A stretch of DNA of 64,000 nucleotides from Citricoccus sp. SGAir0253 (GTDB lineage Bacteria; Actinomycetota; Actinomycetes; Actinomycetales; Micrococcaceae): assembly GCF_005877055.1 (NCBI RefSeq), contig NZ_CP039424.1:806001-870000 (forward strand), given 5' to 3'. The notes beneath the pieces are model-generated. The model did not search any database, was not told the DNA's origin, and saw only the letters and a program-made list of their open reading frames with translations. The first letter of the stretch is position 1, and the number at the start of each line of letters is the position of its first letter. The position numbers were made by a program, and so were the translations under genes. Below, piece by piece: positions 1 to 64,000 of the stretch.

Positions 1-5
1 CTGGG

Positions 6-1037
6 TCACGGCCGGGACCCCGCCAGCGCGCGGGCGGACAGTTCCGCCGCCGCCAGCCGGTTCTCCGGCCGGGCCAGCGGCAGGGACACGTCCACCCCGG
101 CGGCCAGGTGCCGGTCGTGGCGCACCGCCACGGCCGCCACCCCCACCCGGGCCAGCGCGGCGGCCTGGGCCCGCGGGTCCAGCACGCCCCGCGCGTCGGT
201 GCCCACGACGGCGGCGGTCACCGGCACGGCGGACAGCACCGGGTCCTGCCGCCAGTGGCGCAGGTAGCCGGCGGCCTCGTCCACGCCGGCCGGGGAGGCC
301 GGGAGGACGAACACGGCGGCGTGGCTGTGGGCCAGCACCGCGGCGGTGTCCGGGTGGCCGGTGCCCGTGGGGCAGTCCAGGACGGTGACCGGCACGTGGC
401 GGGACAGCGCGGCGAGCAGCGTGGTGGCCGCCTCCACGCCGAGCGGGCGGGCGGCCACGCGCGGGCCGGTGTGGTGCAGTCCCGCGCCGGAGACGGCCAT
501 CCGCGCGGACAGGTCCGCCAGGGCCGGGACGGGCAGCGCCGCCAGCTCGGCGGCCAGCCGGTCCGCCCCCGGGGCAGCGGCGTCGCCCAGGCGCAGCCCG
601 AGCGAGCCGGCCGCGGGATCCAGGTCCACGGCCGCCACCGGCTCGGGGCGCAGGGCGGCCACGGTCCGGGCGAGCAGCGCGCTCACCGTCGTCTTGCCCG
701 CCCCGCCGCGCAGGGACACCACCGCGATCCGCCGGCCCGTGGTGACGGGGGCCTGGACGGCCGCGGCGTGGGCCGCCAGCCGCTCGGGCGTCGGGTCGTG
801 GCGCAGGAGGGAGCCGAGCCCGCGGGCGGCGCGCTCCGGCAGGGACAGCGCGTGCCGCCGGGCGTGGCGGCGGGCGGTGCGGGGTGCGACGGGCTCGAAG
901 CCCGCCAGAGGGTCGTCCTGGTCCCGCGCCGTGCGCTCGCGCGCCTGGCGGCGCGTGGACCAGTCCTGGCCGGCACCGGGCCGCGGCCGCTCGGGGGCGG
1001 GGCCGGCGTCGGCCCAGGGATCGGGCGTGGTGGTCAT
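6..1037 (-). CDS. MinD/ParA-like ATPase of a type VII secretion locus (EspI-like)
   Basis: A 343-residue protein. The N-terminal ~95 residues are Arg/Pro-rich and probably disordered. A ParA/MinD-type P-loop ATPase domain follows, with the deviant Walker A RGGAGKTT near residue 110 and VDLDPAAGSLG just after it. This layout resembles EspI of mycobacterial ESX-1, a MinD-like ATPase with a Pro-rich N-terminus. The start is the ATG inside an ATGA overlap with the eccD stop, so the two genes are translationally coupled. It is the last visible gene of a minus-strand operon that follows a small EccB-like gene and eccD; more secretion genes may lie beyond the window edge. Its role in secretion is inferred from context, since MinD-like proteins also act in partitioning and septum placement. 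Confidence 0.75.
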   Translation of the reverse strand: MTTTPDPWADAGPAPERPRPGAGQDWSTRRQARERTARDQDDPLAGFEPVAPRTARRHARRHALSLPERAARGLGSLLRHDPTPERLAAHAAAVQAPVTTGRRIAVVSLRGGAGKTTVSALLARTVAALRPEPVAAVDLDPAAGSLGLRLGDAAAPGADRLAAELAALPVPALADLSARMAVSGAGLHHTGPRVAARPLGVEAATTLLAALSRHVPVTVLDCPTGTGHPDTAAVLAHSHAAVFVLPASPAGVDEAAGYLRHWRQDPVLSAVPVTAAVVGTDARGVLDPRAQAAALARVGVAAVAVRHDRHLAAGVDVSLPLARPENRLAAAELSARALAGSRP

Positions 1038-2389
1038 CGGAAGGTCTCCAGGAGCGAGGCGTAGATCCCGGCGTAGCCGATCAGCACCGGGATGGCGGCG
1101 AACAGGGCGAGGGCCTCCAGGGCGTCCCCGGCGCGGCGCAGCCGGGCCCGGGTGTGCTCGGGCAGCTCCGCGGACAGGCCGGCGCCGACGGCCAGGGCCA
1201 GCACGAGCAGCCCGGCGAGGACCGCGGTCCCCGCGCCCGGGACGGTGGCGACGGCCAGCCGGGCCAGGGCGAGCACGCCGGTCGCCGCGGCCAGGTACAG
1301 GGGGATCCGCTCGGCGGCCAGGGGGAAGGACCGGGCCCGCAGCGCCGTGGCCACCACGAGGCACGCCAGCAGCGGCAGGGAGAAGGCGGGCGCCCGGGTG
1401 TCCGAGCCGATGGACCACGCGGCCACGGCCAGGGACACCGCGCAGGCGATCGTGCCGCCCACCAGGCCGCCGTGCGCGGCGTCCAGCGCCCGCCGGGCGT
1501 CCGCGCGCAGCACGGACCCGCCGGCGGCCTGGCGGTCGTCGAGACGGGCCAGGCCCGAGGCGCCGAGGGCGATGGCGGGCAGCAGCCCCAGCACGAGCAG
1601 GGTCACCACCCCCGCGATCCCCGCCGCGCCCACGCCCACGGCGGCGTCCCGGTCGCCGACGGCCCACGCCGCCACGGCCGGGGCAGCCGCCCACGTGGCC
1701 GCCAGGGCGCCCGTGACCGCGGCGGCGATGAACAGGGCCAGGGGGCGGGTCACCACGAACCCGGCCACGCCCAGCACGAGCGCCGCCAGGGCGCCCAGGC
1801 CGACCGCCGTCCACGGGGCGTCCAGGCCCAGGCGCACGAGGGCGGTGCCGGCGAACAGGGCCCCGGCGCCCACGAGCGTGCCGGCCACGGCCCGGCGCCG
1901 GCCGGGGGCGGACAGTGCCGCCCCGGCCACGAGCAGCACGGCGGCCAGCAGCGCGCAGGCCCCCGCCAGGGCGGCGGGGGCGAGCCGGTCCAGCAGCCCG
2001 ACGACGGCCAGCCAGGACCCGGCCGCGGCCAGCGTCCCGCACACGAGGAGGCGGTGGGCGGCCGACCAGCGGCCGCGCACGGCGTCCGTGGAGTCCGAGA
2101 CGGTGTCGTGGAGGTCGTAGACGATGGGAGCCGGCGGGGCCTCGGTGCGGGAGACCAGGCGCAGGCGCTCGCCGTCGAGCACCCCGGCCTCGGCGACCGT
2201 CCGCTCCGGCGGCACCTCGGCGCCGTCGGCCCGCACGAGCGCCTTGGTCCCGAGGGCCTCCCGCGGGTGGTCGTCCAGCAGGTCCAGGACCTGGGGCATC
2301 AGCGCGCCGACCGGGGTGTCCGAGGGCAGCAGCAGGTCCGCGTTGCGGCGCTCCCCGGCCAGCAGGACGCGCGTGTACGGCCCGGCCAC
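1034..2389 (-). CDS. eccD: type VII secretion integral membrane protein EccD
   Basis: A 451-residue membrane protein with a cytoplasmic ubiquitin-like (YukD-type) domain in about the first 80 residues, then roughly eleven hydrophobic helices to the C-terminus. This is the EccD layout; EccD forms the channel-like membrane core of ESX/type VII systems. I chose the GTG at 2389 because it lies right after the stop of the upstream small gene and has GGGAGG about 10 bases in front. The upstream extension of the open frame is a shadow of that small gene. The 3' end overlaps the MinD-like gene by ATGA. EccC, EccB proper, EccE and mycosin are not in the window, so this is only part of the locus. Confidence 0.85.
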   Translation of the reverse strand: MAGPYTRVLLAGERRNADLLLPSDTPVGALMPQVLDLLDDHPREALGTKALVRADGAEVPPERTVAEAGVLDGERLRLVSRTEAPPAPIVYDLHDTVSDSTDAVRGRWSAAHRLLVCGTLAAAGSWLAVVGLLDRLAPAALAGACALLAAVLLVAGAALSAPGRRRAVAGTLVGAGALFAGTALVRLGLDAPWTAVGLGALAALVLGVAGFVVTRPLALFIAAAVTGALAATWAAAPAVAAWAVGDRDAAVGVGAAGIAGVVTLLVLGLLPAIALGASGLARLDDRQAAGGSVLRADARRALDAAHGGLVGGTIACAVSLAVAAWSIGSDTRAPAFSLPLLACLVVATALRARSFPLAAERIPLYLAAATGVLALARLAVATVPGAGTAVLAGLLVLALAVGAGLSAELPEHTRARLRRAGDALEALALFAAIPVLIGYAGIYASLLETFR

Positions 2390-2390
2390 C

Positions 2391-2648
2391 TCAGGACCTC
2401 CCGGACAGGGACACGCCCTGCGGCTGCTCGCGCTCGGCGCGCCAGTCGGTGACGACCATGGCCACGAAGGAGATCGCCACGCACAGGGCGGCGGCCAGGG
2501 CGGCGGCCACCACGCCGAGGACGAGGGTCCGCGTCCGGTCCCGGAAGCGCCGCTCGGTCGGGTTGGCGCCGAAGAGCAGGGCGGAGGCCAGCCGGTGCCG
2601 GCGCACCTCCACCGACTCGATGAGCTGTGCGTCGAAATCCATGGCCAT
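2391..2648 (-). CDS. small single-pass membrane protein, EccB N-terminus-like
   Basis: About 85 residues: a short charged N-terminus (DFDAQLIESVEVRRHRLASALL), an FGANP turn, a basic stretch and one strong transmembrane helix (residues ~40-65), then a short polar tail. The order cytoplasmic RRHRLASALLFG, basic linker and single helix resembles the N-terminus of EccB, but the large periplasmic repeat domain of EccB is absent. The start at 2648 (MAMDFD) is preferred; an ATG at 2696 would add 16 residues. Its stop codon sits directly before the eccD GTG, so the two are coupled. Function unknown; a membrane partner of EccD is likely from position. Confidence 0.6.
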   Translation of the reverse strand: MAMDFDAQLIESVEVRRHRLASALLFGANPTERRFRDRTRTLVLGVVAAALAAALCVAISFVAMVVTDWRAEREQPQGVSLSGRS

Positions 2649-2725
2649 CTGCCCGCAGGTCCCCTTCCCGGTCCGGTCACCACCTCGGTCCATCATTCCA
2701 GCCCCCGAGCGTGCGAACGGCCAAG

Positions 2726-2749
2726 CGGATGGGGAGTTCTCCCCATCCG
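2726..2749. promoter_or_regulatory. perfect 10-bp inverted repeat in the divergent type VII secretion intergenic region
   Basis: CGGATGGGGA and TCCCCATCCG flank a GTTC loop. It lies between the eccD-side operon and the WXG100 genes, just upstream of a possible -35 (TTGACG, 2756-2761) for the WXG100 genes. It could be an operator dyad, or a hairpin in the leader of the minus-strand operon. No terminator T-run follows on either strand. Confidence 0.4.
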
Positions 2750-2830
2750 GCCCGGTTGACGGGCTGCTCGGCGGGCTCGGAGGATGGATCCATCACAGGT
2801 CGTGACGACACACGGGGAGGGAAACAGTTC

Positions 2831-3148
2831 ATGAAGCTCGAGATGACGGACATCGACGTCTTCCACAAGTCCATGCAGGACTCGGGGGACTCCGGGGAGC
2901 AGCTGCTGGCCGAGGTGGTGAACCTCGAGAACGCGGTGGAGAACCTCAAGCACACCTTTAAGGGGTCCGGGGCGGTGGCGTACAACGACTTCATGGTGGA
3001 GGTCGACGCCTGCGAGAAGAAGCTCTACGAGGCCCTGGGCCTGATCAACGTCGGACAGGGGGAGATGTACCGCTCGTACGTGGAGCAGGAGGACGTGATG
3101 ACCGCGGACGCCCAGGCCCAGCCGGTCGACTTCCCGATGTCCCGCTGA
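2831..3148 (+). CDS. WXG100-like secreted protein (Esx family), WxG replaced by FKG
   Basis: A 105-residue, highly helical protein predicted to form the helical hairpin of Esx/WXG100 proteins. The hinge that normally carries W-x-G reads FKGSG at residues 43-47. Near the C-terminus, YVEQE (residues 83-87) matches the general type VII export signal YxxxD/E. The ATG at 2831 is preceded by GGAGGGAAA. A second small helical protein follows 45 bases later, as is usual for Esx heterodimer pairs, and eccD is transcribed divergently. Probably a substrate, or half of a substrate dimer, of the adjacent secretion system. Confidence 0.75.
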   Translation: MKLEMTDIDVFHKSMQDSGDSGEQLLAEVVNLENAVENLKHTFKGSGAVAYNDFMVEVDACEKKLYEALGLINVGQGEMYRSYVEQEDVMTADAQAQPVDFPMSR

Positions 3149-3193
3149 GCCGGCCCGGCTCCGTCCACCCACCGCACGAGAGGATCCCAGACC

Positions 3194-3496
3194 ATGAGCA
3201 CCATCTCCTACGACTCCGGCGCCGCCGCCGCCTACGAGGCAGAGGTCGCCGCCATCACCGCGCGCATCGAGGGCATCATCGGTGACCGCGAGGCCCAGAA
3301 GAACTACGTGGCCTCCAACTACCGGTCCACGGACAACGACACCGACTACGACACGGTCGAGCGCAAGTGGCTCGAGGCCGCCGATGCCGTCCGGGCGCTC
3401 GTGGTGCAGGCACGCGAGCTGATGGAGCGCAACGACGAGACCGCCGCGGCCGCGCACGCCCGCGCCGGCGCCGCGATCGCGGGCATGAACGCCTGA
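3194..3496 (+). CDS. WXG100-like partner protein (Esx family, divergent)
   Basis: A 100-residue protein of two predicted helices, with no Cys and an Ala-rich C-terminus. There is no canonical W-x-G: the middle reads YRSTDNDTDYD, and the single Trp is residue 59. A YDTVE (residues 52-56) fits YxxxE but lies mid-protein rather than at the end. The ATG at 3194 has GAGAGGAT about 10 bases upstream. It is the second gene of the pair that starts at 2831 and is best read as the partner subunit; this assignment rests on size, predicted helicity and context rather than on a conserved motif. Confidence 0.6.
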   Translation: MSTISYDSGAAAAYEAEVAAITARIEGIIGDREAQKNYVASNYRSTDNDTDYDTVERKWLEAADAVRALVVQARELMERNDETAAAAHARAGAAIAGMNA

Positions 3497-3571
3497 CGGG
3501 CCGCACGCCCCCCGGGGCGGTGACCGGCACCGGTGAGGTGCAGGTCACCGCCCCGGCCGCGTGCCGGGCGA

Positions 3572-3577
3572 TAGACT
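3572..3577 (+). promoter_or_regulatory. -10 element of the fprA promoter
   Basis: TAGACT lies 40 bases upstream of the GTG start. A separate ribosome binding site (GGAAGGA, 3605-3611) shows that this mRNA is leadered, unlike many others here. No clear -35 is visible. Confidence 0.5.
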
Positions 3578-3617
3578 GGAGCGCTGACCGCCGTCGCCTC
3601 CCCTGGAAGGATCCTCC

Positions 3618-5012
3618 GTGACCTCTGTCCCCGACCGCCCCCTTCGCCTCGCGATCATCGGCGCTGGACCGGCCGGCGTGTACACCGCGGACCTGCTGAC
3701 CAAGGCCGAGCGGGACTTCGAGCTGAGCATCGACCTGTTCGACCGGTATCCGGCCCCGTACGGGTTGATCCGGTACGGGGTGGCCCCGGACCACCCGCGG
3801 ATCAAGGGCATCGTCAAGGCCCTGCACAAGGTGTTGGACCGCGGGGACATCCGGTTCCTGGGCGGGGTGGACTTCGGCACCGACCTGACCCTGGAGGACC
3901 TGCGCCGCCACTACGACGCGGTCGTGGTCTCCACCGGGGCCATCCGGGACGCCGACCTGGACGTGCCGGGCGTGGACCTGGAAGGCTCGTTCGGGGCGGC
4001 GGAGTTCGTGTCCTGGTACGACGGGCACCCCGACGTGCCCCGCCACTGGCCGCTGACCGCCCGGGAGGTGGCGGTGATCGGCAACGGGAACGTGGCCCTG
4101 GACGTGGCCCGGATGCTGTCCAAGCACGCCGAGGACCTGCTGGTCACCGAGATCCCCGAGAACGTCTACGCCGGGCTGGCCTCGTCCCCGGTGACGGACG
4201 TGCACGTGTTCGGCCGCCGGGGCCCGGCCCAGGTGAAGTTCACCCCGCTGGAGCTGCGCGAGCTGGCGCACTCGAGGGACGTGGACATCGTGTTGTACCC
4301 GGAGGACTTCGAGTTCGACGCGGCCTCGGAGGAGGCGGCCACCACGAACAACCAGGTCAAGACCATGGTCGGGACGCTGACGAACTGGCTGATGGAGCAG
4401 GAGGACCGCCCGGGCACGGCCTCGCGGCGGCTGCACCTGCACTTCCTGCAGCAGCCCGTGGAGATCCTCGGGGCCGACGGGGCGGTGGCCGGGCTGCGGA
4501 TGGAGCGGATGGAACTGGACGGCACCGGCAACGTGACCGGGACCGGGGAGTACACCGACTACCCGGTGCAGGCGGTGTACCGGGCGATCGGCTACCACGG
4601 GTCCCCGGTGCCGGGGCTGGCCTACGACGCCGGCCGGGGGGTGGTGCCGAACGAGGCCGGCCGGGTGCTGGACGAGGCCGGGGCGGTGGTGCCGGGGGTG
4701 TATGCCTCGGGGTGGATCAAGCGCGGCCCGGTGGGGCTGATCGGGCACACCAAGGGGGACGCCCTGGAGACCATCGGGTGCCTGCTCGAGGACCAGCCGG
4801 GGCTGTGGACCGCGCAGGACCCGGACGAGCAGGCCGTCCTGGACCTGCTCACCGCACGGGGGGTGGAGTACACCACCTGGGAGGGGTGGCTGGCCCTGGA
4901 CGCCCACGAGCTCGCCCTGGGCGCCGCCGCCACCGCCACCGGCCCCGTCGAGCGCGAACGCGTCAAGGTCGTCCCCCGCGAGGACATGGTGCGCATCAGC
5001 CGCGCCGGCTGA
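3618..5012 (+). CDS. fprA: FprA-type ferredoxin/adrenodoxin-NADP+ reductase
   Basis: A 464-residue flavoprotein of the adrenodoxin-reductase family, which moves electrons between NADPH and ferredoxins. FAD-binding GAGPAG is at residues 15-20, followed by YPAPYGLIRYGVAPDHP. The NADPH-binding GNGNVA is at 155-160, and the C-terminal signature GWIKRGPVGLIGHTK closes the active site. The length matches the family. The GTG start has GGAAGGA spaced 6 bases away. It stands alone, convergent with an unknown gene across a hairpin. Possible clients are cytochromes P450 or other ferredoxin-dependent enzymes encoded elsewhere. The local nitrite reductase carries its own NADH-flavin module and should not need it. 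Confidence 0.93.
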   Translation: MTSVPDRPLRLAIIGAGPAGVYTADLLTKAERDFELSIDLFDRYPAPYGLIRYGVAPDHPRIKGIVKALHKVLDRGDIRFLGGVDFGTDLTLEDLRRHYDAVVVSTGAIRDADLDVPGVDLEGSFGAAEFVSWYDGHPDVPRHWPLTAREVAVIGNGNVALDVARMLSKHAEDLLVTEIPENVYAGLASSPVTDVHVFGRRGPAQVKFTPLELRELAHSRDVDIVLYPEDFEFDAASEEAATTNNQVKTMVGTLTNWLMEQEDRPGTASRRLHLHFLQQPVEILGADGAVAGLRMERMELDGTGNVTGTGEYTDYPVQAVYRAIGYHGSPVPGLAYDAGRGVVPNEAGRVLDEAGAVVPGVYASGWIKRGPVGLIGHTKGDALETIGCLLEDQPGLWTAQDPDEQAVLDLLTARGVEYTTWEGWLALDAHELALGAAATATGPVERERVKVVPREDMVRISRAG

Positions 5013-5018
5013 ACCGGT

Positions 5019-5053
5019 CCGCCGGCGCGGTCCCCGGGGGTCCGCGCCGGCGG
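5019..5053. terminator. bidirectional hairpin between fprA and the unknown gene
   Basis: A 12-bp perfect stem (CCGCCGGCGCGG / CCGCGCCGGCGG) with an 11-base loop separates two convergent genes. No T-run is present, as is usual for GC-rich actinobacterial terminators. Confidence 0.5.
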
Positions 5054-5071
5054 CCGGTGGCCGGCTGGACG

Positions 5072-5557
5072 CTAGGCGGTCGCCGGGACCAGTCCGCCCG
5101 CGCGCTGCCAGGCCCGCACCAGGTGGTCCTGCACCGGGTCCTCGAACAGCTCCCGGGCCGCCTTGTCCGCGGTCCGCAGCGCGGTGCCGGCGTCCTGGCG
5201 GGCCTCCTCGGCCACGGCCCGCTGCCGACGGAACCAGTTCCGGTCCTCGAACCGCGGCTCCTCGGCGATGGACTCCAGCTGCCGGGTGACCAGCCGCTGC
5301 TCCTGCGCCGCGGCGCGCAGCCGATCCGGCTCCCGTGCCTGCTCCACGAACCCGCCGTGCAGCACCAGGCCCGTGCGGGCGTCGATGCCGTGGCGCAGGG
5401 CCAGCGCGAGCACCGTCTCGGCCGGCACGGTGCCCGGGTCCTCACGCCAGTCCAGGTCGGCCAGCTGCCGCCGGCCGGCCTTGGCGTCCGCGAGGGCGTA
5501 CCCGAGCTCCGTGTCGGTCCAGTGGACGGTGCCGTCCGGGGTGATCAGGTAGAGCAT
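5072..5557 (-). CDS. conserved-looking hypothetical protein, 161 residues
   Basis: I do not recognise this protein. The N-terminus MLYLITPDGTVHW looks like a small beta domain. The rest is Arg/Glu/Ala-rich and strongly helical, with Trp near the C-terminus, no signal peptide and no membrane segment. The ATG at 5557 has AGGAGG correctly spaced, and the gene begins 9 bases after the yajQ stop, so it is probably co-transcribed with yajQ. Codon use is like its neighbours, so it is likely a real cytoplasmic protein. Confidence 0.6.
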   Translation of the reverse strand: MLYLITPDGTVHWTDTELGYALADAKAGRRQLADLDWREDPGTVPAETVLALALRHGIDARTGLVLHGGFVEQAREPDRLRAAAQEQRLVTRQLESIAEEPRFEDRNWFRRQRAVAEEARQDAGTALRTADKAARELFEDPVQDHLVRAWQRAGGLVPATA

Positions 5558-5566
5558 GGCGCCTCC

Positions 5567-6055
5567 TCAGCGGAAGTTGATGAACTGCAGGTCGGCGTCC
5601 TCGAAGCCCTTGAGCAGGGCGATGGTGTCCTGGAGGTCGTCGCGCGACTTCGAGGACACGCGCAGCTCGTCGCCCTGGATGGTGGCCTTGACCGACTTCG
5701 GCGCCTCGTCGCGGATGAGCTTGGTGATCTTCTTGGCCGTGGGCTGGTCGATGCCCTCCTTGATCCCGGCCTCGAGCCGGTACTCCTTGCCCGAGGCGTA
5801 CGGCTCGCCGGCGTCCAGGGACTTCAGCGAGATGTTGCGCTTGACGAGCTTGGACTGGAACACGTCCAGCACCGCCTTCACGCGCTCCTCGGAGGCGGCC
5901 TTCATCAGGATCCTCTCGCCGCTGAAGTCGATCTCGGCGCCCACGCCCTTGAAGTCGTAGCGCTGCGCGATCTCCTTCTGGGCCTGGTGCAGCGCGTTGC
6001 TGACCTCCTGCTTGTCGACCTTGCTGACCACGTCGAACGTCGAATCACTGGCCAT
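5567..6055 (-). CDS. yajQ: YajQ family nucleotide-binding protein
   Basis: A 162-residue protein, the usual family length (~163). It starts [14 protein letters not shown], contains RYDFKG and ends in FINFR, all YajQ hallmarks. The family has two ferredoxin-like folds and binds nucleotides; in some bacteria it binds cyclic di-GMP, and its role in actinobacteria is unclear. The ATG at 6055 has GGAGGAG directly upstream. The gene is first of a two-gene unit with the 161-residue unknown protein and is divergent from tRNA-Tyr. Confidence 0.93.
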
Positions 6056-6139
6056 GGCTCCTCCTCGGGGTAGGGGACGGGGGCGGTGTCGAGGCCAGCC
6101 TACCGGTCCGGCGATTTCGGGTTCCGGCCGATCCTCCGG

Positions 6140-6145
6140 TACAGT
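6140..6145 (+). promoter_or_regulatory. -10 element of the tRNA-Tyr promoter
   Basis: TACAGT, with a weak -35 (TTCGGG, 6116-6121) at 18-base spacing, 40 bases upstream of the mature tRNA 5' end. Confidence 0.5.
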
Positions 6146-6185
6146 GGTCTCCGCTGCTACGCGGAGTGATCCGGGTAGACCGCAC

Positions 6186-6270
6186 GGCAGATTACCCGAG
6201 CGGCCAAAGGGGGCTGACTGTAAATCAGCTGGCATTGCCTACGGGGGTTCGAATCCCTCATCTGCCACCA
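6186..6270 (+). tRNA. tRNA-Tyr (GTA)
   Basis: Acceptor GGCAGAT pairs with ATCTGCC. The anticodon loop CTGTAAA holds GTA. There is a long class II variable arm and a T-loop GTTCGAATC. The 3' CCA is encoded (6268-6270), unlike the three other tRNAs in this window. Confidence 0.97.
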
Positions 6271-6280
6271 GTGAACGGAG

Positions 6281-6317
6281 CGAGGGCCCCGGGACCACCA
6301 CGGTCCCGGGGCCCTCG
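6281..6317. terminator. strong perfect hairpin after tRNA-Tyr
   Basis: A 16-bp perfect stem (6281-6296 with 6302-6317) and a 5-base loop (ACCAC) end about 25 bases before rtcB. There is no T-tract. It probably ends tRNA-Tyr transcription, though it could also sit in the rtcB leader. Confidence 0.6.
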
Positions 6318-6342
6318 GCGTTCGCGGGGCGCACGCGGGACC

Positions 6343-7518
6343 ATGGTGGGCATGGAGCACCTCACCGACCGGCTCGTCAGCTGGGCCTCCCTGCTGGACG
6401 AGCAGACGCGCGAGCAGGCCCTCGCCACCGCCCGACTGCCGTTCATCCACCCGCACGTCGCCCTGATGCCGGACGCCCACCTCGGGAAGGGGGCCACCGT
6501 GGGCTCGGTGATCCCCACCCTCGGGACGGTCATCCCGGCCGCCGTGGGCGTGGACATCGGCTGCGGGATGATCGCCGTGCGCACCCAGTTCACGGTCGCC
6601 GACCTGCCGGAGGACCGCGCGAGGGTCCGCCGGGCGATCGAGCGGGCCGTGCCGCTGGGTGCCGGCCATGACAACAGGACGGTCACCCCGACGGCGGCCC
6701 CGCGGCTGGACGAGCTCGTCGAGCGGGCGGTGGCCGCGGGCCTCGACCCGGCCGGGTACGCCCCCCACTGGGACCTCCAGCTGGGGTCGCTGGGCTCGGG
6801 CAACCACTTCATCGAGATCTCCCGGGACGAGCAGGACCGGGTCTGGGCCTTCCTGCACTCCGGCTCCCGCGGCGTGGGCAACCGGATCGCGCAGCACCAC
6901 ATCGGCGTGGCCGCCGGCCTGGCGCGGCGTGCCGGGGTCTCCCTGCCGCACCCCGACCTGGCCTATCTCGAGGAGGGAACCGAGGCGTTCGACCGGTACC
7001 TGCGCGAGCTGGAGTGGGCCCAGCACTTCGCCCTGCTCAACCGCGAGGAGATGATGGACCGCGTGCTGCGGGCCGTCTCGGAGTGGGTGGGCACGGAGGT
7101 CCGGGAACGGGAACGGATCAACTGCCACCACAACTTCACCGCCGCGGAGGAGCACTTCGGCCGCCGCGTCTGGGTCTCGCGCAAGGGGGCCATCCGGGCC
7201 ACGGCGGGCGAGCCCGGGCTCATCCCGGGATCCATGGGCACCGCCTCCTACGTGGTGGCCGGCCGGGGCAACGCGATGTCCCTGGACTCCGCACCGCACG
7301 GGGCGGGCCGGGCCTACTCCCGCTCGGCCGCCCGCCGCCGGTTCACCCGCCGGCAGCTGCGCGAGGCGATGGCCGGCATCGAGTACCGGGACACCGAGGC
7401 CTTCCTCGACGAGATCCCGGCCGCCTACAAGCCCATCGACCGGGTGATGGCGGACGCCGCCGACCTCGTCTCCGTCCGCCACACGCTGCGCCAGCTCGTC
7501 AACGTCAAGGGCGACTGA
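6343..7518 (+). CDS. rtcB: RtcB family RNA-splicing ligase
   Basis: A ~391-residue RtcB-type ligase, which joins 2',3'-cyclic-phosphate (3'-phosphate) ends to 5'-OH ends of RNA using GTP and Mn2+. Metal and nucleotide motifs are visible: MPDAHLGKG (residues 42-50), DIGCGM with the metal Cys at 74, GSGNHF, HSGSRGVGN, CHHNF and the guanylylation region PHGAGRAYSR. The start is uncertain between ATG 6343 and ATG 6352; neither has an ideal ribosome binding site. It lies immediately downstream of tRNA-Tyr, which is suggestive for an RNA-repair enzyme but may be chance. In bacteria RtcB is generally linked to RNA repair. Confidence 0.9.
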   Translation: MVGMEHLTDRLVSWASLLDEQTREQALATARLPFIHPHVALMPDAHLGKGATVGSVIPTLGTVIPAAVGVDIGCGMIAVRTQFTVADLPEDRARVRRAIERAVPLGAGHDNRTVTPTAAPRLDELVERAVAAGLDPAGYAPHWDLQLGSLGSGNHFIEISRDEQDRVWAFLHSGSRGVGNRIAQHHIGVAAGLARRAGVSLPHPDLAYLEEGTEAFDRYLRELEWAQHFALLNREEMMDRVLRAVSEWVGTEVRERERINCHHNFTAAEEHFGRRVWVSRKGAIRATAGEPGLIPGSMGTASYVVAGRGNAMSLDSAPHGAGRAYSRSAARRRFTRRQLREAMAGIEYRDTEAFLDEIPAAYKPIDRVMADAADLVSVRHTLRQLVNVKGD

Positions 7519-7610
7519 GGGCGCGGGGCCGACGGCCGGGCCGGCGCGCCGCACCGGCCGTCCGTCCGTCCCGCCGCACCGGTCCGCCCCTGCCCCCCCG
7601 CCCGCGGCGC

Positions 7611-8051
7611 TCATGCCGCCGCCGGCAGCGGCATGAGGTCCCAGAGGATGCAGAACGCCCCGTCCGGGGCGCCCATCACCGTCCGGTAGTAGGCCCAGGA
7701 CCAGGCGGGCGCCCCGTTGGAGTCCGGCGGCGCCACGGGGCAGTCGCCCGGGTGCAGCCACGCGCCGTCCACGCAGATGAAGTCCAGGTACTCGGCCACG
7801 GACCCGTCGCGCGGCGGCTGCAGCGACTCCCGGAGGTCCTCGGCCGTGGCCACCCCGTACAGCTCGGTGGCCTCAGGGTCCAGCACGAGCCCGCAGTCCC
7901 GCTCGAAGGCCTCCACCCAGTCCATGGACTCGCGCAGCGCCTCCTCGGGGTCGGGGCGGTCCACCACCACCATCACGGTGGTGCGCCGTCCGGGGGCCAT
8001 GCGCCCCGGGCCGGCCGGTCCGCGCTTCGCGTCGCTCGGTGTCGTGGTCAT
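7611..8051 (-). CDS. hypothetical acidic protein, 146 residues
   Basis: Not recognised. It has a basic N-terminal ~22 residues, then TTVMVVVDRPDPEEALRESMDWVEAFERDCGL and a Trp/Cys-containing C-terminal half that includes WSWAYYRTVMGAPDGAFC. No signal peptide or membrane helix is evident. The ATG at 8051 is preceded by AGGAGGA at good spacing, and the start is divergent from trxA across ~190 bases. Codon use is normal for the region. Likely a soluble protein of restricted distribution. Confidence 0.55.
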   Translation of the reverse strand: MTTTPSDAKRGPAGPGRMAPGRRTTVMVVVDRPDPEEALRESMDWVEAFERDCGLVLDPEATELYGVATAEDLRESLQPPRDGSVAEYLDFICVDGAWLHPGDCPVAPPDSNGAPAWSWAYYRTVMGAPDGAFCILWDLMPLPAAA

Positions 8052-8233
8052 CGGGTCCTCCTCGGGTTCCGCGACCCGCTCGCCGGGTCCGGTGCCACCG
8101 AGGCTAGGAAGCGCCGGCGCCGGTGCGGCCGGGCCCGCCGCGGCCCGGGGCGCGGCAGGCCCGGGCCGGGACACTGTGGAGTGGCCGCCCCGAGGGGCTG
8201 TGGACGCCGGGCGGCGGCCGTGCACCGCGCCGC

Positions 8234-8239
8234 TAGGGT
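8234..8239 (+). promoter_or_regulatory. leaderless -10 of trxA
   Basis: TAGGGT, then 6 bases, then ATG. This spacing puts the transcription start at or next to the A of the start codon. Confidence 0.7.
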
Positions 8240-8245
8240 GGGGGC

Positions 8246-8614
8246 ATGGCAACCACCGACATCACCGAGGCCGACTTCGAGAAGACCCTCACCGACCACG
8301 AGATCGTCCTCGTGGACTTCTGGGCCGACTGGTGCGGCCCCTGCAAGCGCTTCGCCCCCGTCTACGAGGAGGTCTCCGGCCGCCACGAGGACGTCGTGTT
8401 CGCCAAGGTGGACACCGAGGCCGAGCGGGGACTGGCCGCGGCCGCCAACATCACCTCCATCCCCACGCTGATGGCCTTCCGGGACAAGGTCCTCGTCTAC
8501 GCCCAGCCCGGGGCGGTCAACGCCACGCAGCTCGAGGAGCTCGTCACCGCGGTCAAGGGCCTGGACATGGACGATGTCCGCGAGCAGGTGGCCAAGGCCC
8601 GGAACGAGGGCTGA
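8246..8614 (+). CDS. trxA: thioredoxin
   Basis: A 122-residue thioredoxin with the redox-active motif WCGPC (Trp29, Cys30, Cys33) and the cis-proline in SIPTL (Pro73). It reduces protein disulfides in the cytoplasm, recharged by thioredoxin reductase encoded elsewhere. The C-terminus is slightly longer than usual, with a charged tail. There is no ribosome binding site at the normal place. Instead a TAGGGT -10 ends 6 bases before the ATG, so the mRNA is probably leaderless. It is monocistronic and convergent with the glycosylase gene. Confidence 0.95.
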   Translation: MATTDITEADFEKTLTDHEIVLVDFWADWCGPCKRFAPVYEEVSGRHEDVVFAKVDTEAERGLAAAANITSIPTLMAFRDKVLVYAQPGAVNATQLEELVTAVKGLDMDDVREQVAKARNEG

Positions 8615-8662
8615 ACCGCCCCGCCGGTGGCCGCCCCGGCCTCCGCCACCCCGCCGGCCGGC

Positions 8663-9664
8663 TCAGCGGCCGCGGTGGTCCGCCGGGGCCAGCCGAGGGC
8701 CGAAGCGGCTGAACCGGTAGCCGGCCAGGCCGATCAGCCGCACCACCCGTTGCCGGTGGCCCGCGTACGGGGCCAGCAGGCGCAGCATGCCGGCGTCGTC
8801 CGTGCGGCGGCCCGTGAGCGCCTCGCCCACGTGGTGGGCCAGGTGGAAGTCACCCACGGCCACCGTGTCCGGTGCCCCGTGGGTGCGCTGGACCGTCTCC
8901 GCCGCCGTCCACGGGCCCAGGCCCGGCACCGAGCACAACCGGGCGACCACGGAGCCCGGGTCGTCCTCGGCGCCCAGGGGCTGCGCGCCCAGCCGGTCCA
9001 GGGCGCGGGCCCGCTCGGCCACCCGCAGCATGGCCCGCGACTGCGCCGGCTGCACCCAGCCGGCGTGCCACTCCCAGCTCGGCACCCGGCGTACCGCCTC
9101 CGCGGTCGGGGCCAGGCGCATCCCCTCGGGGGCGGGGGCGGGCGGGAGGTCGCCGTACCGGCGCACGAGCCATCGCCAGCCGGACCGGGCCTGGTCGTGC
9201 GTGACCTTCTGCTCGAGCACCACCATGAGCAGCTGGTCGACCACGCGGCCCGTCGCCGGCAGGCGCAGCCCCGGATGGGCCCGGCGGGCCCGCACCACGG
9301 CGGCGGGCAGTCCCGGAACGCCCGCGGCGAGCAGGGCATCGAGGCCGGACCAGTCGTCGTCGAGCCCCAGCAGGGCCGGCGCCGCGGCCACCGCGGCCCG
9401 CGCCCCCGGCCCCCAGGCCAGCACGGGGACGCGCCCCGGTTCGTGGGGGGAGGCGGCGGGCCGCACGAGCAGCGTCACGGGGTCCCCGGTGCCCGGCTGG
9501 CGGAAGACGAGCCACACCCCCTCCGGCCGGGACTGCACGGTCGGGTCCGCGTGCCCGCGCTGGAGCACCCCCAGGGTCAGGCGCACGTCCACGGGCGCCC
9601 CGGGCTCCAGGACCGCCGCGGCATCCGGGGCCGGCAGCGGGCCGATCGGGGGCAGGGAGGGCAT
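8663..9664 (-). CDS. AlkA-like DNA-3-methyladenine glycosylase (HhH-GPD superfamily)
   Basis: A 333-residue base-excision repair glycosylase. The helix-hairpin-helix reads VPGLGPWTA (residues 246-254), and the catalytic Asp of the GPD motif is Asp272 in VGDFHL. The N-terminal ~130 residues form an AlkA-like beta domain. The substrate is probably alkylated purines such as 3-methyladenine; specificity cannot be read from sequence. The ATG at 9664 has a weak -10-like GAGAAT 6 bases upstream, so it may be another leaderless gene. It is monocistronic, divergent from cbs and convergent with trxA. Confidence 0.85.
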   Translation of the reverse strand: MPSLPPIGPLPAPDAAAVLEPGAPVDVRLTLGVLQRGHADPTVQSRPEGVWLVFRQPGTGDPVTLLVRPAASPHEPGRVPVLAWGPGARAAVAAAPALLGLDDDWSGLDALLAAGVPGLPAAVVRARRAHPGLRLPATGRVVDQLLMVVLEQKVTHDQARSGWRWLVRRYGDLPPAPAPEGMRLAPTAEAVRRVPSWEWHAGWVQPAQSRAMLRVAERARALDRLGAQPLGAEDDPGSVVARLCSVPGLGPWTAAETVQRTHGAPDTVAVGDFHLAHHVGEALTGRRTDDAGMLRLLAPYAGHRQRVVRLIGLAGYRFSRFGPRLAPADHRGR

Positions 9665-9803
9665 GTCACCATTCTCCCGCACCGGCTGGTGCACCGCGCC
9701 GCCGCACCGCCCCTCGCCGCCGCGCCTCGCCGCCGGCGCGCCGCCGCCAGTCCCCGCCGGTCACGCGGATTCACGCTATTGTCCCCGCGCGCGGACCCGG
9801 CGG

Positions 9804-9809
9804 TAGCGT
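9804..9809 (+). promoter_or_regulatory. leaderless -10 of cbs
   Basis: TAGCGT, then 7 bases, then ATG 9817. A possible -35, TTGTCC (9779-9784), lies 19 bases upstream of it. Confidence 0.7.
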
Positions 9810-9816
9810 GGGGCGC

Positions 9817-11331
9817 ATGACAGAGGAGATGCACTACGCCGAGAACGTCCTCGGGCTGATCGGCAACACCCCGCTGGTGAGGCTCAACAAGGTCACGGAG
9901 GGCATCAGGGCCACCGTCCTGGTCAAGCCCGAGTACCTCAATCCCGGCGGGTCGGTGAAGGACCGCATCGCCCTGAAGATGATCGAGAACGCCGAGGCCG
10001 AGGGCCGGCTGGCCCCGGGCGGCACCGTGGTGGAGCCCACCTCCGGCAACACCGGCGTGGGCCTGGCCCTCGTGGCCCAGCTCAAGGGCTACCACTCCGT
10101 GTTCGTCACCCCGGACAAGGTCGGCCAGGAGAAGCGGGACGTGCTGCGCGCCTACGGCGCCGAGGTGGTCGTGACGAAGACCTCCGTGGCCCCGGAGTCG
10201 GAGGAGTCCTACTACGGCGTGGCCAACCGCCTCGAGCGGGACATCCCGGGCGCCTACCAGCCCAACCAGTTCTTCAACCCCTCGGCCCCGCAGTCGCACT
10301 ACGAGACGACCGGCCCCGAGATCTGGCGGGACACCGCCGGGCGCATCACCCACTTCGTCGTCGGCGCCGGCACCGGCGGCACCGTCACGGGCACCGGCCG
10401 GTACCTCAAGGAGGTCTCGGCCGACCGCGCGTCGGGCCCCGTGCGGGTCGTGGTCGCGGACCCGGACGGCTCCATCTACTCCGGCGGCACCGGCCGGCCG
10501 TACTTCGTCGAGGGCGTGGGTGAGGACATGATGCCCGGCAACTACGACCCCTCCGTCCCGGACGAGGTCATCGCCGTGGACGACGCCGCCTCCTTCGAGA
10601 TGACGCGCCGGCTGGCCGCCGAGGAGGGGCTGCTCGTGGGCGGGTCCTCCGGGATGGCCGTCGTCGCCGGGCTGCGCGCGGCACGGGACCTCGGCGAGGA
10701 CGACGTCATGGTCATCCTGCTGCCGGACTCCGGCCGCGGGTACCTCGGCAAGATCTTCAACGCGTCCTGGATGGACGAGATGGGCTTCGAGACCACGGCG
10801 GCCGAGTCCGTGCTGCCCGCCGGCGGCGTGCCCGGGGGAGTGCCCGACGGCGGCGCCCCGGCCACCGCGGGGGCGGCACCGGGCGCGCCGGCCGGCTCGG
10901 CCGCGGCCGGCTGGGAGGGCACCGTGGGCGACCTGCTCGCGGCGAAGTCCTCGCTGCTGCCCGCCTCCCTGCCGGCCGTGGTGACCGCGCCCAAGGACGC
11001 CACGATCGCCGAGGCGATCTCCACCATGAACCGCTACGGCGTGGACGCGCTGCCCGTGGTCGGCGCCCCGCGCGACGACCTGCGGGTGGGGGAGGTGCTC
11101 GGCTCGGTGACCGTGGCCGGGCTCAGCGACCTGCTCGCCTCCGGCGCGGCCCGCCCCGCGGACACCGTCCTGGAGCACGCCGGCCCGGCCCTGCCGCGCC
11201 TCAACGTGCACTCCACCCTGGCCCGGGCCCGCGAGGCCCTGCGCTCCGCCCCCGCCGTGATGGCCACCCGCAACGGCGTGGTGGCCGGCATCATCACCCT
11301 GCACGACCTCCTGGCCCGCGTGGCCCGGTGA
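9817..11331 (+). CDS. cbs: cystathionine beta-synthase
   Basis: A 504-residue PLP enzyme that condenses serine and homocysteine to cystathionine, the first step of reverse transsulfuration. The PLP lysine is Lys48 in NPGGSVKDR; the phosphate loop is GAGTGGTVTG, and TSGNTG binds the substrate carboxylate. An Ala/Pro/Gly linker leads to a C-terminal pair of CBS domains (residues ~370-504), which separates it from cysteine synthase CysK. The N-terminal heme domain of animal CBS is absent. The leaderless -10 supports the ATG at 9817 over an in-frame start 9 bases upstream. metB follows after 16 bases, so the pair forms a cysteine/methionine interconversion operon. Confidence 0.93.
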   Translation: MTEEMHYAENVLGLIGNTPLVRLNKVTEGIRATVLVKPEYLNPGGSVKDRIALKMIENAEAEGRLAPGGTVVEPTSGNTGVGLALVAQLKGYHSVFVTPDKVGQEKRDVLRAYGAEVVVTKTSVAPESEESYYGVANRLERDIPGAYQPNQFFNPSAPQSHYETTGPEIWRDTAGRITHFVVGAGTGGTVTGTGRYLKEVSADRASGPVRVVVADPDGSIYSGGTGRPYFVEGVGEDMMPGNYDPSVPDEVIAVDDAASFEMTRRLAAEEGLLVGGSSGMAVVAGLRAARDLGEDDVMVILLPDSGRGYLGKIFNASWMDEMGFETTAAESVLPAGGVPGGVPDGGAPATAGAAPGAPAGSAAAGWEGTVGDLLAAKSSLLPASLPAVVTAPKDATIAEAISTMNRYGVDALPVVGAPRDDLRVGEVLGSVTVAGLSDLLASGAARPADTVLEHAGPALPRLNVHSTLARAREALRSAPAVMATRNGVVAGIITLHDLLARVAR

Positions 11332-11347
11332 CCCGAAAGGACCCGTC

Positions 11348-12592
11348 ATGACCGAACGCGCCGCTGAGCCCGCCGAGACCGTCCAGACCGACCGTCCCGC
11401 CGGGGAGGGCGACTACGACCACACCCTCCACCCCACCGCCGGGTTCAACACCCGCGCCATCCACGCCGGCCAGGCCTTCGAGCCGGTCACCGGCGCCGTG
11501 GTGCCGCCCGTGCACCTGTCCACCACGTACGCCCCGGAGCGGGTCGGCAGCCTCCGCCACGGCTACGACTACGGCCGCGGCACCAACCCCACGCGCGACT
11601 CCCTGCAGGAGCAGCTCGCCGCGCTCGAGGGCGGCGTGGAGGGCACCGCGCGCGCCTTCACCTTCGGCTCCGGCCTCGCGGCGGAGAACGCCCTGATCCA
11701 CGCGGTGGCCGCCCCCGGCGCGCACATCGTGATGGGCAACGACGTCTACGGCGGCACCTACCGCCTCATCAACCGGGTCCTCGGCCCGTGGGGCGTGGGC
11801 CACACGGTGGTCGACATGGGGGACGTGTCCGCCGTGGAGCAGGCCCTGGCCGCCTCCGGGGCCGGGATCCTGTGGCTGGAGACCCCCTCGAACCCGATGA
11901 TGAAGATCTCGGACATCGCCGCCCTGGCGGACGCCGCGCACGCCGCCGGCGCCCTGCTGGTGGTGGACAACACCTTCGCCACGCCCTACCTGCAGCTGCC
12001 CCTGGAACTGGGCGCCGACGTCGTGGTGCACTCCACGACCAAGTACATCGGCGGACACTCGGACGTGATCGGCGGGGCCGTGGTGGTCGAGGACCCGGAG
12101 CTGGCCGAGAAGGTGCAGTTCCAGCAGTTCGCCGCGGGTGCCGTCAACGGCCCGCTGGACGCCTACCTCACCACGCGGGGCCTGAAGACCCTCGGCGTGC
12201 GCATGGACCGGCACACCGCCAACGCCGGCACGATCGCCACGTGGCTGCAGGACCGTCCGGGCGTGGAGCGCGTGCTCTACCCGGGCCTGGCGGACCACCC
12301 GGGCCACGAGCTGGCCACGCGGCAGATGCGCGGCTACGGCGGCATGGTCTCGGTGCAGTTCACCGGCGGCGCGGCGGCCGCCAAGCAGGTGGCCGAGACC
12401 ACCCGGCTGTTCCAGCTGGCCGAGTCGCTCGGCGGCGTCGAGTCGCTCATGAACTACCCGGCCGAGATGACGCACGCCTCCGTGGCCGGCACCGAGCTCG
12501 CCGTGCCGGACAACCTCGTGCGCCTGTCCGTGGGCATCGAGGACGTGGCCGACCTGATCGACGACCTCGACCGGGCGATCAGCGCGCTCTGA
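11348..12592 (+). CDS. metB: cystathionine gamma-synthase/gamma-lyase (Cys/Met PLP family)
   Basis: A 414-residue member of the Cys/Met metabolism PLP family. The PLP lysine is Lys232 in HSTTKYIGGHSD; other landmarks are YGRGTNPT, ETPSNP and DNTFATPYLQ. The first ~30 residues are an unusual acidic Pro/Glu extension. Actinobacterial MetB proteins paired with cbs can act as gamma-synthase (methionine direction) or gamma-lyase (cysteine direction), and sequence alone does not decide. GAAAGGA precedes the ATG. Second gene of the cbs-metB operon, ending at a hairpin terminator. Confidence 0.9.
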   Translation: MTERAAEPAETVQTDRPAGEGDYDHTLHPTAGFNTRAIHAGQAFEPVTGAVVPPVHLSTTYAPERVGSLRHGYDYGRGTNPTRDSLQEQLAALEGGVEGTARAFTFGSGLAAENALIHAVAAPGAHIVMGNDVYGGTYRLINRVLGPWGVGHTVVDMGDVSAVEQALAASGAGILWLETPSNPMMKISDIAALADAAHAAGALLVVDNTFATPYLQLPLELGADVVVHSTTKYIGGHSDVIGGAVVVEDPELAEKVQFQQFAAGAVNGPLDAYLTTRGLKTLGVRMDRHTANAGTIATWLQDRPGVERVLYPGLADHPGHELATRQMRGYGGMVSVQFTGGAAAAKQVAETTRLFQLAESLGGVESLMNYPAEMTHASVAGTELAVPDNLVRLSVGIEDVADLIDDLDRAISAL

Positions 12593-12632
12593 GCGTCCCG
12601 GCCCGGGCCCCGTCCCGGCCCCGTGCGCCGGG

Positions 12633-12658
12633 TCCCGGGCGGCATCTGCCGCCCGGGA
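12633..12658. terminator. terminator hairpin between metB and the convergent membrane gene
   Basis: TCCCGGGCGGCA and TGCCGCCCGGGA form a perfect 12-bp inverted repeat separated by 2 bases. Confidence 0.55.
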
Positions 12659-12659
12659 T

Positions 12660-13337
12660 TCAGCGCAGCCGCCGGCGCACCGGCGGCAGCCACAGCAGCG
12701 CCGCGCCGGTGAGCAGCACCACGGCGATCGCGACCAGCAGCGGGTGCCCGCGCAGGATGAGCGGCACCCCGACGAGCACGGCGATGCCCGTCAGGAGCCC
12801 GGCCGCCCCGCGCCGGGAGCGCAGCAGCTGCACGGTGCCCGCGCCGGTGGCGAGCGCGAGGACCCCCGTCAGCCCGGCGAGCACGTACTGCCCGGTGCGG
12901 CCCGCGAGCGGGTCGCGCAGCAGGTAGCCGTCCGGGCCGAGCACGGGGCCCTCGGCGACCGGCTGGGACGTCCCCGCGAGGACGAAGGAGGCGGTGAGCA
13001 GCGCGAACAGCACCGTGACCAGCGCCCACCACCAGCGCGCGGTGCGCAGCAGCGCGGAGGGGCCGACGGCGGCCGCGCGGGACCCCCGGTCGGCGCCGGC
13101 ACCGGCCTCGGCGCCGCCCTGGGGACCGGTGCCGGGACCGGCGGCCCGGGCGTCGCGGTCGCGGCGCGCCGTGGACGACGCCGTGGACCGCGACCCGGAC
13201 GGCGCCGTGGACGGCGGGGTGGCTGCCGCGGCGTCCCGCGCGTCCTGCCGGCTCGCGTCGAGGAAGGCGCGCGTGGCCCGGCCGGCGGCGCGGGCGTAGC
13301 GGTGCTGGGGGGCCTCGTGGGGGTTCTGTTCGGGCAC
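12660..13337 (-). CDS. hypothetical membrane protein with disordered N-terminus
   Basis: A 225-residue protein of unknown function. The first ~95 residues are Ala/Arg/Gly/Asp-rich and low complexity. Three or four hydrophobic helices follow, with a short extracytoplasmic loop holding GPDGYLLRDPLAGR. The tail is basic (PPVRRRLR). The GTG start at 13337 is set by a TAGGCT -10 six bases upstream, so it is probably leaderless. It is monocistronic between the metB terminator and the deaD leader. No catalytic motif is visible. Confidence 0.65.
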   Translation of the reverse strand: MPEQNPHEAPQHRYARAAGRATRAFLDASRQDARDAAAATPPSTAPSGSRSTASSTARRDRDARAAGPGTGPQGGAEAGAGADRGSRAAAVGPSALLRTARWWWALVTVLFALLTASFVLAGTSQPVAEGPVLGPDGYLLRDPLAGRTGQYVLAGLTGVLALATGAGTVQLLRSRRGAAGLLTGIAVLVGVPLILRGHPLLVAIAVVLLTGAALLWLPPVRRRLR

Positions 13338-13343
13338 GGGTCG

Positions 13344-13349
13344 AGCCTA
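13344..13349 (-). promoter_or_regulatory. leaderless -10 of the membrane-protein gene at 12660-13337
   Basis: On the minus strand TAGGCT is followed by 6 bases and then GTG. Confidence 0.65.
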
Positions 13350-13376
13350 GCCGTCGGGGCGGTCCGGCCCATGCGC

Positions 13377-13382
13377 TAGACT
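13377..13382 (+). promoter_or_regulatory. -10 element of the deaD promoter
   Basis: TAGACT. It predicts a transcript start near 13389 and therefore an untranslated leader of about 300 bases before deaD. Confidence 0.5.
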
Positions 13383-13388
13383 GGTGAG

Positions 13389-13685
13389 CACCATTCCGGT
13401 CAGAACCCCTGTGCATGCCCGAGAGGGCATCGAGTTGTGTGGCCCCACCCGACAGAGTGTCGGGGCAGCGGGCGGCCGGTCCTTCACACCCCCAGCCGTT
13501 CCTCCGTCGAGGACGTGGCCCGCCCGTGCGGTGCCCACGATCGCGGAACCGGCCGGGCGGGGACCGCCAGGTGATATGGGACGGGCGTGACGTTGGACCA
13601 CGCCTCGGGGAGCGCCGGAGAGAATGCAGTCCGCTGCGCCGCGGCATCCAACCGGCCGCCGACCCGATCCCCAGAAGGAATCACC
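13389..13685 (+). promoter_or_regulatory. long structured 5' leader of the DEAD-box helicase gene
   Basis: About 297 bases with no convincing gene. It contains a hairpin TGCCC-GAGA-GGGCA (13414-13427) with a GNRA-type loop and a second hairpin CCCGACA-GAG-TGTCGGG (13447-13463). More GC-rich sequence and a ribosome binding site AGAAGGAA (13673-13680) follow. Long leaders on cold-shock DEAD-box helicase mRNAs control stability and translation in other bacteria. Here the function is inferred. Confidence 0.45.
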
Positions 13686-15515
13686 GTGTCCGAGAACACC
13701 ACCGTGCCCACCCCTGCCTTCGCCGACCTCGGCATCGACGCCCGCGTGCTCGCCGCCGTCGAGGACCTCGGCTACGAGACCCCCTCGCCGATCCAGGCCG
13801 AGACCATCCCGCTGCTGCTCGCCGGGCGCGACGTCGTCGGCCTGGCCCAGACCGGCACCGGCAAGACCGCGGCCTTCGCCGTGCCCGCCCTGTCCCGGCT
13901 CGCCGAGCTCGCGGACGTCAACGGCCCCGCGGACAGCCCCCAGGTCCTCGTGCTGGCCCCCACGCGCGAGCTGGCCCTGCAGGTCGCCGAGGCCTTCACC
14001 AGCTACGCCAAGCACCTCAAGGGCGTCACCGTGCTGCCCGTGTACGGCGGCGCGCCCTACGGCCCGCAGCTGTCCGGCCTGCGCCGCGGCGCCCAGGTCG
14101 TGGTCGGCACCCCCGGCCGCGTGATCGACCACCTCGAGAAGGGCTCCCTGGACCTGTCCGACCTGCAGTACATGGTCCTGGACGAGGCCGACGAGATGCT
14201 GCGCATGGGCTTCGCCGAGGAGGTCGACCGCATCCTGGCCGCCACGCCCTCCGGCAAGCAGACGGCGCTGTTCTCGGCCACCATGCCGCGCGCCATCCAG
14301 CGGATCTCCGGCAAGTACCTCAACGACCCGGTCGAGGTGACCGTGGCCGCCAAGAACACCACCGCCGGCAACATCCGCCAGCGCTTCCTGCAGGTGACCC
14401 ACCAGTGGAAGCTCGAGGCCATGACCCGCATCCTCGAGACCGAGGAGCACGACGGCGTCATCGCCTTCGTGCGCACCCGCAACGCCACCGAGGAGCTCAC
14501 CACCAAGCTCAACGCCCGCGGCTTCCGCGCCGCGGCGATCTCCGGCGACGTCGCGCAGAACCAGCGCGAGAAGACCGTGGAGAACCTGCGCGCCGGCCGC
14601 GTGGACATCCTCGTGGCCACGGACGTGGCCGCCCGCGGCCTGGACGTGGAGCGCATCAGCCACGTCATCAACTACGACATCCCGCACGACACGGAATCCT
14701 ACGTGCACCGCATCGGCCGCACCGGCCGCGCGGGCCGCTCCGGGGACGCCGTGCTGTTCATGACCCCGCGGGAGAAGTACCTGCTGCGCTCCATCGAGAA
14801 GGCCACGCGCCAGACCGTCGAGCAGATGCACATGCCCTCCGTGGCGGACGTGAACTCCTCCCGCCTGGGCAAGTTCAGCACCCAGATCACCGAGACCCTC
14901 TCCGAGGGCGACCTGGACGTGTTCCGCGAGCTCGTGGACTCCTACGTGGCCGAGCACGAGGTGGCCCCCGAGGACGTCGCCGCGGCGCTGGCCAAGATGG
15001 CCCAGGGCGGGCGCCCACTGCTCACCGAGGAGCCGGACCTGCCGCCGGTGCGCATGGCCCGTGGCGACCGCGACGACCGCGGCGAGCGGGACGGGCGCGG
15101 CTCGCGCGGCCCCCAGCGCGGCCCGGCCGAGGGCAACGCCACCTACCGGATCGCGCTGGGCCGCCAGGACCGCGTCCAGCCGGGCAACATCGTCGGCGCG
15201 CTGGCCAACGAGGCCGGGCTGCGCTCGAACCAGATCGGGCACATCGACATCCGCTCCAACCACTCCCTCGTGGAGCTGCCGGCGGACCTGACCGGCCAGC
15301 AGTGGGACGCCCTGGGCAACACCACCATCAACGGCCGTCCGATCGAGCTGCAGCTGGACACCGGCCGGCCCACGCGCGCCGAGCGCGAGGGCAAGCCGTT
15401 CCGCTCCGGCGGCGGCTCCAAGGGCGGTTTCAAGGGCGGCCACAAGGGCGGCGGCTTCAAGGGCGGTTTCAAGGGCAGGAAGTCCTTCGACCGCCCCTCC
15501 CGCGACCGGTACTGA
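13686..15515 (+). CDS. deaD: DeaD/CsdA-type ATP-dependent RNA helicase
   Basis: A 609-residue DEAD-box helicase that unwinds structured RNA, typically in ribosome assembly, mRNA turnover and cold adaptation. The Q motif ends at SPIQ, motif I is AQTGTGKT (residues 54-61), DEAD is at 166-169 and SAT at 197-199; HRIGRTGRAG is motif VI. After the helicase core comes a helical region, an Arg/Asp/Gly-rich linker and a DbpA-type RNA-binding domain. The C-terminus is a run of KGGFKGG/KGGH repeats that should bind RNA non-specifically. The GTG at 13686 is chosen for its AGAAGGAA ribosome binding site; open-frame codons upstream belong to the leader. Confidence 0.93.
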   Translation: MSENTTVPTPAFADLGIDARVLAAVEDLGYETPSPIQAETIPLLLAGRDVVGLAQTGTGKTAAFAVPALSRLAELADVNGPADSPQVLVLAPTRELALQVAEAFTSYAKHLKGVTVLPVYGGAPYGPQLSGLRRGAQVVVGTPGRVIDHLEKGSLDLSDLQYMVLDEADEMLRMGFAEEVDRILAATPSGKQTALFSATMPRAIQRISGKYLNDPVEVTVAAKNTTAGNIRQRFLQVTHQWKLEAMTRILETEEHDGVIAFVRTRNATEELTTKLNARGFRAAAISGDVAQNQREKTVENLRAGRVDILVATDVAARGLDVERISHVINYDIPHDTESYVHRIGRTGRAGRSGDAVLFMTPREKYLLRSIEKATRQTVEQMHMPSVADVNSSRLGKFSTQITETLSEGDLDVFRELVDSYVAEHEVAPEDVAAALAKMAQGGRPLLTEEPDLPPVRMARGDRDDRGERDGRGSRGPQRGPAEGNATYRIALGRQDRVQPGNIVGALANEAGLRSNQIGHIDIRSNHSLVELPADLTGQQWDALGNTTINGRPIELQLDTGRPTRAEREGKPFRSGGGSKGGFKGGHKGGGFKGGFKGRKSFDRPSRDRY

Positions 15516-15585
15516 CCGGCTCCTGACGTGGGGCTTTGCCTCGATTTCGCATCCGCGGGAATCGCTGGTAGAGTTTCACGTCGTT

Positions 15586-15657
15586 GCCCCGATAGCTCAG
15601 TGGTAGAGCGCCATCTTGGTAAGATGGAGGTCCCGGGATCGATTCCCGGTCGGGGCT
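15586..15657 (+). tRNA. tRNA-Thr (GGT)
   Basis: Acceptor GCCCCGA pairs with TCGGGGC. The anticodon stem CCATC/GATGG encloses TTGGTAA with anticodon GGT. The T-loop is GATTCGATTCC-like. CCA is not encoded. A -10-like TAGAGT lies at 15569-15574. Confidence 0.96.
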
Positions 15658-15662
15658 CTGGG

Positions 15663-15710
15663 ATGAGGGCCCGTGCGCAGTCAGTATCCGCGGCACGGGC
15701 GCTCTCATTT
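15663..15710 (+). terminator. hairpin between tRNA-Thr and tRNA-Met
   Basis: ATGAG plus GCCCGTGC (15669-15676) pair with GCACGGGC (15693-15700) plus CTCAT, followed by a TTT run. It probably ends tRNA-Thr transcription. Confidence 0.55.
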
Positions 15711-15713
15711 CAT

Positions 15714-15787
15714 GGCGGCGTAGCTCAGCTGGTTAGAGCGCACGACTCATAATCGTGAGGTCGGGGGATCGAGTCCCCCCGCCGCTA
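15714..15787 (+). tRNA. tRNA-Met (CAT), elongator type
   Basis: Acceptor GGCGGCG pairs with CGCCGCT (terminal G-U), and the anticodon stem CACGA/TCGTG encloses CTCATAA. The initiator features (three G-C pairs in the anticodon stem and a 1-72 mismatch) are absent. An isoleucine-2 tRNA with modified CAT cannot be fully excluded. CCA is not encoded. Confidence 0.93.
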
Positions 15788-15792
15788 CGGAC

Positions 15793-15829
15793 AAGGACCC
15801 GGATCCCCTTCGAGGGGTCCGGGTCCTTT
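15793..15829 (+). terminator. intrinsic terminator after tRNA-Met
   Basis: AAGGACCCGGA pairs with TCCGGGTCCTT around a CCCCT/AGGGG inner stem and a tight TTCG-type loop, then TTTCT. It may also serve the convergent nirC gene. Confidence 0.8.
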
Positions 15830-15858
15830 CTCGTCTCGCCGTACTTCGCGCCTGTGGG

Positions 15859-16704
15859 TCAGCGGCCCAGGGGGGCGGTGGACATCGCCGGTGCCTTCGG
15901 CTGGCGGACGGCGCCGGTGCGGTGGTGGGTGCCGTAGAGGGTGAGGCCCACGAAGGCCAGCCCGCCGACGAGGTTGCCCAGGACGGTGGGGATCTCGTTC
16001 CAGACGAGGTAGTCCATGAGGGAGAACTCCGCGCCGAGCAACAGCCCGGCGGGGAAGAGGAACATGTTGACGATCGAGTGCTCGAAGCCCATGGAGAAGA
16101 ACAGCATGACGGGCATCCACATGATCAGGGCCTTCCCGGTGGTGGACCGGGACATGAAGGCGGCGACCACGCCGGTGGACACCATCCAGTTGCACAGCAC
16201 GCCACGGATGAAGAGGGTGAGCATCCCCCCGGCGCCGTGCTCGGCGTAGCCGACGGTGCGCCCCTCGCCGATGGAGCCGATCTGCTGGGCGACCTCGTTC
16301 GGCGGCGAGCTGAAGCCGTAGGTCATGACCACCGTCATCATGACGGCGACGAGGACGGCGCCGGCGAGGTTCCCGGTGAACACCAGCCCCCAGTTCCGCA
16401 GCAGCCCGGGGAGTGTCACTCCCGGCCTCCGGTCGATCCAGGCCAGCGGCACCAGCGTGAACACCCCGGTGAGCAGGTCGAAGCCGAGCAGGTAGAGCAG
16501 GATGAAGCCGACCGGGAACAGCAGTGCACCGAGGAGCGCGATGCCCGTCTGCACCGTGACGGTGATGGCGAAGGCGGCGGCGAGCGCCAGGATCGCGCCG
16601 GCCATGAACGAGCGGATCAGGGTGTCCCGGGTGCTCATGAAGACCTTGGCCTCGCCGGCGTCGATCATCGTCTTGACGAAGTCTGGGGGGCTCACATAGG
16701 ACAT
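15859..16704 (-). CDS. nirC: formate/nitrite transporter family protein (NirC-like)
   Basis: A 281-residue FNT-family channel with six predicted membrane helices (first ~120 and last ~110 residues, in two repeats). It contains the family motif region NWMVSTGVVAAF, and MGFEHSIVNMF holds the conserved pore His. It most likely imports nitrite for the NirBD enzyme encoded just upstream, though FNT proteins can also carry formate or hydrosulfide. The ATG at 16704 follows a GGAG site. It is separated from the regulator gene by 162 bases that hold its own promoter with GlnR-type boxes. Confidence 0.9.
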   Translation of the reverse strand: MSYVSPPDFVKTMIDAGEAKVFMSTRDTLIRSFMAGAILALAAAFAITVTVQTGIALLGALLFPVGFILLYLLGFDLLTGVFTLVPLAWIDRRPGVTLPGLLRNWGLVFTGNLAGAVLVAVMMTVVMTYGFSSPPNEVAQQIGSIGEGRTVGYAEHGAGGMLTLFIRGVLCNWMVSTGVVAAFMSRSTTGKALIMWMPVMLFFSMGFEHSIVNMFLFPAGLLLGAEFSLMDYLVWNEIPTVLGNLVGGLAFVGLTLYGTHHRTGAVRQPKAPAMSTAPLGR

Positions 16705-16764
16705 CGGTCATCACTCCAGCTGTCAGGGGTACCAAGGGGCGCCGGTGGTCCCGGCGTGCTCGGA

Positions 16765-16819
16765 AATCTACGGAGTCGGCGTTTCCCGGGCGTTTCCGGG
16801 ACCGTGACGGGGCCGTAAA
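16765..16819 (-). promoter_or_regulatory. nirC promoter with an array of GlnR-like boxes
   Basis: Read on the minus strand: TTTAC, 6 bases, GTCAC, 7 bases, GAAAC, 6 bases, GAAAC, 10 bases, then TAGATT (-10, 16765-16770). The pentamers are spaced about one helical turn apart, like GlnR sites (gTnAC-n6-GaAAC) of other actinobacteria. Confidence 0.6.
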
Positions 16820-16866
16820 ACCCCTTTCTCACCCCCGTGCGGGCCCGGTGAGGCGGAGGGGAACCG

Positions 16867-17991
16867 CTAGACGGCAAGCCGGTAGCCCCGCTTGACCACG
16901 GTGGTCACGAGCCCGGGCACCGGCAGCTGTCGTCTCAGCCGCCAGACCAGCATCTCAAGGGCGTGCTCGGACTCGCACTGCCGCAGGACCGCCACGAGCT
17001 GGGCGCGGGTCAGCACGGCGCCCCGCGCGGCCGCCAGTTCACGCAGCAGCGCGAGGGGACCGGGCGGGAGCCGGACCGGTTCGGCCGCGTGCCCGGGCAC
17101 GTGCACCTGGTCGCCGCGGATCTCCAGGGGGCCCAGGCGGGTGTCCACGCGCAGGACCCCCTGCTGCTCCAGGTGCTCGCACACCAGCCGGATCATGGCA
17201 CCCAGGCGCCAGCGGGAGGGGACCAGCGGGCGCAGCCCGGCCTCGTGCAGCGGCCCGGCGGTCACGGTCCCGACGACGGCCGTCGCCACGTCCGCCCGGA
17301 GCGCCTCGAGGAGGCACCCCAGGCGCCCGTACTGCTGGGCGACGGCGAGGAAGGCCTCGACGGCGGGGGCGGCCGTGAAGGTGAGCACGTCGAGCCGGCG
17401 GTCGGCGGCGGCGTCGATCATCCGCAGCAGGTCCGAGTCCTCCGCCGGGCGCGCCCACGTGTAGGGCATCACGGTCAGCACCCGGGCCCCGGCCTCCTCG
17501 AGGCGGGAGACCTGCTGGTGGTCGAGCATGCCGTGCAGTTGGAAGGCCACCGTGCGTCCCGCAATGTCCCGCTCCAGCAGCAGGTCCACGAGGGAGGCGG
17601 TCCGTTCGTCGTCCGGGGCGCCGACGTCGTCCAGGCCGGCGGCGCGGACGGCACCGCGGGCCTTGGGCCCTCGGACGAGGATCGCGGCGGCCGCGAGGGC
17701 GCGGTGGAGCTCGGTGCCGAGCCCGTAGGCGTCGGCGGCCTCGGTCCAGCGTCGCATCCCGTAGGCCGTGGTGACCACCGCGTAGTCCGGCCGGGCCTCG
17801 ATGACCCGGCGCGTGTCCCGGTGCAGGGTGACGGACTCCGTCAGGGGGGCGATCCGCAGGGCCGGGGCGTGCATCACCTCGGCGCCGCGCCGCCGGAAGG
17901 CGCAGATGAGCTCGTCGCTGCGCCGGTCGGAGGTGACACCGATGCGGAACCCGGCCAGGGTCTGCGGCAGCGCCGCGGCGGGGTCGCTCAT
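16867..17991 (-). CDS. nnaR: HemD-like/winged-helix regulator of the NnaR type
   Basis: A 374-residue two-part protein. Residues ~15-265 form a uroporphyrinogen-III synthase (HemD) fold, starting AGFRIGVTSDRRSDEL. Residues ~290-374 form an OmpR/PhoB-type winged helix, ending in VKRGYRLAV. The same architecture occurs in NnaR, which works with GlnR to activate nitrite/nitrate assimilation genes in Streptomyces and Mycobacterium. A porphyrin-path enzyme role is possible, but a stand-alone HemD normally lacks the winged helix. It overlaps cobA by ATGA and lies in the nirB-cobA-nnaR operon, so it is probably a pathway-specific regulator encoded with its targets. Confidence 0.82.
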   Translation of the reverse strand: MSDPAAALPQTLAGFRIGVTSDRRSDELICAFRRRGAEVMHAPALRIAPLTESVTLHRDTRRVIEARPDYAVVTTAYGMRRWTEAADAYGLGTELHRALAAAAILVRGPKARGAVRAAGLDDVGAPDDERTASLVDLLLERDIAGRTVAFQLHGMLDHQQVSRLEEAGARVLTVMPYTWARPAEDSDLLRMIDAAADRRLDVLTFTAAPAVEAFLAVAQQYGRLGCLLEALRADVATAVVGTVTAGPLHEAGLRPLVPSRWRLGAMIRLVCEHLEQQGVLRVDTRLGPLEIRGDQVHVPGHAAEPVRLPPGPLALLRELAAARGAVLTRAQLVAVLRQCESEHALEMLVWRLRRQLPVPGLVTTVVKRGYRLAV

Positions 17992-18761
17992 GCGGCCCCT
18001 GCCACCCCGGCCAGCTCCCGCAGCCGCTCCTCGGCCCCGGGCGCCAGCCGCACGACCTCGCCGATCACCAGGACGGCGGGGGAGCGCATGCCCTGTACGG
18101 CGGAGGCGGTGAGGATCTCCGCGAGCGGGGCGATGCAGACCCGCTGCCGCTCGGTGCACCCGCGCTCCACGATCCCCACGGGCGTCCGGGGGTCCATCCC
18201 GTGCCGCACCAGCCCGGCGGCCGTGTGGCCGAGGGCGGCCATGCCCATGAGCACGACGACGGTCCCGCCCAGCTGCGCCAGCCCGGCCAGTTCCCCCTCG
18301 CCGAGCGGGTCGTGGCCGGACACCACCGTGAACGCCCTGCTCAGTCCGCGCGCGGTCACCGGGATCCCCGCCGCGCCCGGGGCGGCCACGGCGGAGGTGA
18401 TGCCCGGGACCACGGTCACCGGGACCCCGGCCTCCTGGCAGGCCGCCACCTCCTCGCTGCCGCGGCCGAGGACGAACGGGTCCCCGCCCTTGAGCCGGGC
18501 CACGCGCAGTCCGGCCAGTGCCGAGGCCACGATCAGCCGGTTGATCTGCGCCTGCGGGACCCGGTGGTGCCCGGGGTGCTTGCCGACGTCGACCAGGCGG
18601 GCCCGCGGCGCCCACGCGGCCAGGTCGTCCGTGGGGGCGAGCCGGTCGTAGTACACCACGTCGGCGTGGGCCAGCACGCGCAGCGCGCGCACCGTCAGCA
18701 GGTCCGCCGCCCCGGGACCGGCGCCGATGAGGGTGACCGTCCCGGGCCCCGGGCCGCTCAC
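17988..18761 (-). CDS. cobA: uroporphyrinogen-III C-methyltransferase (siroheme pathway)
   Basis: A 257-residue SUMT that methylates uroporphyrinogen III twice to precorrin-2, using S-adenosylmethionine. The N-terminal LIGAGPGAADLLT, VYYDRLA, RLKGGDPFVLGRG and PGITSA are the classic SUMT motifs. It is the single-domain form: the NAD-dependent dehydrogenase and ferrochelatase half of CysG is missing, so other genes must finish siroheme. The start is the GTG of a GTGA overlap with nirB, and the end overlaps nnaR by ATGA. Siroheme is the cofactor of NirB, which explains the linkage. Confidence 0.92.
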   Translation of the reverse strand: MSGPGPGTVTLIGAGPGAADLLTVRALRVLAHADVVYYDRLAPTDDLAAWAPRARLVDVGKHPGHHRVPQAQINRLIVASALAGLRVARLKGGDPFVLGRGSEEVAACQEAGVPVTVVPGITSAVAAPGAAGIPVTARGLSRAFTVVSGHDPLGEGELAGLAQLGGTVVVLMGMAALGHTAAGLVRHGMDPRTPVGIVERGCTERQRVCIAPLAEILTASAVQGMRSPAVLVIGEVVRLAPGAEERLRELAGVAGAA

Positions 18762-21280
18762 CGTGCACCCCGCACGGGGATGCGCGGTCCGGAGAGGGCC
18801 ACGGGTCCCGTCCCGTCCGGTTCCCCGGGCTCCGCCGGGGCGTTGACGAAGCCGCGGAACCGCCGCAGCCGCTCGGGGTCCTCGAGGGTGGCGGCCCACT
18901 CGTCCCGGTAGGCCTCCAGGTGGTCGGCGACCACCCGTTCCAGGTGCGCGGCGATGCCGAGGGAGTCCCGCACCACCACGTCGCGCACGTGGTCGAGCCC
19001 GCCGGGCAGCTCCTCCATCCAGCGGGCCGTGCGCTGGAGGCGCTCGGCGGTGCGGATGTAGTAGACGACGTAGCGGTCGATGTACCGCAGCAGCGTCGTG
19101 TCGTCGAGGTCCTTGGCCAGCAGCCTCGCGTGGGCCGGGGTGGCCCCGCCGTTGCCGCCCACGTAGAGGTTCCACCCCTCGGACGTGGCGATCACGCCGA
19201 CGTCCTTGCCGCGCGCCTCGGCGCACTCCCGGGCGCAGCCGGAGACGCCGAACTTCATCTTGTGCGGGCTCCGCAGGCCGCGGTAGCGCTCCTCCAGCCG
19301 GACGGCCATGGCCACCGAGTCCTGCACCCCGTAGCGGCACCACGTCGAGCCCACGCAGGACTTCACGTTGCGCAGGGCCTTGCCGTAGGCCTGGCCGGAC
19401 TCGAAGCCGGCGTCCACGAGGCGCCGCCAGATCCGGGGCAGCTGGTCCAGGGTGGCCCCGAACAGGTCGATCCGCTGGGCGCCGGTGATCTTGGTGTAGA
19501 GCCCGTACTCCCGGGCCACCTCGGCGATCACCGCGAGCTTCTCCGGCGTGATCTCGCCGGCGGGGATGCGGGGGACCACCGAATAGGTGCCGTCCTTCTG
19601 GAGGTTCGCCAGCGCCCGGTCGTTGGTGTCCTGCAGCCCCGCCCGGTCGCCGTCGAGGATGTACTCGCCGTGCAGGGTGGCCAGCACGGAGGCCGCCACC
19701 GGCTTGCAGATGTCACAGCCGAGGTTCGCGGCCGGGTCCGCAGGGGTGCCGAAGCGGGCCACGATCTCGCCGAAGCTCCTCAGCCGGGTGGCCTGCACGG
19801 CCTCGAACAGTCCGGACCGGGACAGGGCGAAGTGCTCGCACAACGCGGTGGAGACCTCCATCCCCAGCACGGCCAGTTGGCCCTCCATGACCTTCTGCGC
19901 CGCGGGCAGGCAGGAACCGCACTGGGTCCCCACCCCGGTGCAGGCCTTGAGGCCCGCCAGGTCCGGGCACCCGCCGCACACGGCCCGGCGCAGGTCCCCG
20001 GCGCTGACGTCGCGGCAGGAGCAGACCTGGGCCTCGTCCGGCAGCGCCAGGTCCGCCGGCGCCCCGTGGCCGGCGGCGGAGAGGAAGGCCCCCGCCTCGC
20101 CCGGCAGCTCGCGTCCGAGCATGGGGCGCAGCGCCGCGTAGGGGGTGGCGTCCCCCACGAAGATCCCGCCGAGCAGCGTGCGGGCGTCCTCGGAGACCAC
20201 GAGCTTCTGGTAGGTCCCGCCGACCGGGTCCGCGTAGACGACCTCCAGCGCGCCCTCGGCCGCGGCGAAGCCGTCCCCGAAGGTGGCCACGTCCAGCCCG
20301 GAGAGCTTGAGCTTGGCGGCCGTGTCGAAGCCGGGGAAGGTCCCGGTGCCGCCACAGAGCCGGTCGGCGACCACCTCGGCCATCGCGGTGGCCGGGGCCA
20401 CCAGGCCCACGCACTGCCCGCCGAAGCTGGCCGCCTCCCCGATCGCCCAGACGTGCGGGGCCGAGGTCGCACAGGTCTCGTCGATCGCGAACCCGCCCCG
20501 GGGGCCGAGCTCCAGCACCCCGGCGCCGAGCTCGTCGCGCGGGGTGATGCCGGTGGCCGCCACCACGAGGTCCACGGCGATGTCGTCCCCGGAGCCGAAG
20601 CGCAGCAGCGGTCCCTCCAGGGCAAGGGGACGCTCGCCGAGCCTCAGCACGTACCCCTGCCCCCGCAGCAGCCGGTTGAGGGTGCGCCCGCCGGACTCGT
20701 CCAGCTGGGCGTTCATGACCCAGGGGCGGGAGTGGACCACGGTCACGTCCGCGCCCAGCGCCCTGAGCCCGCCGGCGGCCTCCAGGCCCAGCAGGCCGCC
20801 GCCGATCACGGCGGCCCGGGGCGCGCGTCCCAGCCGGCCGCCCAGCTCGGCCACCTGCCCGCGCAGGCGGTCGACGTCGTCGATGGTCCGGTAGACCACC
20901 ATGTCCCCGGCCCCGGGGATCGGCGGCCGGGCGGCGTCGCTGCCGGTGGCCAGGACCAGTTCGTCCCAGCCGACGGTGTCGCCGTCCGCGGTGGCCAGGG
21001 TGCGGGCCGCGGGGTCGATGCCGGTGACCCGGCAGCCCGTCCGCAGGCCCACGCGAGGATCGTCCCAGGGGCCGGGGCCCAGGGGGAGGTCGTCGCCCGC
21101 GTCCAGGAAGCGACGGGAGAGCGCCACGCGGTCGTAGGGCGCCCACCGCTCCTCCGTGAAGACGGACACCCGCAGGTCCTCCTCGCGGGCCAGCAGGGCC
21201 TCCACCAGCCGGTGGGCGGCGGGCCCGCCGCCCACCACGGCCACGGTCCGGTTCGTTCGTCCGATCGGTCGCACAGTCAT
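18758..21280 (-). CDS. nirB: nitrite reductase [NAD(P)H] large subunit
   Basis: An 840-residue assimilatory siroheme nitrite reductase, reducing nitrite to ammonium in the cytoplasm. The N-terminal half is an FAD/NAD(P)H oxidoreductase (VGGGPAAHRL near residue 17, VIGGGLLGLEAA near 180). A BFD-type [2Fe-2S] region follows (CSCRDVSAG ... CGGCPDL ... CTGVGTQCGSC). The C-terminal sulfite/nitrite reductase half carries CVGSTWC and GCAREC, the four Cys that bind the 4Fe-4S cluster and siroheme. It is first in the operon with cobA and nnaR, overlapping cobA by GTGA. The promoter carries GlnR-like boxes. nirD is on the opposite strand. Confidence 0.95.
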   Translation of the reverse strand: MTVRPIGRTNRTVAVVGGGPAAHRLVEALLAREEDLRVSVFTEERWAPYDRVALSRRFLDAGDDLPLGPGPWDDPRVGLRTGCRVTGIDPAARTLATADGDTVGWDELVLATGSDAARPPIPGAGDMVVYRTIDDVDRLRGQVAELGGRLGRAPRAAVIGGGLLGLEAAGGLRALGADVTVVHSRPWVMNAQLDESGGRTLNRLLRGQGYVLRLGERPLALEGPLLRFGSGDDIAVDLVVAATGITPRDELGAGVLELGPRGGFAIDETCATSAPHVWAIGEAASFGGQCVGLVAPATAMAEVVADRLCGGTGTFPGFDTAAKLKLSGLDVATFGDGFAAAEGALEVVYADPVGGTYQKLVVSEDARTLLGGIFVGDATPYAALRPMLGRELPGEAGAFLSAAGHGAPADLALPDEAQVCSCRDVSAGDLRRAVCGGCPDLAGLKACTGVGTQCGSCLPAAQKVMEGQLAVLGMEVSTALCEHFALSRSGLFEAVQATRLRSFGEIVARFGTPADPAANLGCDICKPVAASVLATLHGEYILDGDRAGLQDTNDRALANLQKDGTYSVVPRIPAGEITPEKLAVIAEVAREYGLYTKITGAQRIDLFGATLDQLPRIWRRLVDAGFESGQAYGKALRNVKSCVGSTWCRYGVQDSVAMAVRLEERYRGLRSPHKMKFGVSGCARECAEARGKDVGVIATSEGWNLYVGGNGGATPAHARLLAKDLDDTTLLRYIDRYVVYYIRTAERLQRTARWMEELPGGLDHVRDVVVRDSLGIAAHLERVVADHLEAYRDEWAATLEDPERLRRFRGFVNAPAEPGEPDGTGPVALSGPRIPVRGAR

Positions 21281-21330
21281 GGGTCCATCCCCTCGCGTCG
21301 TCTCGCGCCGTCGCGCGTCGATGGGCCACC

Positions 21331-21373
21331 ACGCTATGGGCGGGCCGTTTCCCGGCCGTGTCCCCGGTGTAAC
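21331..21373 (-). promoter_or_regulatory. nirB promoter with GlnR-like boxes
   Basis: Minus strand: GTTAC, 6 bases, GACAC, 6 bases, GAAAC (21347-21351), 10 bases, TAGCGT (-10, 21331-21336). Spacing and sequence fit a GlnR site covering the -35 region of an activated promoter. The predicted leader is about 44 bases. Confidence 0.65.
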
Positions 21374-21423
21374 GGCTCGATGTCGCGCCCCTCACCGGTC
21401 CGCGGGCACCCCCGGAGGACACC

Positions 21424-21477
21424 GTTGCACGGACGAAACATCCCGGACGACGAGGGGAAACACCGGCTTCCTACGGT
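21424..21477 (+). promoter_or_regulatory. nirD leaderless promoter with GAAAC boxes
   Basis: GTTGC, 6 bases, GAAAC (21435-21439); a second GAAAC at 21456-21460; 11 bases; then TACGGT (-10, 21472-21477), 6 bases, ATG. The boxes resemble those of nirB and nirC but are less perfect. Confidence 0.5.
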
Positions 21478-21483
21478 GGGTCC

Positions 21484-21882
21484 ATGACCCTCACCGCGAT
21501 CCACCCAGCGTCCAGCACTGCCGCCCGGCCCGTCCTCGCCACCGCGAGTCCGTCAGTCCGGTCCTGGCACCCGGTCTGTCCCCTGGACCGGCTCGAGCCC
21601 CTGTGGGCCGAGGCCGCCCTCGTGGCCGGTCAGCAGGTCGCCCTGGTGCGGCTGCCCTCCGACGAGGTGCTCGCCGTGTCCCACTGGGATCCCTACGCGC
21701 ACGCCCCCGTCATGGCCCGCGGGATCGTCGGCTCCCGCGGCGGGCGGCCCACCCTGGCCTCACCCCTGCACAAGCAGGTCTACGACCTCGGCACGGGGCA
21801 GTGCCTCACCGACCCCGGCCTGCGGCTCGCCACGTTCGGCGTGCGGGTCCGGGACCGGATCGTCGAGGTCCGCGCCGCGTGA
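21484..21882 (+). CDS. nirD: nitrite reductase small subunit
   Basis: A 132-residue Rieske-fold protein of the NirD family, which lacks the [2Fe-2S] ligands of true Rieske proteins and completes the NirBD enzyme. Typical features are WHPVCPLDRLEP, VALVRLPSDEVLAVSHWDP and SPLHKQVYDLGTG. An N-terminal extension of ~25 residues is Ala/Ser-rich. It is transcribed away from nirB, whereas nirBD is normally one operon with nirD second. It is probably leaderless (TACGGT six bases before the ATG). Confidence 0.92.
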   Translation: MTLTAIHPASSTAARPVLATASPSVRSWHPVCPLDRLEPLWAEAALVAGQQVALVRLPSDEVLAVSHWDPYAHAPVMARGIVGSRGGRPTLASPLHKQVYDLGTGQCLTDPGLRLATFGVRVRDRIVEVRAA

Positions 21883-21887
21883 GGGAC

Positions 21888-21953
21888 ATGCCGGCGCTCA
21901 TCGCCGTCTCCCACGGCACGGCGGACCCCGCGGGCCGGGCACGGATCGCCGAG
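21888..21953 (+). pseudogene. sirB: remnant of sirohydrochlorin chelatase (SirB/CbiX), N-terminus only
   Basis: Six bases after nirD, an ATG with GAGGGA in front opens a frame reading ALIAVSHGTADPAGRARIA. This is the characteristic start of SirB/CbiX chelatases, including their first metal-binding His. Similarity ends after about 22 codons, and the frame stops at 22040 after unrelated residues; no other part of the gene is found nearby. In related actinobacteria a chelatase gene commonly sits by nirBD, so this looks like a deletion relic. Siroheme ferrochelation must then be done elsewhere in the genome. Confidence 0.7.
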
Positions 21954-21976
21954 CCCGTGGTGGGGCGCTACCGCGT

Positions 21977-21982
21977 TACCGT
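21977..21982 (+). promoter_or_regulatory. leaderless -10 of the gene at 21989
   Basis: TACCGT, then 6 bases, then GTG. The promoter lies inside the frame tail of the sirB remnant. Confidence 0.6.
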
Positions 21983-21988
21983 GGAGGG

Positions 21989-22219
21989 GTGTTCACTCCC
22001 TGGGACCACGGCTCGACCGCCTACCGCACCACGCTGCTGACCGGCACCGGCCTCATCCTGCTCGGCATCATCCTCTCCGTGCTCGGCGCCCTGGCCTCCG
22101 CCCTGCCGCTGCAGTGGACGGCGCTCGTGCTGATCGGCGCCGGCCTCGTCACGCACCTCGCGGCCCAGGTGCTCCGGATCCGGGACGCCCGCCGCCGGCA
22201 CCGGCCCGCGGACCGGTAG
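21989..22219 (+). CDS. small two-helix membrane protein (DUF3188-like)
   Basis: A 76-residue protein with two membrane helices: residues ~13-40, rich in Leu/Gly/Ile, and ~43-63, containing LVLIGAGLVTHLAAQVL. The tail is basic (RRRHRPADR). It resembles the small DUF3188 proteins of Micrococcaceae, but I am not certain of the family. The GTG start is fixed by a TACCGT -10 six bases upstream. It lies between the nitrite locus and the MaoC/murB genes. Function unknown. Confidence 0.6.
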   Translation: MFTPWDHGSTAYRTTLLTGTGLILLGIILSVLGALASALPLQWTALVLIGAGLVTHLAAQVLRIRDARRRHRPADR

Positions 22220-22261
22220 TCTGGGGACGGCCCAGCAACCCGAGACCAGGAGGACCGCCGC

Positions 22262-22711
22262 GTGAGCGTCAACCCGGACCTGCAGGGGCGGAGCTACCCG
22301 CCCACCGCGCCCTACGCCGTCGGGCGGGAGAAGATCCGGGAGTTCGCCGCCGCCGTGCAGGCCGCGCACCCCGCGCACGCGGACGTGGAGGCGGCCCGGG
22401 CCCTGGGCCACGCCGACCTGGTCGCCCCGCCCACCTTCGCCGTCGTCCTCGCCCAGCGCGCCGAGCAGGCGGTGGTGCAGGACCCGGACTCGGGCATCGA
22501 CTTCTCCCGCGTGGTCCACGCGGACGAGCGCTTCACCCACCACCGGCCCATCGTGGCCGGCGACGAGCTGGTCGCCACCGCCACCGTGGAGGCCGTGAAG
22601 TCCCTCGGCGGGCACTCGATGGTCACCACGCGCGCCGACATCGCCACCGTGGCCGGGGAACCGGTCAGCACCGTGCGGTCCACCCTCCTGGTCCGCGGAG
22701 AGGACGCCTGA
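22262..22711 (+). CDS. MaoC-like dehydratase subunit, FAS1-type N-terminal domain (HadA-like)
   Basis: A 149-residue single hot-dog-fold protein of the type that pairs with a catalytic MaoC subunit. It contains APPTFAVVLAQRA and VVHADERFTHHRPIVAGDEL, typical of HadA/HadC-like partners. In mycobacteria such heterodimers dehydrate beta-hydroxyacyl-ACP; mycolic acids are not expected here, so the substrate is open. The GTG at 22262 is preceded by GGAGGA, and a TAGTCT -10 lies at 22217-22222. It overlaps the next gene by TGATG, and murB follows, a gene order shared with many actinobacteria. Confidence 0.85.
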   Translation: MSVNPDLQGRSYPPTAPYAVGREKIREFAAAVQAAHPAHADVEAARALGHADLVAPPTFAVVLAQRAEQAVVQDPDSGIDFSRVVHADERFTHHRPIVAGDELVATATVEAVKSLGGHSMVTTRADIATVAGEPVSTVRSTLLVRGEDA

Positions 22712-23127
22712 TGCCCGCCACCCCCGCCAAGGGCGAGTCCATCGGGACCGCCACCGTCCACCTCGAGCGCGCCGACCTGGTCCGCTACGCCGGCGCCTCG
22801 GGGGACTTCAACCCCATCCACTGGTCCGAGTCCATGGCGCGCGCCGTGGGGCTGCCCGGGGTGATCGCCCACGGCATGCTGACGATGGGCACCGCCGTGC
22901 AGCTCGTCACCGACTGGTGCGGGGACCCCGGCGCCGTGGTGGACTACCAGACCCGCTTCACCCAGATGGTGCCGGTCCCCGAGGACGGCGGCGCCGACCT
23001 CGAGGTCTCCGGGAAGGTCGGGGCCGTGAACGACGACGGCACGGTCCGGATCGACCTGGCGGTCACCACCGGCGGGACGAAGGTGCTCACGAAGGCGCAG
23101 GCGCTGGTCCGGCTGGGCGAGCGGTGA
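22711..23127 (+). CDS. MaoC-like dehydratase catalytic subunit (HadB-like)
   Basis: A 138-residue hot-dog-fold protein with the hydratase-2 motif ASGDFNPIHW, which supplies the catalytic Asp and His, and GVIAHGML. It should form a heterodimer with the product of the preceding gene and act on (R)-3-hydroxyacyl thioesters. The ATG sits in a TGATG overlap, and the stop overlaps the murB GTG by GTGA, so three proteins are made from one coupled message. The physiological acyl substrate is not known from sequence. Confidence 0.88.
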   Translation: MPATPAKGESIGTATVHLERADLVRYAGASGDFNPIHWSESMARAVGLPGVIAHGMLTMGTAVQLVTDWCGDPGAVVDYQTRFTQMVPVPEDGGADLEVSGKVGAVNDDGTVRIDLAVTTGGTKVLTKAQALVRLGER

Positions 23128-24182
23128 GGCTCGCCGAGCACACCACGAGCCGCGTGGGCGGCCCGGCCGGGCACTGGGTCACCGCGGCCTCCGAGGAGGC
23201 CGCCGTCGAGGCCGTCCGGCGGGCCGACGACGCCGGCACGCCCCTGCTCGTGCTCGGCGGCGGGTCCAACGCCCTGGTGGCCGACGCCGGCTTCCCCGGC
23301 ACCGTGGTCCACCTCGCCTTCGCCGGCATCGAGCAGCGGTCCGGCGGGATCCTGCGCCTGGCCGCCGGCCAGGACTGGGACGAGGCCGTGGCGTGGACCG
23401 TGGAGCACGGGTTGTCCGGCCTCGAGGCGCTCTCCGGCATCCCCGGCTCCGCCGGGGCCACCCCCGTGCAGAACGTGGGCGCGTACGGGGCGGACGTCTC
23501 CCAGTGCCTCGTCGCGGTCCGGGCCTGGGACCGGCGGGCCGGGGCCGTCGTGGAGCTCTCCGCCGCCGAGCTGGGGTTCGGCTACCGGGACTCGGTCATC
23601 AAGCGCACCCTGGCCCCTGCCGAGGGCGCCGCCACGCCGCGCTGGGTGGTGCTCTCCGTGGACTTCCGGCTGCGGGAGGCCGGCGAGGTGGCCCCCGTGC
23701 GCTACGCCCAGCTGGCGCGGGCCCTGGGCGTGGCGGAGGGCGAGCACGCCCCGCTGCGGGCCGTGCGCGAGCAGGTGCTCGCGCTGCGCGCGGGCAAGGG
23801 CATGGTGCTCGACGCCGCGGACCCGGACACGTGGTCCACGGGCTCGTTCTTCACGAACCCGATCGTCCCGGAGGCGGTCCGGTCGCGGCTGCCCGAGGGT
23901 GCCCCGGCCTTCGGCGCGGGGGAGGGGCACGTCAAGCTCTCGGCCGCGTGGCTGATCGAGCACGCCGGCTTCGGCCGGGGCTTCGGGCTCGGGGCGGGCG
24001 AGGCGCACCTGGCCGGGGGCCGGGCGTCGCTGTCCACCAAGCACACGCTCGCGGTGACGAACCGGGGGTCGGCCACGGCCGAGGACCTGCTGGCGATCGC
24101 GCGCACGGTGCGCGACGGCGTCGAGGAGGCCTGGGGCGTGCGGCTGCACCCCGAGCCGGTCCTCGTGGGGTGCACGCTGTGA
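23124..24182 (+). CDS. murB: UDP-N-acetylenolpyruvoylglucosamine reductase
   Basis: A 352-residue FAD enzyme that makes UDP-MurNAc, the second committed step of peptidoglycan precursor synthesis. FAD-binding GGGSNALVAD is near residue 50, SGIPGSAGATPVQNVGAYG follows, STGSFFTNP holds the catalytic Ser region, and the C-terminus PEPVLVG is typical. It is a type I MurB. The GTG start overlaps the MaoC stop (GTGA) and the stop overlaps the following aldo-keto reductase GTG (GTGATC), so the operon continues. Confidence 0.95.
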   Translation: MRLAEHTTSRVGGPAGHWVTAASEEAAVEAVRRADDAGTPLLVLGGGSNALVADAGFPGTVVHLAFAGIEQRSGGILRLAAGQDWDEAVAWTVEHGLSGLEALSGIPGSAGATPVQNVGAYGADVSQCLVAVRAWDRRAGAVVELSAAELGFGYRDSVIKRTLAPAEGAATPRWVVLSVDFRLREAGEVAPVRYAQLARALGVAEGEHAPLRAVREQVLALRAGKGMVLDAADPDTWSTGSFFTNPIVPEAVRSRLPEGAPAFGAGEGHVKLSAAWLIEHAGFGRGFGLGAGEAHLAGGRASLSTKHTLAVTNRGSATAEDLLAIARTVRDGVEEAWGVRLHPEPVLVGCTL

Positions 24183-25219
24183 TCCCGGAGACGCACCGCC
24201 CCTACACCGCCGCCGCGGACCGCTACGCGGGCACCGAGTACCGCCGGGTGGGCGCCAGCGGCCTGCTGCTGCCGCCCATCAGCCTCGGGCTGTGGTGGAA
24301 CTTCGGGGACAACCGGCCCTTCGACGTCCAGCGCGAGGTCCTGCGGCACGCCGTGGACCACGGCATCACGCACTTCGACCTGGCCAACAACTACGGACCG
24401 CCGTACGGCGCCGCGGAGGAGAACCTCGGGCGCCTGCTGCGCACCGACTTCCGGCCCTACCGCAACGAGCTCGTCATCTCCTCCAAGGCCGGCTGGGACA
24501 TGTGGCCGGGCCCGTACGGGAACCTGGGGTCGCGGAAGTACCTCATCGCCTCCGCCGAGGAGTCCCTGCAGCGGCTGGGGCTGGACTACGTGGACATCTT
24601 CTACTCCCACCGCGCGGACCCGGACACGCCCGTGGAGGAGACCGTCGGCGCGCTCGACACGCTCGTGCGCCAGGGCAAGGCCCTGTACGTGGGGATCTCC
24701 TCCTACTCGGCCGAGCGCACCCGGGCCGCGGCCGCCGTCGCCCGGGAGCTGGGGACGCCGCTGGTCATCCACCAGCCGGCGTACTCGCTGCTGAACCGCT
24801 GGGTGGAGGACGGGCTGCTGGACACCCTGGCGCGGGAGGGGATGGGCTCGATCGCCTTCACCCCGCTGGCCCAGGGCCTGCTCACGGACAAGTACCTCGC
24901 CGATCCGGCCGCCGTGCCCGGCGGCGGGCGCGGCTCGCTGGCCGGCCACGTCACCGAGGAGAACCTGGCGCGGGCCCGGGCCCTGGCCGGGGTGGCCGCC
25001 GAGCGCGGCCAGAGCCTGGCCCAGCTGGCCATCGCGTGGCTGCTGCGCGAGGGCGGGGTCACCTCCGTGCTGCTGGGCGCCTCCTCCACGGCCCAGCTGG
25101 ACGAGAACCTCGGCGCACTGGCGAACACGGCCTTCACCGACGAGGAGCTGGCCCGGATCGACGCGATCGCCGGCCGGGAGTCCTCCATCGACCTGTGGGA
25201 CGTGTCCTCCTCGATCTAG
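24179..25219 (+). CDS. aldo-keto reductase, YghZ/Kv-beta type
   Basis: A 346-residue NADPH-dependent aldo-keto reductase. The TIM-barrel signatures are FDLANNYGPP (catalytic Asp and Tyr), SSKAGWDMW (Lys) and FYSHRAD (His). Length and the GSRKYLIASAEESL segment match the E. coli YghZ (L-glyceraldehyde-3-phosphate reductase) and potassium-channel beta subunit group. Such enzymes detoxify aldehydes such as methylglyoxal. The GTG overlaps the murB stop, and the gene ends the operon at a strong hairpin. Confidence 0.88.
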   Translation: MIPETHRPYTAAADRYAGTEYRRVGASGLLLPPISLGLWWNFGDNRPFDVQREVLRHAVDHGITHFDLANNYGPPYGAAEENLGRLLRTDFRPYRNELVISSKAGWDMWPGPYGNLGSRKYLIASAEESLQRLGLDYVDIFYSHRADPDTPVEETVGALDTLVRQGKALYVGISSYSAERTRAAAAVARELGTPLVIHQPAYSLLNRWVEDGLLDTLAREGMGSIAFTPLAQGLLTDKYLADPAAVPGGGRGSLAGHVTEENLARARALAGVAAERGQSLAQLAIAWLLREGGVTSVLLGASSTAQLDENLGALANTAFTDEELARIDAIAGRESSIDLWDVSSSI

Positions 25220-25263
25220 CCCCCGGTCCGGGCCCGGCCCGGTTCCCGGTCCGGCCCGGGACG

Positions 25264-25303
25264 ACGACGGCGGCGGGCACCCGTGGGGGCCCGCCGCCGT
25301 CGT
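25264..25303. terminator. bidirectional terminator between the aldo-keto reductase and asd
   Basis: ACGACGGCGGCGGGC (25264-25278) pairs perfectly with GCCCGCCGCCGTCGT (25289-25303), giving a 15-bp stem with a 10-base loop. Confidence 0.7.
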
Positions 25304-25331
25304 GCGGAGGAGGTCGGTGGGGGGCCGTGCC

Positions 25332-26513
25332 CTAGAGGTTGCCGGTGGCGATCATCAGCATGCGGCGCACGGGCTCGGCGGCACCCCACAGCAGCTGGTC
25401 GCCCACGGTGAACGCGGAGAGGTACTCGGGGCCCATCTCGAGCTTGCGCAGCCGGCCCACCGGGATGTCCATGGAGCCGGAGGCGGCCACGGGGGTCAGG
25501 CGCTCCACGGAGGCCTCCTTGGTGTTCGGCACCAGGCGCACCCACTCGTTGTCCCCGGCGACGATCTGCTCGATCTCGTCCAGCGGCACGTCCCGCGTGA
25601 GCTTGAGGGTGAGGGCCTGGGAGTGCGAGCGCAGCGTGCCGATGCGCACGCACAGGGAGTCGAAGGGGATCCGCTGCTCGGTGCGCAGGATCTTGTTCGT
25701 CTCCGCCCCGGCCTTCCACTCCTCCTTGGACATGCCGTTGCCGAGGTCCTTGTCGATCCAGGGGATGAGGGAGCCGGCCAGCGGCACGCCGAACTGGGAG
25801 GCGTCCAGGGTGCCGTCGCGCTGGGCGGCCAGCACCGCGCGGTCGATCTCGAGGATCGCGGAGGCGGGGTCGGCCAGCTCGTCCGCGACCACGGAGTGCA
25901 GGGCGCCGAACTGGGTGAGCAGCTCGCGCATGTGGCGCGCGCCGCCGCCGGAGGCCGCCTGGTAGGTCATGGCGGTGCCCCACTCCACGAGGCCGGCCTT
26001 GAACAGCCCGCCCAGGCCCATGAGCATGCAGGACACGGTGCAGTTGCCGCCCACGAACTCCTTCACGCCGGCGGACAGCCCGGCGTCGATGACGTTCCGG
26101 TTCACGGGGTCGAGCACGATGATGGAGGAGTCCTCCATGCGCAGCGTGGAGGCGGCGTCGATCCAGAGACCGTCCCAGCCGGCCGCGCGCAGCCGGGGGT
26201 ACACGGCGGAGGTGTAGTCCCCGCCCTGGGTGGTCAGGATGATCGGCAGCGTGGCCAGCAGGTCGATGTCGTAGGCGTCCTGCAGGGTGCCGGCCTCGCC
26301 GGCCATGCCCTCGAACACCGGCGCGGGGCGCCCGGCGGAGGACGTGGAGAAGAACACGGGATTGATGCGGCCGAAGTCGCCCTCCTCGCCCATGCGCTGC
26401 ATGAGCACGGAGCCGACCATGCCGCGCCAGCCGACCAGGCCCACGGTGGGCGTGGCGGAGGCGTCCGCGGCGAGGGGGGCGGGCGTGGTCGCGGTCGAAT
26501 CGAGGGAAACCAT
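25332..26513 (-). CDS. asd: aspartate-semialdehyde dehydrogenase
   Basis: A 393-residue NADPH enzyme reducing aspartyl phosphate to aspartate semialdehyde, the branch point to lysine/diaminopimelate, threonine and methionine. NADP-binding [14 protein letters not shown] is near residue 28, and the nucleophile is Cys158 in GGNCTVSCM. The sequence is of the Gram-negative (E. coli) Asd type, with a ~20-residue N-terminal extension, rather than the shorter type usual in actinobacteria. It is leaderless: TAGACT lies 7 bases before the ATG, and its TAG is also the stop of the upstream small gene. Confidence 0.94.
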
Positions 26514-26520
26514 GCCCGCC

Positions 26521-26526
26521 AGTCTA
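26521..26526 (-). promoter_or_regulatory. leaderless -10 of asd, overlapping the upstream stop codon
   Basis: Minus-strand TAGACT, 7 bases, ATG. The TAG is also the stop codon of the small membrane gene at 26524-26739. Confidence 0.7.
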
Positions 26527-26739
26527 CTGGCCCGTCCGGTCCTGCAGCAGTGATCTGCGCTTCCTCGTGGCCCACAGGCCGCCCAGGACGAACACCTGGG
26601 CCACCACGACGAGGAAGACCACGCCCATGGCCACGTCCCCCGTGAGGATCATCACGAGGCCCATGACGGCGCTCACGAGCCCCAGCACGGGGCAGGCGAC
26701 GAAGGCGATGAACGCCAGGGTGGTCTTGTCCAGGGTCAC
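26524..26739 (-). CDS. small membrane protein downstream of dfrA
   Basis: About 71 residues with two membrane helices separated by GDVAMG and a basic tail [13 protein letters not shown] prefer the GTG at 26739 because it forms a GTGA overlap with the dfrA stop and has GGGA upstream; an ATG at 26751 would add four residues. It is third in a thyA-dfrA-small gene operon. I do not recognise the family. Its TAG stop lies inside the asd -10. Confidence 0.6.
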
Positions 26740-27311
26740 GGTCGTTCCCATCGTTCGTAGCGGTAGCGCAGCCCGGTGCGGGAGAGGTGGGTGCCGGTGC
26801 CGGGATCCACGGCGGTCCGGGTCCACCGGCCGTCCAGGGCGGGGGCCACGGTGTCGCCCTCCACGTCCGTCTCGATCACCGTCAGCTCCGCCAGGGTGGC
26901 CACGTCCAGGGCCTGCTCGAAGAGCGTGGCCCCGCCGATGACCCAGACCAGGTCGAGCCCGTCGGCCTCGTGCGCGGCCTCGAGGGCCTCCTGGAACCCG
27001 GGGACGACGACGGCCCCGGTCCCGCGCAGCGCCTCGGCGGTGGAGGCGCGCCGGGAGACGACGATGTTGGTCCGGCCGGGCAGCGGGCGGTACTTCTCCG
27101 GGAAGGACTCCCACGTGCGCCGGCCCATGATCACGGGGTGGCCGTGGGTGAGTTCGCGGAAGTGGGCCAGGTCCTCGGGCACGTGCCAGGGCAGGGCGCC
27201 GTCGGCGCCGATGACCCGGTCGGGGGTCTGGGCCCAGACCATGCCGATGCGGGACGGGGTGGGGCCGGAGTGCTGGTCGGGGTGCTGTGCGGGGCGTTCG
27301 TCAGACGGCAA
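26736..27311 (-). CDS. dfrA: dihydrofolate reductase
   Basis: A 191-residue DHFR, reducing dihydrofolate made by ThyA back to tetrahydrofolate. The core begins [15 protein letters not shown]; the substrate-binding acid and NADPH loop are in [19 protein letters not shown], and WVIGGATLF. The nearest in-frame upstream start is a TTG at 27311, giving a ~22-residue polar N-terminal extension and an 11-base overlap with the thyA 3' end; AAGG is spaced properly before it. The true start could lie closer to the core. The order thyA-dfrA is the common thymidylate cycle operon. Confidence 0.92.
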
Positions 27312-28104
27312 TGGGGGCCTTGATCGTCGGGTGGTGCTGGTAGTCGACCAGCTCGAAGTCCTCGTACTCGTAGCCGAAGAGGTCCTGCGGCCGGCGCCGC
27401 AGGCGCAGCCGCGGGTACGGGTAGGGCGCGCGGGAGAGCTGCTCGCGCACCTGGTCCACGTGGTTGGCGTAGACGTGGCAGTCCCCGCCGGTCCAGACGA
27501 ACTCGCCCGGCTCCAGGTCCACCTGCTGGGCCATCATGACCGTGAGCAGGGCGTAGGAGGCGATGTTGAAGGGCACGCCGAGGAACAGGTCGGCCGAGCG
27601 CTGGTAGAGCTGGCAGGACAGCCGGCCGTCCGCCACGTAGAACTGGAACAGCGCGTGGCACGGGGGCAGCGCCATCTTCTCCACCTCGGCCGGGTTCCAG
27701 GCGGTCACGACGTGCCGGCGGGAGTCCGGCTGCGTCCGCAGCGACTCCACCACCCGGGCCACCTGGTCGATGTGCCCGCCGTCCGGGGCCGGCCAGGAGC
27801 GCCACTGCACGCCGTAGACGGGGCCGAGCTCGCCGTCGGCGTCCGCCCACTCGTCCCAGATGCCCACGCCGCGCTCCTGGAGCCAGCGCACGTTCGAGTC
27901 GCCGCGCAGGAACCACAGCAGCTCCAGGGCCACGGACCGGAAGTGCACCCGCTTGGTGGTGATGAGCGGGAAGGACCCGGACAGGTCGTAGCGCAGCTGG
28001 CGGCCGAACACGCTCAGCGTGCCCGTCCCGGTGCGGTCCTCCTTGACGGCACCGTGCGCCAGCACGTCGGCCAGCAGGTCCTCGTAGGGGGTGGGGATGT
28101 TCAC
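27301..28104 (-). CDS. thyA: thymidylate synthase
   Basis: A 267-residue folate-dependent enzyme making dTMP from dUMP. The catalytic Cys is Cys149 in [11 protein letters not shown]; other landmarks are [25 protein letters not shown] and CQLYQRSAD, ending in the typical IKAPIAV. Length is standard. The GTG start is set by TAGACT six bases upstream, so this is a leaderless GTG gene. It is first in the thyA-dfrA-small membrane protein operon. Confidence 0.97.
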
Positions 28105-28110
28105 CCGTCC

Positions 28111-28116
28111 AGTCTA
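28111..28116 (-). promoter_or_regulatory. leaderless -10 of thyA
   Basis: Minus-strand TAGACT, 6 bases, GTG. Confidence 0.7.
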
Positions 28117-28168
28117 CGGGTCCGGTCCCGGGGTCCCGTCTTCGGCGCCCCCTGCCGGTCCTACCGCC

Positions 28169-28531
28169 CTACGGCTCCTCGCGCAGCGGGCCCTCGTAGA
28201 CGAGGGGGGCGTACTCCGGGTAGCGCGTGAGGTAGTCCTGCACGTAGGTGCACTCCGGGACGATGAGGAAGCCCTCCGCCCGCAGCCGCTCCAGGACCAT
28301 CGTCACGAGGGCCCGGGCGTAGCCGCGGCGGCCGTACGCCTCGTCGATGATGGTGTGCTGGAGCACCACCACGGACTGCTCGCCGTCCGCGGTCTCCGCC
28401 TCGGCGTAGCCGAGGAAGCCGATGAACCGGTCGCGCTGCCACAGCTCGATCCGGCCGCGGTCCGGGTCCCGCACGACGCGCAGGTCGTCGTGGACGATCT
28501 TGGGGAGGTCTCGCGAGGTGCCCGTGGTCAT
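28169..28531 (-). CDS. small GNAT-family acetyltransferase
   Basis: A 120-residue protein resembling the compact GNAT group with minimal N-terminus. It contains LQHTIIDEAYGRRGYARALVTMVLERLRAEGF, the acetyl-CoA pyrophosphate loop (YGRRGYA), followed by VPECTYVQDYLTRYPEYAPLV. The Cys and the terminal Tyr/Pro motif are typical of this group, whose substrates are mostly unknown. It is leaderless (TAGGGT six bases before the ATG). It lies between thyA and mutT1 on the same strand but has its own promoter. Confidence 0.85.
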   Translation of the reverse strand: MTTGTSRDLPKIVHDDLRVVRDPDRGRIELWQRDRFIGFLGYAEAETADGEQSVVVLQHTIIDEAYGRRGYARALVTMVLERLRAEGFLIVPECTYVQDYLTRYPEYAPLVYEGPLREEP

Positions 28532-28537
28532 GGGACG

Positions 28538-28543
28538 ACCCTA
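28538..28543 (-). promoter_or_regulatory. leaderless -10 of the small GNAT gene
   Basis: Minus-strand TAGGGT, 6 bases, ATG 28531. Confidence 0.7.
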
Positions 28544-28545
28544 CG

Positions 28546-29529
28546 TCAGTCGTCCCAGACGTCGTAGACCTCGATCGAGACGATCCGCCCGCCGTCGTCC
28601 ACCGCCTGCTGGGCCACCACCACCGCCCCCGCCTTCAGGTAGGGGTCCTTGCGCGGCAGGGCCGCGAGCACCGCGTCCCGGTCCCCCTCGCGGACCCGGT
28701 CGGCGAGCGCGGTGAGCACCTCCGGCAGCACGGGCCGGTGCGTGCACAGCACGGTGGAGCGGACCTTGGCCAGCAGGGCCGCGGCCTCCTTGCGGGAGCG
28801 CTTGGGCCTGTTCCGCACCGCCTTCTCGGTGAAGGCGCCGTTCTCCCGCAGGCCGCGCCCGGTGTCCTTGACGAACGGGGTGACGGTCTCCACGCAGCGC
28901 CGCCACGGCGAGGTGACCACCCTGCGCGGGTCCCACGCGCCCAGCAGCCGGCGCACGGCGAGGGCCTGGCGCTGCCCCGTGGCCGCGAGCGGGCGCTCGC
29001 CCTCGGCGCGGGACCACGAGGAGCGGGGCCGGGCCTTGGCGTGGCGCAGCACGATGAACGGGACGGTGCGCAGCAGGCGGTCCCGGTGGGCGGCGATGAG
29101 CGCCTCGAGGGGCACCGTGTCCGAGGCGTTGGTCAGGGTGGTGAGCGCCTCGCCGGCCGGCAGCCACGCGCAGCGGTCCACCTCCGTGCCGTCCGCGGCG
29201 GGGGACTGGCGCGAGGCCTCGGCGGCCCAGTACCAGACCTCCTTCGAGCGGGTCCCGACCGTGTAGCGGGTGGAGGGCAGCGGCAGCCCCAGCTCCACGT
29301 CCAGGCCGATCTCCTCGCGCACCTCGCGCACGGCGCACTCGGGGAGGGTCTCGCCGTCGTCGAGCTTGCCCTTGGGCCACGACCAGTCGTCGTAGTCCGG
29401 GCGGTGGATGAGCAGGACCTCGAGGCCCTTGCCGTTCAGCCGCCAGGGGACCACCCCGGCGGCCAGCACCTCGGCGGTGGGCCCGGAGTCGTGGAAGGCG
29501 GAGGTGGAGCGTGCGGCGGTGCTCGGCAT
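28546..29529 (-). CDS. mutT1: MutT1-like NUDIX hydrolase fused to a histidine phosphatase
   Basis: A 327-residue fusion. The N-terminal half is a NUDIX domain with a perfect box (GKLDDGETLPECAV then REVREEIGL). The C-terminal half starts with FIVLRHAKA, the RH motif of the phosphoglycerate-mutase/SixA histidine phosphatase family, with a second His in VLCTHRPVLPEV. The architecture matches mycobacterial MutT1, which hydrolyses 8-oxo-GTP nucleotides and diadenosine polyphosphates to sanitise pools. TAGGAT lies 7 bases before the ATG, so the message is probably leaderless. Confidence 0.9.
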   Translation of the reverse strand: MPSTAARSTSAFHDSGPTAEVLAAGVVPWRLNGKGLEVLLIHRPDYDDWSWPKGKLDDGETLPECAVREVREEIGLDVELGLPLPSTRYTVGTRSKEVWYWAAEASRQSPAADGTEVDRCAWLPAGEALTTLTNASDTVPLEALIAAHRDRLLRTVPFIVLRHAKARPRSSWSRAEGERPLAATGQRQALAVRRLLGAWDPRRVVTSPWRRCVETVTPFVKDTGRGLRENGAFTEKAVRNRPKRSRKEAAALLAKVRSTVLCTHRPVLPEVLTALADRVREGDRDAVLAALPRKDPYLKAGAVVVAQQAVDDGGRIVSIEVYDVWDD

Positions 29530-29536
29530 TCACCCC

Positions 29537-29542
29537 ATCCTA
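29537..29542 (-). promoter_or_regulatory. leaderless -10 of mutT1
   Basis: Minus-strand TAGGAT, 7 bases, ATG 29529. Confidence 0.65.
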
Positions 29543-29577
29543 CCGGCAGGTGAACGGCAGGTGGCCGGGGAGTGGCC

Positions 29578-30576
29578 TCATCGCGAGGGGGCGTACATCA
29601 CGTCGGTGTCCCAGCGGGTGAAGCCGAGCTTCCGGTACAGCTCGACGGCGGCGGTGTTGTCCGCGTCCACGTACAGCATCACGGCGTCCACGCCGCGGCG
29701 CTGCAGGTGCCGGATGCCGGCCACGGTCAGCACGCGGCCGAGGCCGCGGCCCTGCGCGGAGGGCACGATGCCGATGACGTAGACCTCGCCCAGCGGCGCG
29801 TGGCCGTCCACCCCGGGGTGGACCTTCGTCCAGTGGAACCCCAGCAGCTCCCCGGCCCCGTCCACCGCGAGCAGGAAGCCCGCGGGGTCGAACCACGGCT
29901 CGGCCTTGCGCGCGTCCAGGTCGGCCTGGTCCAGGGAGCCCTGCTCGGGGTGGTGCGCGAAGGCCGCGGCGTTGGCGGCGAGCCACGCGGCGTCGTCCCG
30001 GCCGGGGACGAACGCCCGGATCGTCACGCCCGCCGGCACGTCCTCGCGCCACACGGGGTCCTCGGGGGAGTGGTGGGTGAGCCGCAGGCGCAGCAGCTCG
30101 CGGACGGGGGCGTAGCCGAACTGCTCGGCGAGCCGGGCGGCGGCGGCGTGGCTGCCGTGGGCCCACGCCTGCAGCGGCGCGGGGGCGGGCTGGGCGGACA
30201 GCTCGCGGGCCATCGCGGTCGCCACGCCCTGGCAGCGGCAGTTCGGGTGCACCACGAGCTCCAGCACCCCGGGGGCCCCGGGGCCGGCCCCGGGCTCCGG
30301 CAGGACCGCGACGGCGGCCCCGGCCAGTTCCCCCTCCCGGCCGGGGGCGTGGTCCAGCCATGCGGTGACGGTGCGGACCCGCTCGGGATCCTCGGCGGCG
30401 CGCAGCTCCACCCACGTCTGGTCGGAGAACGGGGGGTTGCCGTCGGCCGCCTCCGCGGCCTCGGCCAGGGCCCGCAGGTCGCGCAGCAGGCCGGGCTCCA
30501 GCCGGCCCGTGGTGACGGTCAGCTCCGGGGCCTCGGGGGTGTCGGGGGCGGGGGCGGAAGGGTGCGGGCTCTCCAT
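29578..30576 (-). CDS. mshD: mycothiol synthase
   Basis: A 332-residue protein with two GNAT domains. MshD acetylates Cys-GlcN-Ins to give mycothiol, the main low-molecular-weight thiol of actinobacteria. The C-terminal active domain has GEVYVIGIVPSAQGRGLGRVLTVAGIRHL and the terminal YRKLGFTRWDTDVMY; the N-terminal domain has CRCQGVATAM. The adjacent upstream gene is glnR, the same neighbour as in Streptomyces and Mycobacterium. The ATG at 30576 has a TAGGGT -10 six bases before it, whose TAG is the glnR stop. Confidence 0.95.
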   Translation of the reverse strand: MESPHPSAPAPDTPEAPELTVTTGRLEPGLLRDLRALAEAAEAADGNPPFSDQTWVELRAAEDPERVRTVTAWLDHAPGREGELAGAAVAVLPEPGAGPGAPGVLELVVHPNCRCQGVATAMARELSAQPAPAPLQAWAHGSHAAAARLAEQFGYAPVRELLRLRLTHHSPEDPVWREDVPAGVTIRAFVPGRDDAAWLAANAAAFAHHPEQGSLDQADLDARKAEPWFDPAGFLLAVDGAGELLGFHWTKVHPGVDGHAPLGEVYVIGIVPSAQGRGLGRVLTVAGIRHLQRRGVDAVMLYVDADNTAAVELYRKLGFTRWDTDVMYAPSR

Positions 30577-30582
30577 GGCACC

Positions 30583-30588
30583 ACCCTA
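30583..30588 (-). promoter_or_regulatory. leaderless -10 of mshD overlapping the glnR stop
   Basis: Minus-strand TAGGGT, 6 bases, ATG. The first three bases are the TAG stop codon of glnR. Confidence 0.7.
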
Positions 30589-31290
30589 GCCCGCGGGGAC
30601 CTCCCCGGACTCGGTCTCGCGGGGCACGAACCGGTAACCGACGTTGCGCACGGTCCCGATCAGCTGCTCCTGGTCCGGGCCCAGCTTGGCGCGCAGGCGG
30701 CGCACGTGCACGTCCACGGTCCGGGTGCCGCCGAAGTAGTCGTAGCCCCACACCTCGTGCAGCAGCTGCTCGCGCGTGAAGACCCGTCCGGGGTGCTGCA
30801 CGAGGTGCTTGAGCAGCTCGAACTCCTTGAAGGTCAGGTTCAGCGGCACGCCGTGCACCTTCGCGGTGTAGCTCGCGGCGTCCACGCTCACCCCCGAGGC
30901 GCGGATGGGGGCCTCGCCCTCGGGCTCGGCCGGCCCTCCCGCCGCGGCGGCGGCATGGGCCACGGCCAGGCGCAGGCGGGCCGAGACCTCGGCGGGGCCG
31001 GCCGCCTCCAGCAGGAAGTCCGTGGCCCCCCACTCGGGCGACAGGGCGACGAGGCCGCCCTCGGTCAGGACCGGCAGCACGGGCAGGGCGGGGCTGGCCG
31101 CGCGGATCACCTGGCACAGCCCGCGCGCGGCGGAGAGCTCCCGCCGGGCGTCCACCAGCACGATCTCGGCCTCGGGATGGCGCAGCAGCGACTCGGCCCG
31201 CGGCGGGGCGGTGGAGACCCGGTGGTCCAGGAAGGCCAGCGCCTCCAGGACCGGCGCCGGGGTGCCCGTCAACAGCAGCAACCGGGCCAT
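30586..31290 (-). CDS. glnR: nitrogen regulator GlnR (OmpR family, atypical)
   Basis: A 234-residue response-regulator-like protein. The receiver domain (residues 1-120) keeps one Asp (Asp47 in [11 protein letters not shown]) but lacks the acidic pair and other phosphorylation residues, as in actinobacterial GlnR, which works as an unphosphorylated dimer. The C-terminal winged helix has [19 protein letters not shown] and [19 protein letters not shown], nearly the GlnR signature. GlnR controls ammonium, nitrite and nitrate genes, and candidate GlnR boxes sit before nirB, nirC and nirD in this window. The ATG has AGGAGG correctly spaced, and a good -10 (TATACT, 31327-31332) gives a short leader. 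Confidence 0.93.
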
Positions 31291-31326
31291 CGGGCCTCCT
31301 CGACGTCTCGTAAGGGGTCGGGAGCC

Positions 31327-31332
31327 AGTATA
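31327..31332 (-). promoter_or_regulatory. -10 of the glnR promoter
   Basis: Minus-strand TATACT, near consensus, 36 bases upstream of the ATG; leadered, with its own AGGAGG. Confidence 0.6.
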
Positions 31333-31375
31333 GGGAGGCGCGGCGCCGACCGGAGGCGATGGCAAGATGGGGGAC

Positions 31376-32143
31376 GTGAAGCATCCCCTGCTGGCCGCCA
31401 CGGCCGTGCTCGCCGCCCTGGCCGCGGCCGCCGGGGCCCTCGGCGCCGTGGCCGCCGCGGCGGCCGGGGCCGCGCTGGTGACCGCCGTGGCCCTCGGCTG
31501 GCCGCAGATGCTCGGCGCCCCTGCGCGCCGGTCGCTCACCACCGTGCTGCTGGCCACCGGGCTCCTCGCCACGGCGGGCGTGGCCACGTGGCCGGACCCG
31601 GAGACCGGCGGCGCCGCCCGCGCCTTCGGCGGCTCCCTGCTCGAGCCCGTGGCCATCTGCCTGGCGCTGGGCACCGTGGCCGCCTTCATGGTCCAGCTCG
31701 TCCGCGGCTCCGGGCGGCCGCACCGGCTGGAGTCCACCGCGGGGACCGTCACCGGCGTCGCCACGGTCGGCGCCGCCGCCGGCTGGACCGTGCTGGCCCG
31801 CCTGGACGCCGGACCGCTCATCCTCTCCGTGGCCCTGTCCCTCGCGCTCGCGGCCCTGGCCGGCCTGGTCCGGCTGCCGCGGCCGGCCGCCGCACCGGTC
31901 GCGCTGGGACTGGCCGGGCTCGCGCCCCTGGGCCTGGCCGCGGTGCTGCCCGGGCTGGCGCCGTCCCACGCCGTGGTCTCGGGGCTGCTCGCGGGGCTGC
32001 TCGTGGTGCTCACCGGCCGCACCGCCCCGGACCGGGGCCGGGGCCGGCCCGTCGGCAACCGAGCCGCCGTCGCGCTCGGGGTGGCCCCGGTGGCCGTGGC
32101 CGGGGTCCTCGCGTACTTTGTGTTCAGGATCGTGCCGGCCTGA
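31376..32143 (+). CDS. hypothetical polytopic membrane protein divergent from glnR
   Basis: A 255-residue, Ala/Leu/Gly/Val-rich protein with about seven or eight membrane helices and short loops; conserved-looking loop pieces are [12 protein letters not shown] and WPDPETGG. I chose the GTG at 31376 (MKHPLL), 7 bases after a -10-like CAAGAT; an in-frame ATG at 31367 would add three residues. Similar permease-like proteins sit near glnR/mshD in related genomes, but no function is established. It precedes a 116-residue soluble protein by 18 bases. Confidence 0.7.
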
Positions 32144-32161
32144 CCGGCGGGAGGAGGAGTC

Positions 32162-32512
32162 ATGACCGAGACGCCCATGGCCCGGGAGCTGTACACCGTG
32201 GACCTCGAGGAGGGCGGTGACGACCCGGTCGAGCGCGCCTTCCGCTTCGTGGGCGGCGTGCTCACCCAGGTGCTCGGCGGCTACGGCGCCGGCGTGGTGG
32301 GGGCCTCCGTGGTGGTGCGCCGGCGCGCCGACCACGAGGAGGTGCTGCGCATCGACGTCCCGGACGCCGTCTCGGGGGACCAGGTGCTGCAGGCCATGCA
32401 GCAGGACCTCGACACCTACCCGGCCGACGAGTTCGTGGCCGACTGGCTGGAGCGGGTCCGTCATGGTCGTCACGTTGCCGGCCACGACGCCGAGGGCACC
32501 CGGCTGGAGTAG
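32162..32512 (+). CDS. hypothetical acidic protein, 116 residues
   Basis: Not recognised. It is predicted as mixed alpha/beta: [32 protein letters not shown], then a [17 protein letters not shown] strand pair and a C-terminal helix ending in WLERVRHGR. No signal or membrane helix is evident. GGGAGGAG lies just before the ATG. It is co-directional with the membrane gene at 31376. Its TAG stop forms the start of the -10 for the 37-residue microprotein that follows. Confidence 0.6.
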
Positions 32513-32515
32513 GAT
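32510..32515 (+). promoter_or_regulatory. leaderless -10 of the microprotein gene, overlapping the upstream stop
   Basis: TAGGAT, 6 bases, ATG 32522. Its TAG is the stop codon of the preceding gene. Confidence 0.65.
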
Positions 32516-32521
32516 GCCCGT

Positions 32522-32635
32522 ATGTCGATTCTTGCACTTGAGGTCTTCTTCACCGTCCTGCTCGTCCTCGCGGGCCTGGCCATGGCGGCCTTCGCCGTCC
32601 TCGTCGTCTCCGGCCTGTACAAGGGCCAGCGCTGA
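32522..32635 (+). CDS. 37-residue single-helix membrane microprotein
   Basis: MSILALEVFF, then a continuous hydrophobic helix to about residue 32, and a short basic tail GLYKGQR. It has no charged residues in the helix except Glu7. The gene has its own leaderless promoter (TAGGAT six bases before the ATG) and a clean stop 9 bases before the nitrobindin start, so it looks real despite its size. The function is unknown; such proteins often tune a membrane partner. Confidence 0.6.
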   Translation: MSILALEVFFTVLLVLAGLAMAAFAVLVVSGLYKGQR

Positions 32636-32644
32636 CCTGCCGCC

Positions 32645-33289
32645 GTGCCCACTGAGCTGCCCTTCGACCTGACCCCGGAGCTCGCTCCGCTGTCCTGGCT
32701 CATCGGCGCCTGGGAGGGCCAGGGCCGCCTCGGGGCCGGCGAGGAGGGCAGCGAGGTCTTCTACCAGCGCGTCGACTTCACCGACCACGAGCTGCCGTTC
32801 CTGGAGTACCGCGCCGAGTCCTGGCTGTGCGAGGAGGACGGCACGCTCCTGCGCCCGCTCACGGTGGAGACCGGCTTCTGGGCGCTGGACCGCGAGCGGC
32901 GCGACGGCGACCCCGGGCCGGGCATGTCCCCGGCGGACGTGGTCCCGGCCCTGCGCTCCGCGGCGGACGTGGAGCAGTACCGGCGGCAGGACGACAGCTT
33001 CCCCATCACGGCCCAGATCACCCATCCCGGCTCGCTGACCGAGCTGTACTACGGGGTCATCAAGGGCCCCCAGGTGCAGCTGCGCACCGACTCGGTGCTG
33101 CGCGGCTCCGCCGCCGGGCCCTACGAGGGCGGCACGCGCATCCTCGGCCTCGTCAACGGCCAGCTGTTCTGGCGCTGGGACGCGACGGCCGGTGGCGAGG
33201 AGCAGCCGCACGCCTCGGCGATCCTCGACCGCATGCCCGATCCGAGCCAGGGGCGGCTGGCCCCGGGCGTCCCGCGAAGGAACCCATGA
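32645..33289 (+). CDS. nitrobindin-like heme-binding beta-barrel protein
   Basis: A 214-residue protein of the FABP-like nitrobindin (THAP4/DUF1794) family, which holds ferric heme and converts peroxynitrite to nitrate. The N-terminal signature GAWEGQG is at residues ~21-27, and the proximal heme His lies in EQPHASAILDRM. An insertion of ~25 residues (RRDGDPGPGMSPADV...) follows the fourth strand. The GTG start follows the microprotein gene by 9 bases, and its stop overlaps the next start (ATGA), so it is coupled to ygfZ. Confidence 0.85.
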   Translation: MPTELPFDLTPELAPLSWLIGAWEGQGRLGAGEEGSEVFYQRVDFTDHELPFLEYRAESWLCEEDGTLLRPLTVETGFWALDRERRDGDPGPGMSPADVVPALRSAADVEQYRRQDDSFPITAQITHPGSLTELYYGVIKGPQVQLRTDSVLRGSAAGPYEGGTRILGLVNGQLFWRWDATAGGEEQPHASAILDRMPDPSQGRLAPGVPRRNP

Positions 33290-34443
33290 CCTCCCCCCTG
33301 CTGTCCGGTCCGCACGCCGTCCACGGGGCGGTCGCCGGCAGCGGCCCGGACGCCGCCGTGGCCGCCCACTACGGGCAGCCGGTGGCCGAGCAGCGCGCCC
33401 TGGCCGCCGGCACCGCCGTGGTGGACCTGTCCCACCGGGGCGTCGTCACCGTGACCGGGCCCGACCGCCTGACGTGGCTGCACGTGCTGACGAGCCAGCG
33501 GCTGGACCGGCTCGCCCCCGGCACCTCGACCGAGACCCTGTTCCTGGACGTGCAGGGCCGCATCGAGTTCGACTGCCACCTCGTGGACGACGGCGCCACC
33601 ACGTGGCTGACCGTGGAGCCGGGGGAGGGCGCCGCGCTGGCGGACTGGCTGGAGCGGATGCGGTTCGCCTCCCGCGTGGAGGTCGCCGACCGCACCGGAG
33701 AGGTCGCCGTCCTCGGCGCCACCGCCGACGTCCCGGGCTGGGACGGGCGCGGCGACGTGGTCCGCTGGCGCGACCCCTGGCCGGCGATCGGCGAGGGCGG
33801 GTTCCCCTACACCGAGGACCCGGACCCGGCGCACCACCCCGCCGCGGACTGGTCCTGGTCCGAGTACCTCGTCCCGGCCGCGGAGCTGCCCGGCCTGCCC
33901 GGCGCCCTGCCCGCCGGCTGGGGCCTGGCCGGCGTCCTCGCGGCCGAGGCGCTGCGCATCGCGGCCCTGCGGCCCCGCCACGGCGTGGACACCGACGACC
34001 GCACGATCCCGCACGAGGTGGACCTCGTGCGCACCGCCGTGCACCTGGCCAAGGGCTGCTACAAGGGCCAGGAGACGATCGCCCGCGTGCACAACCTCGG
34101 ACACCCGCCGCGGCGGCTGGCCTTCCTGCAGCTCGACGGCTCCGGCCACGTGCTGCCGGCCCCGGGCTCCGACGTCGTCGTGCGCCCGGAGACCGAGGCG
34201 GAGGCCGGCACGGCCCGGCCCGTGGGCACCCTGACCTCGGCGGCCCTGCACCACGAGATGGGGCCGATCGCCCTGGCCGTGCTCAAGCGCGCCACCGACC
34301 CGCAGGCGCCACTGCTGGTGCGCGAGGGCACCGCCGAGGACGGCTGGACCCTCACCGCCGCCGCCCAGGAGACGGTGGTCTCGCCCCGGGCCGGCAAGGC
34401 CGTGGGCCGGCCCACCGGCCTGCTGCGCGGGGGTCCGCGCTAG
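33286..34443 (+). CDS. ygfZ: folate-binding YgfZ/GcvT-like protein (Fe-S cluster maintenance)
   Basis: A 385-residue protein of the tetrahydrofolate-binding YgfZ family, which helps repair or assemble Fe-S enzymes. The diagnostic KGCYKGQETIAR is present near residue 260, with HEVDLVRTAVHLAKG before it. The N-terminal GcvT-like domain has VDLSHRGVVTVTGPDRLTWLHVLTSQ. The ATG overlaps the nitrobindin stop. Pairing a heme nitrosative-stress protein with an Fe-S maintenance factor suggests a shared role in oxidative or NO damage; this link is inferred. Confidence 0.92.
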   Translation: MTSPLLSGPHAVHGAVAGSGPDAAVAAHYGQPVAEQRALAAGTAVVDLSHRGVVTVTGPDRLTWLHVLTSQRLDRLAPGTSTETLFLDVQGRIEFDCHLVDDGATTWLTVEPGEGAALADWLERMRFASRVEVADRTGEVAVLGATADVPGWDGRGDVVRWRDPWPAIGEGGFPYTEDPDPAHHPAADWSWSEYLVPAAELPGLPGALPAGWGLAGVLAAEALRIAALRPRHGVDTDDRTIPHEVDLVRTAVHLAKGCYKGQETIARVHNLGHPPRRLAFLQLDGSGHVLPAPGSDVVVRPETEAEAGTARPVGTLTSAALHHEMGPIALAVLKRATDPQAPLLVREGTAEDGWTLTAAAQETVVSPRAGKAVGRPTGLLRGGPR

Positions 34444-34498
34444 GCGGACGCGGCCAGCGGCCCGGTGACGACCCGCACCGGCACCCGCCGGCCCGCCG

Positions 34499-35251
34499 TC
34501 ACTGGTTGAACAGGACCGTCGTCTGCGAACCGGCGAGCTCGAAGCCGAGGGCGTCGGCCAGGTGCTGCGAGGCCCGGTGGCCCATGCCCGCCCGCCACTG
34601 GGGCACGAGCCCCTCCGTGAAGGCCTCCTCCATGGCGATGGCCCCGGCATAGGCGCCCAGTCCGTGCCGGCGCACGTCGGGCCGGACCAGGACGCCGAGG
34701 TGGCCGATCAGGCCCTGCCACTCCTCGTAGCCGGCGCCGGCCACGGGCTCCCCGGTCCTGGTGCCGGAGCCGTCGTCGGGCACGAGCGTGAAGGTGGCGT
34801 CCAGGCCGGAGAGCCCCACCTCGGCCACGTCGTCCGCGGGGCACGCGGCCTCCAGGGCCCGCGCGTCCTCCGCCTCGAAGGAGACCGCCACCGAGCCGGA
34901 CCGCTCGATCTCGGGGACGTCGTCCGCGTAGTAGAGCACCGCCTCGCCGAGCGAGCGGGCGGACTGGCCGGCGCCGAGGCGGATGAGCGTGGACTCCAGG
35001 GACAGCACCTCGTCGTCCACGTCCCGCGCGGCCTCGATCAGCCAGCGCGGTCCGTAGAGCACCGAGGCCCCGTACAGGCGCACGAACGTGGCGATGTGCT
35101 CGTCCTCGCCGCCGGTGCCGCCGTCGTCGGTGGGCACCTCGATCCGGCGGCCCCCGGCCGCCGTGGCCTCCGTGATCGCCCCGTCCGGCAGGCCGAGGAT
35201 GCGGGCCCACGCCAGCTCGATGATCTGGCGGGTGTGGCTGTTGACGGGCAT
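34499..35251 (-). CDS. GNAT-family acetyltransferase
   Basis: A 250-residue protein. The acetyl-CoA binding region is LGVLVRPDVRRHGLGAYAGAIAMEEAF in the C-terminal third, followed by GHRASQHLADALGFELAGSQ. The N-terminal ~150 residues are acidic and carry a partial, degenerate domain (LYGASVLYGPRWLIEAARDV). The substrate is unknown. TAGCCT lies 7 bases before the ATG, and its TAG is the stop of pfkA, so it is transcribed independently of pfkA as a leaderless message. Confidence 0.8.
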   Translation of the reverse strand: MPVNSHTRQIIELAWARILGLPDGAITEATAAGGRRIEVPTDDGGTGGEDEHIATFVRLYGASVLYGPRWLIEAARDVDDEVLSLESTLIRLGAGQSARSLGEAVLYYADDVPEIERSGSVAVSFEAEDARALEAACPADDVAEVGLSGLDATFTLVPDDGSGTRTGEPVAGAGYEEWQGLIGHLGVLVRPDVRRHGLGAYAGAIAMEEAFTEGLVPQWRAGMGHRASQHLADALGFELAGSQTTVLFNQ

Positions 35252-35258
35252 GCGCAGA

Positions 35259-35264
35259 AGGCTA
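35259..35264 (-). promoter_or_regulatory. leaderless -10 of the GNAT gene, overlapping the pfkA stop
   Basis: Minus-strand TAGCCT, 7 bases, ATG 35251. The TAG is the pfkA stop codon. Confidence 0.65.
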
Positions 35265-36290
35265 GCGCCCGAAGAGCACCTTCGCCTCGTCGTAGCGGTG
35301 CTGGGGGACCTCCTTGAGCCCGTCGAGGGCGTGGGCGAGGTCCACCCGGACGATCTCCGTGCCGTCCAGGGCCACCATCTGGCCGAACCGGCCCTCGGCC
35401 ACGAGGTCGATCGCCCCCATGCCGAAGCGCGTGGCCAGGACCCGGTCGTAGCCGGTGGGCGCGCCGCCGCGCTGGATGTGCCCGAGCACGGTGTTGCGGG
35501 TCTCGATGCCGGTGATCTCCTCGATCTGCTGCGTCACCCACTCGCCGATCCCGCCCAGCCGCGGCCGGCCGTGCTCGTCCGTGGACTCGGCCAGCGGGTC
35601 GTCGTGGCCCTCGGGGATGAACCCCTCGGCCACGACGACGAGCGGGGACCGGCCGCGCTCGTGCACCTGGCGCACCCACTCGCCGACCTGCTCCATGGAG
35701 GTGCGCTGCTCCGGGATGAGGATGGCGTGCGCGCCGGCCGACATCCCCGAGTGCAGGGCGATCCAGCCCACGTGGCGGCCCATCACCTCGGCGACCATGC
35801 ACCGGTGGTGGGACTCGCCCGTGGTGCGCAGCCGGTCCATGGCGTCGGTGGCGATCGAGACGGCGGTGTCGAAGCCGAAGGTGTAGTCGGTGGCCCGCAG
35901 GTCGTTGTCGATCGTCTTGGGCACCCCCACGAGCGGGACGCCGTCGTCGCACAGCCGCTTGGCCCCGGCCAGGGTGCCCTCGCCGCCGATCGCCACCACG
36001 GCGTCGATCCCGAGCCGGCGCATCTGGGCCAGGATGTTCTCCGGGCCGCCCTGCGGGTGGTGGTAGGGATGGGTGCGGGACGTGCCGAGGATCGTGCCGC
36101 CGGTGCGGGCCAGGCCGCGGACGCGCCGGCGGGGCAGGTCCTCCACGTCGCCCTCGATGAGGCCGCGCCAGCCGTCCCGGATCCCCACCAGCTCGTAGTC
36201 GTACGTCTTGATGCCGTGCAGGACCGCGGAGCGGATGACGGCGTTGAGTCCGGGGCAGTCCCCGCCGCTGGTCAGGAGGCCGACGCGCAT
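35262..36290 (-). CDS. pfkA: 6-phosphofructokinase
   Basis: A 342-residue PfkA-type phosphofructokinase, the committed step of glycolysis. The N-terminal GGDCPGLNAVIR binds the nucleotide phosphate, GGEG is at 102-105 and the catalytic Asp lies in PKTIDND (124-130); EVMGRHVGW and GHIQRGG bind fructose 6-phosphate. The GGEG loop, rather than GGDD, fits the ATP-using actinobacterial group, but donor choice is not certain. The ATG at 36290 has AAAGGA upstream, and a -10 TAGCCT lies at 36331-36336. An in-frame upstream extension is non-coding leader. Confidence 0.94.
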   Translation of the reverse strand: MRVGLLTSGGDCPGLNAVIRSAVLHGIKTYDYELVGIRDGWRGLIEGDVEDLPRRRVRGLARTGGTILGTSRTHPYHHPQGGPENILAQMRRLGIDAVVAIGGEGTLAGAKRLCDDGVPLVGVPKTIDNDLRATDYTFGFDTAVSIATDAMDRLRTTGESHHRCMVAEVMGRHVGWIALHSGMSAGAHAILIPEQRTSMEQVGEWVRQVHERGRSPLVVVAEGFIPEGHDDPLAESTDEHGRPRLGGIGEWVTQQIEEITGIETRNTVLGHIQRGGAPTGYDRVLATRFGMGAIDLVAEGRFGQMVALDGTEIVRVDLAHALDGLKEVPQHRYDEAKVLFGR

Positions 36291-36333
36291 GGAGGGTGGT
36301 CCTTTCTGGGCTGGTGCAGGTCCTGACGGAAGG

Positions 36334-36585
36334 CTATCGGCTGCCGGGACCCGGGAAGGCACGCTCCAGCGGGATCGAGCCGTCCTGCCAGGGCAGCAGC
36401 ACCCACGCCACGAGGTAGGCGCCGACGCCGATGAACGGCAGCAGGAACGCCACGAGGACGGCGAGCCGCACGAGCGCGAGGTCCCAGCCGTACTTCGCGG
36501 ACAGTCCGCCGCACACGCCGCCGACGAGGCGGCGCGGTCCGCGACGGTAGGGCAGGGCGCGCAGGGAGCGGTAGAGGGTGTCCAT
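36334..36585 (-). CDS. small PspC-domain membrane protein
   Basis: An 83-residue protein that is essentially one PspC domain: RRLVGGVCGGLSAKYGWDLALVRLAVLVAFLLPF, then a second helix VGAYLVAWVLLPW. PspC domains sense or transmit envelope stress. It is last of three minus-strand genes (PspC/LiaF-like, two-helix protein, this one), divergent from a PspC-containing sensor kinase. AAGGGA precedes the ATG, which lies 2 bases after the preceding stop. Confidence 0.85.
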   Translation of the reverse strand: MDTLYRSLRALPYRRGPRRLVGGVCGGLSAKYGWDLALVRLAVLVAFLLPFIGVGAYLVAWVLLPWQDGSIPLERAFPGPGSR

Positions 36586-36587
36586 GG

Positions 36588-36944
36588 TCAGTGTCCCTTC
36601 CGGGTGGCGCCGGCGATGCCGCCGGCGACGAGGGCGAGGCCGCCGAGCGCGGCCAGGGTGATCGCGACGAGCGCGGGGTCGATGTCCCAGTCCAGCACGG
36701 TCGTGGCCAGGGACCACAGCGCCACCAGCAGGGCGATGACGCCCCAGGCGAGGGTGCCGGTGCGGATGCCGGCCGGCGCGGCGGTGCCGGTGGAGGGGCC
36801 GATGGAGGTGCCGTCCCCGCCCGGGCTGCCGGCGGCCGTGCTGCCGGTGCCGGTCGGGGCGTCGTGCAGGGTGCCGCGGGTGATCTCCTCCTCGAGGGCG
36901 GCGGCCTCGGCGTCGTGGGGACGGTGCGGGTCGTGCGTGCTCAT
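36588..36944 (-). CDS. two-helix membrane protein of the PspC cluster
   Basis: A 118-residue protein with a ~60-residue acidic then Gly/Ser/Thr-rich N-terminus. It has two membrane helices: TLAWGVIALLVALWSLAT and the Ala/Leu/Gly-rich segment around ITLAALGGLALVAGG, then a basic tail. The ATG at 36944 has AGGAG at 9-base spacing; a GTG at 36953 in a GTGA overlap is the alternative. Unknown function; co-transcribed with the two PspC proteins. Confidence 0.65.
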   Translation of the reverse strand: MSTHDPHRPHDAEAAALEEEITRGTLHDAPTGTGSTAAGSPGGDGTSIGPSTGTAAPAGIRTGTLAWGVIALLVALWSLATTVLDWDIDPALVAITLAALGGLALVAGGIAGATRKGH

Positions 36945-36949
36945 GGCGT

Positions 36950-38362
36950 TCACTCCTGGTTTCCGGTGGAGCCGGTGGTGCTGTCGGTGCGGGCGGGGGC
37001 GCCGTCCACGCGGACGGTGAGGGTGGAGAAGGCGAGGTCGGCCTCGACGTCGAGGCGCTCGGTCCCGGGGGCGTCGACGACCTGGACGCGGCCGTCCGCG
37101 GTGGACGCGCCGGCGGGCAGGTCCGGGTAGTCCACGGTGCTGAAGGCATTGTCCACGGTGAGGTAGACGTCCACGTCGTCCGGGACGCGCAGCTCGGCCG
37201 TGGAGAAGGACAGGTCCACGCCCACCGGGTCCGCGGCCGTGCGGGCCGGCTCGTCCGTCAGGTCGATCGTGCCGGTCCCGAAGCTCAGGTGGTAGCCGGT
37301 CCGGGCGTCGCCGCGCAGGGTCCCGTCCCAGTCGCCGTCCCAGTCGCCGACCCGCAGGGACGCGGCGCCCGTGGCGGCCAGGACGGGCAGCACCAGGATG
37401 GCGGTGACGACGGTCAGCCCGCCGCCGCCGCGCCCGAGGACGGCACCGACCACGAGGCCGACCGCCATGACGCCCAGCGCCGTGGCGAGGCTCGCGGCCC
37501 AGATGACGCTCCAGCCGGCGGTGAACACGCCGAGGTAGCGCAGGGCGGCGACGGCGGCGCCGGCCAGCACCGCGATCCCGACCACCAGCAGCTGGGTGGG
37601 GCCGGTCAGCGACGGCGGCGTGCGGTCCACGGGCGGGGCCGCGGCAGCGGGCGCGGTGGGGTACGGCCCGGCGTGGGGACCGGCGTGTGGGGAGGGATGG
37701 GGGGAGGGGTACGGGGCGTGGGGGGCGCTCATGGGGTCACGACCTTCGGGGACGGGAGGGACGGCGGGGGCAGGGGGGAGGGGGGAGCCGGGGGGCACCG
37801 GCGCGGCGGGGGGACCGGCCGGGGTGGGCGTGGCGTACCAGCCCGTGTCGGAGGGGGCGAGGTAGACCGGCTGGTCGCCGACCGGGCCGCCGTCGGTCCC
37901 CGGGCCGGTGGCGGGCTGCTGCCCGGGGGGCAGCGCGCGGGGGCCCGGGCGGGAGGCGACGAGCCACACGAACAGCCCGACCACCGCCAGGCCGAGGACG
38001 CTGCCCCAGCCCCACCACCCGGCCTCGCGGCCGTACGGCGGGGTGAGCAGGGAGCCGAGGCCGAGGACCGCGAGGACCAGGGCACCGGTCATCCCGGAGG
38101 TCCACCGGCCCCGGGCCGCCTCGCGGGCGTGGATGCGGCCGTCCGGCTCGGGCAGCACCATCCACGCCAGCCCGTAGGCCAGCACGGCGACGCCGTCCGT
38201 CAGCAGGGCCAGGACCACGAACAGGGCCCGGCCCAGCGTGCGGTCCAGGCCGAGGCGGTCGGACGTCCCCGCGACCACGCCGCCCAGCCAGCGCTGGGGC
38301 GGGCGCACGGTGCGCAGGGAGTGGATCCAGGCGTAGAAGCCGGAGGCGGGGTTCTCGTTCAT
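36950..38362 (-). CDS. PspC-domain protein with LiaF-like C-terminal beta domain
   Basis: A 470-residue membrane protein. The N-terminal PspC domain spans residues ~20-75, two further helices reach ~135, and a long Pro/Gly/His linker (~140-250) includes PHPSPHAGPHAGPYP repeats. Three helices (~256-335) follow, then an extracytoplasmic beta-rich domain with repeating LSFGTGTIDL, LSFSTAELRV, NAFSTVDY and LAFSTLTVRV. That domain resembles the LiaF/toast-rack fold that tunes LiaRS-type cell-envelope stress signalling. It is divergent from the kinase-regulator pair at 38488, consistent with a three-component system. Confidence 0.8.
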   Translation of the reverse strand: MNENPASGFYAWIHSLRTVRPPQRWLGGVVAGTSDRLGLDRTLGRALFVVLALLTDGVAVLAYGLAWMVLPEPDGRIHAREAARGRWTSGMTGALVLAVLGLGSLLTPPYGREAGWWGWGSVLGLAVVGLFVWLVASRPGPRALPPGQQPATGPGTDGGPVGDQPVYLAPSDTGWYATPTPAGPPAAPVPPGSPLPPAPAVPPVPEGRDPMSAPHAPYPSPHPSPHAGPHAGPYPTAPAAAAPPVDRTPPSLTGPTQLLVVGIAVLAGAAVAALRYLGVFTAGWSVIWAASLATALGVMAVGLVVGAVLGRGGGGLTVVTAILVLPVLAATGAASLRVGDWDGDWDGTLRGDARTGYHLSFGTGTIDLTDEPARTAADPVGVDLSFSTAELRVPDDVDVYLTVDNAFSTVDYPDLPAGASTADGRVQVVDAPGTERLDVEADLAFSTLTVRVDGAPARTDSTTGSTGNQE

Positions 38363-38487
38363 GCCTCCATCGTGGTCCGCGCCGGGGGTGCGCCGGTATC
38401 CGGGAGAGCCCGGATCCGACCCGGAGGGACCCCGGACCCGGCCCGGGGCGGGCCCCGCACCGCCCCGGACTCGGGCAGGATGGACTC

Positions 38488-39813
38488 ATGCGCCCCGTGC
38501 TCACCCGACCGCTCCCGGGCCGCGTCATCGCCGGCGTCTGCGCTGGGCTGGCGCGGTACCTCGGCCTGCCCGTGGCCTGGGTGCGGGCCGGCGTGGTGGC
38601 CCTGGCCCTGCTCAGCGGGGTGGGCGTGGTGTTCTACGGGTGGCTGTGGATCTTCGTCCCGGACGAGCACGAGGACGTGGTCCGGGCCGGTGGGCCGGTG
38701 CGGGGGGCCGCCCACCCCGTCCCGGTCTCCGCGGCTCCTGCGCCGGACGCCGCCGCGGCGCGCGGCCGCGCGCTGGACCGGGGCTGGCAGGTGGCCTTCG
38801 GCATCGTGCTGCTGGGCGTGGCCGCCGTGCTCGGGCTGCAGGCGGCGGGCGTGCGCCTGGACTGGGGGGTGGTGGGCCCGGCGGCCGTGGTGCTGCTCGG
38901 CATCGCGCTGGCCTGGCTGCAGCTCGACGCGCTGCGCGGGGCCGGCCGCGCCGGCCGCGGGGGGCGGATCACGTCCCTCGTGCTCGGGCTGCTGCTCGTG
39001 CTGGCCGGGGTGCTGGCCTTCGCCGCCGGCTTCGTCGGCACGGACGAGCTCTGGTTCGGGCTCGTGGTGGCGCTCGTGATCCTGGCCGGGGTGACGCTCG
39101 TGGCCGCCCCCTGGGTGCTCACGGCCTGGCGGGACGCCGCGGCGAAGTCCTCCGCGCTCGCCGTCCAGACCGAGCGCGCGGAGATCGCCGCCCACCTGCA
39201 CGACTCCGTGCTGCAGACGCTCGCGCTGATCCAGCGCAACGCCGCCGACGCCTCCGCCGTCGCCCGGCTCGCGCGGGCCCAGGAACGGGACCTGCGCCAG
39301 TACCTCTACCAGGACCCGTCGCGGCCCACGGGCACCCTCGCGGACCGCCTGCAGGACCTGGCCGCGGCGATCGAGGACGACCACGGCGGCCCCATCGAGG
39401 TGGTCACCGCCGGGTCCGCGACCGGCCCGTGGCTGGACCCGGTGCTGCAGGCGGCGCGCGAGGCGATGCTCAACGGGGTCCGCCACGCCGGGCCGGTGCA
39501 GGTGTACGCCGAGGCGCGGCCGGACGCCGTCGAGGTGTTCGTGAAGGACCGCGGCCCGGGCTTCGACCCGGCCGCGGTCCCGCCGGACCGCCTCGGGGTC
39601 CGCGAGTCGGTGGTCGGCCGCATGGAGCGGGCCGGCGGCACCGCGCGGATCCTGACCGGCGACGGCGGCACCGAGGTCCGGCTGCACCTGCCGGTCCCGG
39701 CCGGGGAGGGGCCGGCCGGGCCGGCGGGGCAGGCGCCGGCCCGGCCGATGGAGCAGCCGGGGGACCGGACGGTGGACCGGACGGTGGACGACGAGAAGGG
39801 GATGCGGGGATGA
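38488..39813 (+). CDS. sensor histidine kinase with N-terminal PspC domain
   Basis: A 441-residue kinase. Residues 1-58 form a PspC domain (GRVIAGVCAGLARYLGLP), then four membrane helices up to ~210. The HisKA_3 phosphoacceptor is His238 in HLHDSVLQTLALIQRNA, and the ATPase region has REAMLNGVRHAG and DRGPGFDP. This HDSVLQ class pairs with LuxR-type regulators, as in LiaS. The tail contains a short DRTVDRTVDD duplication. Its stop overlaps the regulator start by ATGA. The neighbouring LiaF-like and PspC proteins are likely its modulators and targets. Confidence 0.9.
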   Translation: MRPVLTRPLPGRVIAGVCAGLARYLGLPVAWVRAGVVALALLSGVGVVFYGWLWIFVPDEHEDVVRAGGPVRGAAHPVPVSAAPAPDAAAARGRALDRGWQVAFGIVLLGVAAVLGLQAAGVRLDWGVVGPAAVVLLGIALAWLQLDALRGAGRAGRGGRITSLVLGLLLVLAGVLAFAAGFVGTDELWFGLVVALVILAGVTLVAAPWVLTAWRDAAAKSSALAVQTERAEIAAHLHDSVLQTLALIQRNAADASAVARLARAQERDLRQYLYQDPSRPTGTLADRLQDLAAAIEDDHGGPIEVVTAGSATGPWLDPVLQAAREAMLNGVRHAGPVQVYAEARPDAVEVFVKDRGPGFDPAAVPPDRLGVRESVVGRMERAGGTARILTGDGGTEVRLHLPVPAGEGPAGPAGQAPARPMEQPGDRTVDRTVDDEKGMRG

Positions 39814-40466
39814 GCGGGACACGCGTGAGGGTGGTCATCGTGGACGACCACGCGATCTTCCGGACCGGCCTGCGGGCGGACCTGGACCCGGCGGCCGTCG
39901 AGGTGGTCGGCGAGGCCGGGGACGTGGACGCGGCGGTGCGGACCATCCACGAGCAGCGGCCGGACGTCGTGCTGCTGGACGTGCACCTGCCCGGCGGGCG
40001 CGGGGGCGGCGGCGCGGAGGTGGCCGCCTCCTGCCAGGACCTCGCCCCGGGGGTGCGCTTCCTCGCCATCTCCGTCTCGGACGCGGCCGAGGACGTCGTC
40101 GCGGTCATCCGCGCCGGGGCCCGCGGCTACGTCACCAAGACGATCTCCGGGGCGGAGGTCTCCGACGCCGTGCGCCGGGTGGCCGGCGGGGACGCCGTGT
40201 TCTCGCCCCGCCTGGCCGGGTTCGTGCTGGACGCCTTCGGCACCGCGGCGGTGGCGGTGCGGGACGAGGAGCTCGACCTGCTCTCGGCCCGCGAGCTCGA
40301 GGTGATGCGGCTGATCGCCCGCGGATACACCTACAAGGAGGCGGCGCGGGACCTGTTCATCTCGGTGCGCACGGTGGAGACCCACGTGTCCAACGTGCTG
40401 CGCAAGCTCCAGCTGTCCAACCGCCACGAGCTCACGCGCTGGGCGGGGGAGCGGGGGCTGCTCTAG
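39810..40466 (+). CDS. LuxR-family response regulator of the PspC/LiaF-like system
   Basis: A 218-residue NarL/LiaR-type regulator. The receiver has the acidic pair Asp12-Asp13 and phospho-acceptor Asp57 in VVLLDVHLP, with a Thr/Ser and Lys in the usual places (AISVS, TKTIS). The C-terminal LuxR helix-turn-helix is LSARELEVMRLIARGYTYKEAARDLFISVRTVETHVSNVLRKL. An unusual Gly-rich GGRGGGGAE insert follows the phosphorylation loop. It is coupled to the kinase by an ATGA overlap. Its TAG stop shares a CTAG with the convergent modC stop. Confidence 0.92.
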   Translation: MSGTRVRVVIVDDHAIFRTGLRADLDPAAVEVVGEAGDVDAAVRTIHEQRPDVVLLDVHLPGGRGGGGAEVAASCQDLAPGVRFLAISVSDAAEDVVAVIRAGARGYVTKTISGAEVSDAVRRVAGGDAVFSPRLAGFVLDAFGTAAVAVRDEELDLLSARELEVMRLIARGYTYKEAARDLFISVRTVETHVSNVLRKLQLSNRHELTRWAGERGLL

Positions 40467-41143
40467 GCCTCGTCGCCCCGGGCCCCTCCGCGGTCCGGTC
40501 CCGGGGCCCGGTCCCCGATCCGGTGCTCGGCGTGGGCGAGCGCCGCCACGTCCGCGGCGTGGTGGGTGACGAGCACCGTGGTGCGTCCGGCGAGCACCTC
40601 GGCGAGCAGGGCGCGCACCCGCGGGACCGACTGGGCGTCGAGGGCGGACAGCGGCTCGTCCAGCAGCACGAGTGCGGGGTCCGAGGCCAGCACGCGGGCG
40701 ATCGCGGTGCGCTGGGCCTGGCCCCCGGACATCTCGTGCGGCCGGCGGCGGGCCAGGTGCCCCACGCCGACCCGCTCGAGCCACTCCCCGGCCGCCCGGC
40801 GGCGCTCCCGGCGGCCCCCGACGCCGGCCCGGACCATCCCGAAGGCCACGTTCGCCTCGGCCGTGAGGTGGGGGAAGAGCAGCGGGTCCTGGGTGAGGTG
40901 GCCGACGCGGCGGTGCCGCGCCGGGACCCACACCCCGCTTCCCGGCCCGTCGGCGAACAGCGTCCGGCCGTCGAGGACGGCGTGCCCGGCGGCGGGGCGC
41001 AGCCAGCCGGCGAGGGCGGAGAGCACGGTGGACTTGCCCGCCCCGTTGGGCCCCGTCAGCGCGAGGGTGCGGCCCGGAGGGACGGCCAGGGCCACGTCCA
41101 CGCCCCGCTCGGGCACCACCACCCGGCAGTCCAGCCCGGTCAC
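40463..41143 (-). CDS. modC: molybdate ABC transporter ATP-binding protein, short form
   Basis: A 226-residue ABC ATPase. Walker A is GPNGAGKST, the signature is MSGGQ followed by AQRTAIARVLASDP, Walker B is LVLLDEPLSALD and the switch His lies in LVTHHAAD. Full-length ModC has a C-terminal TOBE/Mop domain (about 350 residues in total); here the protein ends after the ATPase core, and the only Mop domain of the operon is in molR. The GTG overlaps the modB stop (GTGA). The stop codon shares CTAG with the convergent response regulator. Confidence 0.88.
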   Translation of the reverse strand: MTGLDCRVVVPERGVDVALAVPPGRTLALTGPNGAGKSTVLSALAGWLRPAAGHAVLDGRTLFADGPGSGVWVPARHRRVGHLTQDPLLFPHLTAEANVAFGMVRAGVGGRRERRRAAGEWLERVGVGHLARRRPHEMSGGQAQRTAIARVLASDPALVLLDEPLSALDAQSVPRVRALLAEVLAGRTTVLVTHHAADVAALAHAEHRIGDRAPGPDRGGARGDEA

Positions 41144-42033
41144 GGCCGCCCCCCGGGGCGCCGTGTCCGCGGTGTCCGGCGTGTCCGCCCTGTCCGACCG
41201 GAGGGGAACCGGGGGGAGCGGCCCGACAGGCCGCGGGCCGCGCGCCCGGGGGAGCGGCCGTAGGCGACCGTGATGACGACGAGGGCCACCGCCACGAGCA
41301 CGAGCGAGAGGGCCACGGCGGCGTCCGGGTCCGTCTCCCGCTCGAGGTAGACCTGCAGCGGCAGGGTCCGCGTGGTGCCCTGCATGGAGCCGGCGAAGGT
41401 GAGCGTGGCACCGAACTCGCCGAGGGCGCGGGCGAAGGCCAGGACGGTGCCGGCCAGCAGCCCGGGGCCCATCAGCGGGAGCGTCACGGTGCAGAACGTG
41501 CGCACGGGCCCGGCGCCGAGGGACAGGGCCGTGCGCTCGTGGGCCTCGCCGCGGGTGCGCAGGGCGCCCTCGAGCGCCACCACGAGGAACGGCAGGGACA
41601 CGAAGGCCTGGGCGATCACCACGGCGGCGGTGGTGAACGCGATCTCGATCCCGGCCGCGTGCAGGTGCGTGCCCAGCAGCCCGCGCCGGCCGAACGCCTC
41701 CGTCAGCGCGATGCCCCCCACGACCGGGGGGACCACGAGCGGCAGCAGCACGAGCGAGCGGGCCAGGGAGCGGCCGGGCAGGTCCAGCCGCGCCAGGACG
41801 AGGGCGAGCGGGATCCCCAGCACCAGGCACGCCGCCGTGGCCGCCAGCGAGGTGCGCAGGGACAGCCCCAGGGCGTCGAGCGCGGAGGCCGAGGTGAGCA
41901 GCGCGGGCAGCCGGCGCACGTCCACGCCGGCCACGAGGGCCGCGAACGGCAGCACGAGCAGCACCCCGCCGAGGACCCCGAGGGCGACCAGGGCCGCCGG
42001 CGGGCGGACCCGGACCTCGCGGCTGGCCCTCAC
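41140..42033 (-). CDS. modB: molybdate ABC transporter permease
   Basis: A 297-residue inner-membrane permease with about six helices and the ABC-permease EAA loop region around ARALGEFGATLTFAGSMQGTTRTLPLQVY, typical of ModB/CysT. The C-terminus carries ~45 extra residues, Arg/Thr/Pro-rich. It starts with the GTG of a GTGA overlap with modA and ends in one with modC. It forms the membrane channel for molybdate (possibly tungstate) delivered by ModA. Confidence 0.92.
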   Translation of the reverse strand: MRASREVRVRPPAALVALGVLGGVLLVLPFAALVAGVDVRRLPALLTSASALDALGLSLRTSLAATAACLVLGIPLALVLARLDLPGRSLARSLVLLPLVVPPVVGGIALTEAFGRRGLLGTHLHAAGIEIAFTTAAVVIAQAFVSLPFLVVALEGALRTRGEAHERTALSLGAGPVRTFCTVTLPLMGPGLLAGTVLAFARALGEFGATLTFAGSMQGTTRTLPLQVYLERETDPDAAVALSLVLVAVALVVITVAYGRSPGRAARGLSGRSPRFPSGRTGRTRRTPRTRRPGGRP

Positions 42034-42791
42034 GGCGCGCCGAAGCCGTGCCGGCGCAGCACCCGCTGGCCCGGCTCGCCGGCCACGTGGTCCACGAAGG
42101 CCTGCGCGGTGGCGGAGCCGGGGGCGACCGCCGCGACCGGGGCCGTGGTGGCGGCCCCCGGGACGTCCGGGAGCCGGACCTCGCGCACGGCCCCGCCCGT
42201 GCGGGCGGCGTCCGTGGCATAGACGAGGCCGGCGTCGGCCTGGCCCGAGAGGACCTTGCCGAGCACGTCGGTCACCGAGGACTCCTCGCTCACGGGGGAC
42301 AGCGCCAGTCCCTCGTGCGCGGCGAGCGTGCGCGCCGCGTGCCCGCACGGCACCCGCGGGGCGCACGCCACGAGCGCGACGCCCGCGGCCGCGGCGTCCC
42401 GCAGCGAGTCGATCCCGGCCGGGTCGTCCGGCGGCGTCACCAGGGCGAGCTCGTTCGTGGCGACGTCCCGCGGCGCGCCGACGAGCAGCCCGGCCCGCCC
42501 GAGCCGGTCCATCGTGGCCTCGTCCGCCAGGGCCACCACGTCCGCGGGGGCGCCGGCCTCGACCTGTCCGGCGAGGGTGGTGGAGCCGGCCACGGTGAGG
42601 CGCACGTCCACGCCCGGGTGGGCGCGCTCGAAGTCGGCGCCGATCTCCTCGAGGGCGTCGCCGAGCGAGGCGGCGGCGAAGACGGTGAGCGTGGTGCGCG
42701 GTGCGGCCGTGGTGCCGCTGCCGGCGGTGCAGCCGGCCAGGGCGGCCGCGAGGAGGACCGCGAGGAGCGCGGCGCGCGCGGGGCCGCTCAC
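42030..42791 (-). CDS. modA: molybdate-binding lipoprotein
   Basis: A 253-residue substrate-binding protein. The signal peptide ends in a lipobox LAGC (Cys21), so it is a membrane-anchored lipoprotein. The mature start LTVFAAASLGDALEEIG and the later VTPPDDPAGIDSL, AGLVYATDA are ModA landmarks; oxyanion-binding Ser residues are in AAASL and AGSTTL. The GTG start overlaps the molR stop (GTGA). It captures molybdate for ModBC. Confidence 0.93.
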   Translation of the reverse strand: MSGPARAALLAVLLAAALAGCTAGSGTTAAPRTTLTVFAAASLGDALEEIGADFERAHPGVDVRLTVAGSTTLAGQVEAGAPADVVALADEATMDRLGRAGLLVGAPRDVATNELALVTPPDDPAGIDSLRDAAAAGVALVACAPRVPCGHAARTLAAHEGLALSPVSEESSVTDVLGKVLSGQADAGLVYATDAARTGGAVREVRLPDVPGAATTAPVAAVAPGSATAQAFVDHVAGEPGQRVLRRHGFGAP

Positions 42792-43174
42792 GGCGCGTCC
42801 CGCTCGACGACGACCGTGGTGGCCTTGACGACCGCGGTGGCCGGCATCCCGGGGGCCAGCCCGAGTTCCCGCGCGGCCTCGGCGCTCATCAGGGACACGA
42901 CGCGGAAGGGCCCGCACTGCAGCGTCACCTGCGCCATGACGGTGTCCACGAGCACGTCCGTGACGAGCCCGGACAGGCGGTTGCGCGCCGAGCTGCGCAG
43001 GGCCGGCAGCTCGGCGCCGGAGCGGATGAGCTCGGCGACCTCCACGCCGTCGACGGCGGCGCGGCCGGAGGCATCGGTGTGCGCGGTGAGGCGGCCGGAG
43101 GCCACCCAGCGGCGGACGGAGTCGTCGCTCACGCCCAGGTGGCGGGCGGCCTCGGCGATGCGCAGGAGGGTCAC
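42788..43174 (-). CDS. molR: MerR/excisionase-type HTH protein with a Mop (TOBE) molybdate-binding domain
   Basis: A 128-residue protein. Residues 1-45 form a MerR/excisionase-like helix-turn-helix (RIAEAARHLGVSDDSVRRWVASGRL). Residues ~63-126 form a single Mop/TOBE domain beginning SARNRLSGLVTDV and containing VTLQCGPFRVVSLMS. It probably senses molybdate and controls this operon, in place of ModE. It is first in molR-modA-modB-modC. The GTG at 43174 is set by a TAGGGT -10 seven bases upstream. The symbol is descriptive only. Confidence 0.82.
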   Translation of the reverse strand: MTLLRIAEAARHLGVSDDSVRRWVASGRLTAHTDASGRAAVDGVEVAELIRSGAELPALRSSARNRLSGLVTDVLVDTVMAQVTLQCGPFRVVSLMSAEAARELGLAPGMPATAVVKATTVVVERDAP

Positions 43175-43181
43175 GGGACCC

Positions 43182-43187
43182 ACCCTA
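43182..43187 (-). promoter_or_regulatory. leaderless -10 of the mod operon
   Basis: Minus-strand TAGGGT, 7 bases, GTG 43174. Confidence 0.7.
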
Positions 43188-43192
43188 GGGGA

Positions 43193-43234
43193 CGCACCTG
43201 CGGAGCGGAACCGGGCCTCCGGTCCGCAGGTGCG
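43193..43234. terminator. inverted repeat between aspC and the mod operon
   Basis: CGCACCTGCGGA (43193-43204) and TCCGCAGGTGCG (43223-43234) are perfect complements around an 18-base loop. It lies 7 bases past the aspC stop, so it is likely the aspC terminator; it also lies just upstream of the mod promoter and might bind a regulator. Confidence 0.5.
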
Positions 43235-43240
43235 GAGCGG

Positions 43241-44452
43241 CTACTCCGAGAGCAGGCGCTGGATGCGCCCGACCCCCTCGGCGAGGTCCTCGTCGCCCAG
43301 GGCGTAGGACAGGCGCAGGAAGCCCGAGGGGCCGAAGGCCTCGCCCGGCACCACGGCCACCTCGGCCTCGTCGAGGATGAGCCCCGCGAGCTCGGCCGAG
43401 GTCTGCGGCGTGACGCCGCGGTAGGTCCGGCCCAGCGCCTCGCGCACGTCCACGTACGCGTAGAAGGCGCCCTCCGGCGTCGGGCAGGAGAACCCGGGGA
43501 CCGCATTGAGGCCCTCGACCATGGCCCGCCGGCGCCGGTCGAAGGCGGCCTTCATCTCCTCGACCGCGTCCAGGGGGCCGGAGACGGCGGCCAGCGCGGC
43601 GCGCTGGGAGACGTTGGCGACGTTGGAGGTGGCGTGGGACTGCAGGTTCGCGGCGGCCTTGATGACGTCGGCGGGGCCGGCCATCCAGCCCACGCGCCAG
43701 CCCGTCATGGCGTAGGTCTTGGCCACGCCGTTGAGGATGACGAGCTGGTCGGCCAGCTCCGGAACGGCGGCGGCGACCGAGGTGAACGGCACGCCGTCGT
43801 AGGTGAGGTGCTCGTAGATCTCGTCGGTGACCACCCACAGGCCCCGCTCCGCGGCCCAGCGGCCGATCTCCGCGGTGGCCTCCGGGGAGTACACGGCCCC
43901 GGTCGGGTTGGACGGGGAGACGAACAGCAGCACCTTGGTGCGCTCGGTCAGGGCCGCCTCGAGCTGGTCCACGGAGACCTTGTAGCCGGTCTCCGGGCCC
44001 GCGAAGACCTCGACCGGCACGCCCCCGGCCAGCCGGATGGACTCCGGGTAGGTGGTCCAGAACGGGGTGGGGACGATGACCTCGTCGCCCGGGTCCAGCA
44101 GGGTGGCGAAGGTGTTGTAGACGGCCTGCTTGCCGCCGTTGGTCACCAGCACCTGCGAGGCCTCGAGGCGCACGCCGGAGTCCCGCAGGGTCTTGTCCGC
44201 GATCGCCTGGCGCAGCTCCGGCAGCCCCGCGGCGGGGGAGTACCGGTGGTTGCGCGGGTCCCGGGCGGCCTCCACGGCGGCCTCGACGATGTAGTCCGGG
44301 GTGGGGAAGTCGGGCTCGCCGGCGCCGAAGCCGATGACGGGGCGGCCCGCGGCCTTGAGGGCCTTGGCGCGGGCGTCCACGGCGAGCGTGGCCGACTCGG
44401 CGATCGATCCGATCCTGCGGGAGACACGACTGCGCGGGGAGGGAGACGTCAT
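43241..44452 (-). CDS. aspC: pyridoxal-phosphate aspartate aminotransferase
   Basis: A 403-residue class I aminotransferase (subgroup I-gamma, AspAT type). The PLP lysine is Lys245 in [16 protein letters not shown]; other landmarks are [21 protein letters not shown] and the substrate Arg in LRLSYALGD. It interconverts aspartate and oxaloacetate; some relatives also handle prephenate or branched substrates. It has a leaderless start (TAGGCT seven bases before the ATG). It is divergent from tRNA-Trp and secE, a common arrangement in actinobacteria. Confidence 0.93.
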
Positions 44453-44459
44453 GGGCCCC

Positions 44460-44465
44460 AGCCTA
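44460..44465 (-). promoter_or_regulatory. leaderless -10 of aspC
   Basis: Minus-strand TAGGCT, 7 bases, ATG 44452. Confidence 0.7.
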
Positions 44466-44485
44466 GCGGGTCGCCCCCGGTCCGG

Positions 44486-44515
44486 TTCGACTCCCCGCCC
44501 CGGATGGCGTACAGT
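44486..44515 (+). promoter_or_regulatory. promoter for tRNA-Trp and probably secE-nusG
   Basis: TTCGAC (44486-44491), 18 bases, TACAGT (44510-44515), ending about 60 bases before the tRNA. Confidence 0.55.
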
Positions 44516-44577
44516 GGATCCCCGGTGTTGAAACGCACCATGATGGGCCGTGCCGTGGTCATCCCTCGGCGGCCCGA

Positions 44578-44650
44578 AGGGTAGTGGCGCAATTGGTAGC
44601 GCAGCGGTCTCCAAAACCGCAGGTTGCAGGTTCGAGTCCTGTCTACCCTG
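44578..44650 (+). tRNA. tRNA-Trp (CCA)
   Basis: Acceptor AGGGTAG pairs with CTACCCT, and the anticodon stem GCGGT/ACCGC encloses CTCCAAA with anticodon CCA. The T-loop is GTTCGAGTC. The 3' CCA is not encoded. It directly precedes secE, its usual position in actinobacteria. Confidence 0.97.
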
Positions 44651-44721
44651 CGCAGGGTGGTCCCGGTCATCCGGAACCCCCCGGCAGGACAGTTGAGTGT
44701 CGACCGAGCGAGTGAGGCCAC

Positions 44722-44982
44722 GTGACCGAGGCAGCTGCGAACAGCACGGGGCAGCAGGCCCCCGGTGCTCCGCGGAAGCGAGGGTTCTTCGGCCGGATCG
44801 CCCTGTTCCTGCGCCAGGTCGTGGACGAGCTCCGGAAGGTCGTCACCCCGACCCGCGAGGAGCTGGTGAAGCTCACGGGCATCGTGCTCGCCTTCGTGAT
44901 CTTCATGATCGCGCTGGTCAGCCTGCTGGACCTCGTGTTCGGCTGGGGCGCCTCGTTCGTCTTCGGCGACGGCGGCGCCTAG
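44722..44982 (+). CDS. secE: preprotein translocase subunit SecE
   Basis: An 86-residue single-span SecE. The cytoplasmic amphipathic helix [20 protein letters not shown] precedes the membrane helix (residues ~50-72). It clamps SecY in the Sec translocon. The GTG at 44722 starts MTEAAANS. It lies between tRNA-Trp and nusG, the conserved arrangement. A weak upstream ribosome binding site (GAGTGAGG) is present. Confidence 0.96.
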
Positions 44983-45057
44983 CCCCTCCGGCTCGGCTGG
45001 TCCTCCCGGAGGGGCGCCCTGCCGGAAGAACGTCGACCGTGAAGAAAGCAGGAACCC

Positions 45058-45933
45058 GTGTCCGAGCAGGAACTCGAACCGCAGGCCGTCGAGGACGCCG
45101 TCCTCGAGGAGCAGGCCCAGTCGTCCCAGGCTCCCCAGACTGCCGAGGACGCCGCCGTGGCCGGGGAGCCCGTGGAGGGTGCGCTGACCGAGTCCGCCGA
45201 GGACGAGGACCGGGTGGCCGCCGAGCTGGTCGACGAGCCCGTCGAGGCCGAGCTGGCCGAGGCCGCCCCCGAGCAGCCCGCCGTCGCCGCGGAGGTCGCC
45301 GAGCAGGCCGATCCCGCCGAGGAGCTGCGCTCCCGCCTGCGCCGCCAGCCCGGTGACTGGTACGTCGTCCACACCTACGCCGGCTACGAGAAGCGCGTGA
45401 AGACCAACCTCGAGACGCGCATCCAGACCCAGGAGATGGAGGACTACATCTATGAGATCGAAGTCCCCATGGAAGAGGTCGTGGAGATCCGCAACACCAC
45501 GCGCAAGCTGGTCAACCGCGTGCGCATCCCGGGCTACGTGCTCGTCCGCATGGACCTGACCGATGCCTCGTGGGGCGTCGTGCGCCACACGCCCGGCGTC
45601 ACCGGCTTCGTGGGCAACGCCCACGACCCGATGCCGCTCTCGCTCGACGAGGTCTTCGACATGATGGCCCCGTCCGTGCTGCAGGAGGCCACGAAGGCCG
45701 CCCAGGCCGGCGGCCGCCCGGCCCCGGCCGGCGCCCAGGAGGCCGCCCCGGCCATCGAGGTCGACTTCGAGGTGGGCGAGTCCGTCACCGTCAACGACGG
45801 CCCGTTCGAGACCCTCCCGGCCACGATCTCGGAGGTCAAGCCCGAGTCCCAGCAGCTCGTGGTCCTCGTGACCATCTTCGAGCGCGAGACCCCGGTGACC
45901 CTGTCCTTCAACCAGGTCACCAAGATCCGCTAG
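45058..45933 (+). CDS. nusG: transcription termination/antitermination factor NusG
   Basis: A 291-residue NusG. The NGN domain starts at about residue 100 with [22 protein letters not shown], and a KOW domain ends the protein ([19 protein letters not shown] ... FNQVTKIR). The first ~95 residues are a very acidic Glu/Ala/Val-rich, probably disordered extension, typical of actinobacteria though long. NusG binds RNA polymerase and links it to Rho or ribosomes. The GTG at 45058 is preceded by GCAGGAA. Confidence 0.96.
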
Positions 45934-45958
45934 GCCTCCCGGCCCCCAGACTTCGCCG

Positions 45959-46051
45959 CCGCCCGGTTGCTTTGGCCGGGCGGGGGCGGACCGGCCACCG
46001 CGCCACGGTGGCCACCAGCCCCGCGACACGCTCCTGTGTCCCGGGGGACAC
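45959..46051 (+). promoter_or_regulatory. structured leader of rplK-rplA
   Basis: Three successive hairpins: CCGCCCGG/CCGGGCGG with a TTGCTTTGG loop (45959-45983), GGCCACCG/CGGTGGCC (45993-46013) and GTGTCCC/GGGACAC (46036-46051). This is the region in which L1 regulates the L11 operon in other bacteria; an equivalent site is plausible but not shown. Confidence 0.4.
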
Positions 46052-46072
46052 CGCACAGAGAAGGACCCGACT

Positions 46073-46504
46073 ATGGCTCCCAAGAAGAAGGTCGCAGGCC
46101 TGATCAAGCTGCAGATCCAGGCAGGTGCCGCCAACCCGGCCCCTCCGATCGGCCCCGCCCTCGGTCAGCACGGCGTGAACATCATGGAGTTCTGCAAGGC
46201 GTACAACGCCGCGACGGAATCCCAGCGCGGCAACGTCGTGCCGGTCGAGATCACCGTGTACGAGGACCGCTCGTTCACCTTCGTCACCAAGACCCCGCCC
46301 GCCGCCGAGCTCATCAAGAAGGCCGCCAAGGTCTCCAAGGGCTCCGCCACCCCGCACACCGCCAAGGTCGGCACGCTGACCCAGGCCCAGTGCGAGGAGA
46401 TCGCCCAGACCAAGATGGAAGACCTCAACGCCAACGACCTGGCCGCCGCCGCGAAGATCATCGCCGGCACCGCCCGGTCCATGGGCATCACCATCGACGG
46501 CTGA
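46073..46504 (+). CDS. rplK: 50S ribosomal protein L11
   Basis: A 143-residue L11, starting [18 protein letters not shown], with the [22 protein letters not shown] loop that contacts 23S rRNA and thiopeptide antibiotics and an RNA-binding C-terminal domain ending [17 protein letters not shown] precedes the ATG. First of the rplK-rplA pair. Confidence 0.98.
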
Positions 46505-46579
46505 CACCCCCACCACACCACCCCCCAGTGGCAGGGTCGCGCGCGACCCGCAGACCACGACTGCAAGGAGAACAAGCAG

Positions 46580-47284
46580 ATGGCACAGCGCAGCAAAGCA
46601 TACAAGGCGGCCCAGGAGAAGATCGGCGAGGGCGTCTACGCCCCGGCCGAGGCGATCGCCCTGGCCAAGGAGACCAACCCGTCGAAGTCCGACGCCACGG
46701 TGGAGGTCGCCTTCCGCCTGAGCGTGGACCCCCGCAAGGCCGACCAGATGGTCCGCGGCACGGTCAACCTGCCGCACGGCACCGGCAAGACCGCCCGCGT
46801 GGTCGTCTTCGCCACCGGTGACAAGGCCGCGGCCGCCGAGGCCGCCGGCGCCGACGTCGTGGGCTCGGACGACCTGATCGCCCGCATCGCCGGCGGCTGG
46901 ACCGACTTCGACGCCGCCGTGGCGTCCCCGGACATGATGGGCAAGGTCGGCCGCCTCGGCAAGATCCTCGGCCCGCGCAACCTCATGCCGAACCCGAAGA
47001 CCGGCACCGTGACCCCGGACGTGGCCAAGGCCGTCACCGACATCAAGGGTGGCAAGATCGACTTCCGCGTCGACAAGCACGCCAACCTGCACTTCATCAT
47101 CGGCAAGACCAGCTTCGACGTGAAGGCCCTGGCCGAGAACTACGCCGCCGCCCTCGAGGAGGTGCTCCGCCTGAAGCCGTCCGCGTCCAAGGGCCGGTAC
47201 ATCTCCAAGGCGACGATCGCCACCACCTTCGGCCCCGGCATCAAGGTGGACCCGAACGTGGTCAAGGTGACCACGGAGGCCTGA
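46580..47284 (+). CDS. rplA: 50S ribosomal protein L1
   Basis: A 234-residue L1, with [23 protein letters not shown], the L1 signature, and [17 protein letters not shown]. It forms the mobile stalk near the E site and typically represses its own operon by binding the rplK leader. AAGGAG precedes the ATG. A 25-bp hairpin follows. Confidence 0.98.
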
Positions 47285-47312
47285 TCCTCCACGCCGCATC
47301 CAGCGGCGGCAC

Positions 47313-47362
47313 GACGGCGAGGGCCGGATCCCGGGACGTCCCGGGGTCCGGCCCTCGCCGTC
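47313..47362 (+). terminator. terminator after rplA
   Basis: The left arm (47313-47337) and right arm (47338-47362) are complementary over 25 positions with one G-T wobble. This is a very long GC-rich hairpin without a T-run; it separates rplKA from the inserted glycosidase gene. Confidence 0.75.
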
Positions 47363-47415
47363 TGCGTGCCCGCGGGAGGACAATGGGCGCGGAGGGGCGA
47401 GAGAAGCAGGTCGCC

Positions 47416-49023
47416 ATGGACACGAACCCATCCCGCCGGGCCATGCTGCAGGGGGCTGCCGCCAGCGTCCTCGCCGCCGCCGGGACCGCGGTGGGAGCGG
47501 CCGCGCCCGCTCTCGCGGCGCTGCCGGGCCGGCCCTATCCGACGACCGGCCGCGAGACCACGCTGTCCCGTCCCTACCCCCTGCACGAGTTCCGCGGCGT
47601 GTGGGTGGCCACGGTGCTCAACATCGACTGGCCCTCTCGCCCCGGCCTGACGATCGCCGAGCAGCAGGCGGAGTTGACGTACCTGTGCAAGCTGGCCGGC
47701 TACCGCGGCTACAACGCCGTGCTGCTGCAGGTGCGCGCGGCGGGGGACCGGCTGTACCGCTCATCCCTGGGGGAGCCCTGGTCGCGCTACCTCACCGGGA
47801 CCCTCGGGCGGGATCCCGGCTGGGACCCGCTGGAGTGGGCCATCCGGGAGGCCGGCCGCTGGGGACTGCAGCTGCACGCCTGGGTGAACCCGTTCCGGGT
47901 CGCGATGGACACGAGCCTGTCCTCCCTGTACCCGGGCAGCTACGCGGCCCGCAACCCGGGCCACACCTACGCCTACGGCGGCCGGCGCTACCTAGACCCC
48001 GGACTGCTCGCGGTGCGCCGCTACGTCCGTTCCGTGCTGGCCGAGATCGCCGGGCGCTACCGGGTGGCCGGCATCCACCTGGACGACTACTTCTACCCCT
48101 ACCCGGTGCCCGGCACCCCGATCCCCGACGGCGCGGCCTACGCCGCGTACGGTGGCGGGCTCACGCTGGGGGACTGGCGGCGGGAGAACATCCGCCGGTT
48201 CGTGCGCGACGCAGGGCCGGACATCCACGCGCTCAACCCGCGGGCGGCCTTCAGCATCAGCCCGTTCGGCATCTGGCGCCACCTCACGTCCTCGCCACTG
48301 GGCTCCGCCACGAGCGGGCTGCAGGCCTACGACGACCTCTACGTCGACACGCGGCGGTGGCTCAAGAGCCAGTACGCCGACCTCTTCGTCCCCCAGCTCT
48401 ACTGGCAGCTGGGGCACCCGACCGCCGACTACTCCGTGCTGGCCCGCTGGTGGAACGAGGCGGCGCGGGACACGCGCACCCAACTGGCGTTCGGCGAGGC
48501 GGTCTACAAGATGGGCAGCGCCGGCTGGACCGACCCGAACGAGTTGCGCAACCACGTCACGCTGACGCGCAGCCTGTCCCGGATGGACGGCAACGGCTTC
48601 TACAACGCGAGCGCCATGAAGGCGAACGTGCTGGGCGGCAGCTCGCGGGTGAGCTCGACCCACTACACGCGCCGGGCCCTGCCGCTGCGGATGCCGTGGC
48701 TGGGCAGCACCGGCCCCGAGGCGCCGGCGTTCACCCGGGTGACGGCCGGCACGGCGGGCGTGCGGCTGGAGTGGACGGTGCCGGCCGCCGGCGTGCCTGC
48801 GGCGTGGCTCGCCCTCTGGCGCCGCCCGGCGGTGAGCACCGACGTGCCGCGGCTGCCCTCGACGGCCGAGCACCTGGCGCTGGTGCGGGCCGGCGCCCCG
48901 GGCGCCGGGACCTGGACCGACGCCACCGCGGTGCGGGGCCAGCGCTACTGGTACATCCTGCAGTCGTTCAGCCAGAACGCGACCGGTTCCGTGGCGGGCT
49001 CGGCCATCATGACCACGGCCTGA
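47416..49023 (+). CDS. Tat-exported glycosyl hydrolase-like protein (GHL10/DUF187 family)
   Basis: A 535-residue secreted protein. The N-terminus SRRAMLQGAAASVLAAAG is a twin-arginine signal, followed by ALA-like cleavage. Residues ~60-390 form a GHL10 (PF02638) TIM-barrel: EFRGVWVATVLNIDWPS, LQLHAWVNPFRV, GIHLDDYFYPYPV and FVPQLYWQLGHPTADYS. A C-terminal fibronectin-like domain runs from about residue 430. GHL10 proteins are thought to act on cell-wall or surface glycans, but activity is unproven. The ATG at 47416 gives a normal Tat n-region; an ATG at 47383 is possible. It is inserted in the ribosomal gene cluster. Confidence 0.85.
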   Translation: MDTNPSRRAMLQGAAASVLAAAGTAVGAAAPALAALPGRPYPTTGRETTLSRPYPLHEFRGVWVATVLNIDWPSRPGLTIAEQQAELTYLCKLAGYRGYNAVLLQVRAAGDRLYRSSLGEPWSRYLTGTLGRDPGWDPLEWAIREAGRWGLQLHAWVNPFRVAMDTSLSSLYPGSYAARNPGHTYAYGGRRYLDPGLLAVRRYVRSVLAEIAGRYRVAGIHLDDYFYPYPVPGTPIPDGAAYAAYGGGLTLGDWRRENIRRFVRDAGPDIHALNPRAAFSISPFGIWRHLTSSPLGSATSGLQAYDDLYVDTRRWLKSQYADLFVPQLYWQLGHPTADYSVLARWWNEAARDTRTQLAFGEAVYKMGSAGWTDPNELRNHVTLTRSLSRMDGNGFYNASAMKANVLGGSSRVSSTHYTRRALPLRMPWLGSTGPEAPAFTRVTAGTAGVRLEWTVPAAGVPAAWLALWRRPAVSTDVPRLPSTAEHLALVRAGAPGAGTWTDATAVRGQRYWYILQSFSQNATGSVAGSAIMTTA

Positions 49024-49041
49024 GTGCGGCATCATGGAGCC

Positions 49042-50193
49042 ATGACCCACACCCAGGACGGGCCCGGCCTCGACTGGCTGGCGCTGCCGGAGCGCCTCGA
49101 GCAGTCCCGGCTGCCGATGCCGGACGCCACCGCGGACTTCCTCCAGGTCGCCCAGCTGGCCAACCTGCTGACGTCCCTGTTCTGGGGCACCAACGACTTC
49201 TACGTCTCCCCGGAGCACCGGCTGGCCGCTGCGCACGGGGCGACGGACCACCTCGTGGCCCGGCGGGCCGACGGCGCGGACGCCCACGGCCGGATCGTGG
49301 GCTTCGCCGCCCTGGGCGCGGCGCCCGGGCCCGCCCGGCTGTGGGTCGGCGTGCACCCGGACTTCCGCCGCCGGGGCGTCGGCTCGGCGCTGCTGGCCGC
49401 CGCGGAGGCCGAGGCCGCGCGCCGCGGGGCCACGGGGTACGAGTCGTGGACGGACAACGCCCTCGTGGACCCGGCCGCCGTCGGCTCGGGGCCGGTGTTC
49501 GTCCGCGGCACCTCGCTCGAGACGGGCCTGACCCCGGTCCTGCCGCCGGCGGGGCGGGAGACGGGGCCCGACGCCGGCCCCGTCCGGTCCGGCGCCCCGG
49601 ACGCCGCCTTCGCCGCGGCCCACGGCTACGCGCCGGACCGGCTCGAGTGGTGCTCCGTGCTCGACCTGCGCGGGGCCGCCGGCCCGGCCCTGCAGGCGGA
49701 GTCCGCCGCGGGGCTGGAGGGGGAGTACGAGGTCCTCGGCGGGGAGGGGGACCTGCCGCGGGAGCACGCGGCCACGCTGCCGGACCTGGGGCCCGGACGG
49801 CGGGGACTGGCCGTGGTGGCCGTCGACCGGCGCACCGGCCGGGCGGTGGGCCACGCGGTCATCGAGACCACGCCGGACCTGCCGCACGTGGCATACGCCC
49901 GCGGACCGGTCGTGGCCGCGGGCCACCGGGGCCGCGGGCTGGAGCTGCTGCTGCGCGCCGTCGTCGTCTCCCGGCTGCTGCGCTCCCGTCCCGGCGCCGA
50001 GCGGCTCTACGCGTGGCGGGCGGCGGAGGACGAGGCGGCCCGCCGGGACGACGAGGCTCTCGGCCTGGTCCCCGTGGCCACCCGGGCGTGCTGGCGCAAG
50101 GCGGTGCCCGGCACCGCGCGGGGCTCCGGGCCCGCGGCTGGACCAGGGGCCCGCCCGGCCGCCGATTTGGCGCCGGACGGCCGCGGGGCGTAG
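49042..50193 (+). CDS. tandem GNAT acetyltransferase
   Basis: A 383-residue protein with two GNAT modules. The first has LWVGVHPDFRRRGVGSALLAAAEAEA, an intact acetyl-CoA loop. The second has VVAAGHRGRGLELLLRAVVV, more divergent. The middle is Pro/Gly-rich. The order of domains recalls mycothiol synthase, but sequence similarity is limited. CATCAT sits 6 bases before the ATG, a weak leaderless -10. It lies between the Tat protein and the rplJ leader; its TAG stop is the first half of the rplJ -10 (TAGAGT). Confidence 0.8.
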   Translation: MTHTQDGPGLDWLALPERLEQSRLPMPDATADFLQVAQLANLLTSLFWGTNDFYVSPEHRLAAAHGATDHLVARRADGADAHGRIVGFAALGAAPGPARLWVGVHPDFRRRGVGSALLAAAEAEAARRGATGYESWTDNALVDPAAVGSGPVFVRGTSLETGLTPVLPPAGRETGPDAGPVRSGAPDAAFAAAHGYAPDRLEWCSVLDLRGAAGPALQAESAAGLEGEYEVLGGEGDLPREHAATLPDLGPGRRGLAVVAVDRRTGRAVGHAVIETTPDLPHVAYARGPVVAAGHRGRGLELLLRAVVVSRLLRSRPGAERLYAWRAAEDEAARRDDEALGLVPVATRACWRKAVPGTARGSGPAAGPGARPAADLAPDGRGA

Positions 50194-50196
50194 AGT
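50167..50196 (+). promoter_or_regulatory. rplJL promoter
   Basis: -35 TTGGCG (50167-50172), 18 bases, -10 TAGAGT (50191-50196). The TAG is the stop codon of the preceding GNAT gene. Confidence 0.6.
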
Positions 50197-50202
50197 TGGA
50201 GG

Positions 50203-50401
50203 CACCAAAGACCGCCGGTCGTCGGGTCCCCTCGGGGTCCTGACCGTAAAGCCCTCCTGACGGAGGCGGCCTGCGCAGGTGAGACAGAGCAACGCCTCCC
50301 TCCGCCCCTCCGGCGGCGGGGATCCGCCACGCCCCGTGCACCTGCACGGGGCGTTTTCGCGTCATGGGGCCGGACCGGACCCAAGCAATGGAAGGAGTGC
50401 C
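50203..50401 (+). ncRNA. ribosomal protein L10 leader with terminator hairpin
   Basis: About 200 untranslated bases before rplJ. The L10 leader binds the L10(L12)4 complex to repress rplJL. A strong intrinsic terminator (ACGCCCCGTGCA / TGCACGGGGCGT then TTTT, 50329-50357) lies near its end, so regulation may be by attenuation as well as translation. Assignment rests on position and structure. Confidence 0.75.
50329..50357 (+). terminator. terminator/attenuator in the rplJ leader
   Basis: A 12-bp perfect GC-rich stem with a minimal loop, followed by TTTT, 45 bases before the rplJ start. It is one of the few hairpins with a T-run in this window. Confidence 0.7.
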
Positions 50402-50947
50402 ATGGCGACGTCTGCGAAGAACGCCGTCGTGGAGGAGCTCGCGGACCTGTTCCGCAACTCCACCGCGGCCGTGCTGACGGAATACCGTGGTCTCACCGTG
50501 GCGGAGCTCAAGGAGCTGCGCCGTTCCCTCGGTGAGAACGCGACCTACGCCGTGGTGAAGAACACGCTCTCCGAGATCGCGGCCAAGCAGGCCGGCATCG
50601 ATGCCTTCGACGGCAAGATGTCCGGCCCGTCCGCGATCGCCTTCGTCTCCGGTGACCCGGTGGACGCGGCCAAGGCGATGCGTGACTTTGCCAAGGATCA
50701 CCAGGCCCTGGTGGTCAAGGGTGGCTACATGGATGGCCAGTACCTTGACGAGACGGGCATCAAGAAGCTCGCGGACCTCGAGTCCCGCGAGGTGCTGCTG
50801 GCCAAGCTGGCCGGCGCCATGAAGGGCAACCTGTTCAAGGCCGCCTACATGTTCCAGGCCCCGCTGTCCCAGGCCGTCCGCACCGTGGACGCCCTGCGCG
50901 CGAAGGTCGAGGAGCAGGGCGGCGCTGCTGCGCCCGCCGCTGAGTGA
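50402..50947 (+). CDS. rplJ: 50S ribosomal protein L10
   Basis: A 181-residue L10. It starts with [31 protein letters not shown], has [13 protein letters not shown] and an Ala-rich C-terminus that anchors L7/L12 dimers. It forms the base of the ribosomal stalk. GGAAGGAG precedes the ATG. It is followed by rplL after ~90 bases, and both are under the L10 leader. Confidence 0.98.
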
Positions 50948-51039
50948 CCCGTGGCCGGGCGCCCGCCCGGCCGCGCCCCGGTCGCGTCCAGCGGCCAACC
51001 CCAGATTCGTGAAGTAATCCGTACGTGAAGGAGCCAACC

Positions 51040-51429
51040 ATGGCCAAGCTGTCCACCGAAGAGCTGCTCGAGCAGTTCGCCGAGCTGTCCCTCATCGAGC
51101 TGTCCGAGTTCGTCAAGGCGTTCGAGGAGAAGTTCGAGGTCACCGCCGCCGCTCCGGTCGCCGCCGCCGCCCCCGCCGCTGCCGGCGGTGCCGGCGAGGC
51201 CGCCGCCGCCGAGGAGAAGGACGAGTTCGACGTCGTCCTCGAGGCCGCCGGCGACAAGAAGATCGGCGTCATCAAGGAGGTGCGCGCCCTGACCTCCCTC
51301 GGCCTGAAGGAGGCCAAGGACCTCGTCGACTCCGCTCCGAAGGCCGTCCTGGAGGGCGTCAACAAGGAGACCGCCGAGAAGGCCAAGGAGCAGCTCGAGG
51401 GCGCCGGCGCCACCATCACCCTCAAGTGA
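51040..51429 (+). CDS. rplL: 50S ribosomal protein L7/L12
   Basis: A 129-residue L7/L12. It has an N-terminal dimerisation region ([29 protein letters not shown]), an Ala-rich hinge and the conserved C-terminal domain [25 protein letters not shown]. It recruits translation factors to the stalk. AAGGAG lies at the right distance before the ATG at 51040; an in-frame ATG 15 bases upstream overlaps that site and is not used. Confidence 0.98.
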
Positions 51430-51455
51430 TGCGTGCGGCCTAGCCGCTGCTGACC

Positions 51456-51498
51456 GACGGCCCCCTCCGTCCCGCCCCGCGGGACGGAGGGGGCCGTC
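51456..51498 (+). terminator. terminator after rplL
   Basis: A perfect 19-bp stem (51456-51474 with 51480-51498) around a CCCCG loop; no T-tract. Confidence 0.8.
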
Positions 51499-51586
51499 GT
51501 CGTTCCCGGGTCCCGTCCCGCGCCCCGTCCCGGGAGTCCCGGGGGAGCGGCGACGCGGCTCCCAGCAACCGTCCAGCCGCACCCCG

Positions 51587-51592
51587 TAAGGT
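51587..51592 (+). promoter_or_regulatory. -10 element before the acyltransferase gene
   Basis: TAAGGT, about 60 bases upstream of the ATG; no clear -35. Confidence 0.4.
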
Positions 51593-51653
51593 CACGAAAT
51601 GGTAAAGCGCGGTCCGTCCGGGGTCGCGCGCGAGACGGGGAGGGTGCCGGCCG

Positions 51654-52898
51654 ATGGTCGCGACGGCTCAGTTCGAGCAGGTGGGGGTCCGGCAGGCGGA
51701 CCCGACGACGGTGCGGCGCGCCCCCGCGCCGGCCCCGGCGCCGACCCCCGCACCGGCGGCCCCCGCCGCCTCCCGTCCGCGGCTGGCCCTGCTGGACGCG
51801 CTGCGGCTGCTCGCGGCCCTGTCCGTGCTGCTGTTCCATTGGACGGCGTGGCACCACGGGAACTGGGGCCGGCACGGCGAGCCCGCGGCCGAGGCGTGGC
51901 CCTGGCTGAGCCAGTTCACCTCCGTCGGCGCCCTGGGCGTCCAGCTCTTCTTCATCATCTCCGGCTTCGTGATCCTGCTGTCCTCCTTCGGCAAGAGCCC
52001 GGCGCGGTTCATCGGCTCGCGCGTGGGCCGGCTCTACCCCGCCTACTGGCTGGCCGTGCTGCTGGCGGCCGTGCTGATCTTCCTCGTCTGGCCCGAGCTG
52101 GGGGCCCAGCGGCGGCCCGCCGACCTCTGGGCCAACCTGACGATGTTCCAGGGCGGGTTCGGCGTGGGCCACCTGGACGGCGTCTATTGGACGCTGTGGG
52201 TGGAGATGAAGTTCTACCTGTGGATCCTGGCCTTCACCCTCGTGGGGATGACGGTGCGCCGGGTCATGGTGTTCGCGGTCGCGTGGCCGCTGCTGGGCAA
52301 CGCGCTGTACCTCGGGCTGCGCGTGGCCGGGCTGGACGTCGGCTGGGTCCAGCACCTCCTGTTCCCCGAGTACTCGGCGCTGTTCGCCGGCGGGATGGTC
52401 CTGTTCCTGCTCTTCCGGTTCGGCCACACCCCGGGCCGCTGGGCCGCGCTGTCCGTCAACGTGGCCCTCGCGTGCGCGTGGTCGGCCGGCATCCAGCGGC
52501 GCGAGACGCTCGAGCTCACCGGGTACGACTACCCGCTCGCGCTGTTCCTCGGCCTCGTGCTGGCCCTCTTCGCGGCCGTCGCGCTCATCGTGCTCACCCC
52601 CCTGGCCCGCGTGCGCCTGCCCGGGGCCACGCTCGCCGGGGCCCTCACCTACCCCCTGTACCTGCTGCACCAGCTGTGGGGCTGGTACCTCATCCGCCTG
52701 CTGTCCCCGCACCTGCCCGCCGCCGTGGTGCTGGCCCTGTCCCTGGCCGCCGTGCTCGGGGCGGCCTGGACCGTGCACCGCTGGGTGGAGTCCCCGCTGG
52801 GGCCGCGGCTGCAGCGCGCGGTGACGGCCGGCCTCGGGCGCTGGCCGGTCCTGGGCCGGGTGCACGGCCCGGCACCGGTGGCCCGCGCGGGTTCATAG
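51654..52898 (+). CDS. acyltransferase-3 family membrane protein
   Basis: A 414-residue integral membrane O-acyltransferase. After a Pro/Ala-rich N-terminal ~40 residues comes LALLDALRLLAALSVLLFHWTAWH, with the conserved His of the family, then FFIISGFVILLS and an Arg in GSRVGRLYPAYW. About ten membrane helices are predicted. Such proteins acetylate exopolysaccharides, lipids or peptidoglycan sugars; the acceptor here is unknown. The ATG at 51654 follows GGGGAGGG. It is inserted between rplL and rpoB with its own promoter. Confidence 0.88.
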   Translation: MVATAQFEQVGVRQADPTTVRRAPAPAPAPTPAPAAPAASRPRLALLDALRLLAALSVLLFHWTAWHHGNWGRHGEPAAEAWPWLSQFTSVGALGVQLFFIISGFVILLSSFGKSPARFIGSRVGRLYPAYWLAVLLAAVLIFLVWPELGAQRRPADLWANLTMFQGGFGVGHLDGVYWTLWVEMKFYLWILAFTLVGMTVRRVMVFAVAWPLLGNALYLGLRVAGLDVGWVQHLLFPEYSALFAGGMVLFLLFRFGHTPGRWAALSVNVALACAWSAGIQRRETLELTGYDYPLALFLGLVLALFAAVALIVLTPLARVRLPGATLAGALTYPLYLLHQLWGWYLIRLLSPHLPAAVVLALSLAAVLGAAWTVHRWVESPLGPRLQRAVTAGLGRWPVLGRVHGPAPVARAGS

Positions 52899-52952
52899 CA
52901 TATTCACAGCCTGCGCCGGAGGATCGAGTGGACTCCGGGCGTGCCGGGCGGT

Positions 52953-53127
52953 TATGCTAAGTCCTTACGTCTCCCTTCCATCCACCCCTGTGGTGTGTGC
53001 CGGCGCGCCCGGACCACCGGACAGCGGCGTGGCGTGCAGTCCGGCCTTCAAATAGCGGTGGGCCCGGTGCGTCGTGGACCGGCGGGGGAGCGCACGGAAA
53101 TGAAGACGGTCTGTGGAAGGAACCCTC
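52953..53127 (+). promoter_or_regulatory. rpoBC promoter and leader
   Basis: A -10 TATGCT (52953-52958) predicts a transcript start near 52965 and a leader of ~160 bases. No gene fits in it. The ribosome binding site GGAAGGAA is at 53115-53122. AT-rich patches (TTCAAATAG, GGAAATGAAG) stand out against the GC-rich surroundings. Confidence 0.5.
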
Positions 53128-56649
<3,522 letters not shown>

Positions 56650-56705
56650 CCCCTCCCCGCCCCCCAGACGTCATTCCACAGCGAACATCAGGAGTTCAAC
56701 GGACC

Positions 56706-60596
<3,891 letters not shown>

Positions 60597-60633
60597 CCGC
60601 TGACGGCTGACGGCTGAGCCCGTCGGCACCGCG

Positions 60634-60670
60634 CGAGGGGCGCCTTCCCACCCCGGGGAGGCGCCCCTCG
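60634..60670 (+). terminator. terminator after rpoC
   Basis: A 16-bp stem (CGAGGGGCGCCTTCCC with GGGGAGGCGCCCCTCG, one G-T wobble) and loop ACCCC, followed by TCGTCGTC. Tandem CGGCTGA repeats lie between the rpoC stop and this hairpin. Confidence 0.75.
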
Positions 60671-60756
60671 TCGTCGTCCGGGGGAGGGACGGCCGGCGGG
60701 GCAGGGCAGAGGGCAGGGCGGAAGACGGCGCCGCGGGCCGGGCCGGGCGCGGGGTC

Positions 60757-60762
60757 TAGGGT
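60757..60762 (+). promoter_or_regulatory. leaderless -10 of the aldo-keto reductase at 60770
   Basis: TAGGGT, 7 bases, ATG. Confidence 0.7.
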
Positions 60763-60769
60763 GGGAGGC

Positions 60770-61639
60770 ATGACCGACGAGCCCACCGCCCAGCGCCACG
60801 CCCTGCTCGAGGGCACCGGGGTGCATGACGTCCCCGTCCCCCTGATCGGCCTGGGCACCTGGCCGCTGTGGGGCGCGGAGTGCGAGGACGCCGTCGCCTC
60901 GGCCCTGGAGGCGGGGTACCGGCACCTGGACACCGCCGAGAACTACGCCAACGAGGACGCGGTGGGCCGGGCCGTGGCGGCCTCCGGGATCCCGCGCGAG
61001 GAGGTCTTCGTGACCTCGAAGTTCAACCGGCGCTGGCACGGGGGCACGGACCTGGTGCGCGCGGCCCTCGAGGCCGGCCTCGAGCGCGCGGGCCTGGAGC
61101 ACTTCGACCTGTACCTCGTGCACTGGCCCAACCCGGACCAGGGGCGCTACGTGCAGGCCTGCGCCTCGCTCGCGGAGCTCGTGGGCACCGGGCTCATCCG
61201 CTCCTGGGGCGTGTCCAACTTCACCCCGGAGCACCTGCAGGCGGTGCTCGACGCCGGGCTGGTCCCGGCCGTCAACCAGGTCTACTGCGAGCCGCGGGAC
61301 GCCCAGCGCCCCGTGCAGGACGCGAACCTGCTGGCCGGGGTGCTCACGGCCGCCTACACCCCGCTCGGCCGCGGCAGCGGGCTGCTCGCCGAGCCGGCCA
61401 TCGCCGGGATCGCCGACCGGACGGGGCACACGCCGGCCCAGGTGGTGCTGCGCTGGCACGTGCAGCAGGGGCGGATCGCGATCCCCAAGTCGGCCGACCC
61501 GCGGCGCCAGCGGGAGAACCTCGACGTGTTCTCCTTCGCGCTCACGCCCGAGGACATGGCGGCGATCGACGCCCTCGACGTCAGCGTGGCCGGCGGCGCC
61601 TCATCGCACCGGGCGGACCCGGAGCGGTTCGGGCACTAG
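60770..61639 (+). CDS. aldo-keto reductase (AKR5-like)
   Basis: A 289-residue aldo-keto reductase. The catalytic tetrad is visible as Asp and Tyr in LDTAENYANE, Lys in VTSKF and His in LVHWPNP. The C-terminal IPKSADPRRQRENLDVF binds NADPH phosphate. It resembles diketogluconate-reductase and morphine-dehydrogenase-like enzymes, but the physiological substrate is unknown. The TAGGGT -10 seven bases before the ATG marks a leaderless message. It is convergent with the FemX-like gene, sharing a CTAG at the stop codons. Confidence 0.9.
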   Translation: MTDEPTAQRHALLEGTGVHDVPVPLIGLGTWPLWGAECEDAVASALEAGYRHLDTAENYANEDAVGRAVAASGIPREEVFVTSKFNRRWHGGTDLVRAALEAGLERAGLEHFDLYLVHWPNPDQGRYVQACASLAELVGTGLIRSWGVSNFTPEHLQAVLDAGLVPAVNQVYCEPRDAQRPVQDANLLAGVLTAAYTPLGRGSGLLAEPAIAGIADRTGHTPAQVVLRWHVQQGRIAIPKSADPRRQRENLDVFSFALTPEDMAAIDALDVSVAGGASSHRADPERFGH

Positions 61640-62847
61640 CCCCGGCGGGACATGTAGAGGTCGAAGGCCGTGGCCAGCACGCGGTTGACCCGGTAGTCCC
61701 ACTCGCCGTGGGTCCGGACCACGTCCGCGCCCATGGTCGTCTTGAACCGCGTCAGCCCGGCCAACTCGTACTCGGGGTCCAGGGACGGGCTCATGCCGCC
61801 GAGGTCGTACCACGTGCAGCCGGCGGCCAGCGAGTCCTCGATCTGGCGCAGCTGCAATGCCCGCGGGGCGTAGCGCTTGCGTTCCTCGGAGGAGGACGCG
61901 CCGTAGACGTACCAGCCCATGGAGCCCTGCCGGACGTAGATCGCCGCGGCGAGCAGCTGCTCGCCCAGGTGCGCCAGGTAGAGGGTGCACCGGGTGCCGG
62001 GGGAGGCGTTCAGCGCGGCGAACATGCGCTCGAAGTAGGCCTGCGGGCGGCCGGTGAACCCGTCCCGGCGGGCGGTCTCCTCGTAGAGCGCCTGCCACGC
62101 CGGCAGGTCCGCCGCCGTGCCCTCGGTGACGGTCAGCTCCGAGCGGGTGGACTTGCGGGTCTGCCGGCGGGAGGTGGAGTCCATGCGGGACAGGGCGGCC
62201 TCCACGGCCGGGTCGAGGGCGTCCTTGCCGGTGCGCTCGGTGCCGTACAGCTCCGGCTGCAGGGGGATCCGGGCCTGGAACTGGGGCTGGCCGGCCTCGA
62301 AGGCGGCGGACTCGGCGGGCGCCCTCCACCCCATCGCCAGCAGCCGCCGGCGCAGGTCCTCGGCCTCCGGGTCCGTCTCGACCGGCTCCAGGTCCGTCAC
62401 GCTGCGGTGGCCGCCCGCCGCGAGTGCCTTGCGCACCACGGCACCGTCCCAGCGGCGCTCCACGCCGGGCAGGCCCACGCGGACGAGGAACGCGCCGCGG
62501 GAGCGCAGGTACTCCACGAGCGGGGGCAGCACGGCCTCCACGGGGACCGCCGAGCGGTCGAACACCGGACCCTCGGCCACGTAGGCCAGGGAGCGGTTCC
62601 GCAGCCCCGGCACGGGCACGGGCAGGCGGCGGAACAGCACGAGCGCGGCGGCGCGCAGGGTCCCGCCGTCGAACAGGCCCACCGACTCGCCGCGCCAGTC
62701 GACCTTGACGCGCGGCCACTCGGGGTTCTGCAGGAAGGACGCCAGCGGGTGCTCGGCCAGGAACCGGCCGTGCTCCTCGGTGGTGATGCTGCGGACGGTC
62801 AGGGCGCGGGGGGTCTGGACACGGGGGGTCTGGTCGATCTCGGGCAC
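61636..62847 (-). CDS. FemABX-like peptidyltransferase (peptidoglycan bridge formation)
   Basis: A 403-residue protein with two GNAT-like halves, the FemX/FemA architecture that adds amino acids to the lysine side chain of lipid II from aminoacyl-tRNA. Landmarks are FLQNPEWPRVKVDW, a basic DSTSRRQTRKSTR segment, YLAHLGEQLLAAAIYVRQGSMGWYVYGASSSEERKRYAPRALQ and GGMSPSLDPEYELAGLTRFKTTMG. The GTG at 62847 is set by TATGGT seven bases upstream. It is divergent from an ATP-grasp ligase of the D-aspartate ligase type. Which amino acid it adds is not readable from sequence. Confidence 0.85.
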   Translation of the reverse strand: MPEIDQTPRVQTPRALTVRSITTEEHGRFLAEHPLASFLQNPEWPRVKVDWRGESVGLFDGGTLRAAALVLFRRLPVPVPGLRNRSLAYVAEGPVFDRSAVPVEAVLPPLVEYLRSRGAFLVRVGLPGVERRWDGAVVRKALAAGGHRSVTDLEPVETDPEAEDLRRRLLAMGWRAPAESAAFEAGQPQFQARIPLQPELYGTERTGKDALDPAVEAALSRMDSTSRRQTRKSTRSELTVTEGTAADLPAWQALYEETARRDGFTGRPQAYFERMFAALNASPGTRCTLYLAHLGEQLLAAAIYVRQGSMGWYVYGASSSEERKRYAPRALQLRQIEDSLAAGCTWYDLGGMSPSLDPEYELAGLTRFKTTMGADVVRTHGEWDYRVNRVLATAFDLYMSRRG

Positions 62848-62854
62848 GCCCCTC

Positions 62855-62860
62855 ACCATA
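62855..62860 (-). promoter_or_regulatory. leaderless -10 of the FemX-like gene
   Basis: Minus-strand TATGGT, 7 bases, GTG 62847. Confidence 0.65.
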
Positions 62861-62902
62861 GCGTCCGGCCCGGCACGGGCCGGGTGCGCCCCGCCCCGCC
62901 GG

Positions 62903-62908
62903 TAGCAT
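62903..62908 (+). promoter_or_regulatory. leaderless -10 of the ATP-grasp ligase gene
   Basis: TAGCAT, 7 bases, ATG 62916. It lies 42 bases from the oppositely directed -10 of the FemX-like gene. Confidence 0.65.
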
Positions 62909-62915
62909 GAGGGCC

Positions 62916-64000
62916 ATGATGGTCCCCGCCGAGCAACCCTTCGTCCCCGTGATCACCGGAGGGGACGTGGGGGCGTACTCCCTGGCCCGCGAGTTCCACG
63001 AGGCCTACCGGGTCGTCTCCGCCGTGGTCCCCACCGCCGAGAACCGCAACCTGCGGCACTCCTCCATCCTGCAGGCGTTCCCCGCCGGGCCCATGACCGA
63101 GGAGGGTCCGGTGGTCGAGGCGCTCGTGCGCGTGGCCGGGGAGCTGCTCGCCGCCGGCCCTCGCCGGCCGCTGCTGCTGCTGGCCGGCTACGACCACCTC
63201 GTCCGCTTCGCCGCCCGCCACCGGGCCACGCTCGAGGCGCACGGCTACACGGTGCCGTACCCGGACGAGCGGGCCCTGGACGCGGCGGCGCTGAAGGAGA
63301 ACTTCTACGCGCTGTGCGACCGGCTCGGCGTGCCCTACCCCGGCACGCGGGCCTACGACGCCGGCGCGCACACCCCGGCGGCGCTCGAGGCCTTCGTCGC
63401 GGGGCTGGGGGAGGGGAGCGGGGCGGTCGCCTTCCCCGTCATCCTCAAGGCCGGCGACGGCGGCGCCTGGGCCGACGTCCGCTTCGAGGGCCGGCGCAAG
63501 GTGCACGTGGTCCACGAGGCCGGGGAGCTCGCCACGCTCATCGGGCGCGCGTGCGCCGCGGGCTACCGGGGCTCGCTCATCGTCCAGCGGCTCGTCCCGG
63601 GCCCGGACTCCCAGCTGGGCATCGCCACCTTCTTCCGCGACGGCGCGGGGGACACCCGGCTGGTCTCCTACGGCGAGGTCATCGTCGAGGACCACGCCCC
63701 GGGCACCGAGGGCAACGCCCGGGCGGTGCTCGCCGGCGAGCACCCCACGGTCGCCCGGCAGGGCGCGGCGCTGCTGGACGCCCTCGACTGGCGGGGCTTC
63801 GCCATGTTCGACCTCAAGGTCGACCCGCGCGACGGCGTCGCCCAGTTCCTGGAGATGAACCCCCGGCTGGGGCGCAACCACTACTACCTCACCGCCGCGG
63901 GGGCCAACCCGGCGCGCTACCTGCTGGGGGAGTACCTGCCGGAGTGCGCCGGCGGCGCCCCGGGCGTGCCCGAGGGCACCGTGACGACCACGGGTCCCGT
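62916..64000 (+). CDS. ATP-grasp carboxylate-amine ligase, D-aspartate ligase-like (3' end beyond window)
   Basis: An open frame of at least 361 codons runs off the window. It reads GGDVGAYSLAREFHEAYRV, LKENFYALCDRLGVPYPGT, FPVILKAGDGGAW, AGYRGSLIVQRLVPGPDSQ and FLEMNPRLGRNHYYL. These follow the order seen in Aslfm, the Enterococcus faecium ligase that attaches D-Asp to the stem-peptide lysine. ATP-binding Lys and Mg2+-binding Glu/Asn are present. A cell-wall cross-bridge role with the divergent FemX-like gene is a good inference; the amino acid could be D-Asp, D-Glu or another. Confidence 0.8.
   Translation, partial: MMVPAEQPFVPVITGGDVGAYSLAREFHEAYRVVSAVVPTAENRNLRHSSILQAFPAGPMTEEGPVVEALVRVAGELLAAGPRRPLLLLAGYDHLVRFAARHRATLEAHGYTVPYPDERALDAAALKENFYALCDRLGVPYPGTRAYDAGAHTPAALEAFVAGLGEGSGAVAFPVILKAGDGGAWADVRFEGRRKVHVVHEAGELATLIGRACAAGYRGSLIVQRLVPGPDSQLGIATFFRDGAGDTRLVSYGEVIVEDHAPGTEGNARAVLAGEHPTVARQGAALLDALDWRGFAMFDLKVDPRDGVAQFLEMNPRLGRNHYYLTAAGANPARYLLGEYLPECAGGAPGVPEGTVTTTGP

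What the first reader, a model, noticed from the sequence alone, without database searches (positions are those of the whole stretch)
8234..62908. Leaderless promoter pattern in 17 genes: TANNNT, 6-7 bases, start codon
Seventeen starts have TANNNT ending exactly 6 or 7 bases before ATG or GTG. They are trxA, cbs, the genes starting at 13337 and 21989, nirD, asd, thyA, GNAT 28531, mutT1, mshD, the gene at 32522, GNAT 35251, molR, aspC, AKR 60770, the FemX-like gene and the ATP-grasp gene. Five more have weaker hexamers at the same spacing (9664, 31376, 38362, 38488, 49042). This spacing puts +1 at the first base of the start codon. Leaderless mRNAs are known in actinobacteria; here the regularity also fixes start codons and marks operon boundaries.
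Basis: partly seen in the sequence, partly recalled or inferred. Interest (0 to 1): 0.72.

Follow-up and report, generated by a model that had tools for sequence, protein, structure and literature searches.

The report
Leaderless gene promoters in a Micrococcaceae bacterium
In this high-GC actinobacterium about one sampled gene in ten has a promoter box placed so that the messenger RNA should begin exactly at the start codon, a known habit of actinobacteria; [quoted passage not shown]

Summary
All 17 claimed TANNNT boxes are there at gap 6 or 7. In a 1.264-Mb sample of the 3.56-Mb genome, TANNNT stands at gap 6 in 63 and gap 7 in 39 of 963 genes, against about 1.4 at other gaps; starts were called without the motif. 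The peak recurs in Micrococcaceae and in most other actinobacterial genomes sampled, and is 0 of 70 genes in eight Burkholderiales loci. asd keeps the box in 71 of 72 Micrococcaceae loci, while the genes just upstream of asd and mshD lack it. Best reading: leaderless transcription from SigA-type -10 boxes, known for the phylum (PMC3160421, PMC3898074), so a new member of a known kind; no RNA data exist here. Less expected: before asd, mshD, 32522 and 35251 the TAG of the box is the stop codon of the preceding gene. Six such overlaps occur in the own sample; in 11 of 20 gene families with a TA-type stop at 9-10 nt most members show it; asd does so with several different upstream genes. Neutral capture of lost stops by the box explains it adequately.

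The parts
8234..8239 (+). -10 box TAGGGT, gap 6, of trxA (ATG 8246)
   Evidence: thioredoxin PF00085; 2 of 2 loci
9804..9809 (+). -10 box TAGCGT, gap 7, of cbs (ATG 9817)
   Evidence: PF00291 + CBS domain; coding-only start was 9808; 1 of 1 locus
13344..13349 (-). -10 box TAGGCT, gap 6, of gene at 13337 (GTG)
   Evidence: no Pfam or NCBIfam match; 2 of 2 loci
21472..21477 (+). -10 box TACGGT, gap 6, of nirD-like Rieske gene (ATG 21484)
   Evidence: PF13806; 2 of 2 loci
21977..21982 (+). -10 box TACCGT, gap 6, of 76-aa gene (GTG 21989)
   Evidence: box found in 38 of 44 loci
26521..26526 (-). -10 box TAGACT, gap 7, of asd (ATG 26513); [quoted passage not shown]
   Evidence: PF02774/PF01118; 71 of 72 Micrococcaceae loci keep the box
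28111..28116 (-). -10 box TAGACT, gap 6, of thyA (GTG 28104)
   Evidence: PF00303; box found in 58 of 70 loci
28538..28543 (-). -10 box TAGGGT, gap 6, of GNAT-like gene (ATG 28531)
   Evidence: PF14542; 11 of 20 loci
29537..29542 (-). -10 box TAGGAT, gap 7, of mutT1-like NUDIX/His-phosphatase gene (ATG 29529)
   Evidence: PF00293 + PF00300; only 10 of 65 loci
30583..30588 (-). -10 box TAGGGT, gap 6, of mshD (ATG 30576); its TAG (30586-30588) is the stop codon of the GlnR-like gene 30586-31290
   Evidence: TIGR03448, PF21695 for the upstream gene; 51 of 59 loci keep the box
32510..32515 (+). -10 box TAGGAT, gap 6, of 37-aa gene (ATG 32522); its TAG (32510-32512) is the stop codon of gene 32162-32512
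   Evidence: 34 of 35 loci keep the box
35259..35264 (-). -10 box TAGCCT, gap 7, of GNAT gene (ATG 35251); its TAG (35262-35264) is the stop codon of the PFK gene 35262-36290
   Evidence: box in only 1 of 6 loci
43182..43187 (-). -10 box TAGGGT, gap 7, of molR-like gene (GTG 43174)
   Evidence: HTH + TOBE domains; no usable relative
44460..44465 (-). -10 box TAGGCT, gap 7, of aspC-like aminotransferase (ATG 44452)
   Evidence: PF00155; coding-only start was 44380; 0 of 3 loci
60757..60762 (+). -10 box TAGGGT, gap 7, of aldo/keto reductase (ATG 60770)
   Evidence: PF00248; 0 of 4 loci
62855..62860 (-). -10 box TATGGT, gap 7, of FemX-like gene (GTG 62847)
   Evidence: PF02388; coding-only start was 62859; no usable relative
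   Evidence: name not confirmed: no Pfam match, NCBIfam far below cut-off; gene runs off the window

Best explanation
The hexamers are -10 boxes of housekeeping (SigA-type) promoters whose transcription start is the first base of the start codon. The mRNAs are therefore leaderless and must be translated without a Shine-Dalgarno site, presumably by direct binding of the ribosome to the 5' AUG/GUG. The unit seen is TA[GC]NNT, usually GG, a further 4-5 bases usually ending in C, then ATG/GTG; no -35 hexamer is apparent. Shown: the motif, its spacing, its recurrence over the sampled genome, its conservation in orthologues of several genes and its near-absence from genes that overlap the previous gene. 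Inferred: the start of transcription, the sigma factor and the mode of translation. [quoted passage not shown] The likeliest origin is that a gene which lost its own stop ran on until the downstream gene's -10 box stopped it.
For: Positional peak: 63 (gap 6) and 39 (gap 7) of 963 own-genome genes against a mean of 1.4 over gaps 3-5 and 9-29, with starts called from codon usage and start-codon identity alone. The same peak appears in Micrococcaceae loci (Arthrobacter group 209 of 858, Nesterenkonia 31 of 146) and in 0 of 70 Burkholderiales genes. In stretches of 11 other unnamed actinobacterial genomes gaps 6+7 hold 5.0-15.7% of genes in ten and 2 of 97 in one. Orthologues: asd 71 of 72 Micrococcaceae loci, mshD 51 of 59, 37-aa gene 34 of 35, thyA 58 of 70, 21989 gene 38 of 44; by the same procedure the genes just upstream of asd and mshD have 0 of 41 and 1 of 55. 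In asd the gap, the NNN and the start position vary while TA...T and the distance are kept. GG follows the box more than the start codon: 81/81% right after the box at gap 6, 69/62% at gap 7. -1 is C in 54 of 71 hits v 343 of 589 others. Box in 53 of 276 genes with a divergent neighbour, 2 of 173 overlapping the previous gene. Stop overlap: in the own sample 6 of 6 TA-type stops 9-10 nt before a start have the T of the box, v 6 of 25 at spacings 5-8 and 11-40; own, G114 and G119 pooled 7 of 9 v 7 of 35. In different lineages the asd box is the stop codon of different upstream genes.
Against: No RNA 5' ends or proteomics. Gene starts come from my own simple caller, not checked against an annotation. 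Shine-Dalgarno tetramers are rare in hits (3 of 71 v 295 of 589), but writing the hexamer into other genes' upstream regions lowers their rate to 9% mechanically, so this is not independent evidence. Several window genes are not conserved as leaderless: aspC 0 of 3, AKR 0 of 4, 35251 gene 1 of 6, mutT1 10 of 65 loci; molR and FemX had no usable relative. Additional upstream promoters giving leadered mRNAs are not excluded. For the stop overlap: the T is not over-represented in the 11 other genomes as first sampled (3 of 8 v 5 of 19), and same-genus G114 has no case (4 pairs at 9-10 nt, none with a TA stop).
Confidence: 0.92

Rival explanations
1. Chance or composition: in a GC-rich genome TANNNT near starts is a by-product of stop codons and AT-richer intergenic DNA.
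For: [quoted passage not shown] A Markov shuffle of the window gives 7 matches where 19 are seen.
Against: Composition cannot give a two-base-wide peak: own-genome counts at gaps 3-12 are 0, 0, 1, 63, 39, 4, 1, 1, 1, 3. asd orthologues keep the box although its letters, spacing and position change.
Confidence: 0.01
2. The boxes are promoters, but most transcripts from these genes are leadered, from other upstream promoters, and the leaderless start is minor.
For: TANNNT also occurs further upstream (259 sites in the stretches 25-300 nt before 660 starts). In M. smegmatis 14% of leaderless genes also have leadered transcripts (PMC6448022, passage seen).
Against: Hit genes have few Shine-Dalgarno tetramers (3 of 71), so a leadered message would be poorly served, although the lack is largely mechanical. 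The box is kept in orthologues of asd, mshD, thyA and others.
Confidence: 0.06
3. The signal is translational: TANNNTGG acts on the ribosome and not on RNA polymerase, for example as an unusual ribosome-binding site.
For: The spacing is measured from the start codon, and GG lies 5-7 nt before it.
Against: GG moves with the box between gap 6 and gap 7. A translational signal should also serve genes inside operons, but only 2 of 173 genes overlapping the previous gene carry it. TANNNT is the -10 box found upstream of mapped starts in mycobacteria, Corynebacterium and Streptomyces (passages of PMC3898074, PMC3890552, PMC8079986).
Confidence: 0.01
4. For the stop/-10 overlaps only: selection favours fusing stop codon and promoter, e.g. 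to insulate or couple neighbours, rather than neutral capture.
For: It recurs with different neighbours: the asd box ends a 73-83-aa gene in Citricoccus/Micrococcus, other genes in L032/L034, L046 and Kocuria L056/L081; the thyA box ends at least four kinds of upstream gene (judged by length and end sequence). 11 of 20 families with a TA stop at 9-10 nt mostly have the box.
Against: Reading a frame into own-genome leaderless promoters without a near upstream gene ends exactly at the box in 20-22% of 204 trials per entry distance, so no selection is needed. The overlap is a minority state: 9 of 71 asd loci, 11 of 58 thyA loci, 2 of 51 mshD loci.
Confidence: 0.15

Closest known systems
TA-led leaderless genes of Actinobacteria (Zheng 2011, PMC3160421; passages seen)
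   Same: TANNNT about 12 bp upstream of the translation start, in nearly all actinobacterial genomes, taken as leaderless genes; middle three bases little conserved.
   Different: Here gaps are resolved to 6 and 7 bases in one Micrococcaceae genome; the share is 10.6% of sampled genes by strict TANNNT where that paper predicts more than 20% with its own model.
Leaderless transcriptome of M. tuberculosis (Cortes 2013, PMC3898074; passages seen)
   Same: TANNNT centred 7-12 bp upstream of mapped starts, no conserved -35, purine start most often next to a pyrimidine; about a quarter of genes with a primary start leaderless.
   Different: Mapped by RNA sequencing; here sequence only.
Leaderless promoters of S. 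lividans (PMC8079986) and C. glutamicum (PMC3890552); passages seen
   Same: TAnnnT; box-to-start distance 6.3 nt on average in S. lividans, where in leaderless genes A (94.5%) and last T (97.4%) are far more constant than the first T (63.8%), which fits the [ACG]ANNNT class here. ATG and GTG starts.
   Different: The S. lividans paper reports a TTGACn -35 for a subset; none is apparent here.
Stop codons overlapping the Shine-Dalgarno site of the next gene (PMC2784483; passages seen)
   Same: A stop codon of one gene doubles as an initiation signal of the next at a short spacing, with stop choice skewed.
   Different: There the second signal is a ribosome-binding site (TGAGG, TAGGAGG); here it is a promoter -10 box (TAGNNT). 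Both kinds occur at 9 nt in Arthrobacter loci (TAGGAG v TAGGCT).

Membership tests
Actinobacterial TANNNT-led leaderless genes | TANNNT at a fixed distance of about 12 bp before the start codon, as a sharp peak | tested here: met
   63+39 of 963 genes at gaps 6 and 7, about 1.4 per other gap; all 17 window sites
Actinobacterial TANNNT-led leaderless genes | Start codon ATG or GTG, not TTG | tested here: met
   54 ATG, 17 GTG, 0 TTG in 71 hits; but only 7 TTG in all 660 genes, so weak
Actinobacterial TANNNT-led leaderless genes | No Shine-Dalgarno site | tested here: inconclusive
   3 of 71 v 295 of 589, but the box itself occupies the site: 9% expected after planting it
Actinobacterial TANNNT-led leaderless genes | First genes of transcription units | tested here: met
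   53 of 276 with divergent neighbour, 2 of 173 overlapping the previous gene; units inferred from gene layout only
Actinobacterial TANNNT-led leaderless genes | Kept in orthologues within the group, absent outside | tested here: met
   asd 71 of 72 Micrococcaceae, 0 of 8 Burkholderiales; not met for aspC, AKR, 35251, mostly not for mutT1
Actinobacterial TANNNT-led leaderless genes | Mapped transcription start at the start codon | not testable with these tools
   no RNA data at hand; of 5 papers listed for Arthrobacter, transcription start site and leaderless none maps an Arthrobacter transcriptome, judged by titles and abstract starts
Stop codon doubling as -10 box (proposed variant) | Upstream stop codon coincides exactly with TAG/TAA of the box more often than with neighbouring positions | tested here: met
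   own, G114 and G119 pooled: 7 hits at offset 0, at most 3 at any other offset, spacings up to 60 nt
Stop codon doubling as -10 box (proposed variant) | Both functions active | not testable with these tools
   stop role follows from the reading frame; promoter role needs 5'-end mapping

The most novel reading that the evidence does not exclude
In high-GC actinobacteria the -10 box of a leaderless gene is a recurrent backstop for the gene before it. Because most boxes begin with TAG (71 of 102 own-genome hits), an upstream gene that loses its stop is caught there, leaving one TAGNNT that ends one protein and starts the next transcript 9-10 nt before its start codon. One and the same promoter has done this to several different upstream genes (asd and thyA). 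Promoter sequence thereby shapes stop-codon choice and gene spacing, and separate transcription units can sit only 9-10 nt apart, where annotation would call an operon.
Probability: 0.6. Interest if true: 0.5.

Novelty: new member of a known kind. Interest (0 to 1): 0.37.

Why it matters
For this genome the rule suggests start codons and transcript starts for about a tenth of genes without any RNA data, and it predicts which tight same-strand pairs are not simple operons. The stop-codon/-10 overlap, if confirmed, adds promoter sequence to the known pressures (Shine-Dalgarno overlap, 4-base ATGA overlap) on stop-codon choice and gene spacing, and gives a neutral route by which a promoter becomes part of a coding sequence.

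Tried and rejected
In-frame insulation: at gap 6 a TAG box is in frame with the start codon and could block N-terminal extension; but G at the third place is no commoner at gap 6 (60%) than at gap 7 (72%), so it is a promoter preference.

Second-codon bias: conserved ATGACT in many asd orthologues suggested a downstream signal; in the own genome AC at codon 2 is 16 of 71 hits v 122 of 589 others, so no.

Loss of Shine-Dalgarno sites as independent evidence: rejected as mostly mechanical.

Window as a special region: 13 of 64 v 89 of 899 genes elsewhere, Fisher p = 0.018; some 20-kb stretches elsewhere reach 5 of 14, and the finding was written because the window is rich, so I attach no weight.

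-35 element: no TTG triplet at a preferred distance (3 of 71 hits over 15 offsets); only a few simple patterns were tried.

Selection for stop/-10 fusion: not needed given the neutral capture rate.

Rows dropped: genes cut at the start of a stretch or with under 60-70 upstream bases were left out of the counts; matches covering under half the query were dropped (e.g. mshD 62 to 59, aspC 6 to 3, akr 9 to 4, pfk 11 to 8), and molR and femX had no usable match. The Burkholderiales control has only 70 called genes because my caller is weak at 57% GC.

Papers: passages read by 'find' in PMC3160421, PMC2784483, PMC3898074, PMC6448022, PMC10653884, PMC3890552, PMC8079986; all others only as search listings. 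That I know no paper describing a stop codon doubling as a -10 box rests on searches of the open-licence PMC library (two returned no paper, being narrow) and on memory, nothing wider.
Full report
What was checked. The window is G000:C1:806001-870000 of a 3.56-Mb genome. The best-matching named relatives of its asd protein are Citricoccus sp. CH26A and a Micrococcus MAG, 89% identical, so it is a Micrococcaceae actinobacterium of about 73-74% GC. Every one of the 17 claimed sites is present: TANNNT ends 6 bases (8 sites) or 7 bases (9 sites) before ATG or GTG. On both strands the window has 9 and 10 such matches at gaps 6 and 7, and 1.5 on average at the 39 other gaps from 0 to 40.

Is it more than chance, genome-wide? 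I wrote a gene caller that chooses starts from codon usage and start-codon identity only, so the motif cannot bias it. In 60 stretches plus the window (1.264 Mb, 963 usable genes) TANNNT occurs at gap 6 in 63 genes and gap 7 in 39; at gaps 3, 4, 5, 8, 9, 10 it occurs 0, 0, 1, 4, 1, 1 times, and 1.4 times on average over gaps 3-5 and 9-29. Allowing any start whose coding score is within 6 units of the best raises the counts to 79 and 63 against a background of 4.2.

Anatomy. In the 71 hits of the 660-gene sample the box is TA, then mostly G (46 of 71) or C. It is followed by GG: 81% and 81% at gap 6, 69% and 62% at gap 7, so the pair stays next to the box. C stands at -1 in 54 of 71 hits against 343 of 589 other genes. 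Starts are 54 ATG and 17 GTG. No -35 triplet stands out. Shine-Dalgarno tetramers are present in 3 of 71 hits and 295 of 589 others, but writing the hexamer into the other genes' upstream regions already lowers their rate to 9%, so this is weak support only.

Placement. The box precedes 53 of 276 genes with a divergent neighbour, 2 of 173 genes that overlap the previous one and 1 of 55 spaced 0-8 nt. This is what a promoter needs and what a ribosome signal would not show.

Relatives. Loci around asd in Micrococcaceae show the same peak: Citricoccus 13 of 48 genes, Micrococcus 19 of 66, Arthrobacter group 209 of 858, Nesterenkonia 31 of 146, Tersicoccus 6 of 31, Sinomonas 10 of 58, Rothia 7 of 45, Zafaria 3 of 17, Zhihengliuella 2 of 12, UBA4005 2 of 8, Kocuria 4 of 65, Auritidibacter 1 of 20; Burkholderiales 0 of 70. 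These loci repeat the same gene neighbourhood and are not independent. Stretches of 11 other unnamed actinobacterial genomes give 5.0-15.7% in ten of them and 2 of 97 in one, G011. By orthologue, asd has TANNNT-6/7-start in 71 of 72 Micrococcaceae loci, the exception being Auritidibacter, and in 0 of 8 Burkholderiales. There the letters of the box (TAGACT, TAAACT, TACACT, TAAAAT and others), the gap and even the position of the start codon differ between genera while the unit is kept. By the same procedure mshD has it in 51 of 59 loci, the 37-aa gene in 34 of 35, thyA in 58 of 70, the 21989 gene in 38 of 44; the genes just upstream of asd and of mshD have it in 0 of 41 and 1 of 55. Against this, mutT1 (10 of 65), aspC (0 of 3), AKR (0 of 4) and the 35251 gene (1 of 6) are mostly not leaderless by this test in the loci at hand.

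What it is. The best explanation is leaderless transcription from -10 boxes of the main sigma factor. This is established for actinobacteria: TANNNT about 12 bp before the translation start was taken to mark leaderless genes in nearly all actinobacterial genomes (PMC3160421), and RNA sequencing found about a quarter of genes with a primary start leaderless in M. tuberculosis (PMC3898074), 33% of mRNAs in C. glutamicum (PMC3890552) and 17% in S. lividans with a mean box-to-start distance of 6.3 nt (PMC8079986); I read passages of these. So the core finding is a new member of a known kind.

The part that goes further. [quoted passage not shown] In the full own-genome sample there are six such cases, four in the window plus L187:12676 (a PLD-domain protein) and L194:7925. 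All six TA-type stops at spacing 9-10 carry the T of the box, against 6 of 25 at spacings 5-8 and 11-40 (p = 0.0013); own, G114 and G119 pooled 7 of 9 against 7 of 35 (p = 0.002). In those three genomes the upstream stop falls exactly on the box in 7 leaderless genes and on any other single offset in at most 3. In the asd-region loci 30 of 48 TA-type stops at 9-10 nt have the T, against 16 of 91 elsewhere, but orthologues repeat. Grouped, 20 gene families have a TA-type stop at that spacing and in 11 most members have the box; one of the other nine, with six members, reads TAGGAG, a stop/Shine-Dalgarno overlap of the kind described in PMC2784483. Results against: the eleven other genomes as sampled show no excess of T (3 of 8 v 5 of 19), and G114 has no case.

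How it probably arises. The promoter looks older than the overlap. The asd box is kept in 71 of 72 loci but is also a stop codon in 9 of them, and there it ends different upstream genes: a 73-83-aa gene in L022, L023, L025 and L026 (as in the window), a 228-235-aa gene in L032 and L034, a 167-aa gene in L046 and a 130-aa gene in Kocuria L056 and L081 (told apart by length and end sequence, not by a family search). The thyA box is a stop codon in 11 of 58 loci, again with at least four kinds of upstream gene; mshD in 2 of 51, the 37-aa gene in 3 of 34. If one reads each frame into own-genome leaderless promoters that have no gene close upstream, the first stop met is the box itself in 20-22% of 204 trials per entry distance (52-61% run on into the next gene), against 10 of 1281 trials at the same place before other genes. 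In DNA this rich in GC the -10 box is a likely stop for a gene that has lost its own. This is inference from sequence; whether both functions are active needs 5'-end mapping.

Verdict. Observation confirmed; interpretation supported; ordinary for the phylum; the stop/-10 overlap is a modest, testable extension.

Noticed in passing
window 32522-32635 (+): A 37-aa hydrophobic peptide gene, matched by tblastn in 35 of 80 asd-region loci and preceded by the box in 34 of them, without Pfam or NCBIfam match; probably missed by many annotations.
   Followed up: partly
window 62847 (-)/62916 (+); L005:17928/17993; L102:13613/13650; L120:4167/4229: Back-to-back divergent leaderless promoters with start codons only 36-68 bp apart.
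   Followed up: no
G000, G114 and asd-region loci: The 6 v 7 base preference differs between close relatives: own genome 63:39, same-genus G114 20:2, Arthrobacter-group loci 174:35. Unexplained.
   Followed up: no
L177-L181 (G011): One same-phylum genome shows hardly any leaderless peak (2 of 97 genes), perhaps a lineage that lost the habit.
   Followed up: no
L054, L063, L075, L078, L083, L089 between 8.6 and 8.9 kb: TAG stop at 9 nt reads TAGGAG: a stop/Shine-Dalgarno overlap at the same spacing as the stop/-10 overlaps.
   Followed up: partly
L025 near the 37-aa gene: Upstream gene ends with TAA 41 nt before the start and a CTGGAG-TAGGAT follows, while L022, L023, L024 and the window have one copy that is both stop and box.
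   Followed up: no
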